From assembly GCA_029667085.1 (NCBI GenBank), contig JARUHJ010000011.1, positions 1 to 50,534 on the forward strand: 50,534 nucleotides of DNA, written 5' to 3'. How positions within the stretch are numbered: the first letter of the stretch is position 1; each line of letters begins with the position of its first letter. A program made the position numbers and the translations under genes. Source of the stretch: Deltaproteobacteria bacterium IMCC39524 (GTDB taxonomy: Bacteria; Desulfobacterota; Desulfuromonadia; Desulfuromonadales; BM103). The notes under the pieces are model-generated. The model did not search any database and was not told where the DNA came from. It was given only the letters and a program-made list of their open reading frames with translations. Below, in pieces: positions 1 through 50,534 of this stretch.

Positions 1-1
1 T

Positions 2-151
2 CAGGCCAAGCGTCATTTGCGCAGATTCAACGGCATTCCCAGAGAGCATTTTGGGCTCTTTTTGAAGGAATGTGAGTGGCGTTTCAACACCCCTGACCCA
101 AAAACTCAATTGTTATTGTTAAAACAAATAGTTAAAGAGAATATGGGCTAG
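2..151 (+). CDS. IS1595-type transposase, C-terminal fragment (runs off the window)
   Basis: The open frame enters from the left edge and ends at TAG 149-151. Its 49 residues contain AKRHLRRFNGIP and LFLKECEWRFN, which resemble the end of ISXO2/IS1595-family transposases, where a DDE-type catalytic domain is followed by an RFN-type tail. Only the C-terminus is visible, so it cannot be judged whether the element is intact. A dispersed repeat starts about 20 bases after the stop. No terminal inverted repeat could be identified. Family assignment is from motif memory. Confidence 0.6.
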   Translation, partial: QAKRHLRRFNGIPREHFGLFLKECEWRFNTPDPKTQLLLLKQIVKENMG

Positions 152-171
152 TTATCTAGGACAGCCCCAAT

Positions 172-289
172 AAAAATGGCCACCAAGGATTGTCCCCTGG
201 TGGCCATAGTTTGTGTATTAAACAGCTTACTGAATACCTCTATCAACAAGAAGCCAGTTTTTCTCTTACAAGTCGTGAGTTTTAAGAAA
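172..289 (+). repeat. Dispersed repeat copy 1 (hairpin plus tail)
   Basis: Hairpin GGCCACCAAGG/CCTGGTGGCC at 178-205, then TGAATACCTCTATCAACAAG and AGTCGTGAG. It lies directly 3' of the minus-strand zinc-ribbon gene, so it would end that transcript. Confidence 0.85.
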
Positions 290-292
290 TGA

Positions 293-466
293 TCACAGAA
301 TCATTGATTCATCGAACGTGACAATAAAACCCTTGTTGCATGTCTGGCACTTAGCAATAAGAGATCTTTCAAACTTAGAGTCAAAGCCAACAAAATAGCT
401 TAACGGGACACTATTCACTTTTTGACATTCACTACACCTTGAAGTGATCATCCGCCTCTCTAGCAT
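293..466 (-). CDS. Small zinc-ribbon protein, 57 aa
   Basis: ATG at 466 is preceded by GGAGG seven bases upstream, and the frame ends at TGA 295-293. Two CxxC pairs (CSEC near residue 12 and CQTC near residue 42), about 26 residues apart, form a typical zinc-ribbon arrangement. There is no signal peptide, so it is probably cytoplasmic. A paralogue of the same length with the same Cys spacing sits at 32006-32179 (CNKC and CDSC). A repeat copy follows it immediately, as for most genes here. Function unknown; metal binding is inferred from the cysteines. Confidence 0.65.
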   Translation of the reverse strand: MLERRMITSRCSECQKVNSVPLSYFVGFDSKFERSLIAKCQTCNKGFIVTFDESMIL

Positions 467-701
467 TTTGAGCCTCCATCACCGAAGTATAGATTTAGTG
501 TCGGCAATTTCGTCTTAGACGTTAAATAAAATAGGACGCTGCCAATTATATCTAGTCATGAGGCGAGGTCAAATGTGATGGTGATAATATGTTTGTAGAA
601 TGGAGTTCTTAAATATGTCGTTCAATATGACTCGAATTTTGGACTCATAAGACGTGACTATTAGGCCTTTGTTTAGTCGTAAGGCACTTGAGATCAAAGG
701 G

Positions 702-1073
702 TTAAGCAGCAATAAACTGTTTGGCTTTATCGACCAAAGAGTTCTCCGTAAAAGGCTTCGGCAGGTAGCCATCTGCATTGGCTTCATCAGCCAGACCTTT
801 AAGCTCTAGCTCACCTTGAGACGAGATCAACACGATAGGGATTTGTTGGCTTTTCTCACGCTGTTTAAGGAGCTGTGTTTTCTTGACTCCCGACATAAAT
901 GGCATCATAACATCCATCAGAATGAGATCGGGTGGGGTCCTACTATAAATTATATGGTTTGAATAGATGCCACATTCGGCCGTTGAAACCATAAAACCAG
1001 CTTCACTTAAAAAGTCTTCAGCCATAGAAAGGACAAGACGATCATCATCAATAATCAAAATATGCTTATGCAT
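702..1073 (-). CDS. Stand-alone response regulator (CheY-like receiver)
   Basis: The 123-residue protein is a single receiver domain. Acidic residues D9-D11 follow the first strand (LIIDDD), the phospho-acceptor is D54 in LMDVMMP, and the conserved lysine is K106 in LPKPF. There is no output domain, so it probably acts by protein contact, as CheY or SpoIIAA-type relay proteins do. The start at 1073 is preferred over upstream codons because GGGAG sits eight bases before it and the receiver begins at once. Orphan histidine kinases at 7499 and 14333 are possible partners, but nothing in the sequence links them. Confidence 0.9.
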   Translation of the reverse strand: MHKHILIIDDDRLVLSMAEDFLSEAGFMVSTAECGIYSNHIIYSRTPPDLILMDVMMPFMSGVKKTQLLKQREKSQQIPIVLISSQGELELKGLADEANADGYLPKPFTENSLVDKAKQFIAA

Positions 1074-1250
1074 AAAATTCTCCCAGTAAAACAACGTTCC
1101 ACTAAAGCTAGGGGTTGGATGCAAATACGTCAATACAAATTACATTAATTTCAAAACATTAATATGTTTATTAGTTAGTTACGTCACAATATATACCTGC
1201 CACTGCCTCCGTTGTCTCAGAAGGAAATTGTGTTCTCCAGAGACAAAAAC

Positions 1251-1360
1251 GGCCACCAAGGATCGTCCCCTGGTGGCCATAGTTTTGTATATTAAAGAGC
1301 TTCCTGAATACCTCTATCAACAAGAAGCCGGTTTTCCTCTCAGAAGTCGTTATATTTAAA
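1251..1360 (+). repeat. Dispersed repeat copy 2
   Basis: Complete hairpin (1251-1278) and tail ending AGAAGTCGTTATATTT. It is followed directly by a second, different hairpin at 1361-1397. Confidence 0.85.
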
Positions 1361-1397
1361 AAGCCCCCGATTCAAAGACTGAAGGCTTTCGTGCTCA
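1361..1397 (-). terminator. Second hairpin family (AAAGCC/GGCTTT)
   Basis: AAAGCCCCCGATTC ... GAAGGCTTT forms a stem. Near-identical hairpins occur at 26013-26040 and 43824-43856, so this is a second reusable terminator module. Confidence 0.55.
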
Positions 1398-1418
1398 CAA
1401 ATACTAGGATACAAATTG

Positions 1419-1453
1419 ATGTCCCACAGCTCGGAGGTGAACTGTGGGACATC
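1419..1453. other. Perfect 12-bp inverted repeat with short downstream open frame
   Basis: GATGTCCCACAG and CTGTGGGACATC form a perfect 12-bp stem around a 12-base loop that contains GGAGG. About 25 bases later GGGAGG precedes a GTG-started frame of only 15 codons (1481-1528). There is no T-run after the stem. It could be a structured leader or a protein-binding site; neither is established. Confidence 0.45.
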
Positions 1454-1572
1454 AGGTTTAAATTTGGGAGGTAGAGCGTGAAGAAGTTCGCTCTTAAAAA
1501 CTTTATAACTTTGTTTTATTTATAGCGAAAGTCTCTTTTTATTTCAAAAACATCATTCAGCATTACAAGAAA

Positions 1573-1685
1573 AGGCCACCAAGGCAGCAACCCTGGTGGC
1601 CATAGTTTTGTGTATAAACGAGCTCACTGAATACCTTTATCAATAATAAGCCGGTTTTCCTCTCATATGTCGTGACTTATGGGAA
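1573..1685 (+). repeat. Dispersed repeat copy 3
   Basis: Complete copy just 3' of the minus-strand channel gene. Read on the minus strand it ends in GGTGGCCTTTTCTTG, a plausible intrinsic terminator for that gene. Confidence 0.85.
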
Positions 1686-1771
1686 CATCGAGATGTACCG
1701 CAGTCGAAACCCTGCCCCGGAACACACCAACACTATATTCCTGAACACTCAAATTGTCACTTAGATGGAAG

Positions 1772-2896
1772 CTACTGAATTCGATCCACGTTCATGTATA
1801 CCAACACTATCAAGCCGGTGATTAATGTGTAGCCTAACGGAAATGCCCATCGACATACAAAGTCGATCTGATCGCCAATACCCTTTCGACCCGACCGATT
1901 CTGCTTTTCGACAGCGAAACTAATGACAACGGTGGCTGCAAGCATTAGGAAAGTTGAAATCATAAATGCATCCATCATCGTGAGATATGGGATGGCCGGA
2001 ACATTATCAAGCACGACAAAATAGTAGGCGACGACACTGAGGATACCGACCAGAGAGATATTGACACGACTGGCAATTGATTCTTCATCCATCCAGAAAA
2101 CGCACCACGAGAGTGACACCAAGATCAGCAACGGCAGAATAATACTGAAAATGATGTGCCCCGGTCGTCGACCAATATTGATATCGACTACCAACTCAGA
2201 ATAATATTGTTTGCTCCCTCCCGCACGGACATATTCTGCAGTTTTTTCTCTGATGTTGATCCCTTGTTTCGTCCATTCGGCAATACCTTTATCCTGTACC
2301 CAGGTGCCCGTCATCTCGGGTTCGTAGACCAGTACGACCTCATTGTTCTGATAATTGTATGGATGCAAATACACTTCTAGCCTCTGGTTGTCGAAAGGGA
2401 ATGTCCGGAGATCCATCGGCGTCTCGGCTCGCGCCTGGAAGTACTCTGCGTAGACCATTGTGCCGTCAGGATAAACGCCGATTGCCATGTGGTTAGTATT
2501 GCGGTCGCCAATACCATTGGAGATTTTGATGTGTGGTCGCCAGCCCTGGTAGATTTCCTTTACGGCAAAATCGCCTTGGTAAACTCGTAAAGGTATCCGT
2601 GCAAGAATTTCTGCCTGGTTTATATCGGCAAGGGCAAGCTCAAACGGATCATAAGCTTGTCTTGGATCTGACCATTTGAGTACGATCGCCCCTTCGAATT
2701 CGATTTCTTCGTTTGGCTCGTTGATATCCGTGATGTCGATCAAGTGAAAACCTATGCGAACTTCGACCGGTCCATCAGTGGGTTTCGGGATCATTCGTAA
2801 CGCGTCGCCGGGTTGTGTGCCGGAATAACTCAGCGTGCTGATAGTTAGAAAAAATAATATCAGTCCTGCTGTAAAGCACATCTTACAAAATTTCAT
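1772..2896 (-). CDS. Prokaryotic pentameric ligand-gated ion channel (Cys-loop receptor family)
   Basis: The 374-residue protein has a signal peptide (about 1-25), an extracellular beta-sandwich to about residue 245, and four membrane helices (M1 about 246-268, M2 274-297, M3 304-328, M4 349-369). The FPFDNQ segment at 166-171 is the Pro-loop signature; flanking cysteines are absent, as in bacterial GLIC/ELIC-type channels. M1 carries the conserved proline (SIILPLL). The length fits the bacterial family. M2 begins ESIASRVNISLVG, and charge selectivity cannot be read safely. No clear Shine-Dalgarno precedes the ATG. The ligand is unknown. A repeat copy follows the gene. Confidence 0.88.
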   Translation of the reverse strand: MKFCKMCFTAGLILFFLTISTLSYSGTQPGDALRMIPKPTDGPVEVRIGFHLIDITDINEPNEEIEFEGAIVLKWSDPRQAYDPFELALADINQAEILARIPLRVYQGDFAVKEIYQGWRPHIKISNGIGDRNTNHMAIGVYPDGTMVYAEYFQARAETPMDLRTFPFDNQRLEVYLHPYNYQNNEVVLVYEPEMTGTWVQDKGIAEWTKQGINIREKTAEYVRAGGSKQYYSELVVDINIGRRPGHIIFSIILPLLILVSLSWCVFWMDEESIASRVNISLVGILSVVAYYFVVLDNVPAIPYLTMMDAFMISTFLMLAATVVISFAVEKQNRSGRKGIGDQIDFVCRWAFPLGYTLITGLIVLVYMNVDRIQ

Positions 2897-3101
2897 GATG
2901 GCACCAGAACTGAATGCGGTGATCAGGTTAGTGTGAACCTGTTATGCCCTTCACCAATCTGATTGATGGCCGTTTTTGTTTAAAAAAGTATATGATCCTC
3001 TTTCTTGTATTTGTAACAGAATAAATAAATATCGCTACTCTTCCACTTTCAGCAACCGGAACCTCAATTTCACCATACCTAAATATCCAGACATATAAAA
3101 A

Positions 3102-3213
3102 GGCCACCAAGGATCGAACCCTGGTGGTCATAGTTTTGTGTATTAAAGAGCTTCCTGAATACCTCTATCAATAATAAGCCAGTTTTCTTCTCGCCAGTGG
3201 TAACTTGTAAGAA
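3102..3213 (+). repeat. Dispersed repeat copy 4
   Basis: Full hairpin and tail, with a divergent 3' end (GCCAGTGGTAACTTGT) shared with the copy at 19172. It lies between the channel gene and the divergent lipoprotein; the 155 bases after it hold no recognised signal. Confidence 0.8.
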
Positions 3214-3368
3214 AGGTGTGTCTAAAAAAATAAGGGCGATTCGAGTTATATTTAGTGACCTCCATAGTTACTCAAAATTTAAGGTGATTATAAACGCTTG
3301 AAAAAAGGTTTTTATGGGGTTTAATTCTATTAAATGGGTTCATAAATAAGGGTTGAAGGGAGGTTCTT

Positions 3369-4826
3369 ATGTTTAAAATTTACATTTTAATAAATAAGCT
3401 CTTTTTAAAACTCATCATGCCCGTTGGAATTATTTTTCTTCTTTTCGCCTGTGGTGGCGGCGGAGGTGGTGGCGACAGTGAATCATCCTCACAAAGTGAA
3501 GAGTTATCTTTTGAACTTGGCTTAGATGGACCTGGGGATGCTGGGGACTATTTTCCCCTGGAAATTGGTAACGTCTGGGTTTTTGAAGGGACAATGTTTT
3601 CGGCGAGCGAATCTTTTGATTACCACAACACAATTAGTATCAACAAAACTAAAATCGTCGATGGGTTTGATGCTTTAGTCGTAGAAGAAACAAATTCGTA
3701 TGCAGAGGGGTCTTCTGAAAGTTATATTTTCAAAGATCTTAATGGAATCGCTAACCTTGGAAGCAGCAATGAAGGCGCTTTAGGTGTTCAGCTTTCAAGA
3801 TATTGGGAAGGTCGATTCCCTGTAGTAAGCGGGGAAAGTTTTGTACAGCTTGATAGAACAGGATTGACTCTTGGGGAGGACTTGGATGGTGATGGTATAA
3901 ATGATTCGTTTGATATCCGCTCTATTGTTACTGTCGTAGACTTTACGAGTAAAACGGTTCCCGTTGGAACATTCAATAATGTTGTTCACATCAGAAGAAA
4001 AATAAATCTTGATTATATCTTGTCCTTTGAGCCTGACGTAATTCCTGCAACCGTTGAAGAGGATTCTTATTTTGCGTCAAACGTTGGCTTTATCGAAAGG
4101 TCTTTATCAATCACGGTAGACGGTTCAACTGAAAGAGCGCTTGAGCAATTAGCTGTTTATGTTGTAAACGGCCAATCTGCTGGTCTTAATCGAGTGACAG
4201 ATTCTGTAATAGTGGAAAGTGGAGCTCCTCTTGGAAATGATATCTATTACTGGTTTGAAGTTGTCCCCAACACTGACCAGACTGTTTCACTGACAGGTTT
4301 GACTGACGAAGCAGATCTCCTCCCGATACTGCCAAATATTTGCACCCAGGGACATACGTCTCTGCCTGATACAAATCCTGAAGATTGTCAACTAGCAACA
4401 GCGCCGTATCGCGTCATTTTTGCTGTGAATGGGTTGGAGAGTTCGGAATACATTCTTTCGATTGCCCAGACTCCAGACTTTACTTTTCCAGTCAATGAAG
4501 GGAAAACACTAAATCCAATTGTAATACAAGATAGTATTCCCACCGAAGGCCAAGTCGGCTCGAGAGGAATAAGCTTTTATACCTCGACAGATCTTACTTA
4601 TGGAAATTACACAGTAAGCATTTCTGGCTTAAGTAATGATGCCGATTTAGGAGTGTACAATGATGGAACGTATTCATCTGAACTGGATTGTTCTTTAATT
4701 AAGGCAGGAGATGTCCTGGACTATCCTGAGGATTGTATCGTCGAAAATGTAAATGAATTATATTTCAGTGTTGAATCAGGAGAACTTAATAGCGAGGGCG
4801 CTTCATACATTATTTTAGTAAGATAA
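3369..4826 (+). CDS. Large secreted lipoprotein with C-terminal PPC-like repeats
   Basis: The start at 3369 has GGGAGG seven bases upstream. A hydrophobic N-terminus ends in the lipobox LLFAC (Cys28), followed by a glycine-rich linker and a Ser/Glu stretch, so the protein should be lipid-anchored outside the inner membrane. A DxDxDG-type loop (DLDGDGIND) suggests one calcium site. Two related C-terminal segments, VSLTGLTDEADLL and VSISGLSNDADLG, resemble the PPC (prepeptidase C-terminal) fold, with paired cysteines nearby. No catalytic domain was recognised. It is monocistronic and followed by a strong terminator. Confidence 0.75.
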   Translation: MFKIYILINKLFLKLIMPVGIIFLLFACGGGGGGGDSESSSQSEELSFELGLDGPGDAGDYFPLEIGNVWVFEGTMFSASESFDYHNTISINKTKIVDGFDALVVEETNSYAEGSSESYIFKDLNGIANLGSSNEGALGVQLSRYWEGRFPVVSGESFVQLDRTGLTLGEDLDGDGINDSFDIRSIVTVVDFTSKTVPVGTFNNVVHIRRKINLDYILSFEPDVIPATVEEDSYFASNVGFIERSLSITVDGSTERALEQLAVYVVNGQSAGLNRVTDSVIVESGAPLGNDIYYWFEVVPNTDQTVSLTGLTDEADLLPILPNICTQGHTSLPDTNPEDCQLATAPYRVIFAVNGLESSEYILSIAQTPDFTFPVNEGKTLNPIVIQDSIPTEGQVGSRGISFYTSTDLTYGNYTVSISGLSNDADLGVYNDGTYSSELDCSLIKAGDVLDYPEDCIVENVNELYFSVESGELNSEGASYIILVR

Positions 4827-4847
4827 CAAGTTAGTTGATTAAAAGAG

Positions 4848-4888
4848 AAAGACGGCTCTTGAATATTTATCGAGGCCGTCTTTTTTTC
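4848..4888 (+). terminator. Rho-independent terminator of the lipoprotein gene
   Basis: AAGACGGC and GCCGTCTT arms with a run of seven T directly after; about 20 bases 3' of the stop codon. Confidence 0.85.
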
Positions 4889-5051
4889 TTATCTGGTTAT
4901 AAAAAGATACAAATTAAACAGATTGAGTGGTTACTCTTGAAAAAGGGAAGTAACCTGTCCTAAAAGGCTATTGTTAAAACCTTGTGTGTGCAAAGTTGAT
5001 ATGAGAGGGCTAAACCCCAGAATGTTTGCATAGATTTTGGGACTGGACAAA

Positions 5052-5236
5052 TCTACTATAAATCCTCCTCCTGGATTTTGCCCCTCTGGGTAGGATGGTT
5101 CTGTGAGATTCTTAGATTGGCTGACAAATAATAAATGGCCACTTGGAATTGCTCCAGGTGGCCATCATTTTGTCGTCTTAAATGTCTCTATCTATAAGAA
5201 GCCGGTTTCCCTCTCACAAGTCGTGATTAATAAAAA
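5052..5236 (+). repeat. Dispersed repeat copy 5 with degenerate head
   Basis: The head is recognisable from CTATAAATCCTCCTCC; hairpin GGCCACTTGG/CCAGGTGGCC at 5137-5164 shows compensated arm changes; the tail ends CAAGTCGTGATTAAT. It sits 40 bases 3' of the minus-strand gene 5278-5691. Confidence 0.8.
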
Positions 5237-5277
5237 CAGTCACTCAACAATATGTTTCAGTTCCATACTTTTTAGAT

Positions 5278-5691
5278 TTAATTAGTATCGAGTGGTAGCG
5301 TTCGATTGGTCAAGGTCGAGTCAGACAACCAATCAATAGCTTTTTCAAAGTCGGTAAATATCTGGTAAGAGAAACCCTTGAGAACCATACATGAATGAAA
5401 CTGCCTTGCAGTGCGCAGACGTTCTTCGTTGTCAGGAATCACATTGGCAATTTTATTTTTAAAATCAGGGAGAGAGTTGGTAAATTCAAGGGAGATTTTC
5501 ATCATATCGGTGATGTTTGCGTTCGTTACTTCGGTATCCCTCATATCGAGTAAGATATTATGGTCTGGGTGAACGTAGGCGATGTCGGCAAATTGCTTAA
5601 CAAAGGCCATCGACTTATTCATGTCAATCTCACCAGAGACTGTCTTTCTTACAAAATCTTTAATTTTGTAGATTTTGATTTCGGTCTTCAT
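5278..5691 (-). CDS. STAS/SpoIIAA-like small protein, 137 aa
   Basis: Cytoplasmic alpha/beta protein with the line LLDMRDTEV in the middle and the ending IFTDFEKAIDWL, a pattern shared by SpoIIAA-like (STAS) proteins, where the last helix carries a WL pair. A probable distant paralogue is at 33891-34268 and ends IFKDIGEAEKWL. The start at 5691 (MKTEIKIYKI) is chosen because the longer frame begins in low-quality sequence and lacks a ribosome site; AGCAGGT precedes this ATG. STAS-type proteins usually act by binding partners. No partner gene adjoins it, and a repeat copy follows. Confidence 0.6.
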   Translation of the reverse strand: MKTEIKIYKIKDFVRKTVSGEIDMNKSMAFVKQFADIAYVHPDHNILLDMRDTEVTNANITDMMKISLEFTNSLPDFKNKIANVIPDNEERLRTARQFHSCMVLKGFSYQIFTDFEKAIDWLSDSTLTNRTLPLDTN

Positions 5692-5817
5692 AAGTACCTG
5701 CTGCAACAGTGGTAATAGTCCGTAAATTGTACTTTGGTAAAGGTTTAAGTCAAAGAAGTCGCTTTTGTTTTCTATCCTGCACCTTAAGAACGGCAAAAGC
5801 ACTTCGCCAGTCGTGAC

Positions 5818-5856
5818 AAAAAATGAAGAGGCTAGCCCATTTGGGACAACCTCTTC
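5818..5856 (-). terminator. Terminator 3' of the YSC84-like gene
   Basis: On the minus strand GAAGAGG and CCTCTTC arms are followed by ATTTTTT. It lies about 175 bases after the stop of the minus-strand gene 6030-6590. Nothing convincing is encoded between them. Confidence 0.7.
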
Positions 5857-6029
5857 TACTCATCATCTTCTGCAAAAGTTTACATATGACGTATCCACGA
5901 TGCCCTTTACCTATAACATAATCACCGACAAGACATACAGCAGGGAGTTCCCTGTGGTAGTCGAAAGCCGGGGGGCATGGAGACCCCAACTCAGAGTGGC
6001 GTTCCCAAGAACAGGTGCAGCAACAAGGC

Positions 6030-6590
6030 TTAATTGAGATCGTCGTCTTTCCAGTACTTAGTTCCCTGTACCGTGGCCTGAAGTGCTAAGCCGTTTTGGG
6101 TTAACTTGTATAGTGTTATCCCCGGCTGAACAGTGATTGCGCCATCATAAGCGCCACCGTCTTCTCCGGATTTCGCCGCTGCATCTGCCTGGGCGTTCGC
6201 TTCCCAGCCGTCTTCTACGAACGAATTAAACACTTGTTGGTTGTCAAAAATAAAGATCGCCCTGAAATCCTTTGCACCGAGACCAACCCCTACACCGCCA
6301 GAGAACATATTCATGTAAATATTCTGACCGGTTTGATTGTTGTGGGCGACGCCGCTACCCCTTTCCGTAGAGATCAGAAAGAGGTTGAGGCCAAAATTCT
6401 GAAAGGTTGCGTAGCCATAGGCTCCGGCAATTTTGGCTTTTGACTCTGGGTGTGTCTTGTACAGCATTGAGAGGGTCGCTTGGCTTTCACTTAACAGCTC
6501 TTTCCTCTGTGCGTCCGGCGTTGCTTCTTTAGCGCATGAAATCAAAAATATACTCAAAAGAACGACAAGGATGATTTTCAGACTTTTCAT
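6030..6590 (-). CDS. YSC84/SYLF-domain lipoprotein
   Basis: The 186-residue precursor has a signal peptide ending in LISC (lipobox), so it is a lipoprotein. The mature part shows the SYLF/YSC84 pattern: AKIAGAYGYATF, a Gly-rich segment SGGVGVGLGAKDFRAIFIF, and a hydrophobic C-terminal sheet ending in KYWKDDDLN. In eukaryotes this domain binds lipids and actin; the bacterial lipoproteins have no settled role. ATG 6590 is supported by GGAGA upstream. A palindromic sequence at 6661-6699 could be its operator. Confidence 0.8.
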   Translation of the reverse strand: MKSLKIILVVLLSIFLISCAKEATPDAQRKELLSESQATLSMLYKTHPESKAKIAGAYGYATFQNFGLNLFLISTERGSGVAHNNQTGQNIYMNMFSGGVGVGLGAKDFRAIFIFDNQQVFNSFVEDGWEANAQADAAAKSGEDGGAYDGAITVQPGITLYKLTQNGLALQATVQGTKYWKDDDLN

Positions 6591-6660
6591 TGGGGGTCTC
6601 CATTATCAGGTTGGTTTGTGTTCGCCTGTAGCAACAACACGTTGATGCTTTGTCAGGACT

Positions 6661-6699
6661 CTTGTCAAACACATTAACAGCTCTTTTAATGTTGACAAG
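6661..6699. promoter_or_regulatory. Imperfect palindrome upstream of the YSC84-like gene
   Basis: CTTGTCAA and TTGACAAG arms enclose CACATTAA/TTAATGT, about 70 bases upstream of the 6590 start. The symmetry suggests a dimeric regulator site, and the right arm contains a TTGACA-like -35. The regulator is unknown. Confidence 0.4.
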
Positions 6700-6721
6700 T
6701 TTGCCCTGACAAATCAGAAAA

Positions 6722-6825
6722 GGCCACCCGCTTCAAGGTGGCCATTTTCATTTATATTAAAAAACTTCCTAAAAGCCTCTATCAAAAATAAGCTTCTTTC
6801 TTCGTAAGAAGTCGTGACTAATAAC
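6722..6825 (+). repeat. Dispersed repeat copy 6 (divergent)
   Basis: Short hairpin GGCCACC/GGTGGCC, tail with CCTCTATCAAAAATAAG and GAAGTCGTGACTAAT. A different terminator module follows at 6827. Confidence 0.8.
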
Positions 6826-6826
6826 A

Positions 6827-6875
6827 AAAAAAGCCCCGCAGCCAAAAGATGGAGGGGGAGGTCTACGGGGCAATT
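6827..6875 (-). terminator. Third hairpin family (GCCCCG/CGGGGC)
   Basis: On the minus strand GCCCCGTAG ... CTGCGGGGC is followed by TTTTTTT. A second copy with the same flank (ATTCAGGAGGCAAAC) is at 21458-21506. No convincing minus-strand gene precedes it. Confidence 0.6.
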
Positions 6876-7127
6876 CTATTCAGGAGGCAAACAGTTGATT
6901 GCATGCCTTGTATATACTTTACCATCTTACTGGGACTTTTGTTTGCTCAGGAGTACAATAATCTACAGCTGAACAATATTACCTCAAAGCAGGGTTAGCT
7001 TGGTTCTTGGTTGTGCACGCATTCGACTAAGGAGTCGCAATTATCAGAAGGTTAATTGAAATTGTAGAATTTTATGGTTTGATTACTGGACACGCCATAA
7101 GCACTAGCAGGCAGCTTGGAGGATGTA

Positions 7128-7292
7128 ATGTCTAACGATAAGATAATTTCACAGCCTATAAAAGAAGCAATTCGCCTGCAGTTACTTGCATCAATGCTTG
7201 CAAACTCAAATTCAAACTTTTCCCAAAAATCATGTGGTGCTTTGCAGAATTTCTGGAAAGATTTGTTCAAGAGGACTAAGCCACTCCATTAA
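7128..7292 (+). CDS. Small hypothetical protein, 54 aa
   Basis: ATG 7128 is preceded by TTGGAGGATGTA, a strong ribosome site, and the frame closes at TAA 7290-7292. The protein has an amphipathic N-terminal helix, several asparagines and serines in the middle, and a basic end (LFKRTKPLH). I do not recognise it. An overlapping 72-codon frame on the opposite strand lacks a ribosome site and is less likely. The ribosome site is the main argument that it is real. Confidence 0.45.
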   Translation: MSNDKIISQPIKEAIRLQLLASMLANSNSNFSQKSCGALQNFWKDLFKRTKPLH

Positions 7293-7368
7293 TTTTTTGC
7301 CAACCCTTTTAGATGTAGCTTTTGTGAAAAAAGCCGATAGTTTTTTGATCTATGGAATCAACGAAAAA

Positions 7369-7476
7369 GGCCACCCAACATTAACCAGGTGGCCATCGTT
7401 TTATGAATGAATGAGCTCCCTAAATACCTTTATCAATAAGACGCTGGTTTCCGTCTCAGAAGTCGTGATTTGTAAG
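7369..7476 (+). repeat. Dispersed repeat copy 7
   Basis: Hairpin and full tail ending AGAAGTCGTGATTTGTAAG, 23 bases 3' of the minus-strand kinase gene. Confidence 0.85.
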
Positions 7477-7498
7477 ACACCCACCAAAAGAAGGGTTT

Positions 7499-8569
7499 TC
7501 AAACTTTCATCTCAACACAGAAGGTTGCCCCACCGCCCGGGGTTTCTTCTACCCAGGCATCTCCGCTAAAGCGCCTGGCGATCTTCTTCACCGTGGCCAA
7601 GCCGATTCCTGTCCCTTGCTTGTCTTCTCCGGTTGTGCCCCGACAAAAGGCTTCAAAAATGCAGTCTCGTTCATCAATTGGGATTCCGAGGCCGTGATCG
7701 CGAACATAAAGGCACACCTTATCTCCTCTACGTTCGCCGCCCACTTCGATAACATCTCCAGGTTTGCATCCATATCTTATGGCATTGCCAATGAGATTAT
7801 CGAACACCTGAAAAAGAAGATTTTTCGAGACCTGAACGACCGGAAGATCGCCAATTTCTACTCCCACTTCAGCCCTAAAGATTTGATCTGACAGGCTGTA
7901 GACCACCTCGTTAACGACCTTACTGGTGTCTTGAGCCTCAATAGGGTCCTGGGTCTTACCAATAGTGGAAAGGCCAAGCAAATCATCCATCAGCATAGCC
8001 ATCATTTCACCCGAGGAACTGATTTTAGCAAGGCAATTAAGAGCTTGTTCATCCAGGCTGTTCTGGCACTGATCGTAAAGTAAATCGGCATAGCCGATGA
8101 TTGCGGAAAGGGGGGTTCGTAGGTCGTGAGAGACGGTATAGACAAATGCTTCCAGTTCCTTCTCCACCAACTTGCGTTCCGTGATATGTCTCCATTCTCG
8201 TAGGACTCTTTCTACTATGCGTGGCATTTCAGCTAGGGTTGCTGATGATTTGACCAAGTAATCCAGCGCTCCGGCCTTCATTGCTGCAACTGCGGCTGCT
8301 TCGTCTCCTTGGCCGCTCATTACCACAGCGGGGTAGGATGTCATTCCCTCTTGGCCCTGTAAAAGATCCGTGCCACTACCGTCAGGTAGCATCAAATCAA
8401 TAATAGCTAGATGGGGAGTAGCCTTGTCCAGATAAACTTGAGCTTCAGCAAGGCTTTGTACGACAGTCAATTTAACTGGGATGTGCCCCGCCTCCAAGGC
8501 CTCTCGAATGAGGGCCGCATGAGTCTCAGAGTCTTCGACCAAAAGGATATGGATTGTCTCTCTGCCCAT
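7499..8569 (-). CDS. Receiver-histidine kinase hybrid (REC-HisKA-HATPase_c)
   Basis: The 356-residue soluble protein starts with a receiver (E12 D13, phospho-acceptor D58 in IIDLMLP, K107). A HisKA domain follows with the phosphorylated H148 in SHDLRTPL, then an HATPase_c domain with N-box (DNLIGNAIRYG), G1 (DHGLGIP) and G2 (GTGIGLATV). No membrane segment is present, so input must come through the receiver from another kinase. GGAAGG precedes ATG 8569. No response regulator adjoins it; 702 and 17367 in this window are candidates. The 440 bases upstream hold a degenerate repeat head and no gene. Confidence 0.92.
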   Translation of the reverse strand: MGRETIHILLVEDSETHAALIREALEAGHIPVKLTVVQSLAEAQVYLDKATPHLAIIDLMLPDGSGTDLLQGQEGMTSYPAVVMSGQGDEAAAVAAMKAGALDYLVKSSATLAEMPRIVERVLREWRHITERKLVEKELEAFVYTVSHDLRTPLSAIIGYADLLYDQCQNSLDEQALNCLAKISSSGEMMAMLMDDLLGLSTIGKTQDPIEAQDTSKVVNEVVYSLSDQIFRAEVGVEIGDLPVVQVSKNLLFQVFDNLIGNAIRYGCKPGDVIEVGGERRGDKVCLYVRDHGLGIPIDERDCIFEAFCRGTTGEDKQGTGIGLATVKKIARRFSGDAWVEETPGGGATFCVEMKV

Positions 8570-8655
8570 GTCTTGGCCTTCCCGTTCAATCTTAGAAACC
8601 TACGCAAATCACACATCAACAATCTACAGCAGTAGTGCCTTGAGGTCAAAGTGGG

Positions 8656-8760
8656 GAGTTTATTGTAAATCCTCTTTGATGTATTGGAAGGTGTGAAGTT
8701 GGCCGAAATGCGAAAATCTTATTGCCCCTGCAACGTAAGAATGGCCCAACTAGGGAGGGC
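8656..8760 (+). repeat. Isolated repeat head without the usual hairpin
   Basis: GTAAATCCTCTTTGATG through CGAAAATCTTATTGCCCC matches the head; the following TGGCCCAACTAGGGAGGGC is only a vestige of the hairpin and no tail follows. Confidence 0.5.
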
Positions 8761-9008
8761 AGGCCAATTTCCTGTCTTATGGATGGTGAAACTGAAACAT
8801 ATTATTGCCGTACCGCTCACAACAACATTATCTGCGAATCTCTGTTTTCGTTTTTAGGCAATTGAAGCACAGGTAAAGAGAAAGGCCACACAAAATAATT
8901 GGGTGAACTTTTACTGGCATATTAAAACTCCACCGATATGATTAAGTTTATAGAAGCAGGAGAATAATAGTCTGTATACTTTTATAGGGGTCCGAGCGGG
9001 CACACAAC

Positions 9009-9383
9009 ATGTCAGCGACTTTCATTCACAACGAAGCAATTGTAATCACGCTCCTGATCATTTTTATCTTTTTGTCAAGGTGGCTGGCTAAAAGCTTTCT
9101 CCGCCAACATCAGCTGATACCCAAACGATCAGTGCTGATAGTTGCATGGTACATGGAAGCTGTGCGATTGGTTAGTGGTGTCTCTTGGATGCTCGGCTGG
9201 TTTGCTGTCTGTGTATTTATTGGAGATTATTTCTCGGGAGAAGGGCGTCCGTCGATCCTTATCTATACATGGCAAGCACTATGGCTATTCATTTATCCCT
9301 TAGCCACATATCCTCCCTATAAAGTCATCGACCATGTGAGCCTCCTCGCATGCGAGATGGTTGATCATCAAGACACCAAGTAA
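9009..9383 (+). CDS. Small inner-membrane protein, 124 aa
   Basis: Three hydrophobic segments are visible: about 9-24 (IVITLLIIFIFLSRWL), about 55-72 and about 83-100, with a short charged C-terminus. No Cys, haem or catalytic motif is present and the family is not recognised. The ribosome site before ATG 9009 is poor (GAGCGGGCACACAAC). It is one of the few plus-strand genes in this part of the array, and a degenerate gene remnant and repeat follow it. Confidence 0.5.
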   Translation: MSATFIHNEAIVITLLIIFIFLSRWLAKSFLRQHQLIPKRSVLIVAWYMEAVRLVSGVSWMLGWFAVCVFIGDYFSGEGRPSILIYTWQALWLFIYPLATYPPYKVIDHVSLLACEMVDHQDTK

Positions 9384-9395
9384 GTGTCATAACCC

Positions 9396-9532
9396 TGATT
9401 AATAAGCTTGATTATTGGGTGCAGCGGGTGATTAAAGATGACGGACGCAAAGTTATTATAAATCCTACTGAATTGCTTGGCGCTTGTGAAATCGACAAAT
9501 TTAGGAAATTCTTACTACCCCTGATAAATAAA
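9396..9532 (+). pseudogene. 3' remnant of a small gene related to 50191-50418
   Basis: The frame reads LDYWVQRVI, then VIINPTELLGACEIDKFRKF, then LLPL before running into the repeat hairpin. The protein at 50191-50418 ends in a closely similar segment (NPTALIRACEIDKIEKFLKPL). No start with a ribosome site is present here, and the frame lacks its own stop before the hairpin. It shows that the conserved head of the repeat is a decayed coding 3' end. Confidence 0.55.
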
Positions 9533-9647
9533 AACGGCCACCAAGGATTGTCCCCTGGTGGCCATAGTTTTGTGTATTAAACAGCTTACTGAATACCTCT
9601 ATCAATAAGAAGCCGTTTTTCTTCTCGTAAGTCGTGACTTATAGGAA
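9450..9647 (+). repeat. Dispersed repeat copy 8 (complete: head, hairpin, tail)
   Basis: Head from ATTATAAATCCTACTG, hairpin 9536-9563, tail ending GTAAGTCGTGACTTATAGG. It lies 3' of the minus-strand zupT gene. Confidence 0.88.
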
Positions 9648-9724
9648 CGGTTTTTTCTACAGTCCACCTTCACGTTCGGTCACAGCTTTTGTCAAGGCAC
9701 TACAAACCCTTTAAAGGATCCTGC

Positions 9725-10627
9725 TTAACGCATAAGCAACAGGCTCAGCGCCATAACTAGCATCCCTGCGATCAAACCGAAGAGACTATCGTGCCCTTTG
9801 CCATAAGCGCGGCTGGTTGGTAGAAGTTCATCAAGACTGATATAGACCATAATGCCTGCGACACCGCCAAAAAGTATCCCCATTACCTGTGGTGGGATAA
9901 CACCGGAATCGCCGCCAAAGAAGAAGAGTAGTCCTATGTAGGCAAGTCCAGCCCCGATAGGTTCGGCAACGCCGGAGAGGAAGGAGTAGAAAAAAGCTTT
10001 TTTGCGATCACCGGTGGCGTAAAAGATTGGTACGGATACACAGACGCCTTCAGGGATATTGTGCAGAGCAACGGCGATGGCGATGGCTACACCTAGGGTA
10101 GGGTCTTGCAGTGCAGCAAGGAAGGTCGCTAAACCCTCTGGGAAGTTGTGTATACCTATAGCGAGGGCGGTGAAGAGCCCCATCCTCATCAATTTACGTT
10201 GTGATCCGTGGTCGTGGGCACCGAACTCCAGGTCTTTTTTGGGGGTATTGTGGATGGACTCAAAGTCGGGTAGAGGTGCATCGGAGTTTTTCAGTGGGGC
10301 CTGCTCCTCTTCAGTGTGAGTTTCATGAGGATTGTCAGCAGAAGGGATAAGGTTATCAATCAAGGCGATCAGTAATATGCCAGAAAAGAACGATCCGGCA
10401 TTTATCCAGTGTCCCCAGTTGTTACCGTAGGCCTCCACAAGTGCGTCGGTCCCTTTGACGAAGATTTCAACAAAGGAGACGTAGAGCATTACCCCCGCAG
10501 AAAATCCGGTGGAGATGGAGAGGAATCGGTAGTTTGATCGTTTAGCAAGAAAAGCGATAGCGCTACCTATGCCGGTTGCTAAACCTGCAAAGATGGTGAG
10601 TCCAAACGCGATCCAGACATTCTCCAT
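9725..10627 (-). CDS. zupT: ZIP-family metal transporter, ZupT type
   Basis: The 300-residue integral membrane protein has about eight hydrophobic segments and a His/Asp/Glu-rich cytoplasmic loop (about 105-150, including HETHTEEE and GAHDHG). Two metal-binding helices carry the ZIP signatures HNFPEGLA and HNIPEGVCV. ZupT imports zinc and other divalent metals into the cytoplasm. GGAGCTTTTCAAT precedes ATG 10627. It stands alone in its transcription unit and is followed by repeat copy 8. The upstream region has AT-rich symmetry but no clear Zur box. Confidence 0.92.
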
Positions 10628-10799
10628 ATTGAAAAGCTCCTGATGAGTAGTTTGTGGCTGTCAATTGTACATGATTTTTTTGATGTTAAATCATGGAAAT
10701 TGTCAACAGTGTTATCAGTGATGGTATGGTTCATAAACATAGGTTACCTATTTTCTTGACTCGTACATGAGTCCCATAAGTTGTGTTATTGGCTTTAGC

Positions 10800-10925
10800 T
10801 GTCTGGATTCAGTGAGAAACTGCCAATCCTTAGAAACCCTGATAAACAATAAATGACCACCGAGGATCGAACCCTGGTGGCCATCATTTTGTGCATTAAA
10901 GAGCTTCCTAACCTCCTAGACTATT
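10800..10925 (+). repeat. Dispersed repeat copy 9 (tail truncated)
   Basis: Degenerate head, hairpin TGACCACCGAGG/CCTGGTGGCC at 10854-10881, then the tail stops after GAGCTTCCTAACCTCC. Confidence 0.7.
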
Positions 10926-10952
10926 GAAGAAAGGGTTTCTGGAAGTATACTC

Positions 10953-10972
10953 ATAATGATTGTAATCATTTA
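10953..10972. promoter_or_regulatory. Fur/Zur-like palindrome upstream of the cytochrome lipoprotein
   Basis: AATGATT and AATCATT arms with a 2-base spacer, about 80 bases before the 11052 start. The shape is Fur-family-like; the regulator is inferred, not shown. Confidence 0.4.
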
Positions 10973-11051
10973 TTGAGGCTTGGGAAAATGTATCCAGCAT
11001 GTTTCCTTCTACCGCCGACACCATTGCTAAAACTGCTAGAGGAGAATGCTA

Positions 11052-11831
11052 ATGCGATTTTTTTCGACACTGATTGCTTTGTTCCTGATGGTGTTACTGA
11101 CCAGTGGTTGCCAAGAGGAGTCTGCCCCTACTAAACGAATACTCCATCCTAGCGTCAAGAAACTCCCTCAAAAAATGGAGCACGCCAAAGAGCAGGCTCA
11201 TAAGTCAGATGCGCATGCTGATACAATGGAGCATGCCAAAGAGCAGGCTCACAAGTCAGGTGCGCATGCTGAGACGATGGAGCACGTCAAAGAGCAGGCA
11301 CATAAGTCAGGTGAACATGCTGAGACAATGGAGCACGTCAAAGAGCAGGCTCATAAGTCAGAGGCGCATGCTGAGACAATGGAGCACGTCAAAGAGCAGG
11401 CTCACAAGTCAGGTGCGCATGCTGAGACGATGGAGCACGTCAAAGAGCAGGCTCATAAGTCAGGTGAACATGCTGAGACAATGGAGCACGTCAAAGAGCA
11501 GGCTCATAAGTCAGAGGCGCATGCTGAGACAATGGAGCACGTCAAAGAGCAGGCTCATAAGTCAGAGGCGCATGCTGAGACAATGGAGCACGTCAAAGAG
11601 CAGGCTCATAAGTCAGGTGAACATGCTGACGTTGTGACCTATGAGAACAAGAAGGGTACAGTTACCTTTAACCACAAGGCTCACCAAGAGAAACTGGACG
11701 ATTGCGCCAAGTGCCATGAGGGTGAGCCTGTAAAAATCGAAGTCAACAAGGTCTACGGTCACAAGTCTTGCAAGTCTTGTCACAAAGAGATGAACGGTCC
11801 GACCAAGTGTAACGAATGTCACGTAAAATAA
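11052..11831 (+). CDS. Trihaem cytochrome c7-like lipoprotein with nine 17-residue repeats
   Basis: The signal peptide ends in the lipobox LLTSGC. Nine tandem 17-residue units (MEHVKEQAHKSGEHAET and variants, 51 bp each, 11175-11633) follow, each with three histidines, giving a charged helical or coiled stalk. The C-terminal 65 residues carry CAKCH, CKSCH and CNECH plus the VTFNHKAH motif of c7-type periplasmic cytochromes, so three haems are expected. The start at 11052 is chosen because GAGGAG lies eight bases before it; ATG 11046 is too close. It is probably an outer-surface or periplasmic electron carrier held away from the membrane. Confidence 0.85.
   Translation: MRFFSTLIALFLMVLLTSGCQEESAPTKRILHPSVKKLPQKMEHAKEQAHKSDAHADTMEHAKEQAHKSGAHAETMEHVKEQAHKSGEHAETMEHVKEQAHKSEAHAETMEHVKEQAHKSGAHAETMEHVKEQAHKSGEHAETMEHVKEQAHKSEAHAETMEHVKEQAHKSEAHAETMEHVKEQAHKSGEHADVVTYENKKGTVTFNHKAHQEKLDDCAKCHEGEPVKIEVNKVYGHKSCKSCHKEMNGPTKCNECHVK
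11175..11633 (+). repeat. Nine tandem 51-bp coding repeats
   Basis: Units start at ATG 11175, 11226 and every 51 bases. Position 12-13 variants run DA, GA, GE, EA, GA, GE, EA, EA, GE, so the GA-GE-EA triplet is itself duplicated (153-bp higher-order unit). Low nucleotide divergence implies recent expansion. Confidence 0.9.
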
Positions 11832-11853
11832 ATATTAAGTTGATGTAAGTTCA

Positions 11854-11886
11854 AAGGGCGCCGATATTCCGGTGCCCTTTTTTTAT
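11854..11886 (+). terminator. Terminator of the cytochrome lipoprotein gene
   Basis: AAGGGCGCCG and CCGGTGCCCTT arms followed by a run of T, about 23 bases after the stop. Confidence 0.85.
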
Positions 11887-11931
11887 TATGGGAATCAAAT
11901 ACAGAGAAAATTAAATAACCAACAAGTGTTG

Positions 11932-12022
11932 AACTAAGGTGGCCACAGTTTTTGGATTAAAGAGCTTCCTGAAACCCTCTATCAATAAGAAACCGTTTTT
12001 CTTCTCAGAAGTCGTGATATTT
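11932..12022 (+). repeat. Dispersed repeat copy 10 (left hairpin arm lost)
   Basis: Only AAGGTGGCCAC remains of the hairpin; the tail is complete (CCCTCTATCAATAAG to AGAAGTCGTGATATTT). It is 20 bases 3' of the LysR gene. Confidence 0.75.
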
Positions 12023-12042
12023 AAATATATAGCTTAGCTTTG

Positions 12043-12936
12043 CTACTTATTCATTTGTTCAGAATGTTCAAAAAAAGCCTTCCAAAGAGTTTTTGCAACC
12101 GGGCCAACCGGCTTACCTCTCATGCGTGCAACACAGATTTTGACCTCCATCGTGGATTGATAATTTTCGATTGCTAAGGGAACTAACCTGCCAGAGGCTA
12201 ACTCATCAGTGATGAAATGTTCTTGCAATCGCCCCCAGCCCATTCCGGCAAGTAGAATCTCTTTCTTGGTAAAGTGATCAGTGACAAACCAATGACGGCG
12301 CTCTGTTAAATATCCAAAACTATGTTGGGGCGGATTGCGACTACTATCTCTGACGACAACTTGAACAGAATCTCTCAAGTCATCAAGCATCAACTTACTT
12401 TTACCCAAGTTGTCTATAAATTGCGGAGAAGCCACGGAAACAAGCGTGACAGAGGTCAACGGTAAAGATTCAAAGTCCAGGTTTTCATCGAACCAGGGGC
12501 TGATAGCCAAGTCCGCTTCACCTAACTGCAATCGCTCCAAAGCCCCCCACAAAGTGTCGCCCATAAGGTTGAATTGAGTTCCGGGATATTTTTTCTCACA
12601 AACGGCAAGTATTTCTAATACCAGAGAAAGTGGACAACTCGCCTCGATAGCGATGCGCACCTCAGGCTCATTGCCTTGGGCAAGATGCTCTGCTATGTCA
12701 GACAATTTCTCGCTCTGCTTGAGAATGACACGAGCCTGTTGACATAGAGCTTCGCCAGCAGGGGTCAGGCTGGCACGGTACCCGTCACGAGACAGGATCT
12801 GCAAACCCAGCTCTTCTTCCAATTTCTTGATGCCAACACTGACTGTCGGTTGGGTTTTATGCAAGGCTTCAGCCGCAGCAAGAATGCCGCCGGAATCGGC
12901 AATCTTGACCAGCATCCTCAGTTGTTCGAGGGTCAT
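12043..12936 (-). CDS. LysR-family transcriptional regulator
   Basis: The 297-residue protein has an N-terminal winged helix-turn-helix (MTLEQLRMLVKIADSGGIL, then TQPTVSVGIKKLEEELG) and a LysR substrate-binding domain. The start at 12936 follows GGAGCGCAT; the longer frame lacks a ribosome site. It is transcribed away from the YceI-VOC pair starting at 13077, the usual LysR arrangement, so it probably controls those genes and itself through the 140-base spacer. The effector is unknown. Confidence 0.9.
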   Translation of the reverse strand: MTLEQLRMLVKIADSGGILAAAEALHKTQPTVSVGIKKLEEELGLQILSRDGYRASLTPAGEALCQQARVILKQSEKLSDIAEHLAQGNEPEVRIAIEASCPLSLVLEILAVCEKKYPGTQFNLMGDTLWGALERLQLGEADLAISPWFDENLDFESLPLTSVTLVSVASPQFIDNLGKSKLMLDDLRDSVQVVVRDSSRNPPQHSFGYLTERRHWFVTDHFTKKEILLAGMGWGRLQEHFITDELASGRLVPLAIENYQSTMEVKICVARMRGKPVGPVAKTLWKAFFEHSEQMNK

Positions 12937-13076
12937 ATGCGCTCCATTTTTTCCATAGATAAAGACTATGATTAATATCAATAATTAATATTATTACTCT
13001 ATATATAACTATGATAGTTTGCAATCAAGAAATCAGACATTAGTCGACTCAGACACATAACTTAAGGAGACTCATC
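12937..13076. promoter_or_regulatory. Divergent LysR/YceI promoter region
   Basis: AT-rich spacer with symmetric stretches (TTAATAT ... ATTAATATTA, about 12971-12994) that could hold LysR T-N11-A sites. AAGGAGACTCATC precedes the 13077 start. Confidence 0.45.
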
Positions 13077-13658
13077 ATGAAAAACAAAGTTGCCACCCTC
13101 ACTACTATCCTGATCTTTACAGCACAGTTTGTCTCTGCCGCTATCTATCAGGTCGACCCGGTTCATTCTCAAGTACAGTTTACCGTTGACCATCTTATGG
13201 TATTCAAGGTCAGCGGTTCCTTCAACGAGTACCAGGGAGAGATTGAGGTCGACTCAGCGTCCAATTCGCTTAAATCAGCAACAACAGAGATTAAAGTTGC
13301 CTCAATTAACACCCGAGAGGCCAAGCGTGATGACCATCTGCGCAGCGCAGATTTTTTCGATGCAGAAAATTACCCGGCGATGACCTTTGCCAGCAAGAGG
13401 ATCGAAGGCCAAGGCAAAGATATAACGGTCTATGGTGATCTGACTATTCGCGGGACAACTAAAGAAGTGGTTCTGAAAGGCAGTTTCCGTGGCGAAAATA
13501 CAGATCCTTGGGGCAATGTTCGCGCGGGTTTTTCAGCAAGTACCGTGATCAATCGTCATGATTACGGGCTTAGTTGGAACAAAGCCCTGGAAACAGGTGG
13601 TTTTGTTGTTGGCGATGAAGTAGCTATCAATCTAGAAATTCAGGGCGTGCGCAAATAG
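13077..13658 (+). CDS. YceI-family periplasmic protein
   Basis: A signal peptide (about 1-22, ending VSAA) precedes a 170-residue YceI lipocalin-like domain. Family marks are YQVDPVHSQVQFTVDHLM, the line REAKRDDHLRSADFFDAE, YPAMTFAS and the ending VVGDEVAINLEIQGVRK. YceI proteins are small beta-barrels that bind isoprenoid-type lipids. AAGGAG precedes ATG 13077. The VOC gene follows after 47 bases, so the two form an operon under the divergent LysR regulator. Confidence 0.92.
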   Translation: MKNKVATLTTILIFTAQFVSAAIYQVDPVHSQVQFTVDHLMVFKVSGSFNEYQGEIEVDSASNSLKSATTEIKVASINTREAKRDDHLRSADFFDAENYPAMTFASKRIEGQGKDITVYGDLTIRGTTKEVVLKGSFRGENTDPWGNVRAGFSASTVINRHDYGLSWNKALETGGFVVGDEVAINLEIQGVRK

Positions 13659-13705
13659 TCATTTACTAAAGAGACAAGTTAGAAAGAAAGGATTTGAGGT
13701 GTCAT

Positions 13706-14140
13706 ATGAAAATCGGTCATGTTCATCTTAAGATTCGCAACTTGAAAAGATCGATCTCTTTTTACCATAATTATCTCAATATGGAGATTACCGAGAAGTT
13801 TGCAGATACGTTTGTTTTTATGTCTGCGGGTCAGATGCATCATGAACTGGCCCTACAGGAGGTTGGGGAAAAGGCCCTGTTACCAAAAAAAGATGATGTC
13901 GGTTTGTATCATGTCGCTTTTGAAGTACCGAACAAACAAACTCTGGCCGATACATACCAAAAGCTCAAAAAAGATGGTGTGGCCGTTTATCCAGTAGACC
14001 ATCGCATCAGTTGGGCCCTCTACTTCAGCGACCCAGACGGAAACGGTATTGAAGTTTACTGGGACACCAGAGACACAGAGCACGGCATTGAAGTTTGGGA
14101 AGGGATAGACCGCCCTCTCACTGATTCACAACTTAACTAG
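13706..14140 (+). CDS. VOC (glyoxalase/dioxygenase fold) protein
   Basis: 144 residues in two beta-alpha-beta-beta-beta modules. Metal-ligand candidates are His in the opening IGHVHLKI, His in GLYHVAFEV, and Glu in DPDGNGIEVYWD, as in extradiol dioxygenase and glyoxalase relatives. ATG 13706 with GAGGTG upstream is preferred to the TTG at 13694. It lies just after the YceI gene under likely LysR control. The ending (DPDGNGIEVYWDTR) resembles catechol-2,3-dioxygenase-like VOC proteins, but the substrate cannot be named. Confidence 0.85.
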   Translation: MKIGHVHLKIRNLKRSISFYHNYLNMEITEKFADTFVFMSAGQMHHELALQEVGEKALLPKKDDVGLYHVAFEVPNKQTLADTYQKLKKDGVAVYPVDHRISWALYFSDPDGNGIEVYWDTRDTEHGIEVWEGIDRPLTDSQLN

Positions 14141-14143
14141 ATG

Positions 14144-14190
14144 AACCCCCTCCTCCTGAATGTTTTGGGTTGTCAGGAGAAGGGGGCCGC
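14144..14190. terminator. Strong GC-rich hairpin 3' of the YceI-VOC operon
   Basis: CCCCCTCCTCCTGA and TCAGGAGAAGGGGG arms; no T-run follows. It overlaps the tRNA-like remnant that begins near 14180. Confidence 0.6.
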
Positions 14191-14212
14191 TGGTTTCAAT
14201 CGAGTAATCCAG
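14180..14212 (+). pseudogene. tRNA-Pro-like 3' remnant fused to a repeat head
   Basis: AAGGGGGCCGCTGG then a degenerate T-loop (TTTCAATC) runs into AGTTTACTGTTTATCC, the start of a repeat head. Degenerate; read in the light of the clearer copies at 27938 and 29018. Confidence 0.4.
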
Positions 14213-14290
14213 TTTACTGTTTATCCTCTCGAATTTTTTTGAGTGCGTGAAATTGGCCAAAACACACAAATCTTACGAACCCTTATTTAT
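14213..14290 (+). repeat. Isolated repeat head
   Basis: TTTACTGTTTATCCTCTCG through CTTACGAACCCTTATTTATAAG; no hairpin or tail follows. Confidence 0.6.
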
Positions 14291-14332
14291 AAGAATTTCC
14301 AGTCCTTTCTCAAGATAAGCTGCCAATGGTAG

Positions 14333-15520
14333 TTATTTTACAACAGGAAGGGTAAAGCTAAAAACGCTGCCTTTGTTAACCTCGCTCTCTAAGCCAACAT
14401 GACCGTGGAGTTTTTCCACTATGCGCTTCACAATCGAGAGGCCTAGACCATTGCCTTTTGAATAGTTTGTACGTGATGAATAGGCAACGAAAAGTTGTTT
14501 TTGATCGTCTGGAGACAAACCCGGCCCGTTGTCCTTGACCCAATACCTAGCATAACCATCTTCGGTTAATTCCCCCCCTAATACTATTTTCGGGGGAGTT
14601 CCACCATACTTGACAGCATTGCTGATGTAGTTATACCAGACCTCTTCCAACCAAGGTGCATAGCCAATTGCCCTGGGGAAGTCCTTCGACAAAGTGATTT
14701 CTGCTCCGTATTCCTCAATTTTTTGACTCAGTCGAAAAGTTACTTCGTTGATGATCGACATCATATCTATGGGGGTGACAATGACATCCTCTTTTCTAAC
14801 ACTGGAGAGAAGGAGCAATTCATCAACAACGTCAGACATCTTTCGACCTATACGACAGATCATGTTGAGAGACTCCTGGATCTGTCCTTCGTTGAGGTTA
14901 ACCTCATGATCAGTCAGTAGTTCTCCGTAACCGATCAACACGGAAAGAGAACCTCTAAGATCGTGGGCTACAGTATGGGCAAAAGCATCGAGTTCCTGAT
15001 TTCTGGACTCAAGCTTATTAATGGCTTCTTTACGCAGGGAAATGTCTGTTATGAAGGCCATAGCCAGGTTGCCGCTGGTCGTTTCAAGGTGGCTGAGGCT
15101 GATTTCAACAGGAAAGTCATGACCGTTCTTATGGCGTGCAGCAAGCTCCATTTCTAGCCCCATGGGTCTGATCTTGGGCTTTTCAAAATACTCTGTCACA
15201 TGTTTTGGGTGGCCTGAGTGAAACCTTTCGGGGAGAAGGATGTTTAGGGGGCGCCCAACTATTTCACCTTTTGCATATCCGAATAAGCTTTCAACTTGCT
15301 TGTTAACCAGAACAATTGTTGCTGTGTCATCAATGATCACAACCCCCTCGGCAAGAGACTCCAACAATAACCTTATGGTTGCATCACCCAGGAAGAGATC
15401 TGCCGCAAAGGCAACTTGTCTCTGAGCATTTAGAGCACTTTTAGTGCAGGATATTTCGTTGCTAAATTCCAGACCCTCGATGTTGTCTGGTGTAGACTTA
15501 CCAGCTTTGTTTATTTTCAT
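14333..15520 (-). CDS. PAS-histidine kinase (soluble)
   Basis: The 395-residue protein has a PAS domain (about 48-165; IDDTATIVLVNKQVESLFGY, later GHDFPVEISLS), a HisKA domain with the phosphorylated His in AHDLRGSL, and HATPase_c motifs YNYISNAVKYG, DNGPGLSP and GNGLGLSIV. No membrane helix is seen, so the PAS domain senses a cytoplasmic signal. GGAAGAG precedes ATG 15520. It is an orphan; the response regulator gene at 17367 is the nearest candidate partner, but unlinked. Confidence 0.9.
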   Translation of the reverse strand: MKINKAGKSTPDNIEGLEFSNEISCTKSALNAQRQVAFAADLFLGDATIRLLLESLAEGVVIIDDTATIVLVNKQVESLFGYAKGEIVGRPLNILLPERFHSGHPKHVTEYFEKPKIRPMGLEMELAARHKNGHDFPVEISLSHLETTSGNLAMAFITDISLRKEAINKLESRNQELDAFAHTVAHDLRGSLSVLIGYGELLTDHEVNLNEGQIQESLNMICRIGRKMSDVVDELLLLSSVRKEDVIVTPIDMMSIINEVTFRLSQKIEEYGAEITLSKDFPRAIGYAPWLEEVWYNYISNAVKYGGTPPKIVLGGELTEDGYARYWVKDNGPGLSPDDQKQLFVAYSSRTNYSKGNGLGLSIVKRIVEKLHGHVGLESEVNKGSVFSFTLPVVK

Positions 15521-15697
15521 ATGTTATCTCTTCCAGGAGAGGCGCAAGACATCACACTCCCGACCAATTAAGACAATTTTGGTCAGGATTGTAACAGAAG
15601 TTTGGTTTTATGAAACGCTTTTTTTGGGGTTGAGTGAGTCGGAAGTCTGTTTCCCCTAATAGGGGGATGGACAGAAGAAAGCCTGAGATTACTATTT

Positions 15698-15880
15698 ATC
15701 CTACTACATTGTCTTGGCTAGCTCAGATTGGCAGAAATGAGAAATTCTTACTGCCCCTGATAAACAATAAAAGGCCACCAAGAATCGAACCCTGGTGGCC
15801 ATAGTTTTGTGCATTGAACAGTTTACTGAATATCTCTATCAATAATAAGCCGGTTTTCGTCTCACAAGTCGTCATTAATA
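15698..15880 (+). repeat. Dispersed repeat copy 11 (complete)
   Basis: Head TACTATTTATCCTACTACATTG, hairpin 15773-15800, tail to CAAGTCGTCATTAAT. It abuts the stop of the minus-strand gene 15888-16394. Confidence 0.88.
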
Positions 15881-15887
15881 TGAAATC

Positions 15888-16394
15888 TCAATTGGACTGC
15901 TCAAGCATTTCAGAAACTAATTCATCGACGCCGGATGGGATTGGTCTAATAAAATAATGATCCATAACGGCGTGTGCTGTTTCGTGCAATATGATGCCAT
16001 AGCTCAATCGCTCAGGTGTGTACCAAATAGTTTTGTCCAGATGGCTGTAAAAAGAGGTCACTGTCTTCAAACTGTTAGGAACGTAACGTTTATACTCTAT
16101 ATGTAATTGTTTAAGAGAATCGACGATACGAATCTTCGTTTTAATACCATTGAGATGGATGTCAAGTTTTGCGCAGACCTCTGCGAAAACTTTCTCGTGG
16201 CGATAAATAATCGCCTCAAATGTTAAGGAACGGAGATGGAGTTCAGGGTTCCCCTTGGGCACAAGGCTCCGTCCATAATCAACGACTTGCTCATTTGTTT
16301 CAAATAGGATTGGACCGAACTTAGTCTCAAGCTGTCCGCAAATTGAGATGCTGGGGAAGATTAACAACAGAATAATAGTGACACTTATTTTCAT
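15888..16394 (-). CDS. Exported HExxH protein (putative zinc metallopeptidase)
   Basis: The likely start is ATG 16394, giving a signal peptide (MKISVTIILLLIFPSISIC). The mature protein ends with HETAHAVMDHYF, an HExxH zinc motif, and acidic residues 20-25 residues later (VDELVSEMLEQ) could supply a third ligand. At 168 residues it is short for a protease, so it could be a minimal gluzincin-like enzyme or a non-catalytic relative. GGTAGAAG precedes the start. Repeat copy 11 follows directly. Confidence 0.65.
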   Translation of the reverse strand: MKISVTIILLLIFPSISICGQLETKFGPILFETNEQVVDYGRSLVPKGNPELHLRSLTFEAIIYRHEKVFAEVCAKLDIHLNGIKTKIRIVDSLKQLHIEYKRYVPNSLKTVTSFYSHLDKTIWYTPERLSYGIILHETAHAVMDHYFIRPIPSGVDELVSEMLEQSN

Positions 16395-16544
16395 AAATAC
16401 TTCTACCAAAATGTTTTTGCGGGGCACTTATAAGGTTCACTTGAATTAAATTATCTCGTAAATATATTCGTCACTTCATTCCTTAAACTAGGGCTAGTTA
16501 GTAATATCTAAAATAATTGTATGACAATAATGCATAAAAACAAG

Positions 16545-16637
16545 TGACCACCCGTTGCCAGGTGGCCATAGTTTTAGATTCCTGAATACCTCTATCAATA
16601 AGAAGCCGTTTTTCCTCTCACAAGTCATTTAGTTATA
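16545..16637 (+). repeat. Dispersed repeat copy 12 (shortened)
   Basis: Hairpin TGACCACC/GGTGGCC, tail missing the TTAAAGAGCTT part, ending ACAAGTCATTTAGTTAT; it overlaps the stop of the VOC gene at 16629. Confidence 0.75.
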
Positions 16638-17003
16638 GGAACAAAACCAAAGCTTGTTACCTTCACTGTCCAGGAAACTTCCGACAAATCCAGTTTTGGT
16701 TGGTTCCACATCATCGGGAATTGTTACACCTCGCTCTTTGAGCGTCTTTACAAGACTGCGAGCATCATCCACTTGTAAGGTAATCCGTGGACTAGGCTCC
16801 GAACTCGGCTCAGCATACCAATCCTGCTTGAGCAATAAGATCGTCTCTCCGAGCAGGTATCCGTAGGGTTCTCCAGGGTGGTTGGCGGCAGACAGGCCGA
16901 GCACCTTTCCGTAAAAGTTGTCTGCTCTTGCTACGTCAATTACTGGCAGAGCAACTGCCTTGACACCTAGAAACGCCATCCTTTTTTGGCTGAACTCTGT
17001 CAT
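16629..17003 (-). CDS. VOC-family protein, 124 aa
   Basis: Single glyoxalase-like domain of normal length: VKAVALPVIDVARADNFYGKVLGL opens it (split pattern: VIDV then FYGKVLGL), and SEGNKLWFCSYN closes it. The usual first metal His is replaced (AVALPVID), so it may be non-metal or a binding protein rather than a dioxygenase. AAGGGATTCCAAC precedes ATG 17003. It stands alone and its stop lies inside a repeat copy. Confidence 0.85.
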   Translation of the reverse strand: MTEFSQKRMAFLGVKAVALPVIDVARADNFYGKVLGLSAANHPGEPYGYLLGETILLLKQDWYAEPSSEPSPRITLQVDDARSLVKTLKERGVTIPDDVEPTKTGFVGSFLDSEGNKLWFCSYN

Positions 17004-17164
17004 GTTGGAATCCCTTTATTTTGTTTTTTATTTTAGATGTTTATGTGTCTGCTAATTATCTTATCACTTATTGGACTTGTGTCATGTTCACTCAGGGCAC
17101 TGGTCAAATTTAAGAATGACGCACTAAGAACGTGAAGGCAGTTACACTTTGACAAAATAAAAAC

Positions 17165-17255
17165 AGCCACCAAGGATCGAAACCCTGGTGGCCATAATTT
17201 TGTCGTCTTAAATGTCTCTATCAACAAGAAGCCGCTTTTTCCCTCATAAGTCGTG
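17165..17255 (+). repeat. Dispersed repeat copy 13
   Basis: Hairpin AGCCACCAAGG/CCTGGTGGCC, then TTGTCGTCTTAAATGTCTC, a middle variant shared with copies at 5137 and 19172, and a tail ending CATAAGTCGTGGTG. Confidence 0.8.
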
Positions 17256-17366
17256 GTGCTACTGACACACCAGCAGCCTCGATACCTGAGATTAAGTGAA
17301 ATCGATATAAGATTAAACACTACATTTGTAGCTGGTTTGTTTTCAGCATTTAATTGTGAGTCAGTT

Positions 17367-17798
17367 GTGAAGTTACGAGTTTTTGTTTTCGATGATAAAG
17401 AAAACATTCTTATAGTGCTGAAACGTCACCTAGAGTTTCAAGGCCACGAAGTAATTTGTGCAAACGAACCAACTGCCTGCCAGGCTTTTCAAGGTAATGT
17501 ATGTGACCATAATTATCCGTGTGGTGACATTCTCTTAACTGATAATAAGATGCCAGATATGACGGGACTGGAATTCATTGAGCATATGAGAAATAGGGGA
17601 TGTAAAGGACTAAGCAAGAACAAGATTGTAATGTCTGGTTTATTCTCAAAAAGCGAAATGGAAAAGGCAAATGAGCTAGGGTGTCACATTCTCTTCAAGC
17701 CGATAACCGTGGAAGAGATTGATGAGTTAATTGAGAAGATACAAAAGACTATTCTGCCTGATCGAACATTAATGGACTTGTCATATGTTGTGAATTAG
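17367..17798 (+). CDS. Stand-alone response regulator
   Basis: 143 residues, a single receiver: FVFDDKENI supplies the acidic pair, the phospho-acceptor is D in LLTDNKMPD, and the lysine is in FKPIT. A 12-residue insertion with CDHNYPCG precedes the phospho-acceptor strand, which is unusual. GTG 17367 is chosen because the receiver begins at once; the ribosome site is weak. It has no output domain and no kinase neighbour in the same unit. Confidence 0.8.
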   Translation: MKLRVFVFDDKENILIVLKRHLEFQGHEVICANEPTACQAFQGNVCDHNYPCGDILLTDNKMPDMTGLEFIEHMRNRGCKGLSKNKIVMSGLFSKSEMEKANELGCHILFKPITVEEIDELIEKIQKTILPDRTLMDLSYVVN

Positions 17799-17919
17799 TC
17801 TGTTTTGTAGCTAGGTATATTCACTGCACCAAGACCTCGGTCCTGGCCCGACTTTGTAATCGAAGTGGCCTCTGAGATTCATCTTGAAAACAACATAATC
17901 ATCGAAAGGGTTTGTACAA

Positions 17920-18126
17920 TCAGTGGTCCAGCGAAAACGCATTGTGTTGTCGTCGCTCCACCCCATTGTATGGAACTTTCAGTTCACGTATTTTATCTCG
18001 ACCAAGAACAACCCATCCGTCAGAACGTTTAAAAAACATGACCTGCTTATTAGATATGAGAAAATGCAACTCGTTACAGCTAACCAGCTCTTCGTGACCG
18101 TCTTTAAGTACCACAGGAATAAGCAT
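17920..18126 (-). CDS. Small GSU3473-like protein, 68 aa
   Basis: ATG 18126 follows GGGAGGCTCATTCT. The fold pattern is VVLKDGHEELV, then a short helix, then VMFFKRSDGWVVLGRDKIR and PYNGVERRQ, which I associate with small Geobacter proteins annotated as GSU3473 family (name recalled, not checked). A close paralogue of identical length is at 31454-31660 with the same upstream sequence; more distant relatives are at 33475-33714 and at the C-terminus of 24277-24963. Function unknown. Confidence 0.75.
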   Translation of the reverse strand: MLIPVVLKDGHEELVSCNELHFLISNKQVMFFKRSDGWVVLGRDKIRELKVPYNGVERRQHNAFSLDH

Positions 18127-18199
18127 AGAATGAGCCTCCCGTTTAACCGACAAATTTATCCAAAGTTACCGCGAAGAGAGGTTCTGTCAAGGCCATAGA
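18127..18199 (-). promoter_or_regulatory. Promoter region conserved with that of the 31454 paralogue
   Basis: TTGACAGAACC-CTCTTCGCG is shared by both genes about 55-60 bases upstream of the start, as is GGAGGCTCATTCT. TTGACA fits a -35; the -10 is weak (AACTTT or AGCTTA, 17 bases on). Confidence 0.5.
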
Positions 18200-18269
18200 T
18201 ATAATAACTTTAGGAATTTTTCGGAAACGTATTAGAAGGTCGAAGCAACACACAACTGACGGCAATGTG

Positions 18270-18400
18270 TCTTATTTATCCTACTGCATTGTTTCGGCGC
18301 GCTCAGATTGCCCGAAATGCAAAATTATTACTGATCCTGAAAAATAGAAAATGGCCACCTGTTACTAGGTGGCCATAATCATGTGAATAATTAGTTTCTT
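18270..18400 (+). repeat. Dispersed repeat copy 14 (tail lost)
   Basis: Head TTATTTATCCTACTGCATTG, hairpin 18353-18375, then only TTAGTTTCTTAGG remains of the tail. Confidence 0.75.
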
Positions 18401-18477
18401 AGGAGGGGGGGACGCAAACAAGCACTCTAGATATAAACCCTTTTAACTCTCCTGAAATAAAAGTTTGGGAGGAGCAG

Positions 18478-18693
18478 TCAGTAGATTCTCTGGTTGCTGC
18501 CCATGTTATAACCATTTGGGCCAAGGTCAGCAAGCGGGGTAGCTCCCATGTCCTCCTCATAACCCTTGCGTCGGCAGACTTCATGGAGGTCGCCTTCGCA
18601 GTAGGTCTCAATGAGAAGTTGATGCAGCATGTTATTATTAGGATTCTTGTTATATGTGCGATTAAACGCACATGCTTTAGAACGGTTACACAT
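18478..18693 (-). CDS. Small Cys-rich protein, 71 aa
   Basis: ATG 18693 follows CGGAGCTTTATTT. Four cysteines in the order C-x5-C ... YCEG-x5-CRRKG, then an acidic segment and a Pro-Asn-Gly end, match the gene at 26960-27172 (C-x5-C ... YCKDG-x4-CVRR). The spacing suggests a metal- or disulfide-stabilised cytoplasmic fold; Desulfuromonadales genomes carry many such one-domain proteins. A second frame overlapping it (18399-18671) has no ribosome site and is judged a shadow. Confidence 0.65.
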   Translation of the reverse strand: MCNRSKACAFNRTYNKNPNNNMLHQLLIETYCEGDLHEVCRRKGYEEDMGATPLADLGPNGYNMGSNQRIY

Positions 18694-19084
18694 AAATAAA
18701 GCTCCGAGGGTAAATTTATAAAATATAGTTAACAGCGGTTTTTAATTATTATTATTTAGCTCAGGCGAAGTGCAACTTAAGGGCCATAAGTAGGCAATCT
18801 TAAGCGGTTATAATTGTTTTTTGTGAGGAGGACTTGCTTGCATCGTTTCAAGTTTTGCAAACACCTAAAATCACTGAAAAATAGTTCTGTCTGTTGGGCT
18901 TTTTTATGATTGGCTGGGCCTAACAATGGTTTGGTTTCAGGAAAGATTGACTGGAGAGGCAATGTGGTACGGTATTTCACTGTAGCAACAGAAGTAATAT
19001 CACACAGGCTCTTCGAGGTTTTCAGATAGCCCGATATTTGAGAATGGGCTTAAGGGAGATATAGCGTTCAGCGGTAAAGAGGAA
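18694..19084. other. Intergenic stretch without recognised genes
   Basis: AT-rich; a 67-codon minus-strand frame (18777-18980) has no ribosome site or recognisable composition. Nothing else supported. Confidence 0.4.
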
Positions 19085-19266
19085 ATATTTACTAAAAATC
19101 CTCTCGCATTGTTTTGGATGGGGATATTGGTCAGAAATTCTAAATTACTGAAAACCCTGCATTATAGAAAAGGCCACTTGGATCGTCTCCAGGTGGCCTT
19201 CAATTTGTCGTCTTAAATGTCTCTATCAATAAGAAGCCGATTTTCTTCTCGGCAGTGGTGATTTTT
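19085..19266 (+). repeat. Dispersed repeat copy 15 (complete, variant tail)
   Basis: Head ACTAAAAATCCTCTCGCATTG, hairpin GGCCACTTGG/CCAGGTGGCC at 19172-19198, tail with CGGCAGTGGTGATTT. Confidence 0.85.
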
Positions 19267-19403
19267 GAGAAAAAGAGAATGAGCATTTTTTTAGAAGCTC
19301 TCTAAAATTGTAAGAAAGAAATGCCCCCGATGTTGAAAAGCATAAGGGGCTGCACACAGGTTCGACCTTTAACTGTTTCCATTTGAGTTGAAGAACAAGA
19401 GGA

Positions 19404-19973
19404 CTATTTAATGTGACACTCAAAACAAAGAGCAGATCCATCATTTGGCATATTAAGAAAAGGAGGGTACGTATTGTTGTGTACATTATGACATGTTGAA
19501 CACCACATTTCGTTATATCCCGGGCCGAAGGTTACATGAACGTGTTCATCTGTTGGTTCTTTAATCTCGTCGTCTAAAGATGCGTCATAGATAAATCCAA
19601 CCGGGTGGTCGTTGGATAGGTCGGTAGTGATGTCAGAAACATTACCCTCGATTATATCCGCAATGTCCACGCTAACGTTGGCACGCGCAAAGGCACCATC
19701 GTGACAGGCAAGGCACAGCGGCGCATCACAATTATTTACAGTGTCTACAAGAATGGAATGATCCATGGTCGGGCTATTGTAAACTGACGTGATTGCAGGG
19801 ACATCATTGCTAGATAACGAGCTGCCACCAACCGCGTTATGAACACTATGGCAGGCCCCGCAAGGATCTGCAATCAGACCGCCGAAATCGTGAGCCCCAT
19901 CTAAGGCCTGAACTTTGGCTGTCAAACAATGCCCCAGCAACAACCCGAGAACCATAAACCGTATGACCTTCAT
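19404..19973 (-). CDS. Periplasmic tetrahaem c-type cytochrome
   Basis: The 189-residue precursor has a signal peptide (about 1-24) and four haem sites: CGACH, CLACH, CSTCH and CFECH. The first two and last two occur in doublecaf-type contexts (CGACHSVHN, CSTCHNVHN), seen in extracellular electron-transfer cytochromes. Start 19973 follows AGGGGAAACTTACG. It begins 26 bases after the NHL lipoprotein gene, so the two form an operon under the riboswitch at 21191-21320. Its partner suggests an outer-surface electron-transfer or respiratory complex. Confidence 0.88.
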   Translation of the reverse strand: MKVIRFMVLGLLLGHCLTAKVQALDGAHDFGGLIADPCGACHSVHNAVGGSSLSSNDVPAITSVYNSPTMDHSILVDTVNNCDAPLCLACHDGAFARANVSVDIADIIEGNVSDITTDLSNDHPVGFIYDASLDDEIKEPTDEHVHVTFGPGYNEMWCSTCHNVHNNTYPPFLNMPNDGSALCFECHIK

Positions 19974-19999
19974 CGTAAGTTTCCCCTGAAGAGTGGGCG

Positions 20000-21133
20000 T
20001 CAATAAAGCCTCTTGGTTAATTTGCTGTATTTTTTGCTGAAACTCTCAATATCGATCTGATCCTGTATACTGAGAGGGTGTGCATCCAAATAGTTATCGT
20101 TAAGTACCTGCCACATTGAAAAGCGGCCGTTTGTCGGCTCCGTCACATAAAGAGCACCATCGCTACTAATTTCAAGCGAAGTTGGTGTCGAAAAGCCCAA
20201 GGGATGTGACGTCGGTTTGCCTTTTCCAACTGCAAAAAGGAACTTCCCCTCAGGCTGGTATGCGAGTAACATCCCCTTGCGGTGATCGACGATATACAGA
20301 GTACCGTCACTGGCAAAGGCGAGGTCGCGGGGGTACTCAAAGCCCCAAGGTTTGGTGCCTTGATGCCCGAACGTGTAAAGGAAGTGGCCATCAGCATCGA
20401 ACACTTGGATGCGACAGTTCAGCATGTCGGCGACAAATAGCTTTCCTTGGTCGTCAAACGCCATCCCTTGCGGCACTGCAAATTCGCCAGGATCATTCCC
20501 CGGCGATCCGATGTCGAACAGATGGTTCCCCTTGGTGTCATAAACCACGATTTTGTGGCGGGCCGCATCAGCCAAATAAACCCGTTGAAGACCTTTGTGC
20601 AGGGCAAGATAGGAAGGCCTTACCAGTCCAGTCCCTCCGGCGATGGTGGCAAGAGGCTGACCGTCGCGGTTGAAGACGTTAATAGCTTTCAGACTTGCAT
20701 TGGTGACATAGACATTGCCAGCCATGTCGGTATCGATCCCCAGAGGTTCCCCTGAAAAAAAAGAAGAAAAGGGCTTGACAGTACGCCCCGGGATGTCGAA
20801 CAGTAAGATGCAGTTCAGTGCGGCATCGGTGACCAGAACCCTGCCAGGCGCGAGTGCCACGATGCCAAACGGCTGTTTTAGGGTGACATTAGGAACCCGG
20901 CCGGTAAAAGCATCAAGCAGTTGATTGCGCTCCGCAAACGGAACAAGGTCGAGGTCACTGTGGACGCCACCCATAAATTCCAGTTTGGGCCCACTATCAT
21001 CCAACGGCCAGAATATGCGCAGGTCTGAACGCTCCGGTCCTGGCGCAGAGCACGCTGTCACTGCCAAGAGCTGACAACCTATGAAAGCCCATCTGACGAC
21101 GTGACCCATCGCTATACGCTTGATAGCTATCAT
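20000..21133 (-). CDS. NHL-repeat beta-propeller lipoprotein
   Basis: ATG 21133 is preceded by GAGGGGGAAC. The signal peptide ends in the lipobox AVTAC. The 350-residue mature part consists of about six NHL blades: repeated LFVADMLNCRIQVFD, LYIVDHRKGMLLAY and VYLADAARHKIVVYD type lines. Such propellers act as binding scaffolds and are often encoded next to multihaem cytochromes in metal-reducing bacteria. The gene leads the operon with the tetrahaem cytochrome 19404-19973, and its leader carries a GEMM-type riboswitch and terminator. Confidence 0.88.
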   Translation of the reverse strand: MIAIKRIAMGHVVRWAFIGCQLLAVTACSAPGPERSDLRIFWPLDDSGPKLEFMGGVHSDLDLVPFAERNQLLDAFTGRVPNVTLKQPFGIVALAPGRVLVTDAALNCILLFDIPGRTVKPFSSFFSGEPLGIDTDMAGNVYVTNASLKAINVFNRDGQPLATIAGGTGLVRPSYLALHKGLQRVYLADAARHKIVVYDTKGNHLFDIGSPGNDPGEFAVPQGMAFDDQGKLFVADMLNCRIQVFDADGHFLYTFGHQGTKPWGFEYPRDLAFASDGTLYIVDHRKGMLLAYQPEGKFLFAVGKGKPTSHPLGFSTPTSLEISSDGALYVTEPTNGRFSMWQVLNDNYLDAHPLSIQDQIDIESFSKKYSKLTKRLY

Positions 21134-21190
21134 GTTCCCCCTCATACCCAAGCAAATAGAAACTTTGTAGAGCGGTGTCATAGATCATAT

Positions 21191-21230
21191 AAAACAAAAA
21201 GCTGCCAAGGCATCAAATGCTTTGGCAGCT
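21191..21230 (-). terminator. Riboswitch-associated terminator
   Basis: On the minus strand GCTGCCAAAGCAT and ATGCCTTGGCAGC arms are followed by TTTTTGTTTT. Its 5' arm shares GCTGCC with the 3' side of the aptamer, so ligand binding and termination should be mutually exclusive. Confidence 0.85.
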
Positions 21231-21320
21231 CGGCTATCTTTTGAAGAAGAAGGTAAGACCCGTTGCTTTCCGTCCCTTCCTCACGGAAGGTTTGGCGTCA
21301 TGTCGTGTGCATAGTAGCAC
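21222..21320 (-). ncRNA. GEMM-I riboswitch aptamer (c-di-GMP/cGAMP class)
   Basis: Read on the minus strand it has CACGACATGACGCC, AAACC, a CTTCC-GTGA-GGAAG stem with a GNRA tetraloop, GGGACGGAAAGC, ACGGGTCTT, and GATAGCCGAGCTGCC. These elements in this order match the GEMM-I consensus. The base aligned with Vc2 G20 (two bases before AAACC) is G, which by eye favours c-di-GMP; the CACGACA and CGGAAAGC details resemble Geobacter cGAMP-sensing members. Terminator placement fits transcriptional control of the NHL-cytochrome operon 90 bases downstream. Confidence 0.8.
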
Positions 21321-21384
21321 AAGGATCTTAAAAATATCTCACAACTCTGTTTTGTTTCCGGCATTTTGAACAAATGTGGAAATA

Positions 21385-21455
21385 TTATTTACCTCCCACA
21401 TTGTCCGAGGCATACCACATTGGCTGAAATGCAAAATTCTTACTACCCCTGCATT
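21385..21455 (+). repeat. Repeat head followed by a third-family hairpin
   Basis: ACCTCCCACATTGTCCG through CTTACTACCCCTGCATTATAA; the usual GGCCACC hairpin is replaced by the one at 21458. Confidence 0.65.
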
Positions 21456-21457
21456 AT

Positions 21458-21506
21458 AAAAAATTCCCCGCAGCCAAAGGATGGGGGAAGAGGTCTACGG
21501 GGAAAT
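21458..21506 (-). terminator. Third hairpin family, copy 2
   Basis: TTCCCCGCAG ... CTACGGGGAA stem, same flank (ATTCAGGAGGCAAAC) as the copy at 6827-6875. Confidence 0.6.
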
Positions 21507-21606
21507 GTCATTCAGGAGGCAAACAATTATTTGTTTACCCACTTATATTTTATCACTTTTCCCAACTCCTCATATATCCTTTCGTTAAGTTCGGCAACAT
21601 AGGAAA

Positions 21607-21715
21607 GGCCACCAAGGATCGAACCCTGGTGGCCATAGTTTTGTGTACTAAAAAGGTTACTGAATACCTGTATCAATGAGCCTTTTTTCGTCTCAGAAGT
21701 CGTAACTTTTGAGAG
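21607..21715 (+). repeat. Dispersed repeat copy 16
   Basis: Hairpin 21607-21634 and tail with CTGTATCAATGAGCC (8-base deletion) and AGAAGTCGTAACTTTT. Confidence 0.85.
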
Positions 21716-21971
21716 GCCTTCGATGAGTTGTGTAACCCTTCCAACCTGCGCTCGAAGTCTGTCGGAGCAAACCGCGAAAAAAAATTCCTGTCACTTCCTT
21801 TGAACTAAGCTGCTGGCCCTCGATTGACAGTGTTATATGAGCTGCTATAAATGTTGACAATCCCACGTGAATCACCGGGGAATTAAGCCCATAATTAACA
21901 TGGTGGCAAGCGACGTCACCTCGCCACCTATGTCACAAAAAGTATCTTGCGACAAGGAAAGGAGAGATCCA

Positions 21972-22406
21972 ATGAAAAGAGCTCTGGTCTTGTTCAGCGT
22001 GTTCTGTTTAGCTGCAGTCTTGGCACCCTCGGTACAGGCGGAAAACAATGTCAAGGATGGTGTTTTCATCCATATCAGCCATGGCAGCGACGATCCGCAC
22101 CGGCTGCTAATGGCCCTCAACATGGCCAAAATCATGTCGGACGATCACGATGTCCTTGTATATATTGACATCAAGGGCGTGGATGCGGTTCTCAAGGATT
22201 CTCCCGACATTACCTACTCCCACTTCCCGTCCTCACGGACACAGTTCAGCGCGCTGCTCAAGCAGGGGGCGACAATGATGGTCTGTCCGGGATGCCTAAA
22301 GGCGGCGGGGAAATCCAAGGAGGATGTTGCCGACGGGATACAGATCGCTGACAAGAAAGCCTTTTTCAATTTCACCAAGGGGAGAATCCTGACCCTCGAT
22401 TATTGA
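21972..22406 (+). CDS. Periplasmic DsrE-fold protein
   Basis: AAGGAGAGATCCA precedes ATG 21972. The signal peptide (about 1-23, ending VQA) is followed by a 120-residue DsrE/F-like domain: GVFIHISHGSDDPHRLLMAL, then VLVYIDIKGV, and a single CPGC site (MMVCPGCLKAAG). DsrE-like proteins handle sulfur or act as small oligomers. Here the CPGC pair and export suggest thiol or metal handling. First gene of a three-gene unit with PCuAC and SCO proteins, so copper delivery is the probable context. Confidence 0.82.
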   Translation: MKRALVLFSVFCLAAVLAPSVQAENNVKDGVFIHISHGSDDPHRLLMALNMAKIMSDDHDVLVYIDIKGVDAVLKDSPDITYSHFPSSRTQFSALLKQGATMMVCPGCLKAAGKSKEDVADGIQIADKKAFFNFTKGRILTLDY

Positions 22407-22444
22407 GTGTCAGACAGCAACCATTTCTTTGAAAGGAAATTCCT

Positions 22445-22906
22445 GTGAAATTGCTCTCTCGAAGCCTCTGTTTTTTAAAAGTCTTTTTGCTGCTGTATAT
22501 TGCTAACGCCGGGGCGCAGGGGATCACCGTCCAGGACGCCTGGATTCGCGGCATTCCCCCGTCTGCAACAACCACAGCCGCTTTTATGACAATCCACAAT
22601 ACCGGATCTGACGATGCCGTCATAAAATCAGCGGACTGTGACGTCGCAGTGACTGTCCAAATCCACACTATGGAACAGGTCGGTGAAATCATGAAAATGA
22701 AGGAGATGAGCGAGCTCCGTATCCCTGCCAACGGGCAGGCGATCCTCGCTCCGAAAGGCTATCATATTATGCTGATCGGCCTTATCAGGCCGATTAAAGA
22801 GGGAGAAACGATCCCGCTCTCGCTGAACTTTACCGACAGGGCAACGGTAGTGGTCGATGCCGTCGTCAAAAAATGGGGATCGATGTCCCCCATGTCCCAC
22901 CATTGA
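22445..22906 (+). CDS. PCuAC-type periplasmic copper chaperone
   Basis: GTG 22445 with AAAGGAAATTCC upstream. After a signal peptide (about 1-25) comes a PCuAC domain: VQDAWIRGIPPSATTTAAFM, then the copper ligands in the H-x-M pattern (IHTMEQVGEIMKMKEM and GYHIMLIGL), and a Met/His tail (MSPMSHH). These chaperones hold Cu(I) in the periplasm and pass it to SCO proteins and cytochrome oxidase CuA. The downstream neighbour is a SCO protein, 29 bases on. Confidence 0.92.
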   Translation: MKLLSRSLCFLKVFLLLYIANAGAQGITVQDAWIRGIPPSATTTAAFMTIHNTGSDDAVIKSADCDVAVTVQIHTMEQVGEIMKMKEMSELRIPANGQAILAPKGYHIMLIGLIRPIKEGETIPLSLNFTDRATVVVDAVVKKWGSMSPMSHH

Positions 22907-22935
22907 TTCGGCATGGGCGTGCTGGAGGGCTATGA

Positions 22936-23538
22936 ATGAAGAGAAACCTGTTGATAAAACTGACGTTAGCCGGGATCGGCATCTGCTCGCTTGTTATCGT
23001 GGGATCTTTTCTTACTGATCCACCGAAAATGACAGAGCCCGATCCCGCACAGTTTTTCAACTCTAGCGGCAACTTCACCCTCACCGGGACCAGCGGCGAG
23101 CCTTTCCAACTACAGGATCTCAGAGGGAACATCGTCCTGCTGTTTTTCGGATACACCTCCTGCCCTGACGCCTGTCCGAGCACCCTGGCCAAACTCCAGC
23201 GCGCATTCAACCTTCTGAACAAGGAGCAGGTTGAGCAGGTGCGAACAATATTTATTTCCGTCGATCCCGAGCGAGACAAACCCAAATTATTGAAGGAATA
23301 TGTTGAATATTTCGGTGTCAATGCAATCGGCCTGACCGGGGCCAAAGCGGAAATTGACAACGTCGTGAAAGCCTATCATGCTCATTACATGATCATTCCG
23401 GGCCAAACCAGTAACTGGTACTCGATCAATCACACGACCACCGTCTTTCTCCACGACAAACAGGGCAAAGTCCGCTACCGGTTCATCTACGAGGAAACCC
23501 CGGAACAGTTGGCGGAGGCGATCCGGAAATATCTCTAA
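22936..23538 (+). CDS. SCO1/SenC-family copper-thiol protein
   Basis: The 200-residue protein has one N-terminal membrane anchor and a thioredoxin-like SCO domain. Copper ligands are C76 and C80 (SCPDACP) and a distal His in SINHTTTVF. GGAGGGCTATGA precedes ATG 22936. It completes a DsrE-PCuAC-SCO operon that should deliver copper to an oxidase or nitrous-oxide-reductase-type centre; no such enzyme is in the window. A strong terminator follows at 23669. Confidence 0.92.
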   Translation: MKRNLLIKLTLAGIGICSLVIVGSFLTDPPKMTEPDPAQFFNSSGNFTLTGTSGEPFQLQDLRGNIVLLFFGYTSCPDACPSTLAKLQRAFNLLNKEQVEQVRTIFISVDPERDKPKLLKEYVEYFGVNAIGLTGAKAEIDNVVKAYHAHYMIIPGQTSNWYSINHTTTVFLHDKQGKVRYRFIYEETPEQLAEAIRKYL

Positions 23539-23632
23539 AAATTGCTGGTTGCGATCGTGCATACAAGGGCAAACGTTTTATTAGGCTACACGTTGCTTCT
23601 TAATGTTGCCATAAATCCTGACAATTAAGAAA

Positions 23633-23656
23633 GGCCACCCGTTTCCAGATGGCCAA
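23633..23656 (+). repeat. Repeat hairpin only (copy 17)
   Basis: AAAGGCCACCC/AGATGGCC preceded by CATAAATCCTGACAATTAAG; no tail follows. Confidence 0.6.
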
Positions 23657-23668
23657 TTGACTTTATGG

Positions 23669-23700
23669 CCGCCTCAGAAATGGGGCGGTTTTTTTTATTT
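23669..23700 (+). terminator. Terminator of the copper operon
   Basis: CCGCCTC and GGGGCGG arms followed by TTTTTTTT. Confidence 0.85.
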
Positions 23701-23703
23701 TTT

Positions 23704-23886
23704 TTATTCTATTGGCCTCTTGAAGTAAGCATAAGTTATGTTGTTTTCGGCATCAACTTCATTGCACATGGATACCAGTTCCCATCCTTCGTTGCCGTAT
23801 TCGGCGAGCTTCTTACTATGGCTAGAGTTTGGCAGCGCTGCAATCGCTCCATTGATCCTCGTAACCATGTACTCCCATTTTCTCAC
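23704..23886 (-). CDS. DUF4177-like small protein, 60 aa
   Basis: GTG 23886 with AGGAGGGAATA upstream. The pattern KWEYMV, then LAEYGNEGWELVSM, then ITYAYFKRP is that of DUF4177 proteins, which are small beta-rich proteins of unknown role. No signal peptide. Its stop lies four bases from the T-run of the copper operon terminator on the other strand, so that hairpin may serve both units. Confidence 0.75.
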   Translation of the reverse strand: MRKWEYMVTRINGAIAALPNSSHSKKLAEYGNEGWELVSMCNEVDAENNITYAYFKRPIE

Positions 23887-24047
23887 TATTCCCTCCTAGT
23901 TTTATATTGATGAGACAATGATATACAAATAAAGGCTTACAGAAAAGCAATATTTGGGAAAGCGTCTAAAAGGCAAACTAACAATCTGCAAAGCGAATAA
24001 AAGTCCGACAGTCTGCTAGTCGTGAGTTTAGGTCAAAGATATTGGCT

Positions 24048-24205
24048 TGTTATTTATCCTCCTACATTGTTTCAGAATCTCCAGTTTGGCAAATTTACGA
24101 GTTTCTTAGTAACCCTGCAATGTAAGAAAAGGCCACCAAGGATTGAACACTTGTGGCCATAGTTTTGTGAAATAAACAGCTTCCTTAATGTTTCTATCAA
24201 GTGTC
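24048..24205 (+). repeat. Dispersed repeat copy 18 (tail cut at TATCAA)
   Basis: Head TTATTTATCCTCCTACATTG, hairpin 24131-24158 with one weakened arm, tail ends at TTTCTATCAA, the same point where both insertion sequences interrupt other copies. Confidence 0.8.
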
Positions 24206-24276
24206 TCGAATAACGCTGGCGTTCACTAGAGAATCGGGGGACGATTTATTAATGTCTTGCGATTGGGGTAGCAAAA

Positions 24277-24963
24277 TTATCCATGCCTTATTGATTTTCG
24301 TAACGGATCTCTACCAACCACAGCCCAACCTTGAGAACGTTTGAATTGAACAACCCTGTTCAATTCAAGGAGTACTGTTAGAGCCATTGTCCCCATATGA
24401 TAAACGTTGCCATTTATTAACTGCACATCAATGCTTTGTGAACCACGCATCCCGTAGAAATAACTATGTTGTGCAAAAAAGAATACAATTGTTATTGAAA
24501 TCAGGTAATAGATTAGATCTTCAGGTAGTACGGATTGCACAAAAACCCAACTAAGCATTTGCATGTTTTCCGGAGAAAGATTTGTAATCAATACTTGCCA
24601 ATAGCTGACACCCATTTTAGAGCTAAAAAATGCTAAGCCAGCCAAAACGTTACAAATCACTCCACACGCAAACGTAAGAAGCAGTGCACTTAGAATATGA
24701 AATCGATGAGGTTTTATCTTAGTAAAAAAATGTGCAATTCCGGTTGCTCCCCCTATCAGTATTACAACTCCTACTGTAAAGAAACCGGACAACAAGGTAA
24801 AAGTGACCCAAATCGCTGCCACTAAAAGGATTGCTGCAAGGCGTAGAATATAGAGTTTTAATAAGATGATTGGAGGGTCAGACTGAACAAAATCTTTTGA
24901 ATGCTTGACGAGTAGCCAACGATCGAAAAAGGATGTTTTCTCGAGCAAATTTGGAAAGTTCAC
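24277..24963 (-). CDS. Four-helix membrane protein fused to a GSU3473-like domain
   Basis: GTG 24963 with GGGAGGTTGCATT upstream. Residues 1-30 are cytoplasmic-type; hydrophobic helices lie near 35-65, 66-82, 92-115 and 150-168. The last 55 residues (from VQLINGNVYHM through VVQFKRSQGWAVVGRDPLRK) match the small proteins at 17920, 31454 and 33475. So a domain usually found alone is here tethered to the membrane. No catalytic motif seen; a regulatory or sensory role is possible but unproven. Confidence 0.65.
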   Translation of the reverse strand: MNFPNLLEKTSFFDRWLLVKHSKDFVQSDPPIILLKLYILRLAAILLVAAIWVTFTLLSGFFTVGVVILIGGATGIAHFFTKIKPHRFHILSALLLTFACGVICNVLAGLAFFSSKMGVSYWQVLITNLSPENMQMLSWVFVQSVLPEDLIYYLISITIVFFFAQHSYFYGMRGSQSIDVQLINGNVYHMGTMALTVLLELNRVVQFKRSQGWAVVGRDPLRKSIRHG

Positions 24964-25149
24964 AATGCAACCTCCCGCTTAAGAATCCTTAAGCTTCTTT
25001 CAAACACAACAATTATTAACTTGTTTTTAAATTATTCACTATCAAAACGTATTTTCAAGGACAAAAATGCATAACATTCTGTTTTATAGTCGTTTTTCAC
25101 CATAAATCGAACAGGAAACCTTGTGTCCAATAGTGCGAAGTAAAAATGG

Positions 25150-25236
25150 AAGGGCTATTTACTAAAATTCCTCTCGCATTGTTTTGATGATAAGAAGTTG
25201 GGTGCTTGAGCTGTTTACTAGAAACCCTGCAATTCA
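25150..25236 (+). repeat. Repeat head directly upstream of recombinase copy 1
   Basis: TTTACTAAAATTCCTCTCGC through AGAAACCCTGCAATTCAG. In other copies the hairpin follows at this point; here the recombinase gene intervenes and the hairpin appears at 25904. Confidence 0.7.
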
Positions 25237-25321
25237 GTAAAACCTTCCGATCCCAGATAAACTTTCATGACCACTCCCACAGCAGCGGATGGGCAAAGAC
25301 AGCTATTAAAGGGAGACTATC

Positions 25322-25895
25322 ATGGGCATGAGAGTAGGTTATGCAAGGGTTAGTACCGTTGGCCAGAAACTGGATGTGCAAATGGACCACTTGGCAGATT
25401 GTGAACGCATCTTTCGAGAGAAAGCCTCGGCCAGTTCGACCAAAAATCGTCCTGAACTAAAAAATGCTCTCGACTTTGTTAGGGAGGAAGATGTTTTCGT
25501 GGTCACAAAGCTTGATCGCCTTGCTCGATCCGTAGTTGATTTATCAAAAATTGTTCAGCGACTTTAAGAGAAGAATGTGGATCTCGTTGTCATGGACCAG
25601 GGGATCGACACCACAACCATCTACGGCAAACTTCAATTCAACATTCTCGCAGCTATTGGTGAATTTGAGCGAGGATTGATCAGGGAACGCTCACTGGAGG
25701 GCCGTGAGAAAGCCAAAGCTCGCGGTGTTGTCTTCGGGGCGAAACCAAAACTTACACCTCAAGAGATAGTCGAACTTCTAAATGATTACGAAACGCCAGG
25801 GTGTAGTAAACGTGAGATTGCCGAACATTATGGCATCAGCACATCCTCTGTATATCGACTATATATATGAGAACAGACAGGCATTGTCTGCATGA
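25322..25895 (+). pseudogene. Serine recombinase (resolvase/invertase type), disrupted
   Basis: GGGAGACTATC precedes ATG 25322. The N-terminal catalytic domain shows YARVSTVGQ (nucleophile Ser), TKLDRLARSV, and after the break GEFERGLIRERSLEG, then a helix-turn-helix SKREIAEHYGISTSSVYRL. TAA at 25565 interrupts the frame where the copy at 44484 has GAA, and one extra base in a TA run near 25862 shifts the last ten codons. The gene lies between a repeat head (25150-25236) and hairpin (25904), with conserved upstream sequence shared with copy 2 (AAACTTTCATGACCAC). Confidence 0.88.
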
Positions 25896-25903
25896 ACACA
25901 AAA

Positions 25904-26012
25904 GGCCACCCGACGATGATCCGGTGGCCTTGATTCTGCAGATTAAAGAGCTTACTGAATACCTCTATCAACAAGAAACCGTTTTTCTTCTCGTAAGTCG
26001 TGACAAATAAGA
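25904..26012 (+). repeat. Dispersed repeat copy 19 (downstream of recombinase)
   Basis: Hairpin AAAGGCCACC/GGTGGCCTTGATT starts nine bases after the ancestral recombinase stop; the tail is complete to GTAAGTCGTGAC. Confidence 0.88.
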
Positions 26013-26040
26013 AAAGCCCCTGATCCGAAGATTGAGGGCT
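26013..26040 (-). terminator. Second hairpin family, copy 2 (3' of the CBS gene)
   Basis: AAAGCCCCTGATC ... GATTGAGGGCTTT stem; 60 bases 3' of the minus-strand CBS gene stop. Confidence 0.65.
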
Positions 26041-26099
26041 TTCGTGGTTTATAAGTGGTGTGTTCCCGGATAAAAACGAATAGTACTTATAGAGGTCAC

Positions 26100-26534
26100 T
26101 TACCCACTGAGAATGTAATTCTCAAGCTGGCTGATCATAAATTCCTTGTCGGCGACATTGGCCTGAACAAGATCGCCAATCGAAACCATGCCGATCAGCG
26201 TGCCATCTTCAAACACAGGAAGATGACGACAGCGCTTGTCGGACATCAGCGCCAAACCTTCTTCCACACTTTTGTCCGGAGAGATATAAAGTACTTTGTT
26301 AGTCATGATCTTCTCAACTGACGTTTTGAGTGATGAACGTCCTTCCAAAATCACCTTTCGTGCATAGTCGCGTTCGGACATTATACCGACCACGTTTTCC
26401 TCATTCATGACAAGCAATGCGCCAACATCCTCCTTCGCCATCAATTCCAAGGCTTTGTAAACAGTCTCATCGGCGCTGACACTAACAATTGAAGCTCCCT
26501 TGTTCTTCAACACATCACGAATAGATTTGGACAT
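26100..26534 (-). CDS. Tandem CBS-domain protein
   Basis: The 144-residue protein consists of two CBS motifs (about 10-65 and 75-135): DETVYKALELMAKEDVGALLV and DKSVEEGLALMSDKRCRHLPV (split by motif). GAAAGGAGGGCGCC gives a strong ribosome site at ATG 26534. Free CBS pairs sense adenine nucleotides and regulate partner proteins; no partner adjoins. It is followed by a second-family terminator and repeat copy 19. Confidence 0.92.
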   Translation of the reverse strand: MSKSIRDVLKNKGASIVSVSADETVYKALELMAKEDVGALLVMNEENVVGIMSERDYARKVILEGRSSLKTSVEKIMTNKVLYISPDKSVEEGLALMSDKRCRHLPVFEDGTLIGMVSIGDLVQANVADKEFMISQLENYILSG

Positions 26535-26656
26535 GGCGCCCTCCTTTCCAAAGTCACGAACTGAAAACTGATCTTAACTTTATCTGAGAGCACAGGGATG
26601 TCAAACGCCGATGAATCGCTAACGGCTTTCGTGTTTTATAAATGCACACGAAAAAA

Positions 26657-26866
26657 AGGCCACCGAAGAAAGAGCTCTGGTGGCCATGATTAAGTGGAAT
26701 GAGCTATTCCGCAGCAATCCACGGGGTAGCAATAGTATGAATCATTTACATCCAATCGCAGCAAACTGCGGGGAATTTGACCCAACTATTGGTTAAACAG
26801 AGTCTCTCTAATACCTCTATCAATAAGAAGCTCGTTTTCTTCTCTTATGTCGTGACATGTAAAAAT
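26657..26866 (+). repeat. Dispersed repeat copy 20, split by about 100 bases
   Basis: Hairpin at 26657-26687 and tail at 26805-26866 (ACCTCTATCAATAAGAAG to TATGTCGTGACATG) are separated by unrelated sequence containing CGCAGCAATCC and CAGCAAACTGCGGGG. The inserted piece is not recognised. Confidence 0.7.
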
Positions 26867-26959
26867 TTCCAGAAACGTCTTGATAAATACAATTAGTGTG
26901 CTTTAATTTATGCTCCATGTGAGATTCTACCACTTACGGTAGAGCGTAAGGAGAGGACC

Positions 26960-27172
26960 ATGTATTGCAGAAACATTTATTGCTGCGGTTTCTTCCACAA
27001 GTTTCATATCAGAGAACATTTAGTTTGGAGAGCCATGGTCGATGATTACTGCAAGGACGGAAAGCAAGAATGTGTTAGACGCATGATGTTTAATGAAGGT
27101 GACTTTGCAATGTCAGACGACCTTCTTCCTGTTGGAGTTCACGCTACAAAACACCTCCTTTCGTTGTGCTAA
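26960..27172 (+). CDS. Small Cys-rich protein, 70 aa
   Basis: AAGGAGAGGACC precedes ATG 26960. It has a C-x4-CC start, then YCKDGKQECVRRMM and SDDLLPVG, aligning with the minus-strand gene 18478-18693. The paired cysteine pattern suggests metal binding or a redox switch. It is plus-strand, unlike most neighbours. Function unknown. Confidence 0.65.
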   Translation: MYCRNIYCCGFFHKFHIREHLVWRAMVDDYCKDGKQECVRRMMFNEGDFAMSDDLLPVGVHATKHLLSLC

Positions 27173-27297
27173 AAAATAAAAAACCCGCTCACCGGAGGGG
27201 GGTGGGAGCAGGGAAAAGGTCCCTGCCTTATGAAGGGATCATAAGACAGAGTAGTATGTAAACTTGTAGCAGCTTTTTCTATGTTGTCTATTGTCTT

Positions 27298-27627
27298 CTA
27301 AATACCTCCCTCTCTAACTGATGGGCCGAGAGGCATGTCAGACGAAATGCATGTTTCTGGGTCTATACCTTCTGTTTTCCATTCTCTTGCCATATCGCAG
27401 ATGCGCGATTTAAATGTATGCTTCGCCTCACAAGAACCAACTCTTTCTATCAACTCCTGTCCTTCTTCTACGCAATCAATCACACTCGGATGAATTGAAT
27501 CATCTGTCTCGTACTCCCAAAAACAAACGTCGTAGCCCCACAAAATTGCTTTTCCACTGATCTCACATTCTTCAGCAGGAGAGCTAAATGGTGCCAGCAG
27601 AAGTAAAATAAAAGCAAATACCTTCAT
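27298..27627 (-). CDS. Secreted six-cysteine protein, 109 aa
   Basis: Start 27627 gives a clean signal peptide (MKVFAFILLLLAPFSSPA). The mature 91 residues hold six cysteines (CEISG, DVCFW, DCVEE, GSCEA, RICDM, ETCIS), consistent with three disulfides, and are acidic. No family recognised. The ribosome site is weak (AGAAAAG). A repeat copy lies upstream rather than downstream, unlike the common arrangement. Confidence 0.6.
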   Translation of the reverse strand: MKVFAFILLLLAPFSSPAEECEISGKAILWGYDVCFWEYETDDSIHPSVIDCVEEGQELIERVGSCEAKHTFKSRICDMAREWKTEGIDPETCISSDMPLGPSVREGGI

Positions 27628-27754
27628 TTGATCTTTTCTCTGACTTAACGTCCCAACACCAAGAGATTGACACATTGCCGTCAACTACCCAACTGGTGAT
27701 CCGTTGTCATAAGGGTGTGTTAGCACCTTCCGGATGACACACTTAAAACTTCTT

Positions 27755-27936
27755 AGAAATCCTCTCACATTGTTTTGGTTCGGTCAAACTTACAGAAATG
27801 CATTTAATTCTTACTACCCCTGATAAATAATAAATGACCACCAAGGATCGAACCCTGGTGGCCATAGTTTTGGTTTACTGAATACCTCTATCAATAAGAA
27901 GCCGGTTTTTCTCTCATATGTCGTGATTTATAAGAA
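27755..27936 (+). repeat. Dispersed repeat copy 21 (complete)
   Basis: Head AGAAATCCTCTCACATTG, hairpin TGACCACCAAGG/CCTGGTGGCC at 27835-27862, tail to CATATGTCGTGATTTAT; a tRNA-like remnant begins right after it. Confidence 0.88.
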
Positions 27937-27937
27937 T

Positions 27938-28006
27938 GTAGCCAAAGTCTGGTAGCGCACCTGCCTCTGGTGCGGGGGCGCTGGTTGAATCCAGTCATCC
28001 CGACCA
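27938..28006 (+). pseudogene. tRNA-Pro remnant lacking the 5' acceptor strand
   Basis: GTCTGGTAGCGCACCTGCCT matches the D-arm and 5' anticodon stem of bacterial tRNA-Pro, and CGCTGGTTGAATCCAG plus CATCCCGACCA match its T-arm and acceptor with CCA. The anticodon loop is altered (CTCTGGT) and the 5' acceptor strand is missing, so it cannot be functional. GTATTTAC, like a repeat head start, follows. Confidence 0.7.
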
Positions 28007-28195
28007 GTATTTACATGAATGCGATCTTCTCGGGGTCGCTCATTTTTTAGGCACCGGTCCTTGTCTGGTCCGTTTGTGAAATTCCTTTGTGCAATGGGCC
28101 TCTCGGAGACACTCAACCCTCTCTGGTCCATCATTATCTTGAAAACAAAATAGCCAACCCGACGTTTCGAGTAGGCCATTGGCCTTAGTGTTTGA

Positions 28196-28597
28196 CTATC
28201 TTGCAATATCCACATCAAAAGGTTTTTCATTGGTGTCTTTTTTGCTGTTTGACCATGCAAAAGAACTCAAATCTGAATTTACAACGGGGGCTCCGTTTTC
28301 ATAAAGAACGGCTTCAATGCCGACGAGATAATGCCCTTTGGCTTTAGCATGATGCATTGTATAACTTGTTTCTTTAATGGGCCCATCCTTGGTCAAAAGT
28401 AGCATCGATTTATGATTGGGATCTATATTGTAGTCAATGTAGACGTTATACCGTACTTCCTGATTCTCCTCGTTTAAAGCCGTACCGTCAGCCAGTTGTG
28501 TTGTCTCATCCCACGAGACAGTTACATCATGATAGGCACATGCGACAAGTATGGTCATGATGAGTGTTCCTAAAAAACATCTTGTAAATGGATTCAT
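28196..28597 (-). CDS. Lipoprotein with a single FN3-like domain
   Basis: ATG 28597 with GGAAGTTGCC upstream. The signal peptide ends in ILVAC (lipobox). The mature part (about 113 residues) is beta-rich: VTVSWDETTQL, VRYNVYIDYN and YLVGIEAVLY fit the B, C and F strands of fibronectin type III domains. Other FN3 proteins in the window are at 42649 and 45179. Surface or periplasmic role, ligand unknown. Confidence 0.7.
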   Translation of the reverse strand: MNPFTRCFLGTLIMTILVACAYHDVTVSWDETTQLADGTALNEENQEVRYNVYIDYNIDPNHKSMLLLTKDGPIKETSYTMHHAKAKGHYLVGIEAVLYENGAPVVNSDLSSFAWSNSKKDTNEKPFDVDIAR

Positions 28598-29017
28598 GGC
28601 AACTTCCTTTCTTCTTAAGTCGTTCTTCGGGGCCATAAGATAAAGAAGCCTTTGGCCTCACGGCTGCATTGGATAGTTCAAAAAACAGCTCATTTCCACC
28701 CTGAATGTTTGGTTCTTGACGAGACTTTACTTCCCCATATTCACAGCGAACAATTTGAGCTAAAACTGCCTTAAAGGGAAAACTAAGCAAATACCAATTA
28801 CTAACCTCTGCCATATGACCCCTCATACCATCTAAACATTACTACTATCTTGTTAAATTTCAACAACTATGCCTCGTGTGAAAAGCTTGATCGTAAGTAG
28901 CGCAGATCTAGCATGTTGAGGGGAAGCAACTTTTTTGAGGGGTGAAGTGACCTTTAAAAAGACAAGTTTCCTGCAACTCCCCACGTCTGATATTTGTGGG
29001 CACCCCAAAAATTGCTA
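28598..29017. other. Intergenic stretch without recognised genes
   Basis: Contains minus-strand frames without ribosome sites. No hairpin of note until the tRNA-like remnant at 29018. Confidence 0.4.
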
Positions 29018-29063
29018 CGATGATTTCGGGAGCAAGGGTGCTGGCTCGAATCCAGTCATCCGA
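29018..29063 (+). pseudogene. tRNA-Pro(CGG-like) 3' remnant fused to a repeat head
   Basis: TTCGGGAGCAAGGG resembles the anticodon loop and 3' stem of tRNA-Pro, followed by the T-arm GCTGGCTCGAATCCAGTC and CATCCGA. TTTACTATTTATCC (head start) follows without a gap. Confidence 0.65.
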
Positions 29064-29210
29064 TTTACTATTTATCCTCCTGCATTGTCTGGTACTAGGA
29101 GCCTTGGCTAAAACGCAAAATTCTTACTGTTCCTGCAATCCAATAAAAAGCCACCAAGGATCGGTCCCTGGTGGCTATGTTTTTAACTTACTGAATTATG
29201 TCTATCAATA
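29064..29210 (+). repeat. Dispersed repeat copy 22, interrupted by IS copy A
   Basis: Head, hairpin AGCCACCAAGG/CCTGGTGGC and tail up to TCTATCAATA, where the insertion sequence begins (left target AATA). Confidence 0.88.
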
Positions 29211-30594
29211 GAGCCTTTTGCAAAAGTACATTCACGTTTATGAATACACTTAGTAAAAGCATATAAAAGTTGAGCCTCAAGGGCAACTGTTTGATATTAT
29301 TAGGTTACTAGGCCAAATAATCCTCAGGAGGATGCCCATGAAGCTCAACGCGAAAATATCATGGTTGATGGGAACAGTACAGCAAAGTCTATTTCCCTAT
29401 CTTGACGAAAGCCTGCCCGACCCGCTCACTGATCCGGAGAAGCGCCTGGTCAAGATCCTTGAATTGGTTCAGATTGAACAGCATGTCCCAGTCAGTCGCC
29501 GTCGGCAATGGTTGGGACGACCGATCAAGGAACGTGAATCAATCGCTCGGGCCTTTGTGGCTAAGGCGTTGCTTCGTTATCAGCACACCAGGCCTTTGCG
29601 GAACGCTTTGCTGAGCACCCCGAATCTACGGATCATCTGTGGGTTCAGCAAACGGCAGGAAGTTCCCTCGGAATCGACCTTTTCACGTGCCTTTGCCGAG
29701 TATGCCAAGGCTGGTTTGGGCACGGTCGTCCACGATGCACTGGTCAAAGAGCACCTCGGAACGGAGTTGAGGGCACATCAGCCGGGATTCGACGGCTCTT
29801 CCAGGGCGAGAGAAACCTGCAAAAAAGATTAAGTTGCCCAAGGTCGCGAAGAAGCGAGGGCGTCCGACCAAAGTTGAGGTTCGCCCACTGAAACGGCTCG
29901 ATCTTCAGCGACTCCAGACGGCACAAGAAGCGCTTGCGGAATTGCCAAAGGTCTGTGATCGAGGCGTCAAGAAGAATGCCCAAGGCTATATGGAGACCTG
30001 GCACGGCTACAAGCTGCATCTGGACGTGAATGATTGCGGGTTGCCGATCAGTGCGGTCTTGACGTCGGCGCCACTTCATGACAGCCAAGTGGCGATCCCG
30101 TTGATGAAGCTGAGTGCTGTCAAAGTGACGTCCTGTTACGACCTGATGGACGCCGCTTATGATGCGACGCAGATTTGGGAGCAGAGTAAAGCGCTTGGCC
30201 ATGTACCCGTTATTGACCGCAACCCACGGAGTAAAAAGATCGCGCCAATGGCCCAGCATGAAGCCGCACGCTATAATGAACGCACCTCGGTGGAGCGCTG
30301 TAATGGCCGATTCAAGGACGAGTTCGGAGGCCGGAGCGTTCAGGTCCGTGGCCCGGACAAGGTCATGATGCACGCCATGTTCGGCATCGTGACCTTGTTT
30401 GCCGACCAGTTGCTCAAAGTCACAGGTTTCTGATTGTCACGGAGCAAAAGATGAGTTTACAGGGATAAGTCTGTTCCAAAAGCCGAAAGCCGGCCAAGTA
30501 GATCGTTTCCAGCCGTGTTTTTTTAGTTGAAACGGGGAATCAAGACTTCAACTTGTTCTGAAGTACCTCAGCCCAGGACTTTTGCAAAAGGCCC
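29211..30594 (+). mobile_element. Insertion sequence copy A (1384 bp, IS5/IS1182-like)
   Basis: Ends GAGCCTTTTGCAAAAGT and ACTTTTGCAAAAGGCCC form about 15-bp terminal inverted repeats. Flanks are AATA on the left and TATT on the right, which are not direct repeats of each other; each matches the outer flank of copy B instead. Nearly identical to copy B (39571-40954), with only a handful of substitutions seen. Confidence 0.9.
29338..30433 (+). pseudogene. Transposase with a +1 frameshift (IS copy A)
   Basis: AGGAGG precedes ATG 29338. The N-terminal part carries a DUF772-like helical domain. Near 29768-29772 the frame must skip one base (TTG A GGG CAC) to continue as GHISRDSTALPGREKPAKK, which contains the first catalytic Asp. 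Downstream, TSAPLHDSQ supplies the second Asp region and ERTSVERCNGRFK the Glu. Without the shift the frame ends at 29832. The lesion is the same in both copies, so it is either programmed +1 frameshifting or damage that was then copied. Confidence 0.8.
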
Positions 30595-30670
30595 TATTGA
30601 TAGCGGTAATCAGGAAGCTCTTTAACACACAAAATTATGGCCACCAGGGTTCGATCCTTGGTGGCCTTTT
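30595..30670 (-). repeat. Dispersed repeat copy 23, inner half left by IS copy A
   Basis: Begins TATTGATAGCGGTAATCAGG, then hairpin GGCCACCAGGG/CCTTGGTGGCC and TTTTCTTAT. Orientation is opposite to copy 22. Confidence 0.88.
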
Positions 30671-30801
30671 CTTATAGGTAGGAGTTTATGACTGAGCTAA
30701 ACATTAGACACGACAAATTCTTTTTTATCAAGCTAGAAAATAGTAACTGCCTCATGTAATAAAGTGCGGGAATCTAACCACCAGAGGAGGCTCTGAATTG
30801 A

Positions 30802-30990
30802 ATGAATGCTGAAGGGTTGATTAACGTCAGTCAGGCAGTTACACACGGCAACTTACGCCAGGTTAGAAATCTCAAGTCCAACAAACAGGGGAGCGTGATC
30901 AATGTGGAGGGGAATGCCCTTACTGTTCTCGTAGACCAGACTTCTGAAGTCTGGGCTTGCGAAGACTGTGAAGAACGCAGCATTGACTGA
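30802..30990 (+). CDS. Small hypothetical protein, 62 aa
   Basis: AGAGGAGG lies 11 bases before ATG 30802. The protein has a basic N-half (NLRQVRNLKSNKQG) and a beta-like segment SVINVEGNALTVLVD ending VWACEDCEERS, with a single CxxC. It is cytoplasmic. I do not recognise a named family; the CEDCEE end suggests a metal site. First gene of the flipped segment, followed by a minus-oriented repeat. Confidence 0.55.
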   Translation: MNAEGLINVSQAVTHGNLRQVRNLKSNKQGSVINVEGNALTVLVDQTSEVWACEDCEERSID

Positions 30991-31137
30991 TTAAGAGTTT
31001 ATCTACAAAAATCTTTTGACTCTTCTGTAATCAGTTTTTTGTGTTGCAATAAATGGTTGCTGTAGAGTTTGTAAAACAACGTCAAGTCTCTCACTCTGCG
31101 ATACGTAGAGGTGCCTACTCGAAATGCAGAGAATTTG

Positions 31138-31340
31138 TCTCATAAGTCACGACTTCTGAAACGAAAAACGGCCTCTTATTGATAGAGGTATTCAGTAAGG
31201 TGTTTACTACACAAAACTATGGCCACCAGGGTCCGATCCTTGGTGGCCTTTTTATATGTCAGGGTCAGCGAGAATCTCGCATTTATGCCAATCTGAACAT
31301 TCCGAAACAATGTGAGATGATTTATGAAACAATCAACCCT
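31138..31340 (-). repeat. Dispersed repeat copy 24 (complete, with head)
   Basis: AAGTCACGACTT, TATTGATAGAGG, hairpin 31220-31247 and TTTTTATATGTCAGGG, then a degenerate head to about 31340. Confidence 0.88.
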
Positions 31341-31453
31341 CTAGTGTGTTTCCAAGAAGTTCCCAAAATTAATTTATTTATCTACGTTCTTGACAGAACC
31401 ACTCTTCGCGATAGCTTAGGAGATAGTTGCCGGCTAGAAAGGAGGCTCATTCT

Positions 31454-31660
31454 GTGCTTATCCCTGTGGTACTTAAAGATGGTCATGAAGAGTTGGTTAA
31501 CAATGACGAGTTACAATTTCTTCTGTTGACAGAAAAGATTATGTTTTTTAAACGTTCTGATGGATGGGCTGTTCTTGGCCGAGATAAAATGCGAAATCAA
31601 AGAGCACCATACGATGGTGAAGAACGACGACAACGCGTATTTTTTGCTTTGGAGCCTTGA
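31454..31660 (+). CDS. Small GSU3473-like protein, 68 aa
   Basis: GTG 31454 follows AGGAGGCTCATTCT, the same leader as the paralogue at 17920-18126. VVLKDGHEELV, then IMFFKRSDGWAVLGRDKMR and PYDGEERRQ align over the whole length (68 aa in both). The pair implies duplication of gene plus promoter within the array, with opposite orientation because it lies in the flipped segment. Function unknown. Confidence 0.78.
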   Translation: MLIPVVLKDGHEELVNNDELQFLLLTEKIMFFKRSDGWAVLGRDKMRNQRAPYDGEERRQRVFFALEP

Positions 31661-31691
31661 TCTGCACAAACATTCCTAACCTTCACTGTTT

Positions 31692-31725
31692 TATCATGGC
31701 CACCAGGGTTCAATCCTTGGTGGCA
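31692..31725 (-). repeat. Repeat hairpin only (copy 25)
   Basis: TGGCCACCAGGG/CCTTGGTGGCATTTC, ten bases ahead of a complete copy; the gene 31454 therefore has two tandem terminator hairpins. Confidence 0.8.
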
Positions 31726-31735
31726 TTTCTTGTTT

Positions 31736-31918
31736 GTCACGACTTCCTAGAAGAAAAACGGCTTATTATTGATAGAGGTATTCAGTAAGCACTTTAATCC
31801 ACAAAACTATGGCCACCAGGGTTCGCTCCTTGGTGGCCTTTTCTATAAGTCAGGGTCTTTAAGGATTTCGCATTTCGGTCAATCTGAGGCCATGAAATCA
31901 ATGCAGTAATATTTATGA
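31736..31918 (-). repeat. Dispersed repeat copy 26 (complete)
   Basis: TGTCACGACTTCC, TATTGATAGAGG, hairpin 31809-31836 with TTTTCTATAAG, and head AGGATTTCGCATTTCGG to GTAATATTTATG. Confidence 0.88.
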
Positions 31919-32005
31919 GACGATTGTGAGTAGTCGTGTGCTAGGTTGGTGATCGTTGATGTGAGTTCTTAAATACCAGTAAAAATATCAATCTGGAGGG
32001 GGCGG

Positions 32006-32179
32006 ATGATCAAATCGAGCTTTATTACTTGGCCTTGTAACAAATGTAACTCGTTGAACGAAACCCCTTTGGACGATTTTATACATACTGATTATGAATG
32101 TGGAAAGCCTGTTCTTACTGCCTGTGATAGTTGCAAATGTGATTGTGTTATAACACTTAAAGGGATATTGACACCGTAA
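32006..32179 (+). CDS. Small zinc-ribbon protein, 57 aa
   Basis: GGAGGGGGCGG precedes ATG 32006. CNKC (about residue 11) and CDSCKCDC (about 42) give a two-knuckle metal site, with an extra Cys between. Same length as the minus-strand paralogue 293-466 and similar between the knuckles (NETPLDDF against NSVPLSYF). A complete minus-oriented repeat follows within 25 bases. Confidence 0.65.
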   Translation: MIKSSFITWPCNKCNSLNETPLDDFIHTDYECGKPVLTACDSCKCDCVITLKGILTP

Positions 32180-32203
32180 TGCTTCAAGAATCCTTTTAAA
32201 CAT

Positions 32204-32385
32204 CACGACATATAAGACGAAAACGAGCTTCTTATTGATAGAGGTATTCAGTAAGCTGTTTAATACACAAAACTATGGCCACCAGGGGACGATCCTTGGT
32301 GGCCTTTTCTTATTTGTCAGGGGTAGTAAGAATTTCTCAAGTTTTTTTATTTAGCATGCGCCGAGCAATCCAGCAGGATTTATAA
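32204..32385 (-). repeat. Dispersed repeat copy 27 (complete)
   Basis: CATCACGACATATAAG, TATTGATAGAGG, hairpin 32277-32305, TTTTCTTATTTGTCAGGGG and head to CAGCAGGATTTATAATA. Confidence 0.9.
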
Positions 32386-32534
32386 TAAAACAAACGAGAA
32401 TATTTTTAACGTTAAGTAGTGGTCTCGTAGCATAGTCATTCGTGTGATTTTGTTCATCCATTAGTTGCGTTTTGGTTTGTCATGACTTGACAATAATCAT
32501 GCCTGGGATAGGTTGAAATTAATTAGTAAACAAT

Positions 32535-32625
32535 GATCCCGAGAAACGCCATACTCATCGTAAGGTGAGGACGGAAAGCGGCGGATCTTTACTTGATAAA
32601 ACTACACGAAGATGGCCGAGCTGCC
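32535..32625 (+). ncRNA. Second GEMM-I-like riboswitch aptamer
   Basis: GAGAAACGCCATA, a CTCATC-GTAA-GGTGAG stem with a GNRA loop, GGACGGAAAGC, GGCGGATCTTTAC and AAGATGGCCGAGCTGCC follow in the GEMM order and match the aptamer at 21222-21320 at nearly every conserved block. AAACC is replaced by ATACT, the weakest point. The G two bases before that block again corresponds to Vc2 G20. A terminator overlaps its 3' end, and the next gene is the trihaem cytochrome at 32870. Confidence 0.72.
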
Positions 32626-32660
32626 TAAGGATACTGATCCTTAAGTATGCTCGGTTTTTC
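32616..32660 (+). terminator. Terminator overlapping the second riboswitch
   Basis: CCGAGC/GCTCGG arms with an inner AAGGAT/ATCCTT stem and TTTTT; CCGAGC is also the 3' side of the aptamer, so the two folds compete. Confidence 0.8.
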
Positions 32661-32869
32661 AGTTTTAACGGACAAACTTGGTGGAGTGTTATTGATAATT
32701 ATATTTATACAGCATCTTTTTTTACGAACAAAAAGCATACCATTGATACTTGTGAAAGGTGTGCAGCTACAGGAGGAGATGGGATGTATGGCATGTAACA
32801 TTGAATGAGGTTTCTGTCTTCCTTCTGGTTTATCGAATATTACCGTGATGAGATATTAAGGAGAACGTT
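32661..32869. other. Long leader before the trihaem cytochrome
   Basis: 209 bases without a convincing gene; a 78-codon frame across it also covers the aptamer and is dismissed. AGGAGGAGATGGGATG (about 32771) could start a very short peptide (MYGM). Confidence 0.4.
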
Positions 32870-33280
32870 ATGTTTCTTTTTAGTATAAACAGCCTAGTTA
32901 TTTCTCAGGCTCTGCTTTATCTCCTCTTATGCCTGTTGTTTTGTTCCGTAGTCTTCGCCCTTCAAGACGTTGAGTCAGAGCTTGAAAAAAACTCTTCTAA
33001 TTGCATTTCCTGTCATGTTGGAACCAACTCTAAGCATCCAAGCTTCTGCCTTTTATTCGACGAAGGAAAATGTAGTAGCCACATGATTAGTATCAAATTT
33101 AAGGACAAAAAAGCGCGAAATGAGGGGGTACTGCTCGGTAGTAGTCTAAAGTCAAAAAGAGTTCGCTTTGAAACAGAGATATTATGTGAAAACTGCCACG
33201 GAAGTGGCTCACATAATGACTATAGAGCGACAGCATCCAATAGGACTTTTTCATTATGCCGTTATTGTCACGAAAGATAA
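32870..33280 (+). CDS. Trihaem c-type cytochrome, 136 aa
   Basis: TAAGGAGAACGTT precedes ATG 32870. A hydrophobic signal segment (about 10-31) is followed by three haem sites, CISCH, CENCH and CRYCH, and two further cysteines (SFCLLF, KCSSH) that may form a disulfide. The CENCHGSGSHN and CRYCHER ends resemble decahaem- or NrfH-type CxxCH contexts. Controlled by the GEMM-like riboswitch and terminator 210 bases upstream (inference). Repeat copy 28 follows 14 bases after the stop. Confidence 0.85.
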   Translation: MFLFSINSLVISQALLYLLLCLLFCSVVFALQDVESELEKNSSNCISCHVGTNSKHPSFCLLFDEGKCSSHMISIKFKDKKARNEGVLLGSSLKSKRVRFETEILCENCHGSGSHNDYRATASNRTFSLCRYCHER

Positions 33281-33293
33281 TTATTACAAAAAG

Positions 33294-33425
33294 TCACGAC
33301 TTATGAGACGAAATTCGGCTTCTTATTGATAGAGGTATTCAGTAAGCTGTTTAATACACAAAACTATGGCCACCAGGGGACGATCCTTGGTGGCCGTTTT
33401 TATTTATCAGGATTTGTATTTCTCA
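33294..33425 (-). repeat. Dispersed repeat copy 28
   Basis: AAGTCACGACTTATGAG, TATTGATAGAGG, hairpin 33367-33395, GTTTTTATTTATCAGG and a shortened head. Confidence 0.88.
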
Positions 33426-33474
33426 AATAAGCTATAATATGAACTGGTACAACATTTTTGTTAGGAGAGAAGCG

Positions 33475-33714
33475 ATGCCAGATCGCAGAGTCCTACGAAG
33501 ACAAGGACAACAACTTATTCATATCATCGCAAGAGATGGGACTTATCAACATCTGACTCCTCCAGTTCTCGATGTACTGCTAGAAAAGAATAACGTAATG
33601 CAGTTTAAACGATCGAGTGGTTGGGTAACTGTTGGTTTTGACTCTATTCGAGAAAAGGACAGACGTGAGGCCTCTTGCCTCTTTAACGGCCCTGATAGAC
33701 GATCTGCCTTCTGA
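33475..33714 (+). CDS. GSU3473-like small protein, 79 aa
   Basis: ATG 33475 follows AGGAGAGAAGCG; an earlier in-frame ATG has no ribosome site. A basic N-terminal extension (MPDRRVLRRQGQ) precedes IIARDGTYQHL, then VMQFKRSSGWVTVGFDSIR and NGPDRRS. More divergent than the 17920/31454 pair but with the same core (FKRS-GW-VG-D-IR). No membrane segment. Function unknown. Confidence 0.7.
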   Translation: MPDRRVLRRQGQQLIHIIARDGTYQHLTPPVLDVLLEKNNVMQFKRSSGWVTVGFDSIREKDRREASCLFNGPDRRSAF

Positions 33715-33782
33715 ATGCTTTAGTGTCAGGTGCAGACGCATAATTATAAACGGTTCCTTGTAATGGTGGGTCTTTATTGCTT

Positions 33783-33828
33783 ATCACGACTTCTGAGGCA
33801 AAACCGGCGTGCTATTGATAGAGATAAA
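33783..33828 (-). repeat. Repeat tail fragment (copy 29)
   Basis: ATCACGACTTCTGAGGC and CTATTGATAGAGATAAA, then a different stem GACCAACG ... TTGGTC replaces the usual hairpin. Confidence 0.65.
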
Positions 33829-33890
33829 AAGACCAACGCCCGCTCTCTTAGCTTGGTCCGTTAGCACGTATACATAAGGAGGGCCCTGAG

Positions 33891-34268
33891 GTGGACGAAC
33901 CAATTTACGAAGTTACATACAAGGAAAAACCAGAGTATCTATATGCTTTTATCCGTTCTCTGCATGAGGAGCGCCATGAAGCTTTAAGCGTTTGGACACG
34001 TATTGCTAAGGAATGTAGAAACAGGGGATATTGGAAATTAGTGATTGAAGAGGACATAGGAAGTCAATTTTCCACTATCGAGATGTTCCAATTCGCTGCA
34101 AAACTCCCAGAAATAGGCTTTATAGGAATCAAACTGGCGTTTATCGACCGACAAGCAGGGGACCATGATCTCAACTTATTTGGTGAAGATGTGGCTGTTA
34201 ATCGGGGTTTGTTCGGGAAAATTTTTAAAGATATAGGTGAAGCAGAAAAATGGTTACTAGCTTCATGA
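33891..34268 (+). CDS. STAS/SpoIIAA-like protein, 125 aa
   Basis: AAGGAGGGCCCTGAG precedes GTG 33891. The 125 residues run WKLVIEEDIG, IGIKLAFIDR and IFKDIGEAEKWL, the pattern of SpoIIAA-like STAS proteins, and resemble the minus-strand gene 5278-5691. No transmembrane segment. Likely a partner-binding regulatory domain. A hairpin terminator (CACTAAAGC/GCTTTAGTG) follows at 34279. Confidence 0.6.
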   Translation: MDEPIYEVTYKEKPEYLYAFIRSLHEERHEALSVWTRIAKECRNRGYWKLVIEEDIGSQFSTIEMFQFAAKLPEIGFIGIKLAFIDRQAGDHDLNLFGEDVAVNRGLFGKIFKDIGEAEKWLLAS

Positions 34269-34278
34269 GCTAGACAAT

Positions 34279-34312
34279 CACTAAAGCGGAAGGGGTGATG
34301 CTTTAGTGTTTT
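34279..34312 (+). terminator. Terminator of the STAS-like gene
   Basis: CACTAAAGC and GCTTTAGTG perfect arms then TTTTG. Confidence 0.75.
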
Positions 34313-34350
34313 GCGTAGGCTTCTTGTTGATAGAGATTTCTGAGCTTAGT
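34312..34350 (-). repeat. Repeat fragment (copy 30)
   Basis: GTAGGCTTCTTGTTGATAGAGATTTCTGAGCT only; hairpin lost. Confidence 0.55.
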
Positions 34351-34565
34351 TTTAATCCTCCTGTTTGTGTTATATTTGAGTTACCTCAAATCTGTCATGA
34401 GGTCTCTCGAAGGCAAAGGATGAAGACGTTATGCTAGTCTCTGATCCACCTGACCGTTTAGGGAAAATCTCATAAAGTTGAAAAACAAAAATACTTGGAT
34501 TGCTGAGGTCTCGTGATCCATCAAAGGTTCCCACGAAGGGAACACTCGAAGATATAGATGAACAT

Positions 34566-34600
34566 AAAACGCCCCAGGAAACTCTGGGGCGTTTTCTTGT
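34566..34600 (+). terminator. GC-rich terminator in the place of the repeat hairpin
   Basis: AAAACGCCCCAG and CTGGGGCGTTTT arms, then CTTGTTTGTCAGGATCAG, i.e. the usual repeat head follows. The hairpin module has been exchanged. Confidence 0.8.
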
Positions 34601-34675
34601 TTGTCAGGATCAGTGGTAATTTCGCATTTCGGACAATTTCAGACACTCCACTCAATGCGAGAGAATAAATAGTAA
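34601..34675 (-). repeat. Repeat head after an exchanged hairpin
   Basis: TGTCAGGATCAGTGGTAATT through GAGAGAATAAATAGTAA. Confidence 0.75.
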
Positions 34676-34710
34676 TCGTGATTTCTGAATTTGAACCAGA
34701 ACCTCCTGCC
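34676..34710 (-). pseudogene. tRNA-Pro-like 3' remnant fused to a repeat head
   Basis: On the minus strand GGCAGGAGG (anticodon stem side), the T-arm CTGGTTCAAATTCAG and AATCACGA lead directly into TTACTATTTATTC. Confidence 0.55.
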
Positions 34711-34768
34711 CCAAATTCACTGTGACACGTATAATTTTACTCTTGCTCCTAGCTGTCTTGCCCACCAG

Positions 34769-35668
34769 TTACATTCTGACCAATTCTTTGATTTTTCGCT
34801 CAAACCAATCATAACGCTTCGGCAGTACCCGATGTTTTTTTCTGGCCAGAAATAATTCGTCTTGGATTGGTACTTTTAAAGGGGCGACATAAAGCAATGA
34901 CTGCTGCGGAAAGTGACGAACGGCCTTTTCCGGCAACACCGTAAAGCCGAGGCCGTCAGACACAGGTATCAAGATCTGATTTATCTGATTGATATAACCA
35001 GTTTTATTAAGTTTTTCGACGCTATGGAATTGTTCACCAAAGTTGGCACTCAAAAGACGGTCGGCGTAGTGAGCGCCATCTGGGTGGTCAATGAAGCCTA
35101 ACTCTTTTAGGCTGTCAAAACTCAGAGGCTGAGAAGCATAGGTGCTTGGCAGAAAAAGACACAAGGGTTCAAAACCGATCGCTTCATACACCAATTCAGT
35201 CGAAGGGGAAGACTGGGTGACAATACCCAGGTCAATTGCATTTTTTAATATGCTCTCGATGATTCGCTCGTTAGGTGCACCTTCAACGGAGACAATAAGT
35301 CCGGAATGCTTTTTCTGCCTTTTCAGTAGATGTGGATACAAAAAGCTCGCCATTGCTCCCGAACAAGCAAAGCGACATTCACCCTTATGGGGGTCATCAA
35401 ACTGTAACTCCCTGTAGAGTTGTTCTTCCTCTTGCCTTCTTTTGCATCCAAACTGGTACAATGCCTCGCCCTCTCTGGTCACCTCAAACCGCTTTCCAAT
35501 CCGGTTCAACAATAGAACTTCCAGTTGTTCTTCCAGCTTCTTAATGTGCTGGCTAACCCCCGGTTGAGTCATATGTAGCTTGTCACCAGTCAACGTAAAG
35601 TGACCGACTTCGACCAGTGTAAGAAAGGTGTGTAGCCATTGTTGGTTAATCATAGAAGCAGCCGCCAT
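34769..35668 (-). CDS. LysR-family transcriptional regulator
   Basis: Winged helix-turn-helix at the N-terminus (WLHTFLTLVEVGHFTLTG, then MTQPGVSQHIKKLEEQL) and an effector domain of normal length (about 295 aa in all). Start could be 35668 or the ATG at 35653 (MINQQWL); neither has a strong ribosome site. It is divergent from the VOC gene 35782, which it probably regulates. Same LysR-VOC pairing as at 12043-14140, but the two regulators are not close copies. Confidence 0.9.
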   Translation of the reverse strand: MAAASMINQQWLHTFLTLVEVGHFTLTGDKLHMTQPGVSQHIKKLEEQLEVLLLNRIGKRFEVTREGEALYQFGCKRRQEEEQLYRELQFDDPHKGECRFACSGAMASFLYPHLLKRQKKHSGLIVSVEGAPNERIIESILKNAIDLGIVTQSSPSTELVYEAIGFEPLCLFLPSTYASQPLSFDSLKELGFIDHPDGAHYADRLLSANFGEQFHSVEKLNKTGYINQINQILIPVSDGLGFTVLPEKAVRHFPQQSLLYVAPLKVPIQDELFLARKKHRVLPKRYDWFERKIKELVRM

Positions 35669-35781
35669 CCATTACGAAATATTATTAAGTAGATAATATA
35701 TGATAATTTTTGTTTTTCAACGCCTTGTCCTATAGTGGCCTCAACAAAGAGCAACAAACCACAAAAAATAAGGAGTCGATC
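35669..35781. promoter_or_regulatory. Divergent LysR/VOC promoter region
   Basis: AT-rich spacer; ATTATTAAGTAGATAATATATGATAAT is partly symmetric (about 35681-35707) and may hold a LysR site. AAGGAGTCGATC precedes ATG 35782. Confidence 0.4.
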
Positions 35782-36285
35782 ATGTCCAGTTCTTATCCAC
35801 GTACATTTTCACATATTGGCATTTCGGTGCCAGACTTAGATGCAGCGGTAAAGTTCTATACAGAGGTAATGGGTTGGTATCTGATTATGGAACCTACTGA
35901 CGTCGTTGAAGACGATAGTGCTATTGGAGAAATGTGTACTGATGTTTTCGGGGCTAACTGGGAGCGCTTTCGTATAGCCCATTTGTCAACAGGAGATCGC
36001 ATTGGGGTCGAACTGTTTGAATTCAAAAACCAAACAAACCCTGAAAACAATTTTGAATACTGGAAAACAGGTATTTTCCACTTTTGTGTGCAAGACCCCA
36101 ATGTGGAAGAATTGACTGAAAAGATTGTTGCGGCAGGTGGGAAGAAGCGTATGAAAGAACCACGCTATTATTATCCAGGAGAAAAGCCTTATCGGATGAT
36201 TTATATGGAAGATCCGTTCGGCAATATCATTGAAATCTATAGTCACAGTTATGAGTTACATTACGCGAGTGGTGCATATAAATAA
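35782..36285 (+). CDS. VOC-family protein, 167 aa
   Basis: SHIGISVPDLDAAVKFYTEV opens the domain with a likely metal His, FHFCVQDPNVEEL gives the second, and DPFGNIIEIYSHSYE supplies the Glu. The RYYYPGEKPYRM loop is typical of longer bacterial glyoxalase/bleomycin-like VOC enzymes. AAGGAG precedes the start. Divergent LysR control is inferred. Repeat copy 31 follows. Confidence 0.88.
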   Translation: MSSSYPRTFSHIGISVPDLDAAVKFYTEVMGWYLIMEPTDVVEDDSAIGEMCTDVFGANWERFRIAHLSTGDRIGVELFEFKNQTNPENNFEYWKTGIFHFCVQDPNVEELTEKIVAAGGKKRMKEPRYYYPGEKPYRMIYMEDPFGNIIEIYSHSYELHYASGAYK

Positions 36286-36337
36286 CAAACATATTATTAG
36301 GGGTCGCTGAATGCGGCCCCTAATTTTCCTGAAATTC

Positions 36338-36518
36338 ACGACATATGAGAGGAAAAACGGCTTCTTATTGATAGAGGTATTCAGTAAGCTGTTTAATACA
36401 CGAAACTATGGCCACTTGGATCATCTCCAGGTGGCCTTTACTGTTTTATCAGGGTCAGTAGTAATTTCGTATTTCGGACAATCTAGAAGGCTGAAATCAA
36501 TGTAGGAGGAATTACAGT
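36338..36518 (-). repeat. Dispersed repeat copy 31 (complete)
   Basis: TTCACGACATATGAG, TATTGATAGAGG, hairpin GGCCACTTGG/CCAGGTGGCC at 36410-36436 and head to AATGTAGGAGG. Confidence 0.88.
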
Positions 36519-36613
36519 AATCCTGTCTTCATATCAATCGATTAACATGTCTCCGTCAATGCCATTCCTAAATATCAAGACAACTAATAATATTCGCCGT
36601 GTTTCAGGTTGCA

Positions 36614-37312
36614 TCATAGACCTTGAATGTAGACACATAATGGGACGGGTAAAATGGCGAAAGCCATGATGAAAAAGTATTTATAGAACGAGACTAGCTT
36701 GCTCATTCCTACCACAAGACCAATACCTCCACCACCGCCAATCAAGGCATTTCCCGGTAGGTTCAGAACCACAGCTAAAGTTATAAAACGATGCTTGAGT
36801 AGAAAAGGGGTGATTTTCTTTGGTGTTTTCCTGTTCAAAAATTCCAGTCTTTTTTGTTGATCAAGGGGTTCCAGTTGGCTAATTAGCTCACTTGCTTTTT
36901 CTAAGTAAAGCCATTTGAGAAACCGGCGCACTATACGTAGGGGAAAAAATCGCCCTATTGTGTAGCTGATTGACAAAGCAATTAGTGTGCAGAGATAAAT
37001 CAGTAAGGCACTTTTACTGCCGAGCAGCAGCATGAATGCCAGCCCAAGTTCAATCCCTGGCATGAATGGAGTCGCCATCAAAAGAATGTAGGTCAAAAGT
37101 GCAATTAGTAGTGCGACTTGAAGCATAGATTCATGGCGAGGAAATAGCTGAAAGTTGATCTGGTGTCCTATCCAAGTCCCTGCAACATTGAGCAGGATTA
37201 TGATTCCCACAACAATGGCGATTCTGGAAAAGCGTTTTTTCTTTGAAGGGATTTTGTTGTCCTGGCTCGTAATGGCCAATCCTGTACTCCAGATATTATT
37301 ATGCCTACACAA
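36614..37312 (-). CDS. VTT/DedA-superfamily membrane protein (TVP38-like)
   Basis: About 232 residues with five or six hydrophobic helices. GIELGLAFMLLLG and the re-entrant-type LPGNALIGGGGGIGLVVGMS are marks of VTT (SNARE-associated/DedA) proteins, which are involved in lipid scrambling or membrane homeostasis. The only visible start is a TTG at 37312 with no good ribosome site; the true start may differ. It follows the exported-protein gene 37334-37789 by 21 bases, so they are probably cotranscribed. Confidence 0.75.
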   Translation of the reverse strand: MCRHNNIWSTGLAITSQDNKIPSKKKRFSRIAIVVGIIILLNVAGTWIGHQINFQLFPRHESMLQVALLIALLTYILLMATPFMPGIELGLAFMLLLGSKSALLIYLCTLIALSISYTIGRFFPLRIVRRFLKWLYLEKASELISQLEPLDQQKRLEFLNRKTPKKITPFLLKHRFITLAVVLNLPGNALIGGGGGIGLVVGMSKLVSFYKYFFIMAFAILPVPLCVYIQGL

Positions 37313-37333
37313 ATACTCTAGGAAGAGAACAGG

Positions 37334-37789
37334 TCATTCCTTTAATTTACCCCGGAACCAATACTCTCTACGGGTGTCCCAGTACCAACGCTCCTTGGTC
37401 CAAACAAAGCTCACCTCGACTTGTTCGCCATCGATGATACCTTGCCAAGAGATCTTCCCATGTGTCGGACTTTCCGTTACAGCGTCGAAATGGATTTTTT
37501 CGTCAATGATTTTTGTATTATATGGACTGCTGCCAAAATTGTAGGGTTCGCATGAAGCTGAAGTAAACAGACCATCCTGGAAGATGATCTCTTCATCTTC
37601 GTACTCAGCAAGTTCTTGGCCTACTTCACCATTCTTACCTACATAGGATCTGCCATCTAAAAGATTTGACTTCTCACCTGCCCAGCTTGGACTGACAATG
37701 CACCAAGACAGGGTCAGGACAATCAAGGCCGAAACGTAAAGTGGGAGCAGACCTGTGAAGGGCTTCTTGTATGAACTGTTCATGCCCAT
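37334..37789 (-). CDS. Exported hypothetical protein, 151 aa
   Basis: ATG 37789 has GGAG seven bases upstream. Signal peptide about 1-36 (VSALIVLTLSWCIVSPSWA). The mature domain is beta-rich with a conserved-looking end (VEVSFVWTKERWYWDTRREY, then WFRGKLKE) that suggests a lipocalin-like or small-barrel fold. No family recognised with certainty. First gene of a two-gene unit with the VTT membrane protein. Confidence 0.65.
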   Translation of the reverse strand: MGMNSSYKKPFTGLLPLYVSALIVLTLSWCIVSPSWAGEKSNLLDGRSYVGKNGEVGQELAEYEDEEIIFQDGLFTSASCEPYNFGSSPYNTKIIDEKIHFDAVTESPTHGKISWQGIIDGEQVEVSFVWTKERWYWDTRREYWFRGKLKE

Positions 37790-37894
37790 AACAAACTCCA
37801 TGCGTTAATCGTGTTACTCTTGTCTCCTGTTGGTTGCTACCTACAAGTAATAATATCAAACTGACAGCCCTTTGCAGGATGCCTGCTCTATAAC

Positions 37895-38035
37895 TGGCTT
37901 CTTATAAATCACGACTTATAATATGAAAAATGGCCACCTGGAAACGGGTGGCCTTTTTATTGGATTGCAGGGGTCGTAATAATTTAGTAGTTTTGTCGAG
38001 TTCAAACGCACCAAGCAATACAGTAGGATTTATAA
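37895..38035 (-). repeat. Dispersed repeat copy 32 (middle deleted)
   Basis: GGCTTCTTATAAATCACGACTTATAA joins directly to hairpin GGCCACCTGG/GGGTGGCC and TTTTTATTGG, then a head to GTAGGATTTATAAAA. Confidence 0.75.
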
Positions 38036-38154
38036 AAACTCTGCCCCTCCAACTTTAGCACCCCCGCTGTACTCAAAATTCATTCTTATAAATCAGTCGC
38101 TCACCTCTACTAAATTCTAGCATTCCAAATAGTTTAGGAGGACAAAGAAGGCAC

Positions 38155-38195
38155 GAGCTCCCCTCTTCGGCTTAGAGTTTGGGAGTTCTTTTTTT
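38155..38195 (+). terminator. Orphan terminator 1
   Basis: GAGCTCCC and GGGAGTTC arms, then TTTTTTT. No gene precedes it on the plus strand within 1.8 kb. Confidence 0.75.
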
Positions 38196-38213
38196 GAAAG
38201 CGCTATTTAAAGA

Positions 38214-38253
38214 AAGGTATCAGCACGCAATCGTGGCTGGTGCCTTATTTTTT
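38214..38253 (+). terminator. Orphan terminator 2
   Basis: AAGGTATCAGCACG and CGTGGCTGGTGCCTT arms then ATTTTTT, 20 bases after the previous terminator. Confidence 0.7.
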
Positions 38254-38425
38254 GGCCGTGTTGTTCCTCCGTGTTTAAGGCTTGCCGCTCTTTTTCCTAT
38301 CATTCAAGTTGTAACTACCTGAAAGCAATGTAAGGTTTGCATTGAAAGTCGCTTATTATAAAAGAAGGTCTCCCTTGTCGTTTGGAATTTTTTAATCCGA
38401 GCAATAATTTAAAGAGAGAGGGCTT

Positions 38426-39472
38426 ATGTCTATCAATAATTCAACTGATCGAGAGAGGTTTCCCCTCTTTCCTACGCTCGACCGCGGGGGCCGTATTGAG
38501 TTAGTCCAGCATTTCGAGAAGAGTGCGTGCTGGAACATCGACTTTATTATAATGATGGGCTTAGCCACAGCACTCGCTGCTCTTGGCTTGATGCAGGATT
38601 CAATTCCGGTAGTGATTGGCGCGATGCTAGTCGCACCTTTAATGTCTCCGCTGATCGGAGCTGGCTTCGCTTTAGTTCAAGGAAATATTAGCCTGTTCAG
38701 GGACTCAATGAAAGCTATGTCATTTGGAGTTTCTGGCGGGTTATTGATCTCGCTAATCCTTGGTTTTCTTACCCCGGAGTATGAACCAACCTTGGAGATC
38801 ATGGCTAGAGGCAATGTCAATTTACTTGACCTCGGAGTCGCAGTGCTATCAGGAATGGCCGCCGCTTACTCTATGGGCCGACCAGACTTATTTGCCACAG
38901 TTGCCGGTGTTGCCATAGCCGCCGCGTTGGTTCCGCCATTGGCTGTTGTCGGGATAGCAATAGCGGCTAGTGTCTACTGGTTGGCTGGAGCAGCAACTGT
39001 GCTGTTGATCACTAACCTTATCGCGATCATTTTGGGCGCGGCGTTGATTTTTCGGTTTTTGGGTGTCCAGGGCTCTTTAGCAGGTGCTCAGCTTCCAATC
39101 TGGGCGCGTCGGATGTTCCTGTCGCTGGTTCTAGCCGTTGGTTTGCTTATTTTTCCTCTCGGCGATCGTGCCCTCAAGCAGGCGAGGGAAGGGCAAACTC
39201 GCCCTCTTACGTATCCGGCCTCTTTGAAGGTTCGTAGTGCAGTCCAAGAGCGCATTGGCACAGAAAAGGACGTCGAGGTCATGATGGTTGCCAGAATTGG
39301 AGTTGAGCCGAACATGGGTATCCACGCCTTTTTGGTGAGCCCAAGTAATATTCCCGAAAAACTTTCGTCAGACCTTGTTGGCATTATAAGTAATGTCGTA
39401 GGAGAAGACACCCCGGTGAGGGTGATTAGACTAAAAGGCAAAATCAAGGACTACCTAGTTGCAACTAAGTAA
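38426..39472 (+). CDS. DUF389-family membrane protein
   Basis: 348 residues with about eight helices. The N-terminal core SIPVVIGAMLVAPLMSPLIG is the DUF389 hallmark, followed by LFATVAGVAIAAALVPPLAV. The C-terminal 90 residues are a soluble alpha/beta domain. Function of the family is unproven. AAAGAGAGAGGGC precedes ATG 38426. Two intrinsic terminators upstream (38155, 38214) isolate it or form part of a regulated leader. Repeat copy 33 follows. Confidence 0.88.
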   Translation: MSINNSTDRERFPLFPTLDRGGRIELVQHFEKSACWNIDFIIMMGLATALAALGLMQDSIPVVIGAMLVAPLMSPLIGAGFALVQGNISLFRDSMKAMSFGVSGGLLISLILGFLTPEYEPTLEIMARGNVNLLDLGVAVLSGMAAAYSMGRPDLFATVAGVAIAAALVPPLAVVGIAIAASVYWLAGAATVLLITNLIAIILGAALIFRFLGVQGSLAGAQLPIWARRMFLSLVLAVGLLIFPLGDRALKQAREGQTRPLTYPASLKVRSAVQERIGTEKDVEVMMVARIGVEPNMGIHAFLVSPSNIPEKLSSDLVGIISNVVGEDTPVRVIRLKGKIKDYLVATK

Positions 39473-39532
39473 CATATTTATTCGAGAGCATTAATTGACA
39501 TCACGTTGCATTGACTCAAGAGAGATTTCATA

Positions 39533-39570
39533 CAAGTCACGACTTCTAAGAAGAAAACCGGCTTCTTATT
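39533..39570 (-). repeat. Dispersed repeat copy 33, interrupted by IS copy B
   Basis: AAGTCACGACTTCTAAG to GGCTTCTTATT, where the insertion sequence begins. The rest of this repeat is found at 30595, beyond IS copy A. Confidence 0.88.
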
Positions 39571-40954
39571 GAGCCTTTTGCAAAAGTACATTCACGTTTA
39601 TGAATACACTTAGTAAAAGCATATAAAAGTTGAGCCTCAAGGGCAACTGTCTGATATTATTAGGTTACTAGGCCAAATAATCCTCAGGAGGATGCCCATG
39701 AAGCTCAACGCGAAAATATCATGGTTGATGGGAACAGTACAGCAAAGTCTATTTCCCTATCTTGACGAAAGCCTGCCCGACCCGCTCACTGATCCGGAGA
39801 AGCGCCTGGTCAAGATCCTTGAATTGGTTCAGATTGAACAGCATGTCCCAGTCAGTCGCCGTCGGCAATGGTTGGGACGACCGATCAAGGAACGTGAATT
39901 AATCGCTCGGGCCTTTGTGGCTAAGGCGTTGCTTCGTTATCAGCACACCAGGCCTTTGCGGAACGCTTTGCTGAGCACCCCGAATCTACGGATCATCTGT
40001 GGGTTCAGCAAACGGCAGGAAGTTCCCTCGGAATCGACCTTTTCACGTGCCTTTGCCGAGTATGCCAAGGCTGGTTTGGGCACGGTCGTCCACGATGCAC
40101 TGGTCAAAGAGCACCTCGGAACGGAGTTGAGGGCACATCAGCCGGGATTCGACGGCTCTTCCAGGGCGAGAGAAACCTGCAAAAAAGATTAAGTTGCCCA
40201 AGGTCGCGAAGAAGCGAGGGCGTCCGACCAAAGGTGAGGTTCGCCCACTGAAACGGCTCGATCTTCAGCGACTCCAGACGGCACAAGAAGCGCTTGCGGA
40301 ATTGCCAAAGGTCTGTGATCGAGGCGTCAAGAAGAATGCCCAAGGCTATATGGAGACCTGGCACGGCTACAAGCTGCATCTGGACGTGAATGATTGCGGG
40401 TTGCCGATCAGTGCGGTCTTGACGTCGGCGCCACTTCATGACAGCCAAGTGGCGATCCCGTTGATGAAGCTGAGTGCTGTCAAAGTGACGTCCTGTTACG
40501 ACCTGATGGACGCCGCTTATGATGCGACGCAGATTTGGGAGCAGAGCAAAGCGCTTGGCCATGTACCCGTTATTGACCGCAACCCACGGAGTAAAAAGAT
40601 CGCGCCAATGGCCCAGCATGAAGCCGCACGCTATAATGAACGCACCTCGGTGGAGCGCTGTAATGGCCGATTCAAGGACGAGTTCGGAGGCCGGAGCGTT
40701 CAGGTCCGTGGCCCAGACAAGGTCATGATGCACGCCATGTTCGGCATCGTGACCTTGTTTGCCGACCAGTTGCTCAAAGTCACAGGTTTCTGATTGTCAC
40801 GGAGCAAAAGATGAGTTTACAGGGATAAGTCTGTTCCAAAAGCCGAAAGCCGGCCAAGTAGATCGTTTCCAGCCGTGTTTTTTTAGTTGAAACGGGGAAT
40901 CAAGACTTCAACTTGTTCTGAAGTACCTCAGCCCAGGACTTTTGCAAAAGGCTC
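39571..40954 (+). mobile_element. Insertion sequence copy B (1384 bp, IS5/IS1182-like)
   Basis: Same ends as copy A (GAGCCTTTTGCAAAAGT ... ACTTTTGCAAAAGGCTC) and same orientation. Left flank TATT, right flank AACA. TATT also flanks copy A on its right, and copy A's left flank AATA pairs with AACA here, so target duplications are exchanged between the two copies. Confidence 0.9.
39698..40793 (+). pseudogene. Transposase with the same +1 frameshift (IS copy B)
   Basis: Same organisation as in copy A: DUF772-like N-terminus, shift near 40128-40132, then DSTALPGREK, TSAPLHDSQ and ERTSVERCNGRF. Only isolated substitutions separate the copies (for example KERES/KEREL and TKVE/TKGE), showing recent duplication. 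Transposase would be active only if ribosomes shift frame. Confidence 0.8.
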
Positions 40955-40998
40955 AACAAGAAACCGTTTTTCGTCCCACAAGTCGTGAGTTATGAGAG
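40955..40998 (+). repeat. Dispersed repeat copy 34, outer half left by IS copy B
   Basis: AACAAGAAACCG to ACAAGTCGTGAGTTATG. Joined to the left flank of IS copy A it reconstitutes one complete plus-oriented repeat. Confidence 0.88.
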
Positions 40999-41552
40999 CA
41001 AAAATCATGGCAACTCTCTTCTGCGACAATTCAATTCTACTACAAAAATGCTAGTCGGAATCAATCTAAAACATAAGATAATAATTTTCCCCCAGGGCAT
41101 GAAAGTTCATCCTTTTGATTGAATTATGTTGAGCTTTTGTAGCAGCACATATTGCTACTTATTGCACAAAAAAAACCACCAATTGTAGCGTTGATTAAAA
41201 AATTAACATTGATATAAGTCTAACTAATATTTGTTGATAATGAACGACCACGGACTTAGGCCTATGGCATCCTTTAGGATAGGCGTTGATTGCCCGCTGG
41301 TGCATATAGCAGCAGGTGCTTACATCCACAAGCTTACGCATTTGGTATTACGTTGCAGGGAATAAAGTTTTGCAGGCCAAGCCTGTCTTCTAAGACTTAA
41401 AGAATTGGTAATTAATGTAATTTTTCTTTGCTGGATTTGGCAAAAACAGCAAATTCCAAGGAGGTGAAGCTGTATGAATAATCTTGTAGGCACTTAATGT
41501 TTAATGGGCATTTTATTCTTACAATGCAACAGGGAGATGATTGGAGGAAAAC
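40999..41552. other. Long leader-like region before the CTPGYWK gene
   Basis: Contains several short stems (ATCCTTTAGGAT about 41270; CAGGCCAAGCCTG about 41371; TTTGCTG/CAGCAAA about 41428-41454) and a strong ribosome site (AAGGAGGTGAAGCTGT) followed by a seven-codon frame (ATG 41474 to TAA). No gene of normal size. May be a structured leader or untranslated RNA. Confidence 0.4.
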
Positions 41553-41966
41553 ATGAAAAAACTAGTTTCTATTTTTACGGTTTCGTTTTTGTTGTTGATT
41601 GCTTTTAGCAGCATCTCTATAGCTTGCAACAAGGGCTGTACCCCTGGTTATTGGAAGCAAGCTCAGCATTGGGATTCTTGGATTAACCACTCAACGGGAG
41701 ATGCATTTGATGATGTATTCACATGTGAGGATACGGGGGAGTTAACCCTTCTTGAAGCGCTTAAGAAAGGTGGGGGTGGTATTTATGCACTTCGCCGACA
41801 TGCGGTTGCTTCACTTTTAAATTGCGAAGCTTTTCCGTGCTTTGATGGTGGCAGTCCGCTAGACGCAGTTGAGGATTATTGCTCGTCGCTCGACTCAGCT
41901 ATGTCAATTGAAACTCAAAAAGATGACTTCGAGACAAATAACGACCAGACTTGCCCACTCAATTAA
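41553..41966 (+). CDS. Secreted CTPGYWK-motif protein, 137 aa
   Basis: GGAGGAAAAC precedes ATG 41553. Signal peptide about 1-24 (ending ISIA). The mature protein starts CNKGCTPGYWKQAQHWDSW, a motif widespread in bacterial surface and exosortase-associated proteins; the later line GGGGIYALRRHAVASLLNC completes the domain. Six cysteines. No sorting signal is visible at the C-terminus. Extracellular structural role is likely but unproven. Confidence 0.75.
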   Translation: MKKLVSIFTVSFLLLIAFSSISIACNKGCTPGYWKQAQHWDSWINHSTGDAFDDVFTCEDTGELTLLEALKKGGGGIYALRRHAVASLLNCEAFPCFDGGSPLDAVEDYCSSLDSAMSIETQKDDFETNNDQTCPLN

Positions 41967-42009
41967 TCATACCGACAATTTATGATTGTTGTCTGGCTAT
42001 AAACTTTTC

Positions 42010-42056
42010 CGAGGAGAACCCTTTTGAAGCAGGGTTCTCCTCGTTGGTTTTTTTTT
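42010..42056 (+). terminator. Terminator of the CTPGYWK gene
   Basis: CGAGGAGAACCC and GGGTTCTCCTCG perfect 12-bp arms then TTGGTTTTTTTTT. Confidence 0.9.
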
Positions 42057-42129
42057 GTGGATAAGCAGCTTTTTTGATTGTGCTTTGAAACTTTTGTGTG
42101 GTTGAGGGATGGTATTGTTGGATGTAACT

Positions 42130-42205
42130 CCGAGGTTACTATTTATTCAGCAATCCAGTAGCGCTGAAAGTTTCCTGGAAGTCGTGACTTTTAAGAACCC
42201 AGACG
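42130..42205 (+). repeat. Repeat deletion derivative (copy 35)
   Basis: Head start GTTACTATTTATTCAGC and tail end GGAAGTCGTGACTTTTAAG are joined with the hairpin and most of the middle missing. Confidence 0.6.
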
Positions 42206-42648
42206 CTTACAGTTTTCTTCTGCCTAGTTTTGGGTTTGAGATAGCCTAGTGACTTCTGTAGAAGTTTGAAACGGCCCATTCCTTAAATGCATAGCCAGCA
42301 GGAAAAGTGATTTTGGGCACCGCCGGCACCACCTACCGACAGCAAGCTTAAGATCATGACGCTGTAGCGTTCGGAAGCATCACCTCTGTGGCATAGTTGC
42401 CATAAGCCTAGTCAAAAGTTGTCAAAAACACACAAAAGAGAAGCTGCCTAAGTTTAAGAATAGTCCTACTAAAGTTTTAGAATAGTCCCGCCAAAGATTT
42501 TTCAGCAGGTCATTTCAGGGGTTTGAATAATCCAGCTCAAACCTTGGCATTAACTTCGCAATCACAATCCAAAAGAAACAAATATTAAAAAGGAAAAGGG
42601 CGCCGACAACGATCTTCCCCACCGTGACATCGGACAACCAAACCCAAA
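42206..42648. other. Intergenic stretch without recognised genes
   Basis: AGAATAGTCC occurs twice in near-tandem (about 42458 and 42480). No other feature supported. Confidence 0.4.
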
Positions 42649-43566
42649 ATGAAAAACTCAATCAAACTGCTTTCCCTGTGCATTTTTTTGTTCATCGCTA
42701 CAGTCAGCCAGGCCTCTGCACAAAATGTTACCTTGACCTGGGACCAAAACATTGAACCAGAGGTTGTCGGCTATAATATCTATTACCGGACCGACAATCC
42801 TACTTTCCCGTTTAACGGTACAAGCCTGTCAGAAGGGGCTTCGCCGATTGCAGTTGACGACTTAGCCAATACCTCTCTGCCGATCGATCTGCCGGATGAC
42901 GGTAACGTCTACTATTTCACAGTTACGGCCGTTACTGATGCAGGCATTGAAAGTAGTGTCTCGAACATTGTCGCTAGTGAATGGATCCCCTATCTGCTTG
43001 CCCCGAATAACAATACTGCCACCGACACGGCAGTTACTTTTGTGTGGGACCTGCCTCCGGAAAACTACAATATCTCTTTTAACCTTTTTTACGGTACGGA
43101 CAAGAACTTAGATACCAACGCTATGAGTGTTACTGGACACGGCACGTTAAATTCAAATTGGCCACAATTCAAATTGAGCATTGCGTTGCTAATGGCGCTT
43201 CTGTTGCTAATGCTAATGGCAACCCGAGCTGGTCACACGAAACACGCTTGGCATCCTGTCCGCGTTGGATTTTGCATAGGAATCTTTGTTCTGCAGGCAA
43301 GTTGTGGAGGCAGCGGAGGCGGTGGCGGCGTTGATACCGCGGTTTTAGTTGGCACTGACATACCGGGCACATCAGTACCCGGTACCGATGCACCTGCCCC
43401 GGCTGAGACCCTGTTCGTAGATGTCGTCACCGACATCAACGACACTGAGTACCAGCTTACGGAGCTGAAACCCGACACACAGTACTACTGGAAGATTGTT
43501 GCCGTCGACAACTGGGGCAATTCTTTCGAGAGTCTCACCAAGACTTTCAAAACCCTGAGTAACTGA
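42649..43566 (+). CDS. FN3 surface protein with an internal membrane/lipobox-like insertion
   Basis: Signal peptide about 1-24. First FN3 domain about 25-110 (VTLTWDQN, VVGYNIYYR, VYYFTVTAV). A second FN3 domain starts (VTFVWDLPPENYNISFNLFY) but is broken near residue 165 by a hydrophobic helix (LSIALLMALLLLMLMA), a second hydrophobic stretch ending LQASCGGSGGGGG (lipobox-like) and a Pro/Thr linker, then resumes with TQYYWKIVAVDNWGNSFES. No ribosome site is obvious before 42649. The split could be natural or an in-frame insertion. Confidence 0.7.
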   Translation: MKNSIKLLSLCIFLFIATVSQASAQNVTLTWDQNIEPEVVGYNIYYRTDNPTFPFNGTSLSEGASPIAVDDLANTSLPIDLPDDGNVYYFTVTAVTDAGIESSVSNIVASEWIPYLLAPNNNTATDTAVTFVWDLPPENYNISFNLFYGTDKNLDTNAMSVTGHGTLNSNWPQFKLSIALLMALLLLMLMATRAGHTKHAWHPVRVGFCIGIFVLQASCGGSGGGGGVDTAVLVGTDIPGTSVPGTDAPAPAETLFVDVVTDINDTEYQLTELKPDTQYYWKIVAVDNWGNSFESLTKTFKTLSN

Positions 43567-43739
43567 TACGTTGTCACAATAAAGTGATAGAAATTTGCTT
43601 TGGGTGAGTTGATTTGACCTCGTCATAAAAAGCTTCTCCCAAAGAGCAAACGACCCCAAGTTAACTGTTTACTTCTTCTCCTTCAGGGCTAAGATCATGT
43701 CAAACCCAAAGCCCGGAGGGTGTTGCTAGCCTAATTATG

Positions 43740-43822
43740 TTTTCTTGCAAGTTTTCCTACATTGTTTGGGCGTACTCAGATTGGCTGGAATGCGAAATTC
43801 TCACTGACACTGCAATGTAAGA
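43740..43822 (+). repeat. Repeat head followed by a second-family hairpin
   Basis: TTTTCCTACATTGTTTGGGC through CACTGCAATGTAAG, then GAAAGCCCCC instead of the GGCCACC hairpin. Confidence 0.65.
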
Positions 43823-43823
43823 A

Positions 43824-43856
43824 AGCCCCCAATCCGAAGATTGAGGGCTTTCGTGT
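43824..43856 (-). terminator. Second hairpin family, copy 3
   Basis: GAAAGCCCCCAATC/GATTGAGGGCTTTC stem; on the minus strand CTTTCTTAC follows, 70 bases 3' of gene 43927-44178. Confidence 0.7.
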
Positions 43857-43926
43857 TATACAAACAGTGTAATCTGAAACAGCTCGAAATATTTTCAATA
43901 GAATACTGAGCCCAACTGTGTGGTGA

Positions 43927-44178
43927 CTACTCACCGGTGGCTTCGCGAGTCTTATAGATCATTTGATTCTTCTGCTTATCCCCGCTGAAGAGAATACCAC
44001 CTAGTAGCGTAAGCAGGTAGAACCCAATGAATACTAGAACGCAGGCTCCGTAAAGCTTCATCATGCTCTTGGGCTTAAAAAATGTTAGAAGCAACAGAAC
44101 CGCAACGACAGCGATGACTACGTTCATGTTGCTCTGGCCGTAATTAACCACTTGTTGCAGTAGGTCTTCAACGTTCAT
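43927..44178 (-). CDS. Small two-helix membrane protein, 83 aa
   Basis: Two hydrophobic helices (about 18-34, VVIAVVAVLLLLTFF, and about 44-65) around a basic loop (KPKSMMK); charged, soluble tail. Start 44178 has a weak site (GAAAGAATC). Resembles phage-shock- or CcmD-type small proteins only in architecture; no family assigned. A second-family terminator follows. Confidence 0.5.
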   Translation of the reverse strand: MNVEDLLQQVVNYGQSNMNVVIAVVAVLLLLTFFKPKSMMKLYGACVLVFIGFYLLTLLGGILFSGDKQKNQMIYKTREATGE

Positions 44179-44483
44179 AGTATGATTCTTTCAGCGTTGG
44201 CTACAGATGTAGCAGCAGGAAGGTGGATTGTGGCCATCATTTTTGCCCCACATATTCCTGCCAAACAATATAAAAAACTTGCGTATAAAGCAATCTCCTT
44301 AAAAGGTCAAAATCAGAAGGTCTCAAATGTTCTATCATCAAATCAATTACCATAAAAACTACTGATTTGGCCACAGCCCTGAATAGCCTGCAATTCAAAA
44401 AAAATTACCCTTCTAAAGCTAAACTTTCATGACCACCCCCACCACAGCGGATCACAAGAGACAGCTATGAAAGGGAGGTTGTC

Positions 44484-45055
44484 ATGGGAATGAAAGTCGG
44501 CTATGCAAGAGTCAGCACCGTTGGCCAGAAACTGGATGTGCAGATGGATCACTTGGCAGATTGTGACCGTATCTTTCGAGAGAAAGCCTCAGCCAGTTCT
44601 ACCAAGAATCGTCCTGAACTGAAAAATGCTCTCGACTTTGTTAGGGAGGAAGACGTTTTCGTAGTAACCAAGCTTGATCGCCTGGCTCGATCCGTTGTTG
44701 ATCTATCGATTGTTGTACAGCGTCTTGAAGAGAAGAATGTTGATCTTGTTGTCATGGACCAAGGGATCGCAATACGACCATCTACGGCAGACTTCAATTC
44801 AATATACTTGCCGCTATTGGAGAATTTGAAAGAGGCTTGATCAGGGAGCGATCCCTCGAAGGCAATCAGAAAGCAAAAGCTAGGGGCGTAAAGTTTGGGG
44901 CTAAGCCAAAACTGACCTCTGATGAGATCCAGACGCTACTAAAAGATTATGAATCACCTGGTCTGAGCAAAAAGGAAATAGCGGAGCTTTACGGGATAAG
45001 CACATCATCTGTTTATAGGCTCTACTATGAAAACAGGCAGGCATTATCAGCATGA
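44484..45055 (+). pseudogene. Serine recombinase, frameshifted (copy 2)
   Basis: AAAGGGAGGTTGTC precedes ATG 44484. Same protein as 25322-25895 (YARVSTVGQ, TKLDRLARSV). One base is missing in GGGATCGCAATACG near 44770 compared with the other copy, so the frame ends early (LKEA at 44840); the rest (IRERSLEG, KEIAELYGISTSSVYRLYYE) follows in another frame to 45055. The upstream 65 bases are conserved with copy 1, and repeat hairpin copy 36 follows directly. Confidence 0.88.
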
Positions 45056-45061
45056 AAACAA

Positions 45062-45146
45062 AAGGCCACCAGACATTGATCCGGTGGCCTTGATTCTATG
45101 GATTAAAACTTTACTGAATACCTCTATCAATAAGAAGCCGCAACTA
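45062..45146 (+). repeat. Dispersed repeat copy 36 (downstream of recombinase 2)
   Basis: Hairpin AGGCCACC/GGTGGCCTTGATT begins six bases after the recombinase end; tail stops at CAATAAGAAGCCGC. Confidence 0.85.
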
Positions 45147-45178
45147 GTGATAAAGTGTCTACAAAAAAGGTGATCCAA

Positions 45179-46261
45179 TCAGTCATTACCAATGCCGCAA
45201 TCGGGGTCGCTTGGAGAGTCCTTACATTTATATGGCTTGTCTGTGCTCTCATCAGAAACTAAATAGTCGGCATCAGTGATGGTAACTTCACCAACCTTAA
45301 CAAGATAGAAGTAGTCAAGCTTGGTACTGGCTTCACGACCACGGAAGCTAATGTAGTGGCTCCCAGCCTGGAGTTCGACAGTATATGGGTCGTATTGAGG
45401 TTTGTCGAAACGGCCAGTGCCGCGGCCGGTCACGTCGTCCTCGCGCCAGAAATTGAACTCATTTACCGAGCCGGTCGGATTGAGGTCCCAAATGATTTCG
45501 GCAGCATTGTCAATGGAGACAAAAAACGAGTCAGAGTCGTGGCTGACAGCAAACACACGAGCGACAATTTTGTAAATACCGGGAACGGCCACATTGAAGC
45601 TATGGCTTGCAATACCACTGTCACTGTTGTTGGTCTGGATATATGAACCATTGGATGCAGCAGGGTCTGAAACCACGACCATCGGTGCAGCGAGCTTACC
45701 ACTTTCCGCTTCAATGGCTCCTGATGGTGTTGTGTCTATGACATCGTCAGCCATACCGTTGCAGTTCTCATCTAACCCGTTGTTGTTGATTTCGATTGCA
45801 CCAGAATTGATTGCAGCATCGTAGTCATTGCAATCGACGGTTAGATCGTAACCGTCCCCATCTAAGTCATTGTATGAATATTCAGGAGAGTAAACTTCGT
45901 TAGAGTACTTGCTCTCCTCACCGTTAAAGTTATATGCGGTTACTGCAAAAAAGTGTTTTTTAGTATCGTCAAGACCAACAAGATTTGCGCTAGTAGCGCT
46001 GGCTATATCAATAGGTGAAGGCCCCACGTTTGCTTCTGCTCCAGTGTAATTTCCGGAACCAGTACCATAATGAATCTTGTACCCTGCTACGTCCGACTCC
46101 AGATTGGCATCCCATACCAAGGTGATGTCCTTAGCTTGTGAAATATTGGCAGCACTTGTCAGGAGAAAGAATAACCCGATTAATACAACAGACAACTTTT
46201 GACTGAGTTTGGAACATACCATTTTCTTAATATAAAGGTGGGAAAACGATTTAGTTGACAT
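45179..46261 (-). CDS. Secreted FN3 / MopE-like metal motif / carbohydrate-binding-like protein
   Basis: ATG 46261 follows AAGGATAACTATA. A signal peptide (about 20-44) is followed by an FN3 domain (ITLVWDANLESDVAGYKIHY), a MopE-type metal motif (DLDGDGYDLTVDCNDYD, then NNNGLDENCNGMADD), and a C-terminal beta-sandwich with YDPYTVELQAGSHYISFRGRE, typical of CBM6-like carbohydrate modules. Likely exported to the surface; the MopE-like part may bind calcium. 360 residues; no catalytic domain. Confidence 0.78.
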   Translation of the reverse strand: MSTKSFSHLYIKKMVCSKLSQKLSVVLIGLFFLLTSAANISQAKDITLVWDANLESDVAGYKIHYGTGSGNYTGAEANVGPSPIDIASATSANLVGLDDTKKHFFAVTAYNFNGEESKYSNEVYSPEYSYNDLDGDGYDLTVDCNDYDAAINSGAIEINNNGLDENCNGMADDVIDTTPSGAIEAESGKLAAPMVVVSDPAASNGSYIQTNNSDSGIASHSFNVAVPGIYKIVARVFAVSHDSDSFFVSIDNAAEIIWDLNPTGSVNEFNFWREDDVTGRGTGRFDKPQYDPYTVELQAGSHYISFRGREASTKLDYFYLVKVGEVTITDADYLVSDESTDKPYKCKDSPSDPDCGIGND

Positions 46262-46707
46262 TATAGTTATCCTTATATTTTTATCCAGCTTGTTTTTCAT
46301 AAAGTTACAAATTAGGGATTAAACGAATACACATAGTTTATTTTGCAAACAGGCACCCAAAAAACAGACTAATATTTAGATTAAAGCTTGAAAGCTGCAA
46401 TGAGAATTGCAATCTATTGTAATCATATAATTTAAAAAATTATTAAAATTCTTAATTAGATTTTAATCTTTACAATTTTTTATATTCAACTTAGGAACGG
46501 ATATTTTATAAAGTCTTTTCACAGGGCTTCATTACGTTTTTACACATTCTAAATTTAAACCCAAAGATTTAATATAAAGGTTTGAAGTATAATAACTCTT
46601 ATGGTTCTTGCTTAGCGCACAATTAACGTTTTCTTACAAGGGTTCAACTTTAAGAACGAAATTTTAGTATGTAGGGGGCTTGGCACTTGAGGTGGGTATT
46701 TACTAAT
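46262..46707. other. AT-rich intergenic stretch
   Basis: Very AT-rich (runs such as AATTATTAAAATTCTTAATT), no gene, no strong hairpin. Possibly the regulatory region of the minus-strand gene 45179-46261. Confidence 0.45.
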
Positions 46708-46890
46708 TTATCCTACTGCATTGTTTTGACGTCCTTAGATTCACCGATATGCTAAATTTTTAATGCCCCTGACATATAAAAAGGCCACCGAGGATCGAAC
46801 ACGGTGGCCATAGCTTTGTGTAGTAAAGACCTTACTGAATACCTCTATCAATAAGAGGCCGTTTTTCGTTTCAGAAGTCGTGCATTATAG
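46708..46890 (+). repeat. Dispersed repeat copy 37 (complete)
   Basis: Head ATTTATCCTACTGCATTG, hairpin GGCCACCGAGG ... CGGTGGCC at 46784-46808, tail to AGAAGTCGTGCATTAT. It is the last clear copy before the KAP operon. Confidence 0.88.
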
Positions 46891-46949
46891 GAATCTATTC
46901 AATCAAGCCTGTTGTGGCTGGAAGCTGATATAATTTAATCGCATAAAAA

Positions 46950-47306
46950 TCACTTCACTGGAATATAGCTACTCCCATCAAAGAAATATTCAAGATAGAC
47001 CTCAGGGAAACCAATTTTGAAGCCAAAGTAAAGCACCGCGCAAATGGCTACGCATAACGTACACATGCCCATATACCAGGTGAAGCCTAGCCGCAAATCG
47101 CGGGTGATTAAGGTCACCAATCCAAAGAATGCAAAACTAACAATGATAGAAAAGACCCATATCTGTGACACATCCAATGTTGGTAAGTATTTCGTCTTGA
47201 TAAATCCGATCACGAGCATCCCTGGCGCATCCACAAAAAGAATTAACAGAATGCAGATAAACAGGACTGCTCCAAGAAGACCACCACTTTTTGATTTTTT
47301 TGACAC
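46950..47306 (-). CDS. Small membrane protein, 118 aa
   Basis: GTG 47306 has AAAGGTCTACC upstream. Three hydrophobic helices (about 8-30, 48-66, 78-97) and a short end (FDGSSYIPVK). A basic N-terminus (KKSKSGG) points inside. No motif; function unknown. Not part of the KAP operon, 133 bases away, but the same strand. Confidence 0.5.
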   Translation of the reverse strand: MSKKSKSGGLLGAVLFICILLILFVDAPGMLVIGFIKTKYLPTLDVSQIWVFSIIVSFAFFGLVTLITRDLRLGFTWYMGMCTLCVAICAVLYFGFKIGFPEVYLEYFFDGSSYIPVK

Positions 47307-47439
47307 AGGTAGACCTTTCTAATTAATAGATATATCCACACACTACAATTCCTAGAACTTTACTTCTAGACCACTGTCCTGCATTTTGTTATTTCGCGCT
47401 GTTGAGGTCGTGTTTTATAACTGGTGACAAATAAGAAGA

Positions 47440-47907
47440 TTAACGGTCAACCTGATATCTTTTGTCAATTCTTTGTGAGGGGACTACTTTATTGGATAGT
47501 TCTTTTAGCTTTTTGTTTGGAAAGGATAATAACTGTTGCGAAAAGCCCTTACGGTGTTTGAACTCTGACTCAATGATGCCCCCTGGCCCATTGAATATTT
47601 CCTCATAGGTTCCATCCTCATAGATTTTTATACCCAAATAATAATCTGGAACTTTTTTAAAGGTTAGAGAGTCTTTGAAAGTCGCCTTTATTTGGACTCT
47701 TTTCCCACAGGGTGTTTCTCCGTCATAGTCTTTAGCCAACCCATCATACAAAACTAATTCATAATCTCGCTGCACTAATGCCTCACCAATGTCGCCAACC
47801 AATCGGCCGTCGATTGTAAACTCTTTGCTGGGCAAAGCGTTTTTAAGCTGATCAATGCCGTTAAATATTTTCTGCAAGGCTTCTTCTATGATTTCATGCT
47901 TTGGCAT
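47440..47907 (-). CDS. DUF6998-like protein with PD-(D/E)xK-like residues
   Basis: ATG 47907 follows AGGGGATAAA. Residues LVGDIGEALVQRDYEL (Glu42), then DGETPCGKRVQIKAT (Asp62, Gln72-x-Lys74) have the E...D-x(n)-QxK spacing of the restriction-endonuclease fold; VPDYYLGIKI and the FNGPGG loop fit DUF6998-type proteins (name recalled, not checked). Last gene of the KAP operon (25 bases after the DUF4236-like stop). Nuclease activity is a hypothesis. Confidence 0.68.
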   Translation of the reverse strand: MPKHEIIEEALQKIFNGIDQLKNALPSKEFTIDGRLVGDIGEALVQRDYELVLYDGLAKDYDGETPCGKRVQIKATFKDSLTFKKVPDYYLGIKIYEDGTYEEIFNGPGGIIESEFKHRKGFSQQLLSFPNKKLKELSNKVVPSQRIDKRYQVDR

Positions 47908-47932
47908 TTTATCCCCTGAGGATGAGTTCACA

Positions 47933-48130
47933 TCAACCTTTTAGTCTAAAGATCCCGCTCCCTTTAAGAGTAACTCTTGATTTTCTCTTACGTGATGAAA
48001 AAAAAGGTATGTTCCACTTAAAGAAACCAAGATCAAATGTCCAACTAGAATTTATGCCCTTTTTGGACGCAGACCAATTAAAGCCTCCACCCTTTTTATA
48101 GTTTTTATTGCCGTAGTACCTCCAACCCAT
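47933..48130 (-). CDS. DUF4236-like small protein, 65 aa
   Basis: ATG overlaps the stop of the upstream gene (TAATG), so the two are translationally coupled. MGWRYYGNK, then GGGFNWSASKKGINSSW and RVTLKGSGIFR resemble DUF4236, a short beta-rich domain often found near NTPases or nucleases. Strongly basic (many Lys/Arg), so it may contact nucleic acid. Confidence 0.7.
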   Translation of the reverse strand: MGWRYYGNKNYKKGGGFNWSASKKGINSSWTFDLGFFKWNIPFFSSRKRKSRVTLKGSGIFRLKG

Positions 48131-48417
48131 TAACTTGCCTCTTTCCCATACATTCTAGAAGAAGTCGCAATAAAGAAAGTGACACTAAAGTTCCCATCGC
48201 CGATTTCAGCATTTTCAATTAGGTCCAGGTCAATTTTTTGGACCAATTCCAATTCCTGATACTGAGTCATTTGAGCCTGCACTGTGACAACAGCATCTAT
48301 CTTTCCGTCATCGCTATAGTGCAAATCGAAACGCCCTATAACATCTTCATGCTCATCCATAATTCCATAGGCTTCTGAAGACGGTGTTCTCACTATTCTA
48401 AAGAATTTATTGCTCAT
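48130..48417 (-). CDS. Unknown protein of the KAP operon, 95 aa
   Basis: ATG 48417 follows GAGGTGGC. An alpha/beta protein opening FFRIVRTPSSEAYGI, with FDLHYSDDGKIDAVVTVQ and DLDLIENAEIGDGNFSVTF; acidic (many Asp/Glu), no membrane segment. No family recognised. It lies 51 bases after the KAP gene and its stop codon overlaps the next start, so it belongs to the operon. Confidence 0.68.
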   Translation of the reverse strand: MSNKFFRIVRTPSSEAYGIMDEHEDVIGRFDLHYSDDGKIDAVVTVQAQMTQYQELELVQKIDLDLIENAEIGDGNFSVTFFIATSSRMYGKEAS

Positions 48418-48468
48418 GCCACCTCGCAACATTCGTCATTGTTATGGTTTACCTGAAAGTTTAGATGC

Positions 48469-50097
48469 TTAGTCTAAAAAATTAAAACCTTGTCCACGTC
48501 CCAGATATTCAAACCAATCGCAGTCAGCTTTATCCTTTGATCTGCGGTTGTGTTTCTTAGATGGGTGATTGGTGCTGTACGCGATTAATGCAGCATTGAC
48601 TGCCCCCTTACTGACTCCTGGATATTTCTGCTCAAGAATCTTGTGGATATATGAACCGCTGAAACTCAATATTTCATTAGACTTGAGATCTGTTGCAACT
48701 TCGTGAATCAAGTCCGCAACGCTTCTACCTTCTGGAGCTTTAAATCGAGCTTTCACCTGTTTACTTTCAATGCAGTCGTCAACAGAGGTCATGGAAGCAA
48801 ACTCCATAGAGTTTTCCATTATCTCAGTCACTTGATCTCCGAGCTTATCTCTAAGATAATTTAATGTTTCAATAATCGACATTACGCGAACTTTTAGATA
48901 TTCATCTTTCTGGCAATAACACCAAATTATCTGCTCCCACTCCTCATCGAGGTATTCATGCTCCTCATCAGGCACGTTAATTTCTTCAACGCCAATTTCT
49001 CTTGCAAAACTTTTGTCCCAGTTAAGAAAATCGTTGCGACGATTAATTAATCTGAAAATGTGTGGATATGAAATCTGCACACCCAAAAGAGTAAATAGGC
49101 AGAAGTCTTCCTGTTCATTTTCTTTATAGTTTTCACCCTCTACTCGAATGTTTTTAAGAAGCGAGAATGAGTTAATAAAACGTTTAATACTTCTCGGCAC
49201 ATACCCTACAGTGAGCTTCACAATATTCACATAATCATTATAGTCAGCGTCGCTTAACGTAATGCCAAGTTCATCAAACTTTCCTTTTAATAGATTTTCT
49301 ATTTTATAGGCCCCAGTTGGCATAGAAAAAGGGACTTGTATTATTTTATCGAAGAAAGACCTGAACTCTCTTTCGTTCTCATTCGTCTTCTTGCCAAACT
49401 TTTTCTCAAGGCCCTTGATGACAATATCGTAGTCTATGGCTAACACAAAAACACAATTGTCTATGTCGAATATATTTTTAAGTGCTTCTAAAATTTCTAC
49501 AGCAGTGCCTGGTTCAATTCGGTCTAGGTCGTCTACAAAAAAAACAATTCGACTGGAAGGGTTTTGTGGAGAATCAACAATGATTTTCGCAATATCACGA
49601 ATCTCATTTTTAATTTCAGCTATTTCAGAGAGAAGAGAGTGAGGATTATCCAGATTGATATCAATGTTCTGACCGGTAGTCTTGTTGACCGCAACTTTTG
49701 TGGCGAAGGCCCCAACGACTTTCAGGCCCTTTGTAAACCTAGCCTTTTTTTCTTGCCATGACTTTTCATCGGGCCAATAGTTCATCTCTTTACAGTGAGA
49801 TATCAAGTTTTCGAGTAAGCCTTTAAGGACCGCCGGTGTTATTTCATGGGCTTCTTTGAACATTGAGTATTCCCAGGTATTCACCCAAGAAGTTGCAACC
49901 TTTTGCTCTTCGAGGTTTTCTCGAACAATATGCATTAGGCTTGTTTTCCCTGTCCCCCACTCACCTTGCATGCCTATAGTTAAAGGCGTAGCCGCCCCGA
50001 GGATAAAACGAGACAAAGCGGTTGCATAGTTTTCAATCCCCAGGAGGTTCTCTGCTATAGATGTAATTGGCTTGTCAGTAATTGAATACACTTGCAT
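48469..50097 (-). CDS. KAP-family P-loop NTPase
   Basis: The 542-residue protein has Walker A GEWGTGKTS (residues 45-53), Walker B IVFFVDDLDRIEP (184-196, with the KAP DDLDR signature), and the downstream helical region (VPRSIKRFINSF). The last 55 residues (LEQKYPGVSKGAVNAALIAY, then NHPSKKHN and WFEYLGRGQGFNFLD) resemble DUF7669-type winged helices found with restriction systems. No strong ribosome site at 50097. KAP NTPases occur in phage defence. It leads a four-gene operon. Confidence 0.88.
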   Translation of the reverse strand: MQVYSITDKPITSIAENLLGIENYATALSRFILGAATPLTIGMQGEWGTGKTSLMHIVRENLEEQKVATSWVNTWEYSMFKEAHEITPAVLKGLLENLISHCKEMNYWPDEKSWQEKKARFTKGLKVVGAFATKVAVNKTTGQNIDINLDNPHSLLSEIAEIKNEIRDIAKIIVDSPQNPSSRIVFFVDDLDRIEPGTAVEILEALKNIFDIDNCVFVLAIDYDIVIKGLEKKFGKKTNENEREFRSFFDKIIQVPFSMPTGAYKIENLLKGKFDELGITLSDADYNDYVNIVKLTVGYVPRSIKRFINSFSLLKNIRVEGENYKENEQEDFCLFTLLGVQISYPHIFRLINRRNDFLNWDKSFAREIGVEEINVPDEEHEYLDEEWEQIIWCYCQKDEYLKVRVMSIIETLNYLRDKLGDQVTEIMENSMEFASMTSVDDCIESKQVKARFKAPEGRSVADLIHEVATDLKSNEILSFSGSYIHKILEQKYPGVSKGAVNAALIAYSTNHPSKKHNRRSKDKADCDWFEYLGRGQGFNFLD

Positions 50098-50190
50098 GAG
50101 TATCTCCTAAAAGGGATGAAAAGAAAGTAGCCTGACTGCCTTCACAGAAGTAAAGCATGAAGATAATAAGACTGACTAAATATCTGCGGA

Positions 50191-50418
50191 TTGATATCAG
50201 ACACATCTCAACATCCTCTCATAATTACGCATTCATTTGTTGACGGATTTAACGTTGACAGAGAGATAAAATTCTTACCGATTCTGACATATAAGAATGA
50301 TTTTTGGGTAAAGGTGGTGACTACAGATAAAGAGAGCAGAGTTCTTATAAATCCTACTGCATTGATTCGCGCGTGTGAAATCGACAAAATTGAGAAATTC
50401 CTAAAGCCCCTGCGGTAG
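50191..50418 (+). CDS. Small hypothetical protein whose 3' end gave rise to repeat heads
   Basis: About 75 codons with a TTG start at 50191 and a poor ribosome site, so the start is uncertain. The segment DFWVKVVTTDKESRVLINPT and ACEIDKIEKFLKPL is intact here and matches the decayed frame at 9396-9532 and, at DNA level, the heads of most repeats. Basic/aromatic, cytoplasmic. Function unknown. Confidence 0.5.
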   Translation: MISDTSQHPLIITHSFVDGFNVDREIKFLPILTYKNDFWVKVVTTDKESRVLINPTALIRACEIDKIEKFLKPLR

Positions 50419-50446
50419 GTGTCAAGATAGTTGTCGCCTTTTCTCA

Positions 50447-50534
50447 TTATGCAGCTTTGGAGCATAGGACCTCTTCGGGGGGCCTTTTCCGATCAGGGTT
50501 GAGCCGAACAACTTCGATTGGCTCCCAGTTCCGT
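50447..50534 (-). CDS. C-terminal fragment of an unknown gene (runs off the window)
   Basis: On the minus strand the open frame reads PIEVVRLNPDRKRPPEEV and ends at TAA 50449-50447. Charged, with no recognisable domain in the 28 visible codons. Could be a transposase or unrelated; only the end is visible. Confidence 0.4.
   Translation of the reverse strand, partial: RNWEPIEVVRLNPDRKRPPEEVLCSKAA

Follow-up and report, generated by a model that had tools for sequence, protein, structure and literature searches.

Integrons are the textbook case of bacteria storing and reordering genes as cassettes: like attC clusters without an integrase, they line up exchangeable cassettes in long arrays of uniform orientation; a cassette usually holds a single gene or a small number of them, each gene being accompanied by a conserved site. 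The known activities of small serine recombinases (gamma-delta/Tn3 resolvase, Gin/Hin invertases) are the resolution of cointegrates and the flipping of a segment, and in the hix/gix layout the palindromic site spans 26 bp around two central bases. We know of no small serine recombinase that runs a gene-cassette array, and no earlier description of serine-recombinase cassette arrays was found in the open literature searched (most subscription papers and all preprints fell outside its scope). In SCC elements, gene blocks are inserted and excised in fixed orientation by CcrAB or CcrC, which are large serine recombinases with one chromosomal target and few big elements. Genes also lie between short palindromic recombination sites in the Xer/dif modules of Acinetobacter plasmids, where the dif site spans 28 bp with a 6-bp spacer and sites alternate in orientation. 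A passage of one report (PMC12907356) describes a small serine recombinase among the cargo of these modules, as a 'dif-ser' module, so that such a protein can be a passenger. Finally, multicopy nucleotide sequences are intergenic repeat families of the related bacteria Geobacter bemidjiensis and Pelobacter carbinolicus; the passages describing them (PMC2996986, PMC3543383) treat them as repeats and propose neither a cassette nor a recombinase model.

The window, i.e. the whole stretch of 50,534 nt analysed here, is likewise a co-oriented array of exchangeable cassettes, and the swappable-gene bank of this sediment bacterium is apparently shuffled by another type of enzyme than the one used by integrons. 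No integron integrase (TIGR02249) scored above cut-off in its own genome (best 90 vs 265 bits), in line with an earlier sequence-only reading that had called the array non-classical. The attC signature that this reading had found missing is indeed absent: among the 26-27 bp sites described below, GTTRRRY occurs in 3 of 585 and RYYYAAC in 0 of 585, and the two motifs are present in 17 and 17 of 306 T-H units, fewer than in shuffles (45 and 52 of 306). Unlike integrons, the sites are palindromic, with a 2-bp centre, and fall into two classes, while genes face both ways. We favour, with a probability of about three in four, the reading that the window belongs to a bank of mobile cassettes in the chromosome, joined by putative site-specific recombination at two sites, T and H, with a 190-aa recombinase as the likely enzyme.

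The repeat and its two palindromic sites

The covariance model R1, which covers tail and hairpin, finds 34 matches in the window and 140 in the whole genome (own-genome search, E<=0.01 for the window), which bears out the count of about 35 copies made previously; a full-length profile gives 44 module matches in the window, counting head-only and tail-only pieces and one opposite-strand hairpin. The tail, the GGCCACC/GGTGGCC hairpin and the head recur as had been claimed, and the repeat can be divided into two or more modules, with two sites of 26 bp as their borders. The hairpin can also be replaced by another terminator, as proposed (heads at e.g. 8716, 21437, 34594 and 43798). Over 22 aligned copies, 93.7% of stem cells are paired, and two-sided changes affect 10 cells where shuffles give 3.6+-1.4 (0/500), which upholds the compensated arm changes suggested before; the number of stem pairs with two-sided change, in contrast, is not unusual (3 vs 2.0, 130/500).

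Each site is a 26-bp imperfect palindrome with an asymmetric 2-bp centre (AC for T, AG for H), and H lies 114 bp from T, beyond the terminator hairpin. At its own centre T has 7.2 of 12 positions complementary (1.6-4.8 at other centres) and H has 5.6 (1.8-4.1). Sites were accepted only where the profile match started near the site, and thinned to one per 15 bp; the central dinucleotide is AC in 296 of 310 T sites and AG in 218 of 275 H sites, 46 further H sites reading GG in the same frame, which looks like a one-base frame shift. The dyad extends to the two central bases, themselves among the most conserved. An imperfect palindrome of about 26-28 bp with a 2-bp centre is characteristic of small serine recombinase crossover sites, and the arrangement of T and H is, on its dyad and conservation, that layout. 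Neither these two crossover-like sites nor the serine recombinase figured in the sequence-only account. The features of the window are as follows, strand in brackets; for H sites marked as frame-shifted, the frame used to place the site was displaced by one base.

263..288 (-), site T, 26 bp, centre AC
1337..1362 (-), site T
1660..1685 (-), site T
3188..3213 (-), site T; end of a segment also found on G005:C87
5109..5134 (-), site H, centre AG
5211..5236 (-), site T
6802..6827 (-), site T
7453..7478 (-), site T
8716..8741 (-), site H, head behind another terminator
9509..9534 (-), site H, apparently frame-shifted one base
9622..9647 (-), site T
12002..12027 (-), site T
14270..14295 (-), site H, head only
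15745..15770 (-), site H
15859..15884 (-), site T
18325..18350 (-), site H, apparently frame-shifted one base
19145..19170 (-), site H, apparently frame-shifted one base
19246..19271 (-), site T
21437..21462 (-), site H, head behind another terminator, apparently frame-shifted one base
21690..21715 (-), site T
24103..24128 (-), site H
25215..25240 (-), site H, upstream of recombinase copy
25322..25873 (+), serine recombinase copy, broken by internal stops
25988..26013 (-), site T
26840..26865 (-), site T
27808..27833 (-), site H
27911..27936 (-), site T
29121..29146 (-), site H
29208..30592 (+), IS (DUF772/DDE_Tnp_1 transposase) within a tail; left edge of oppositely oriented block
31137..31162 (+), site T
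31249..31274 (+), site H, apparently frame-shifted one base
31727..31752 (+), site T, immediately behind a hairpin
31840..31865 (+), site H, apparently frame-shifted one base
32193..32218 (+), site T
32307..32332 (+), site H
33284..33309 (+), site T
33774..33799 (+), site T
34594..34619 (+), site H, head behind another terminator
36326..36351 (+), site T
36439..36464 (+), site H
37899..37924 (+), site T
37957..37982 (+), site H, start of best-documented cassette
37969..39540 (+), gene cassette, DUF389 protein at 38426-39472
39527..39552 (+), site T, end of cassette 37969-39540
39568..40952 (+), second IS copy, direct to first, within a tail; right edge of oppositely oriented block
40973..40998 (-), site T
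43798..43823 (-), site H, head behind another terminator
44484..45052 (+), second serine recombinase copy, broken: two pieces, different frames
46757..46782 (-), site H, apparently frame-shifted one base
46868..46893 (-), site T
50272..50297 (-), site H
50398..50423 (-), site H

Neighbouring sites less than 6 kb apart have the same orientation in 153 of 156 cases in the own genome (153:3) and in 317 of 317 on fetched contigs of relatives (317:0), that is 470 same and 3 different when pooled; these contigs are not a random sample, because they were chosen for high-scoring R1 matches or for the recombinase. Genes between co-oriented sites are sense in 64 and antisense in 40 cases in the own genome (110 and 63 in relatives), so that only about 63% follow the site direction. 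The repeat had been described as mostly following a gene directly at its 3' end and sharing its orientation; this holds for a majority only, but the near-invariant trait is the orientation of one repeat relative to the next.

The serine recombinase and a possible mechanism

The best candidate for the cassette enzyme is the 190-aa recombinase of resolvase/invertase type (PF00239) located within the arrays. Its PDB matches are a DNA invertase and gamma-delta resolvase (E ~1e-26, YARVST and KLDRLxR segments aligned), so that the arrays resemble small serine recombinase systems in protein family as well as in their 26-bp palindromes centred on 2 bp; matches to the Ccr families are weak and far below cut-off. 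Both window copies are broken, and intact ones lie at C2:140084-140653 and C13:8426-8995. In the fetched data, a T or H site occurs within 140 bp at 8 of 12 close recombinase loci, and none is recognised within that distance at the other 4; six of the 12, spread over five genomes, have the T centre 106-109 bp past the end of the recombinase match. The sole R1 match found in G030, a genome of another family, adjoins the recombinase. Per genome, recombinase presence does not track the repeats: close copies (E<=1e-40) are found in 9 of 24 R1-positive vs 9 of 34 R1-negative genomes, and G005 (99% complete, R1 matches numbering at least 57) lacks a close copy; its only one is 31% identical and lies some 450 bp away from an H site.

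In the mechanism considered here, a dimer of the small serine recombinase, probably the 190-aa protein, would bind each site and cut at its two central bases. Neither AC nor AG is self-complementary, and the two dinucleotides are distinct, so that cut ends could be rejoined only one way round and with a partner of the same class; recombination of T with T, or of H with H, would therefore excise a circle or insert one in fixed orientation. Repeated cycles could build long co-oriented arrays, whatever the direction of the enclosed genes, from cassettes of whole genes or small gene groups, while the hairpin behind each tail probably terminates transcripts and insulates the cassettes. For serine integrases, a passage of PMC3783163 states that exchange is efficient only with parallel alignment of the central dinucleotides. 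It seems reasonably probable that this may represent a non-integron type of gene capture across Desulfuromonadales, in which a small serine recombinase and two mutually exclusive site classes (AC, AG) would maintain chromosome-scale cassette banks of whole genes with their own terminators. If so, the existence of another system, using a different chemistry, would imply that the banking of cassettes had more than one origin; it would also help to explain genome plasticity in sediment Desulfuromonadales, and could provide orthogonal, direction-keeping recombination sites for genetic engineering.

Could the serine recombinase instead be a passenger cassette, moved at T and H by a tyrosine recombinase (XerCD or a phage-type integrase)? 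Its failure to track the repeats and the reported 'dif-ser' module would fit, as would the CATAA/TTATG resembling dif arms in some site copies, and the integron-integrase profile finds other tyrosine recombinases on C1, C5, C6, C7 and C8. However, those detected all lie outside the arrays, and a canonical dif-like site is present elsewhere (C1:514778). Unlike in dif, the dyad reaches two conserved central bases where a 6-bp spacer would be expected, and sites are co-oriented (470:3) instead of alternating, which makes a tyrosine enzyme unlikely.

Shared cassettes and breakpoints

Segments running centre to centre (250-4000 bp only, at least 85% coverage of the longer segment) are common to different arrays and species, in unrelated surroundings, in 42 pairs; 16 pairs exceed 400 bp, and 26 are short T-H segments from a few families, not independent of each other. 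None of the 77 measurable flanks (out of 84) matches, all being at the alignment background of 0.47-0.59. Between its H centre and its T centre, the cassette at 37969-39540 shows 96.8% identity to G003:C493:2092-3664, and the DNA on either side is unrelated; an independent BLAST match runs exactly from 1 to 1572 of this cassette over the same interval. Some segments are 97-98% identical to G005, vs 89-90% for the xer region, i.e. closer than core genes. Cassettes are thus exchangeable, as had been proposed, but as centre-to-centre segments and not as gene-plus-repeat units: the tail-hairpin is not linked to the preceding gene, homology ending at the T centre. The sequence-only reading was right about a cassette array, and wrong about its unit and mechanism.

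For the T breakpoint, the comparison used 21 pairs whose upstream genes are homologous, after removal of the one pair out of 22 in which the next cassette was homologous too. The gene-side half-site is identical at 230 of 252 positions (0.913, vs 0.61+-0.033 at random, 0/2000) and the far half-site at 180 of 252 (0.714, vs 0.74). At the H breakpoint (21 pairs, none removed), the cassette-side half reaches 165/252 (0.655, vs 0.555, 35/2000; 83/2000 for the 17 pairs left when each site is used once) and the far half 133/252 (0.528, vs 0.539). On these alignments, DNA shared between arrays begins and ends at the putative crossover centres, clearly for T and more weakly for H.

Homologous recombination between direct repeats might also shuffle genes, with neither dedicated site nor enzyme, as co-oriented repeats of about 200 bp permit circle excision and insertion. 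Single-pair breakpoint estimates do scatter, more for H (-93 to +61, only 7 of 21 between -5 and +7) than for T (-60 to +96, 13 of 21 between -11 and +9). Yet breakpoints would then be spread across the whole repeat, whereas pooled identity falls at the T centre, and palindromes with near-invariant asymmetric centres would be left unexplained; we regard this process as quite improbable.

Clustering and comparison with dispersed repeats

A genome-wide, REP-like spread, which had been named as speaking against the array, is not what is seen: 104 adjacent R1 pairs lie within 6 kb, vs 27.6+-4.3 at random, and 14 clusters hold 108 of the 140 matches. The repeats could also be MITE-like, non-autonomous relics of a tail-hairpin-recombinase-head element inserted between genes, since in several arrays the recombinase sits between tail-hairpin and head, and the common unit therefore resembles that element minus its gene. 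Independent insertions in random orientation would not produce the 470:3 co-orientation, however, and tail and head swap partners separately, at site centres, which leaves this origin very improbable. REP-like or terminator repeats retained for transcription termination only would account for a conserved hairpin with compensated changes and a T-run, but have almost no probability, as the repeats are clustered, shared segments end at sites, and the single Y1 transposase of the genome (C4:213892) lies outside the arrays, in contrast to the dispersed repeats with a Y1 transposase of REP/RAYT systems.

Y1/RAYT transposases were set aside as candidates, their per-genome counts not following the repeats (1 in the own genome, 14 in G006). 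In the window, Rfam at gathering thresholds gave no match on the repeat, and no tRNA genes were found. A role of the heads as general promoters of the next gene was given up because genes lie in both directions; many heads end, by eye, in a TTGACC-N17-TAGATT-like sequence. Two c-di-GMP riboswitches are present in the window (Rfam, gathering thresholds).

Number, clustering and orientation of the repeats

Searching the genome to which the window belongs (3.78 Mb in 19 contigs, the window being contig C11, 1-50534) with R1, a covariance model built from the tail and hairpin of the repeat, yields 140 matches at E<=0.01, 34 of them in the window. The sequence-only reading had taken about 35 intergenic repeats as a cassette array, an interpretation that a REP-like scatter over the whole genome would contradict; no such distribution was seen, as the R1 matches are clustered, with 104 adjacent pairs at most 6 kb apart versus 27.6±4.3 under random placement, and 108 of the 140 falling in 14 clusters of at least three. 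C11-C15, five small contigs that make up 3.1% of the genome, carry 65 matches. Contigs C1, C3, C4 and C10 likewise terminate within or next to arrays, so that the assembly is broken at these points. Among 58 genomes searched, 24 contain R1 matches. The window's family accounts for 20 of these (out of 22 genomes, the own genome counted), and genomes outside that family for 4 (out of 36).

With orientation defined as the direction in which the hairpin precedes its T-run, 153 of the 156 pairs of neighbouring sites less than 6 kb apart in the own genome point the same way, as do 317 of 317 on the relatives' contigs fetched. Genes between co-oriented sites are sense in only 64 of 104 cases (own genome) and 110 of 173 (relatives), so some factor other than the genes dictates which way the repeats point, and the alternation of blocks of either orientation along C1 speaks against replication polarity. 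The three exceptions in the own genome comprise one on C1 and two at the window's two IS copies, which are direct, 99.6% identical, and interrupt two different tails at an identical position (window 29208-40952). All repeats between these IS copies face the opposite way, and the junctions, read by eye, show TATT at both inner ends and AATA/AACA outside. This fits a circular intermediate: a circle of about 9 kb with one IS copy would have integrated through recombination between IS copies. An assembly fault is a possible alternative origin of the inverted block.

Anatomy of the repeat and breakpoints of shared DNA

A 195-column profile resolves the repeat into site T, tail, hairpin, site H and head, in this order. 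Site T is a 26-bp imperfect palindrome, TTCTTATAAGTC-AC-GACTTCTGAGA-, with a mean of 7.2 of 12 complementary positions at its own centre versus 1.6-4.8 elsewhere (201 copies); perfect palindromes occur in 2 of 310 copies, and the central dinucleotide is AC in 296 of 310 sites. Site H, TTCTTATTTGTC-AG-GGTTAGTAAGAA, lies 114 bp beyond site T, and its dyad is likewise strongest at its own centre, with 5.6 versus 1.8-4.1 at others (176 copies); its centre is AG in 218 of 275 sites, and 46 more read GG in the same frame, apparently through a shift by one base. The hairpin located between both sites is supported by compensated changes. Heads lacking tail and hairpin exist, then often behind an unrelated terminator, as do tandem tail-hairpin units in which a T site replaces H (C4:73816-74048), so that sites, terminator module and gene segments can be separated from one another. 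At this C4 locus (L061), two direct-tandem units lie 113 bp apart with one site in common, and the tandem is a gene-less cassette. The tail also contains TTGATA-N18-TTTAAT (profile positions 43-72; e.g. window 9576-9605, minus strand), which looks like a sigma-70 promoter directed into the hairpin, from which a very short RNA could be made.

Breakpoints at site T were examined in 21 pairs of sites that have homologous genes upstream (88% or more over 120 bp), one pair having been removed because its next cassette was homologous too. The gene-side half-site is identical at 230 of 252 positions (0.913) versus 0.61±0.033 for random pairs, a value reached in 0 of 2000 draws, and the other half-site at 180 of 252 (0.714), which does not exceed the random level (0.74); restricting every site to a single pair (n=20) gives 0.917 and 0.713. 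The result for site H is weaker: the cassette-side half is raised, with identity at 165 of 252 positions (random 0.555; a value as high in 35 of 2000 draws, and in 83 of 2000 for the 17 pairs using each site once), and the far half is not (133 of 252). Single pairs scatter, with 13 of 21 T estimates within -11 to +9 and the remainder from -60 to +96, and only 7 of 21 H estimates within -5 to +7, most others lying inside the head. In the pooled picture, the tail-hairpin is not tied to the preceding gene nor, less certainly, to the following one.

When 321 segments delimited by consecutive sites were compared all against all, 42 pairs proved to be shared over 85% or more of their length. Of these, 16 exceed 400 bp (aligned 410-2063 bp); the other 26, short T-H segments some 250 bp long, come from a few families and are not independent. 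Flanks 130-330 bp outside were measurable in 77 of 84 cases, and all lie at the alignment background of 0.47-0.59. The clearest shared cassette, running from H centre to T centre, is matched in the close relative G003:

37969-39540: DUF389 gene cassette, 96.8% identical to G003:C493

Outside it, identity is 63% over the 30 bp that precede H and 57% over the next 80 bp outward, and a separate BLAST match spans exactly 1-1572. The xer region of G003 is 95-96% identical, and the arrays were thus reshuffled while that core region hardly diverged. In another genome (G005), some segments are 97-98% identical versus 89-90% for the xer region, which suggests transfer.

A candidate enzyme and proposed mode of exchange

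The arrays contain a 190-aa serine recombinase of the resolvase/invertase type (PF00239), whose nearest PDB chains are a DNA invertase and gamma-delta resolvase. Both copies in the window are broken; two are intact elsewhere in the genome:

C2:140084-140653: intact serine recombinase
C13:8426-8995: intact serine recombinase

A T or H site lies at most 140 bp away in 8 of 12 close recombinase loci in the fetched data. The T centre falls 106-109 bp past the end of the recombinase match in C2, C13, G009, G011, BM302 and, for a partial match, G007:C513. In C2, C11, G003 and G009, the H centre lies 92-94 bp ahead of the match. In other families, among the loci listed, the gene is directly followed by a tail in G041 and G030 (in G030 the only R1 match found in that genome) and directly preceded by a head in G026; heads occur at greater distance in G057, G048 and G047. 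The ten named loci that encode the recombinase belong to MAGs titled Desulfuromonadales, Desulfuromonas, Geobacteraceae or Deltaproteobacteria. Presence of a close copy does not follow R1 (9 of 24 R1-positive versus 9 of 34 R1-negative genomes), and G005 has many repeats and no close copy. Given site adjacency on the one hand and no per-genome tracking on the other, this recombinase is the best candidate enzyme, not an established one.

Serine recombinases are described as acting as dimers on partly palindromic sites with 2-nt overhangs (PMC11607074), and serine integrases as rejoining well only with parallel central dinucleotides (PMC3783163), behaviour that fits both the site layout and the co-orientation. 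By this analogy, AC would pair with AC alone and AG with AG alone, in a single direction, so that circles would be excised and inserted with orientation kept; T and H would then be two exchange systems in parallel. The array works like an integron cassette array, but differs in the integron features tested, with no integrase over the cut-off in the own genome and no attC motifs; nor do these arrays show the dif-module features tested.

Cargo of the window

The cargo includes response regulators, histidine kinases, a ZIP transporter, LysR regulators near glyoxalase or YceI genes, a DsrE/PCuAC/SCO1 group and a ligand-gated channel homologue; judged from gene content, cassettes would carry complete functional units, not single genes lacking a promoter.

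Individual features of the window
1772-2896: bacterial pentameric ligand-gated ion channel homologue (Neur_chan_LBD and membrane domain), within the array
11046-11831: gene with a 51-bp tandem repeat run (MEHVKEQAHKSG..), then three CXXCH motifs; no Pfam match at E<=1e-5
21220-21305: c-di-GMP-I riboswitch
32538-32628: c-di-GMP-I riboswitch
48469-50097: KAP-family P-loop NTPase, near the contig end

One riboswitch (GGC type) precedes an NHL-repeat gene and a doubled-CXXCH gene, and the other a small cysteine-rich gene.
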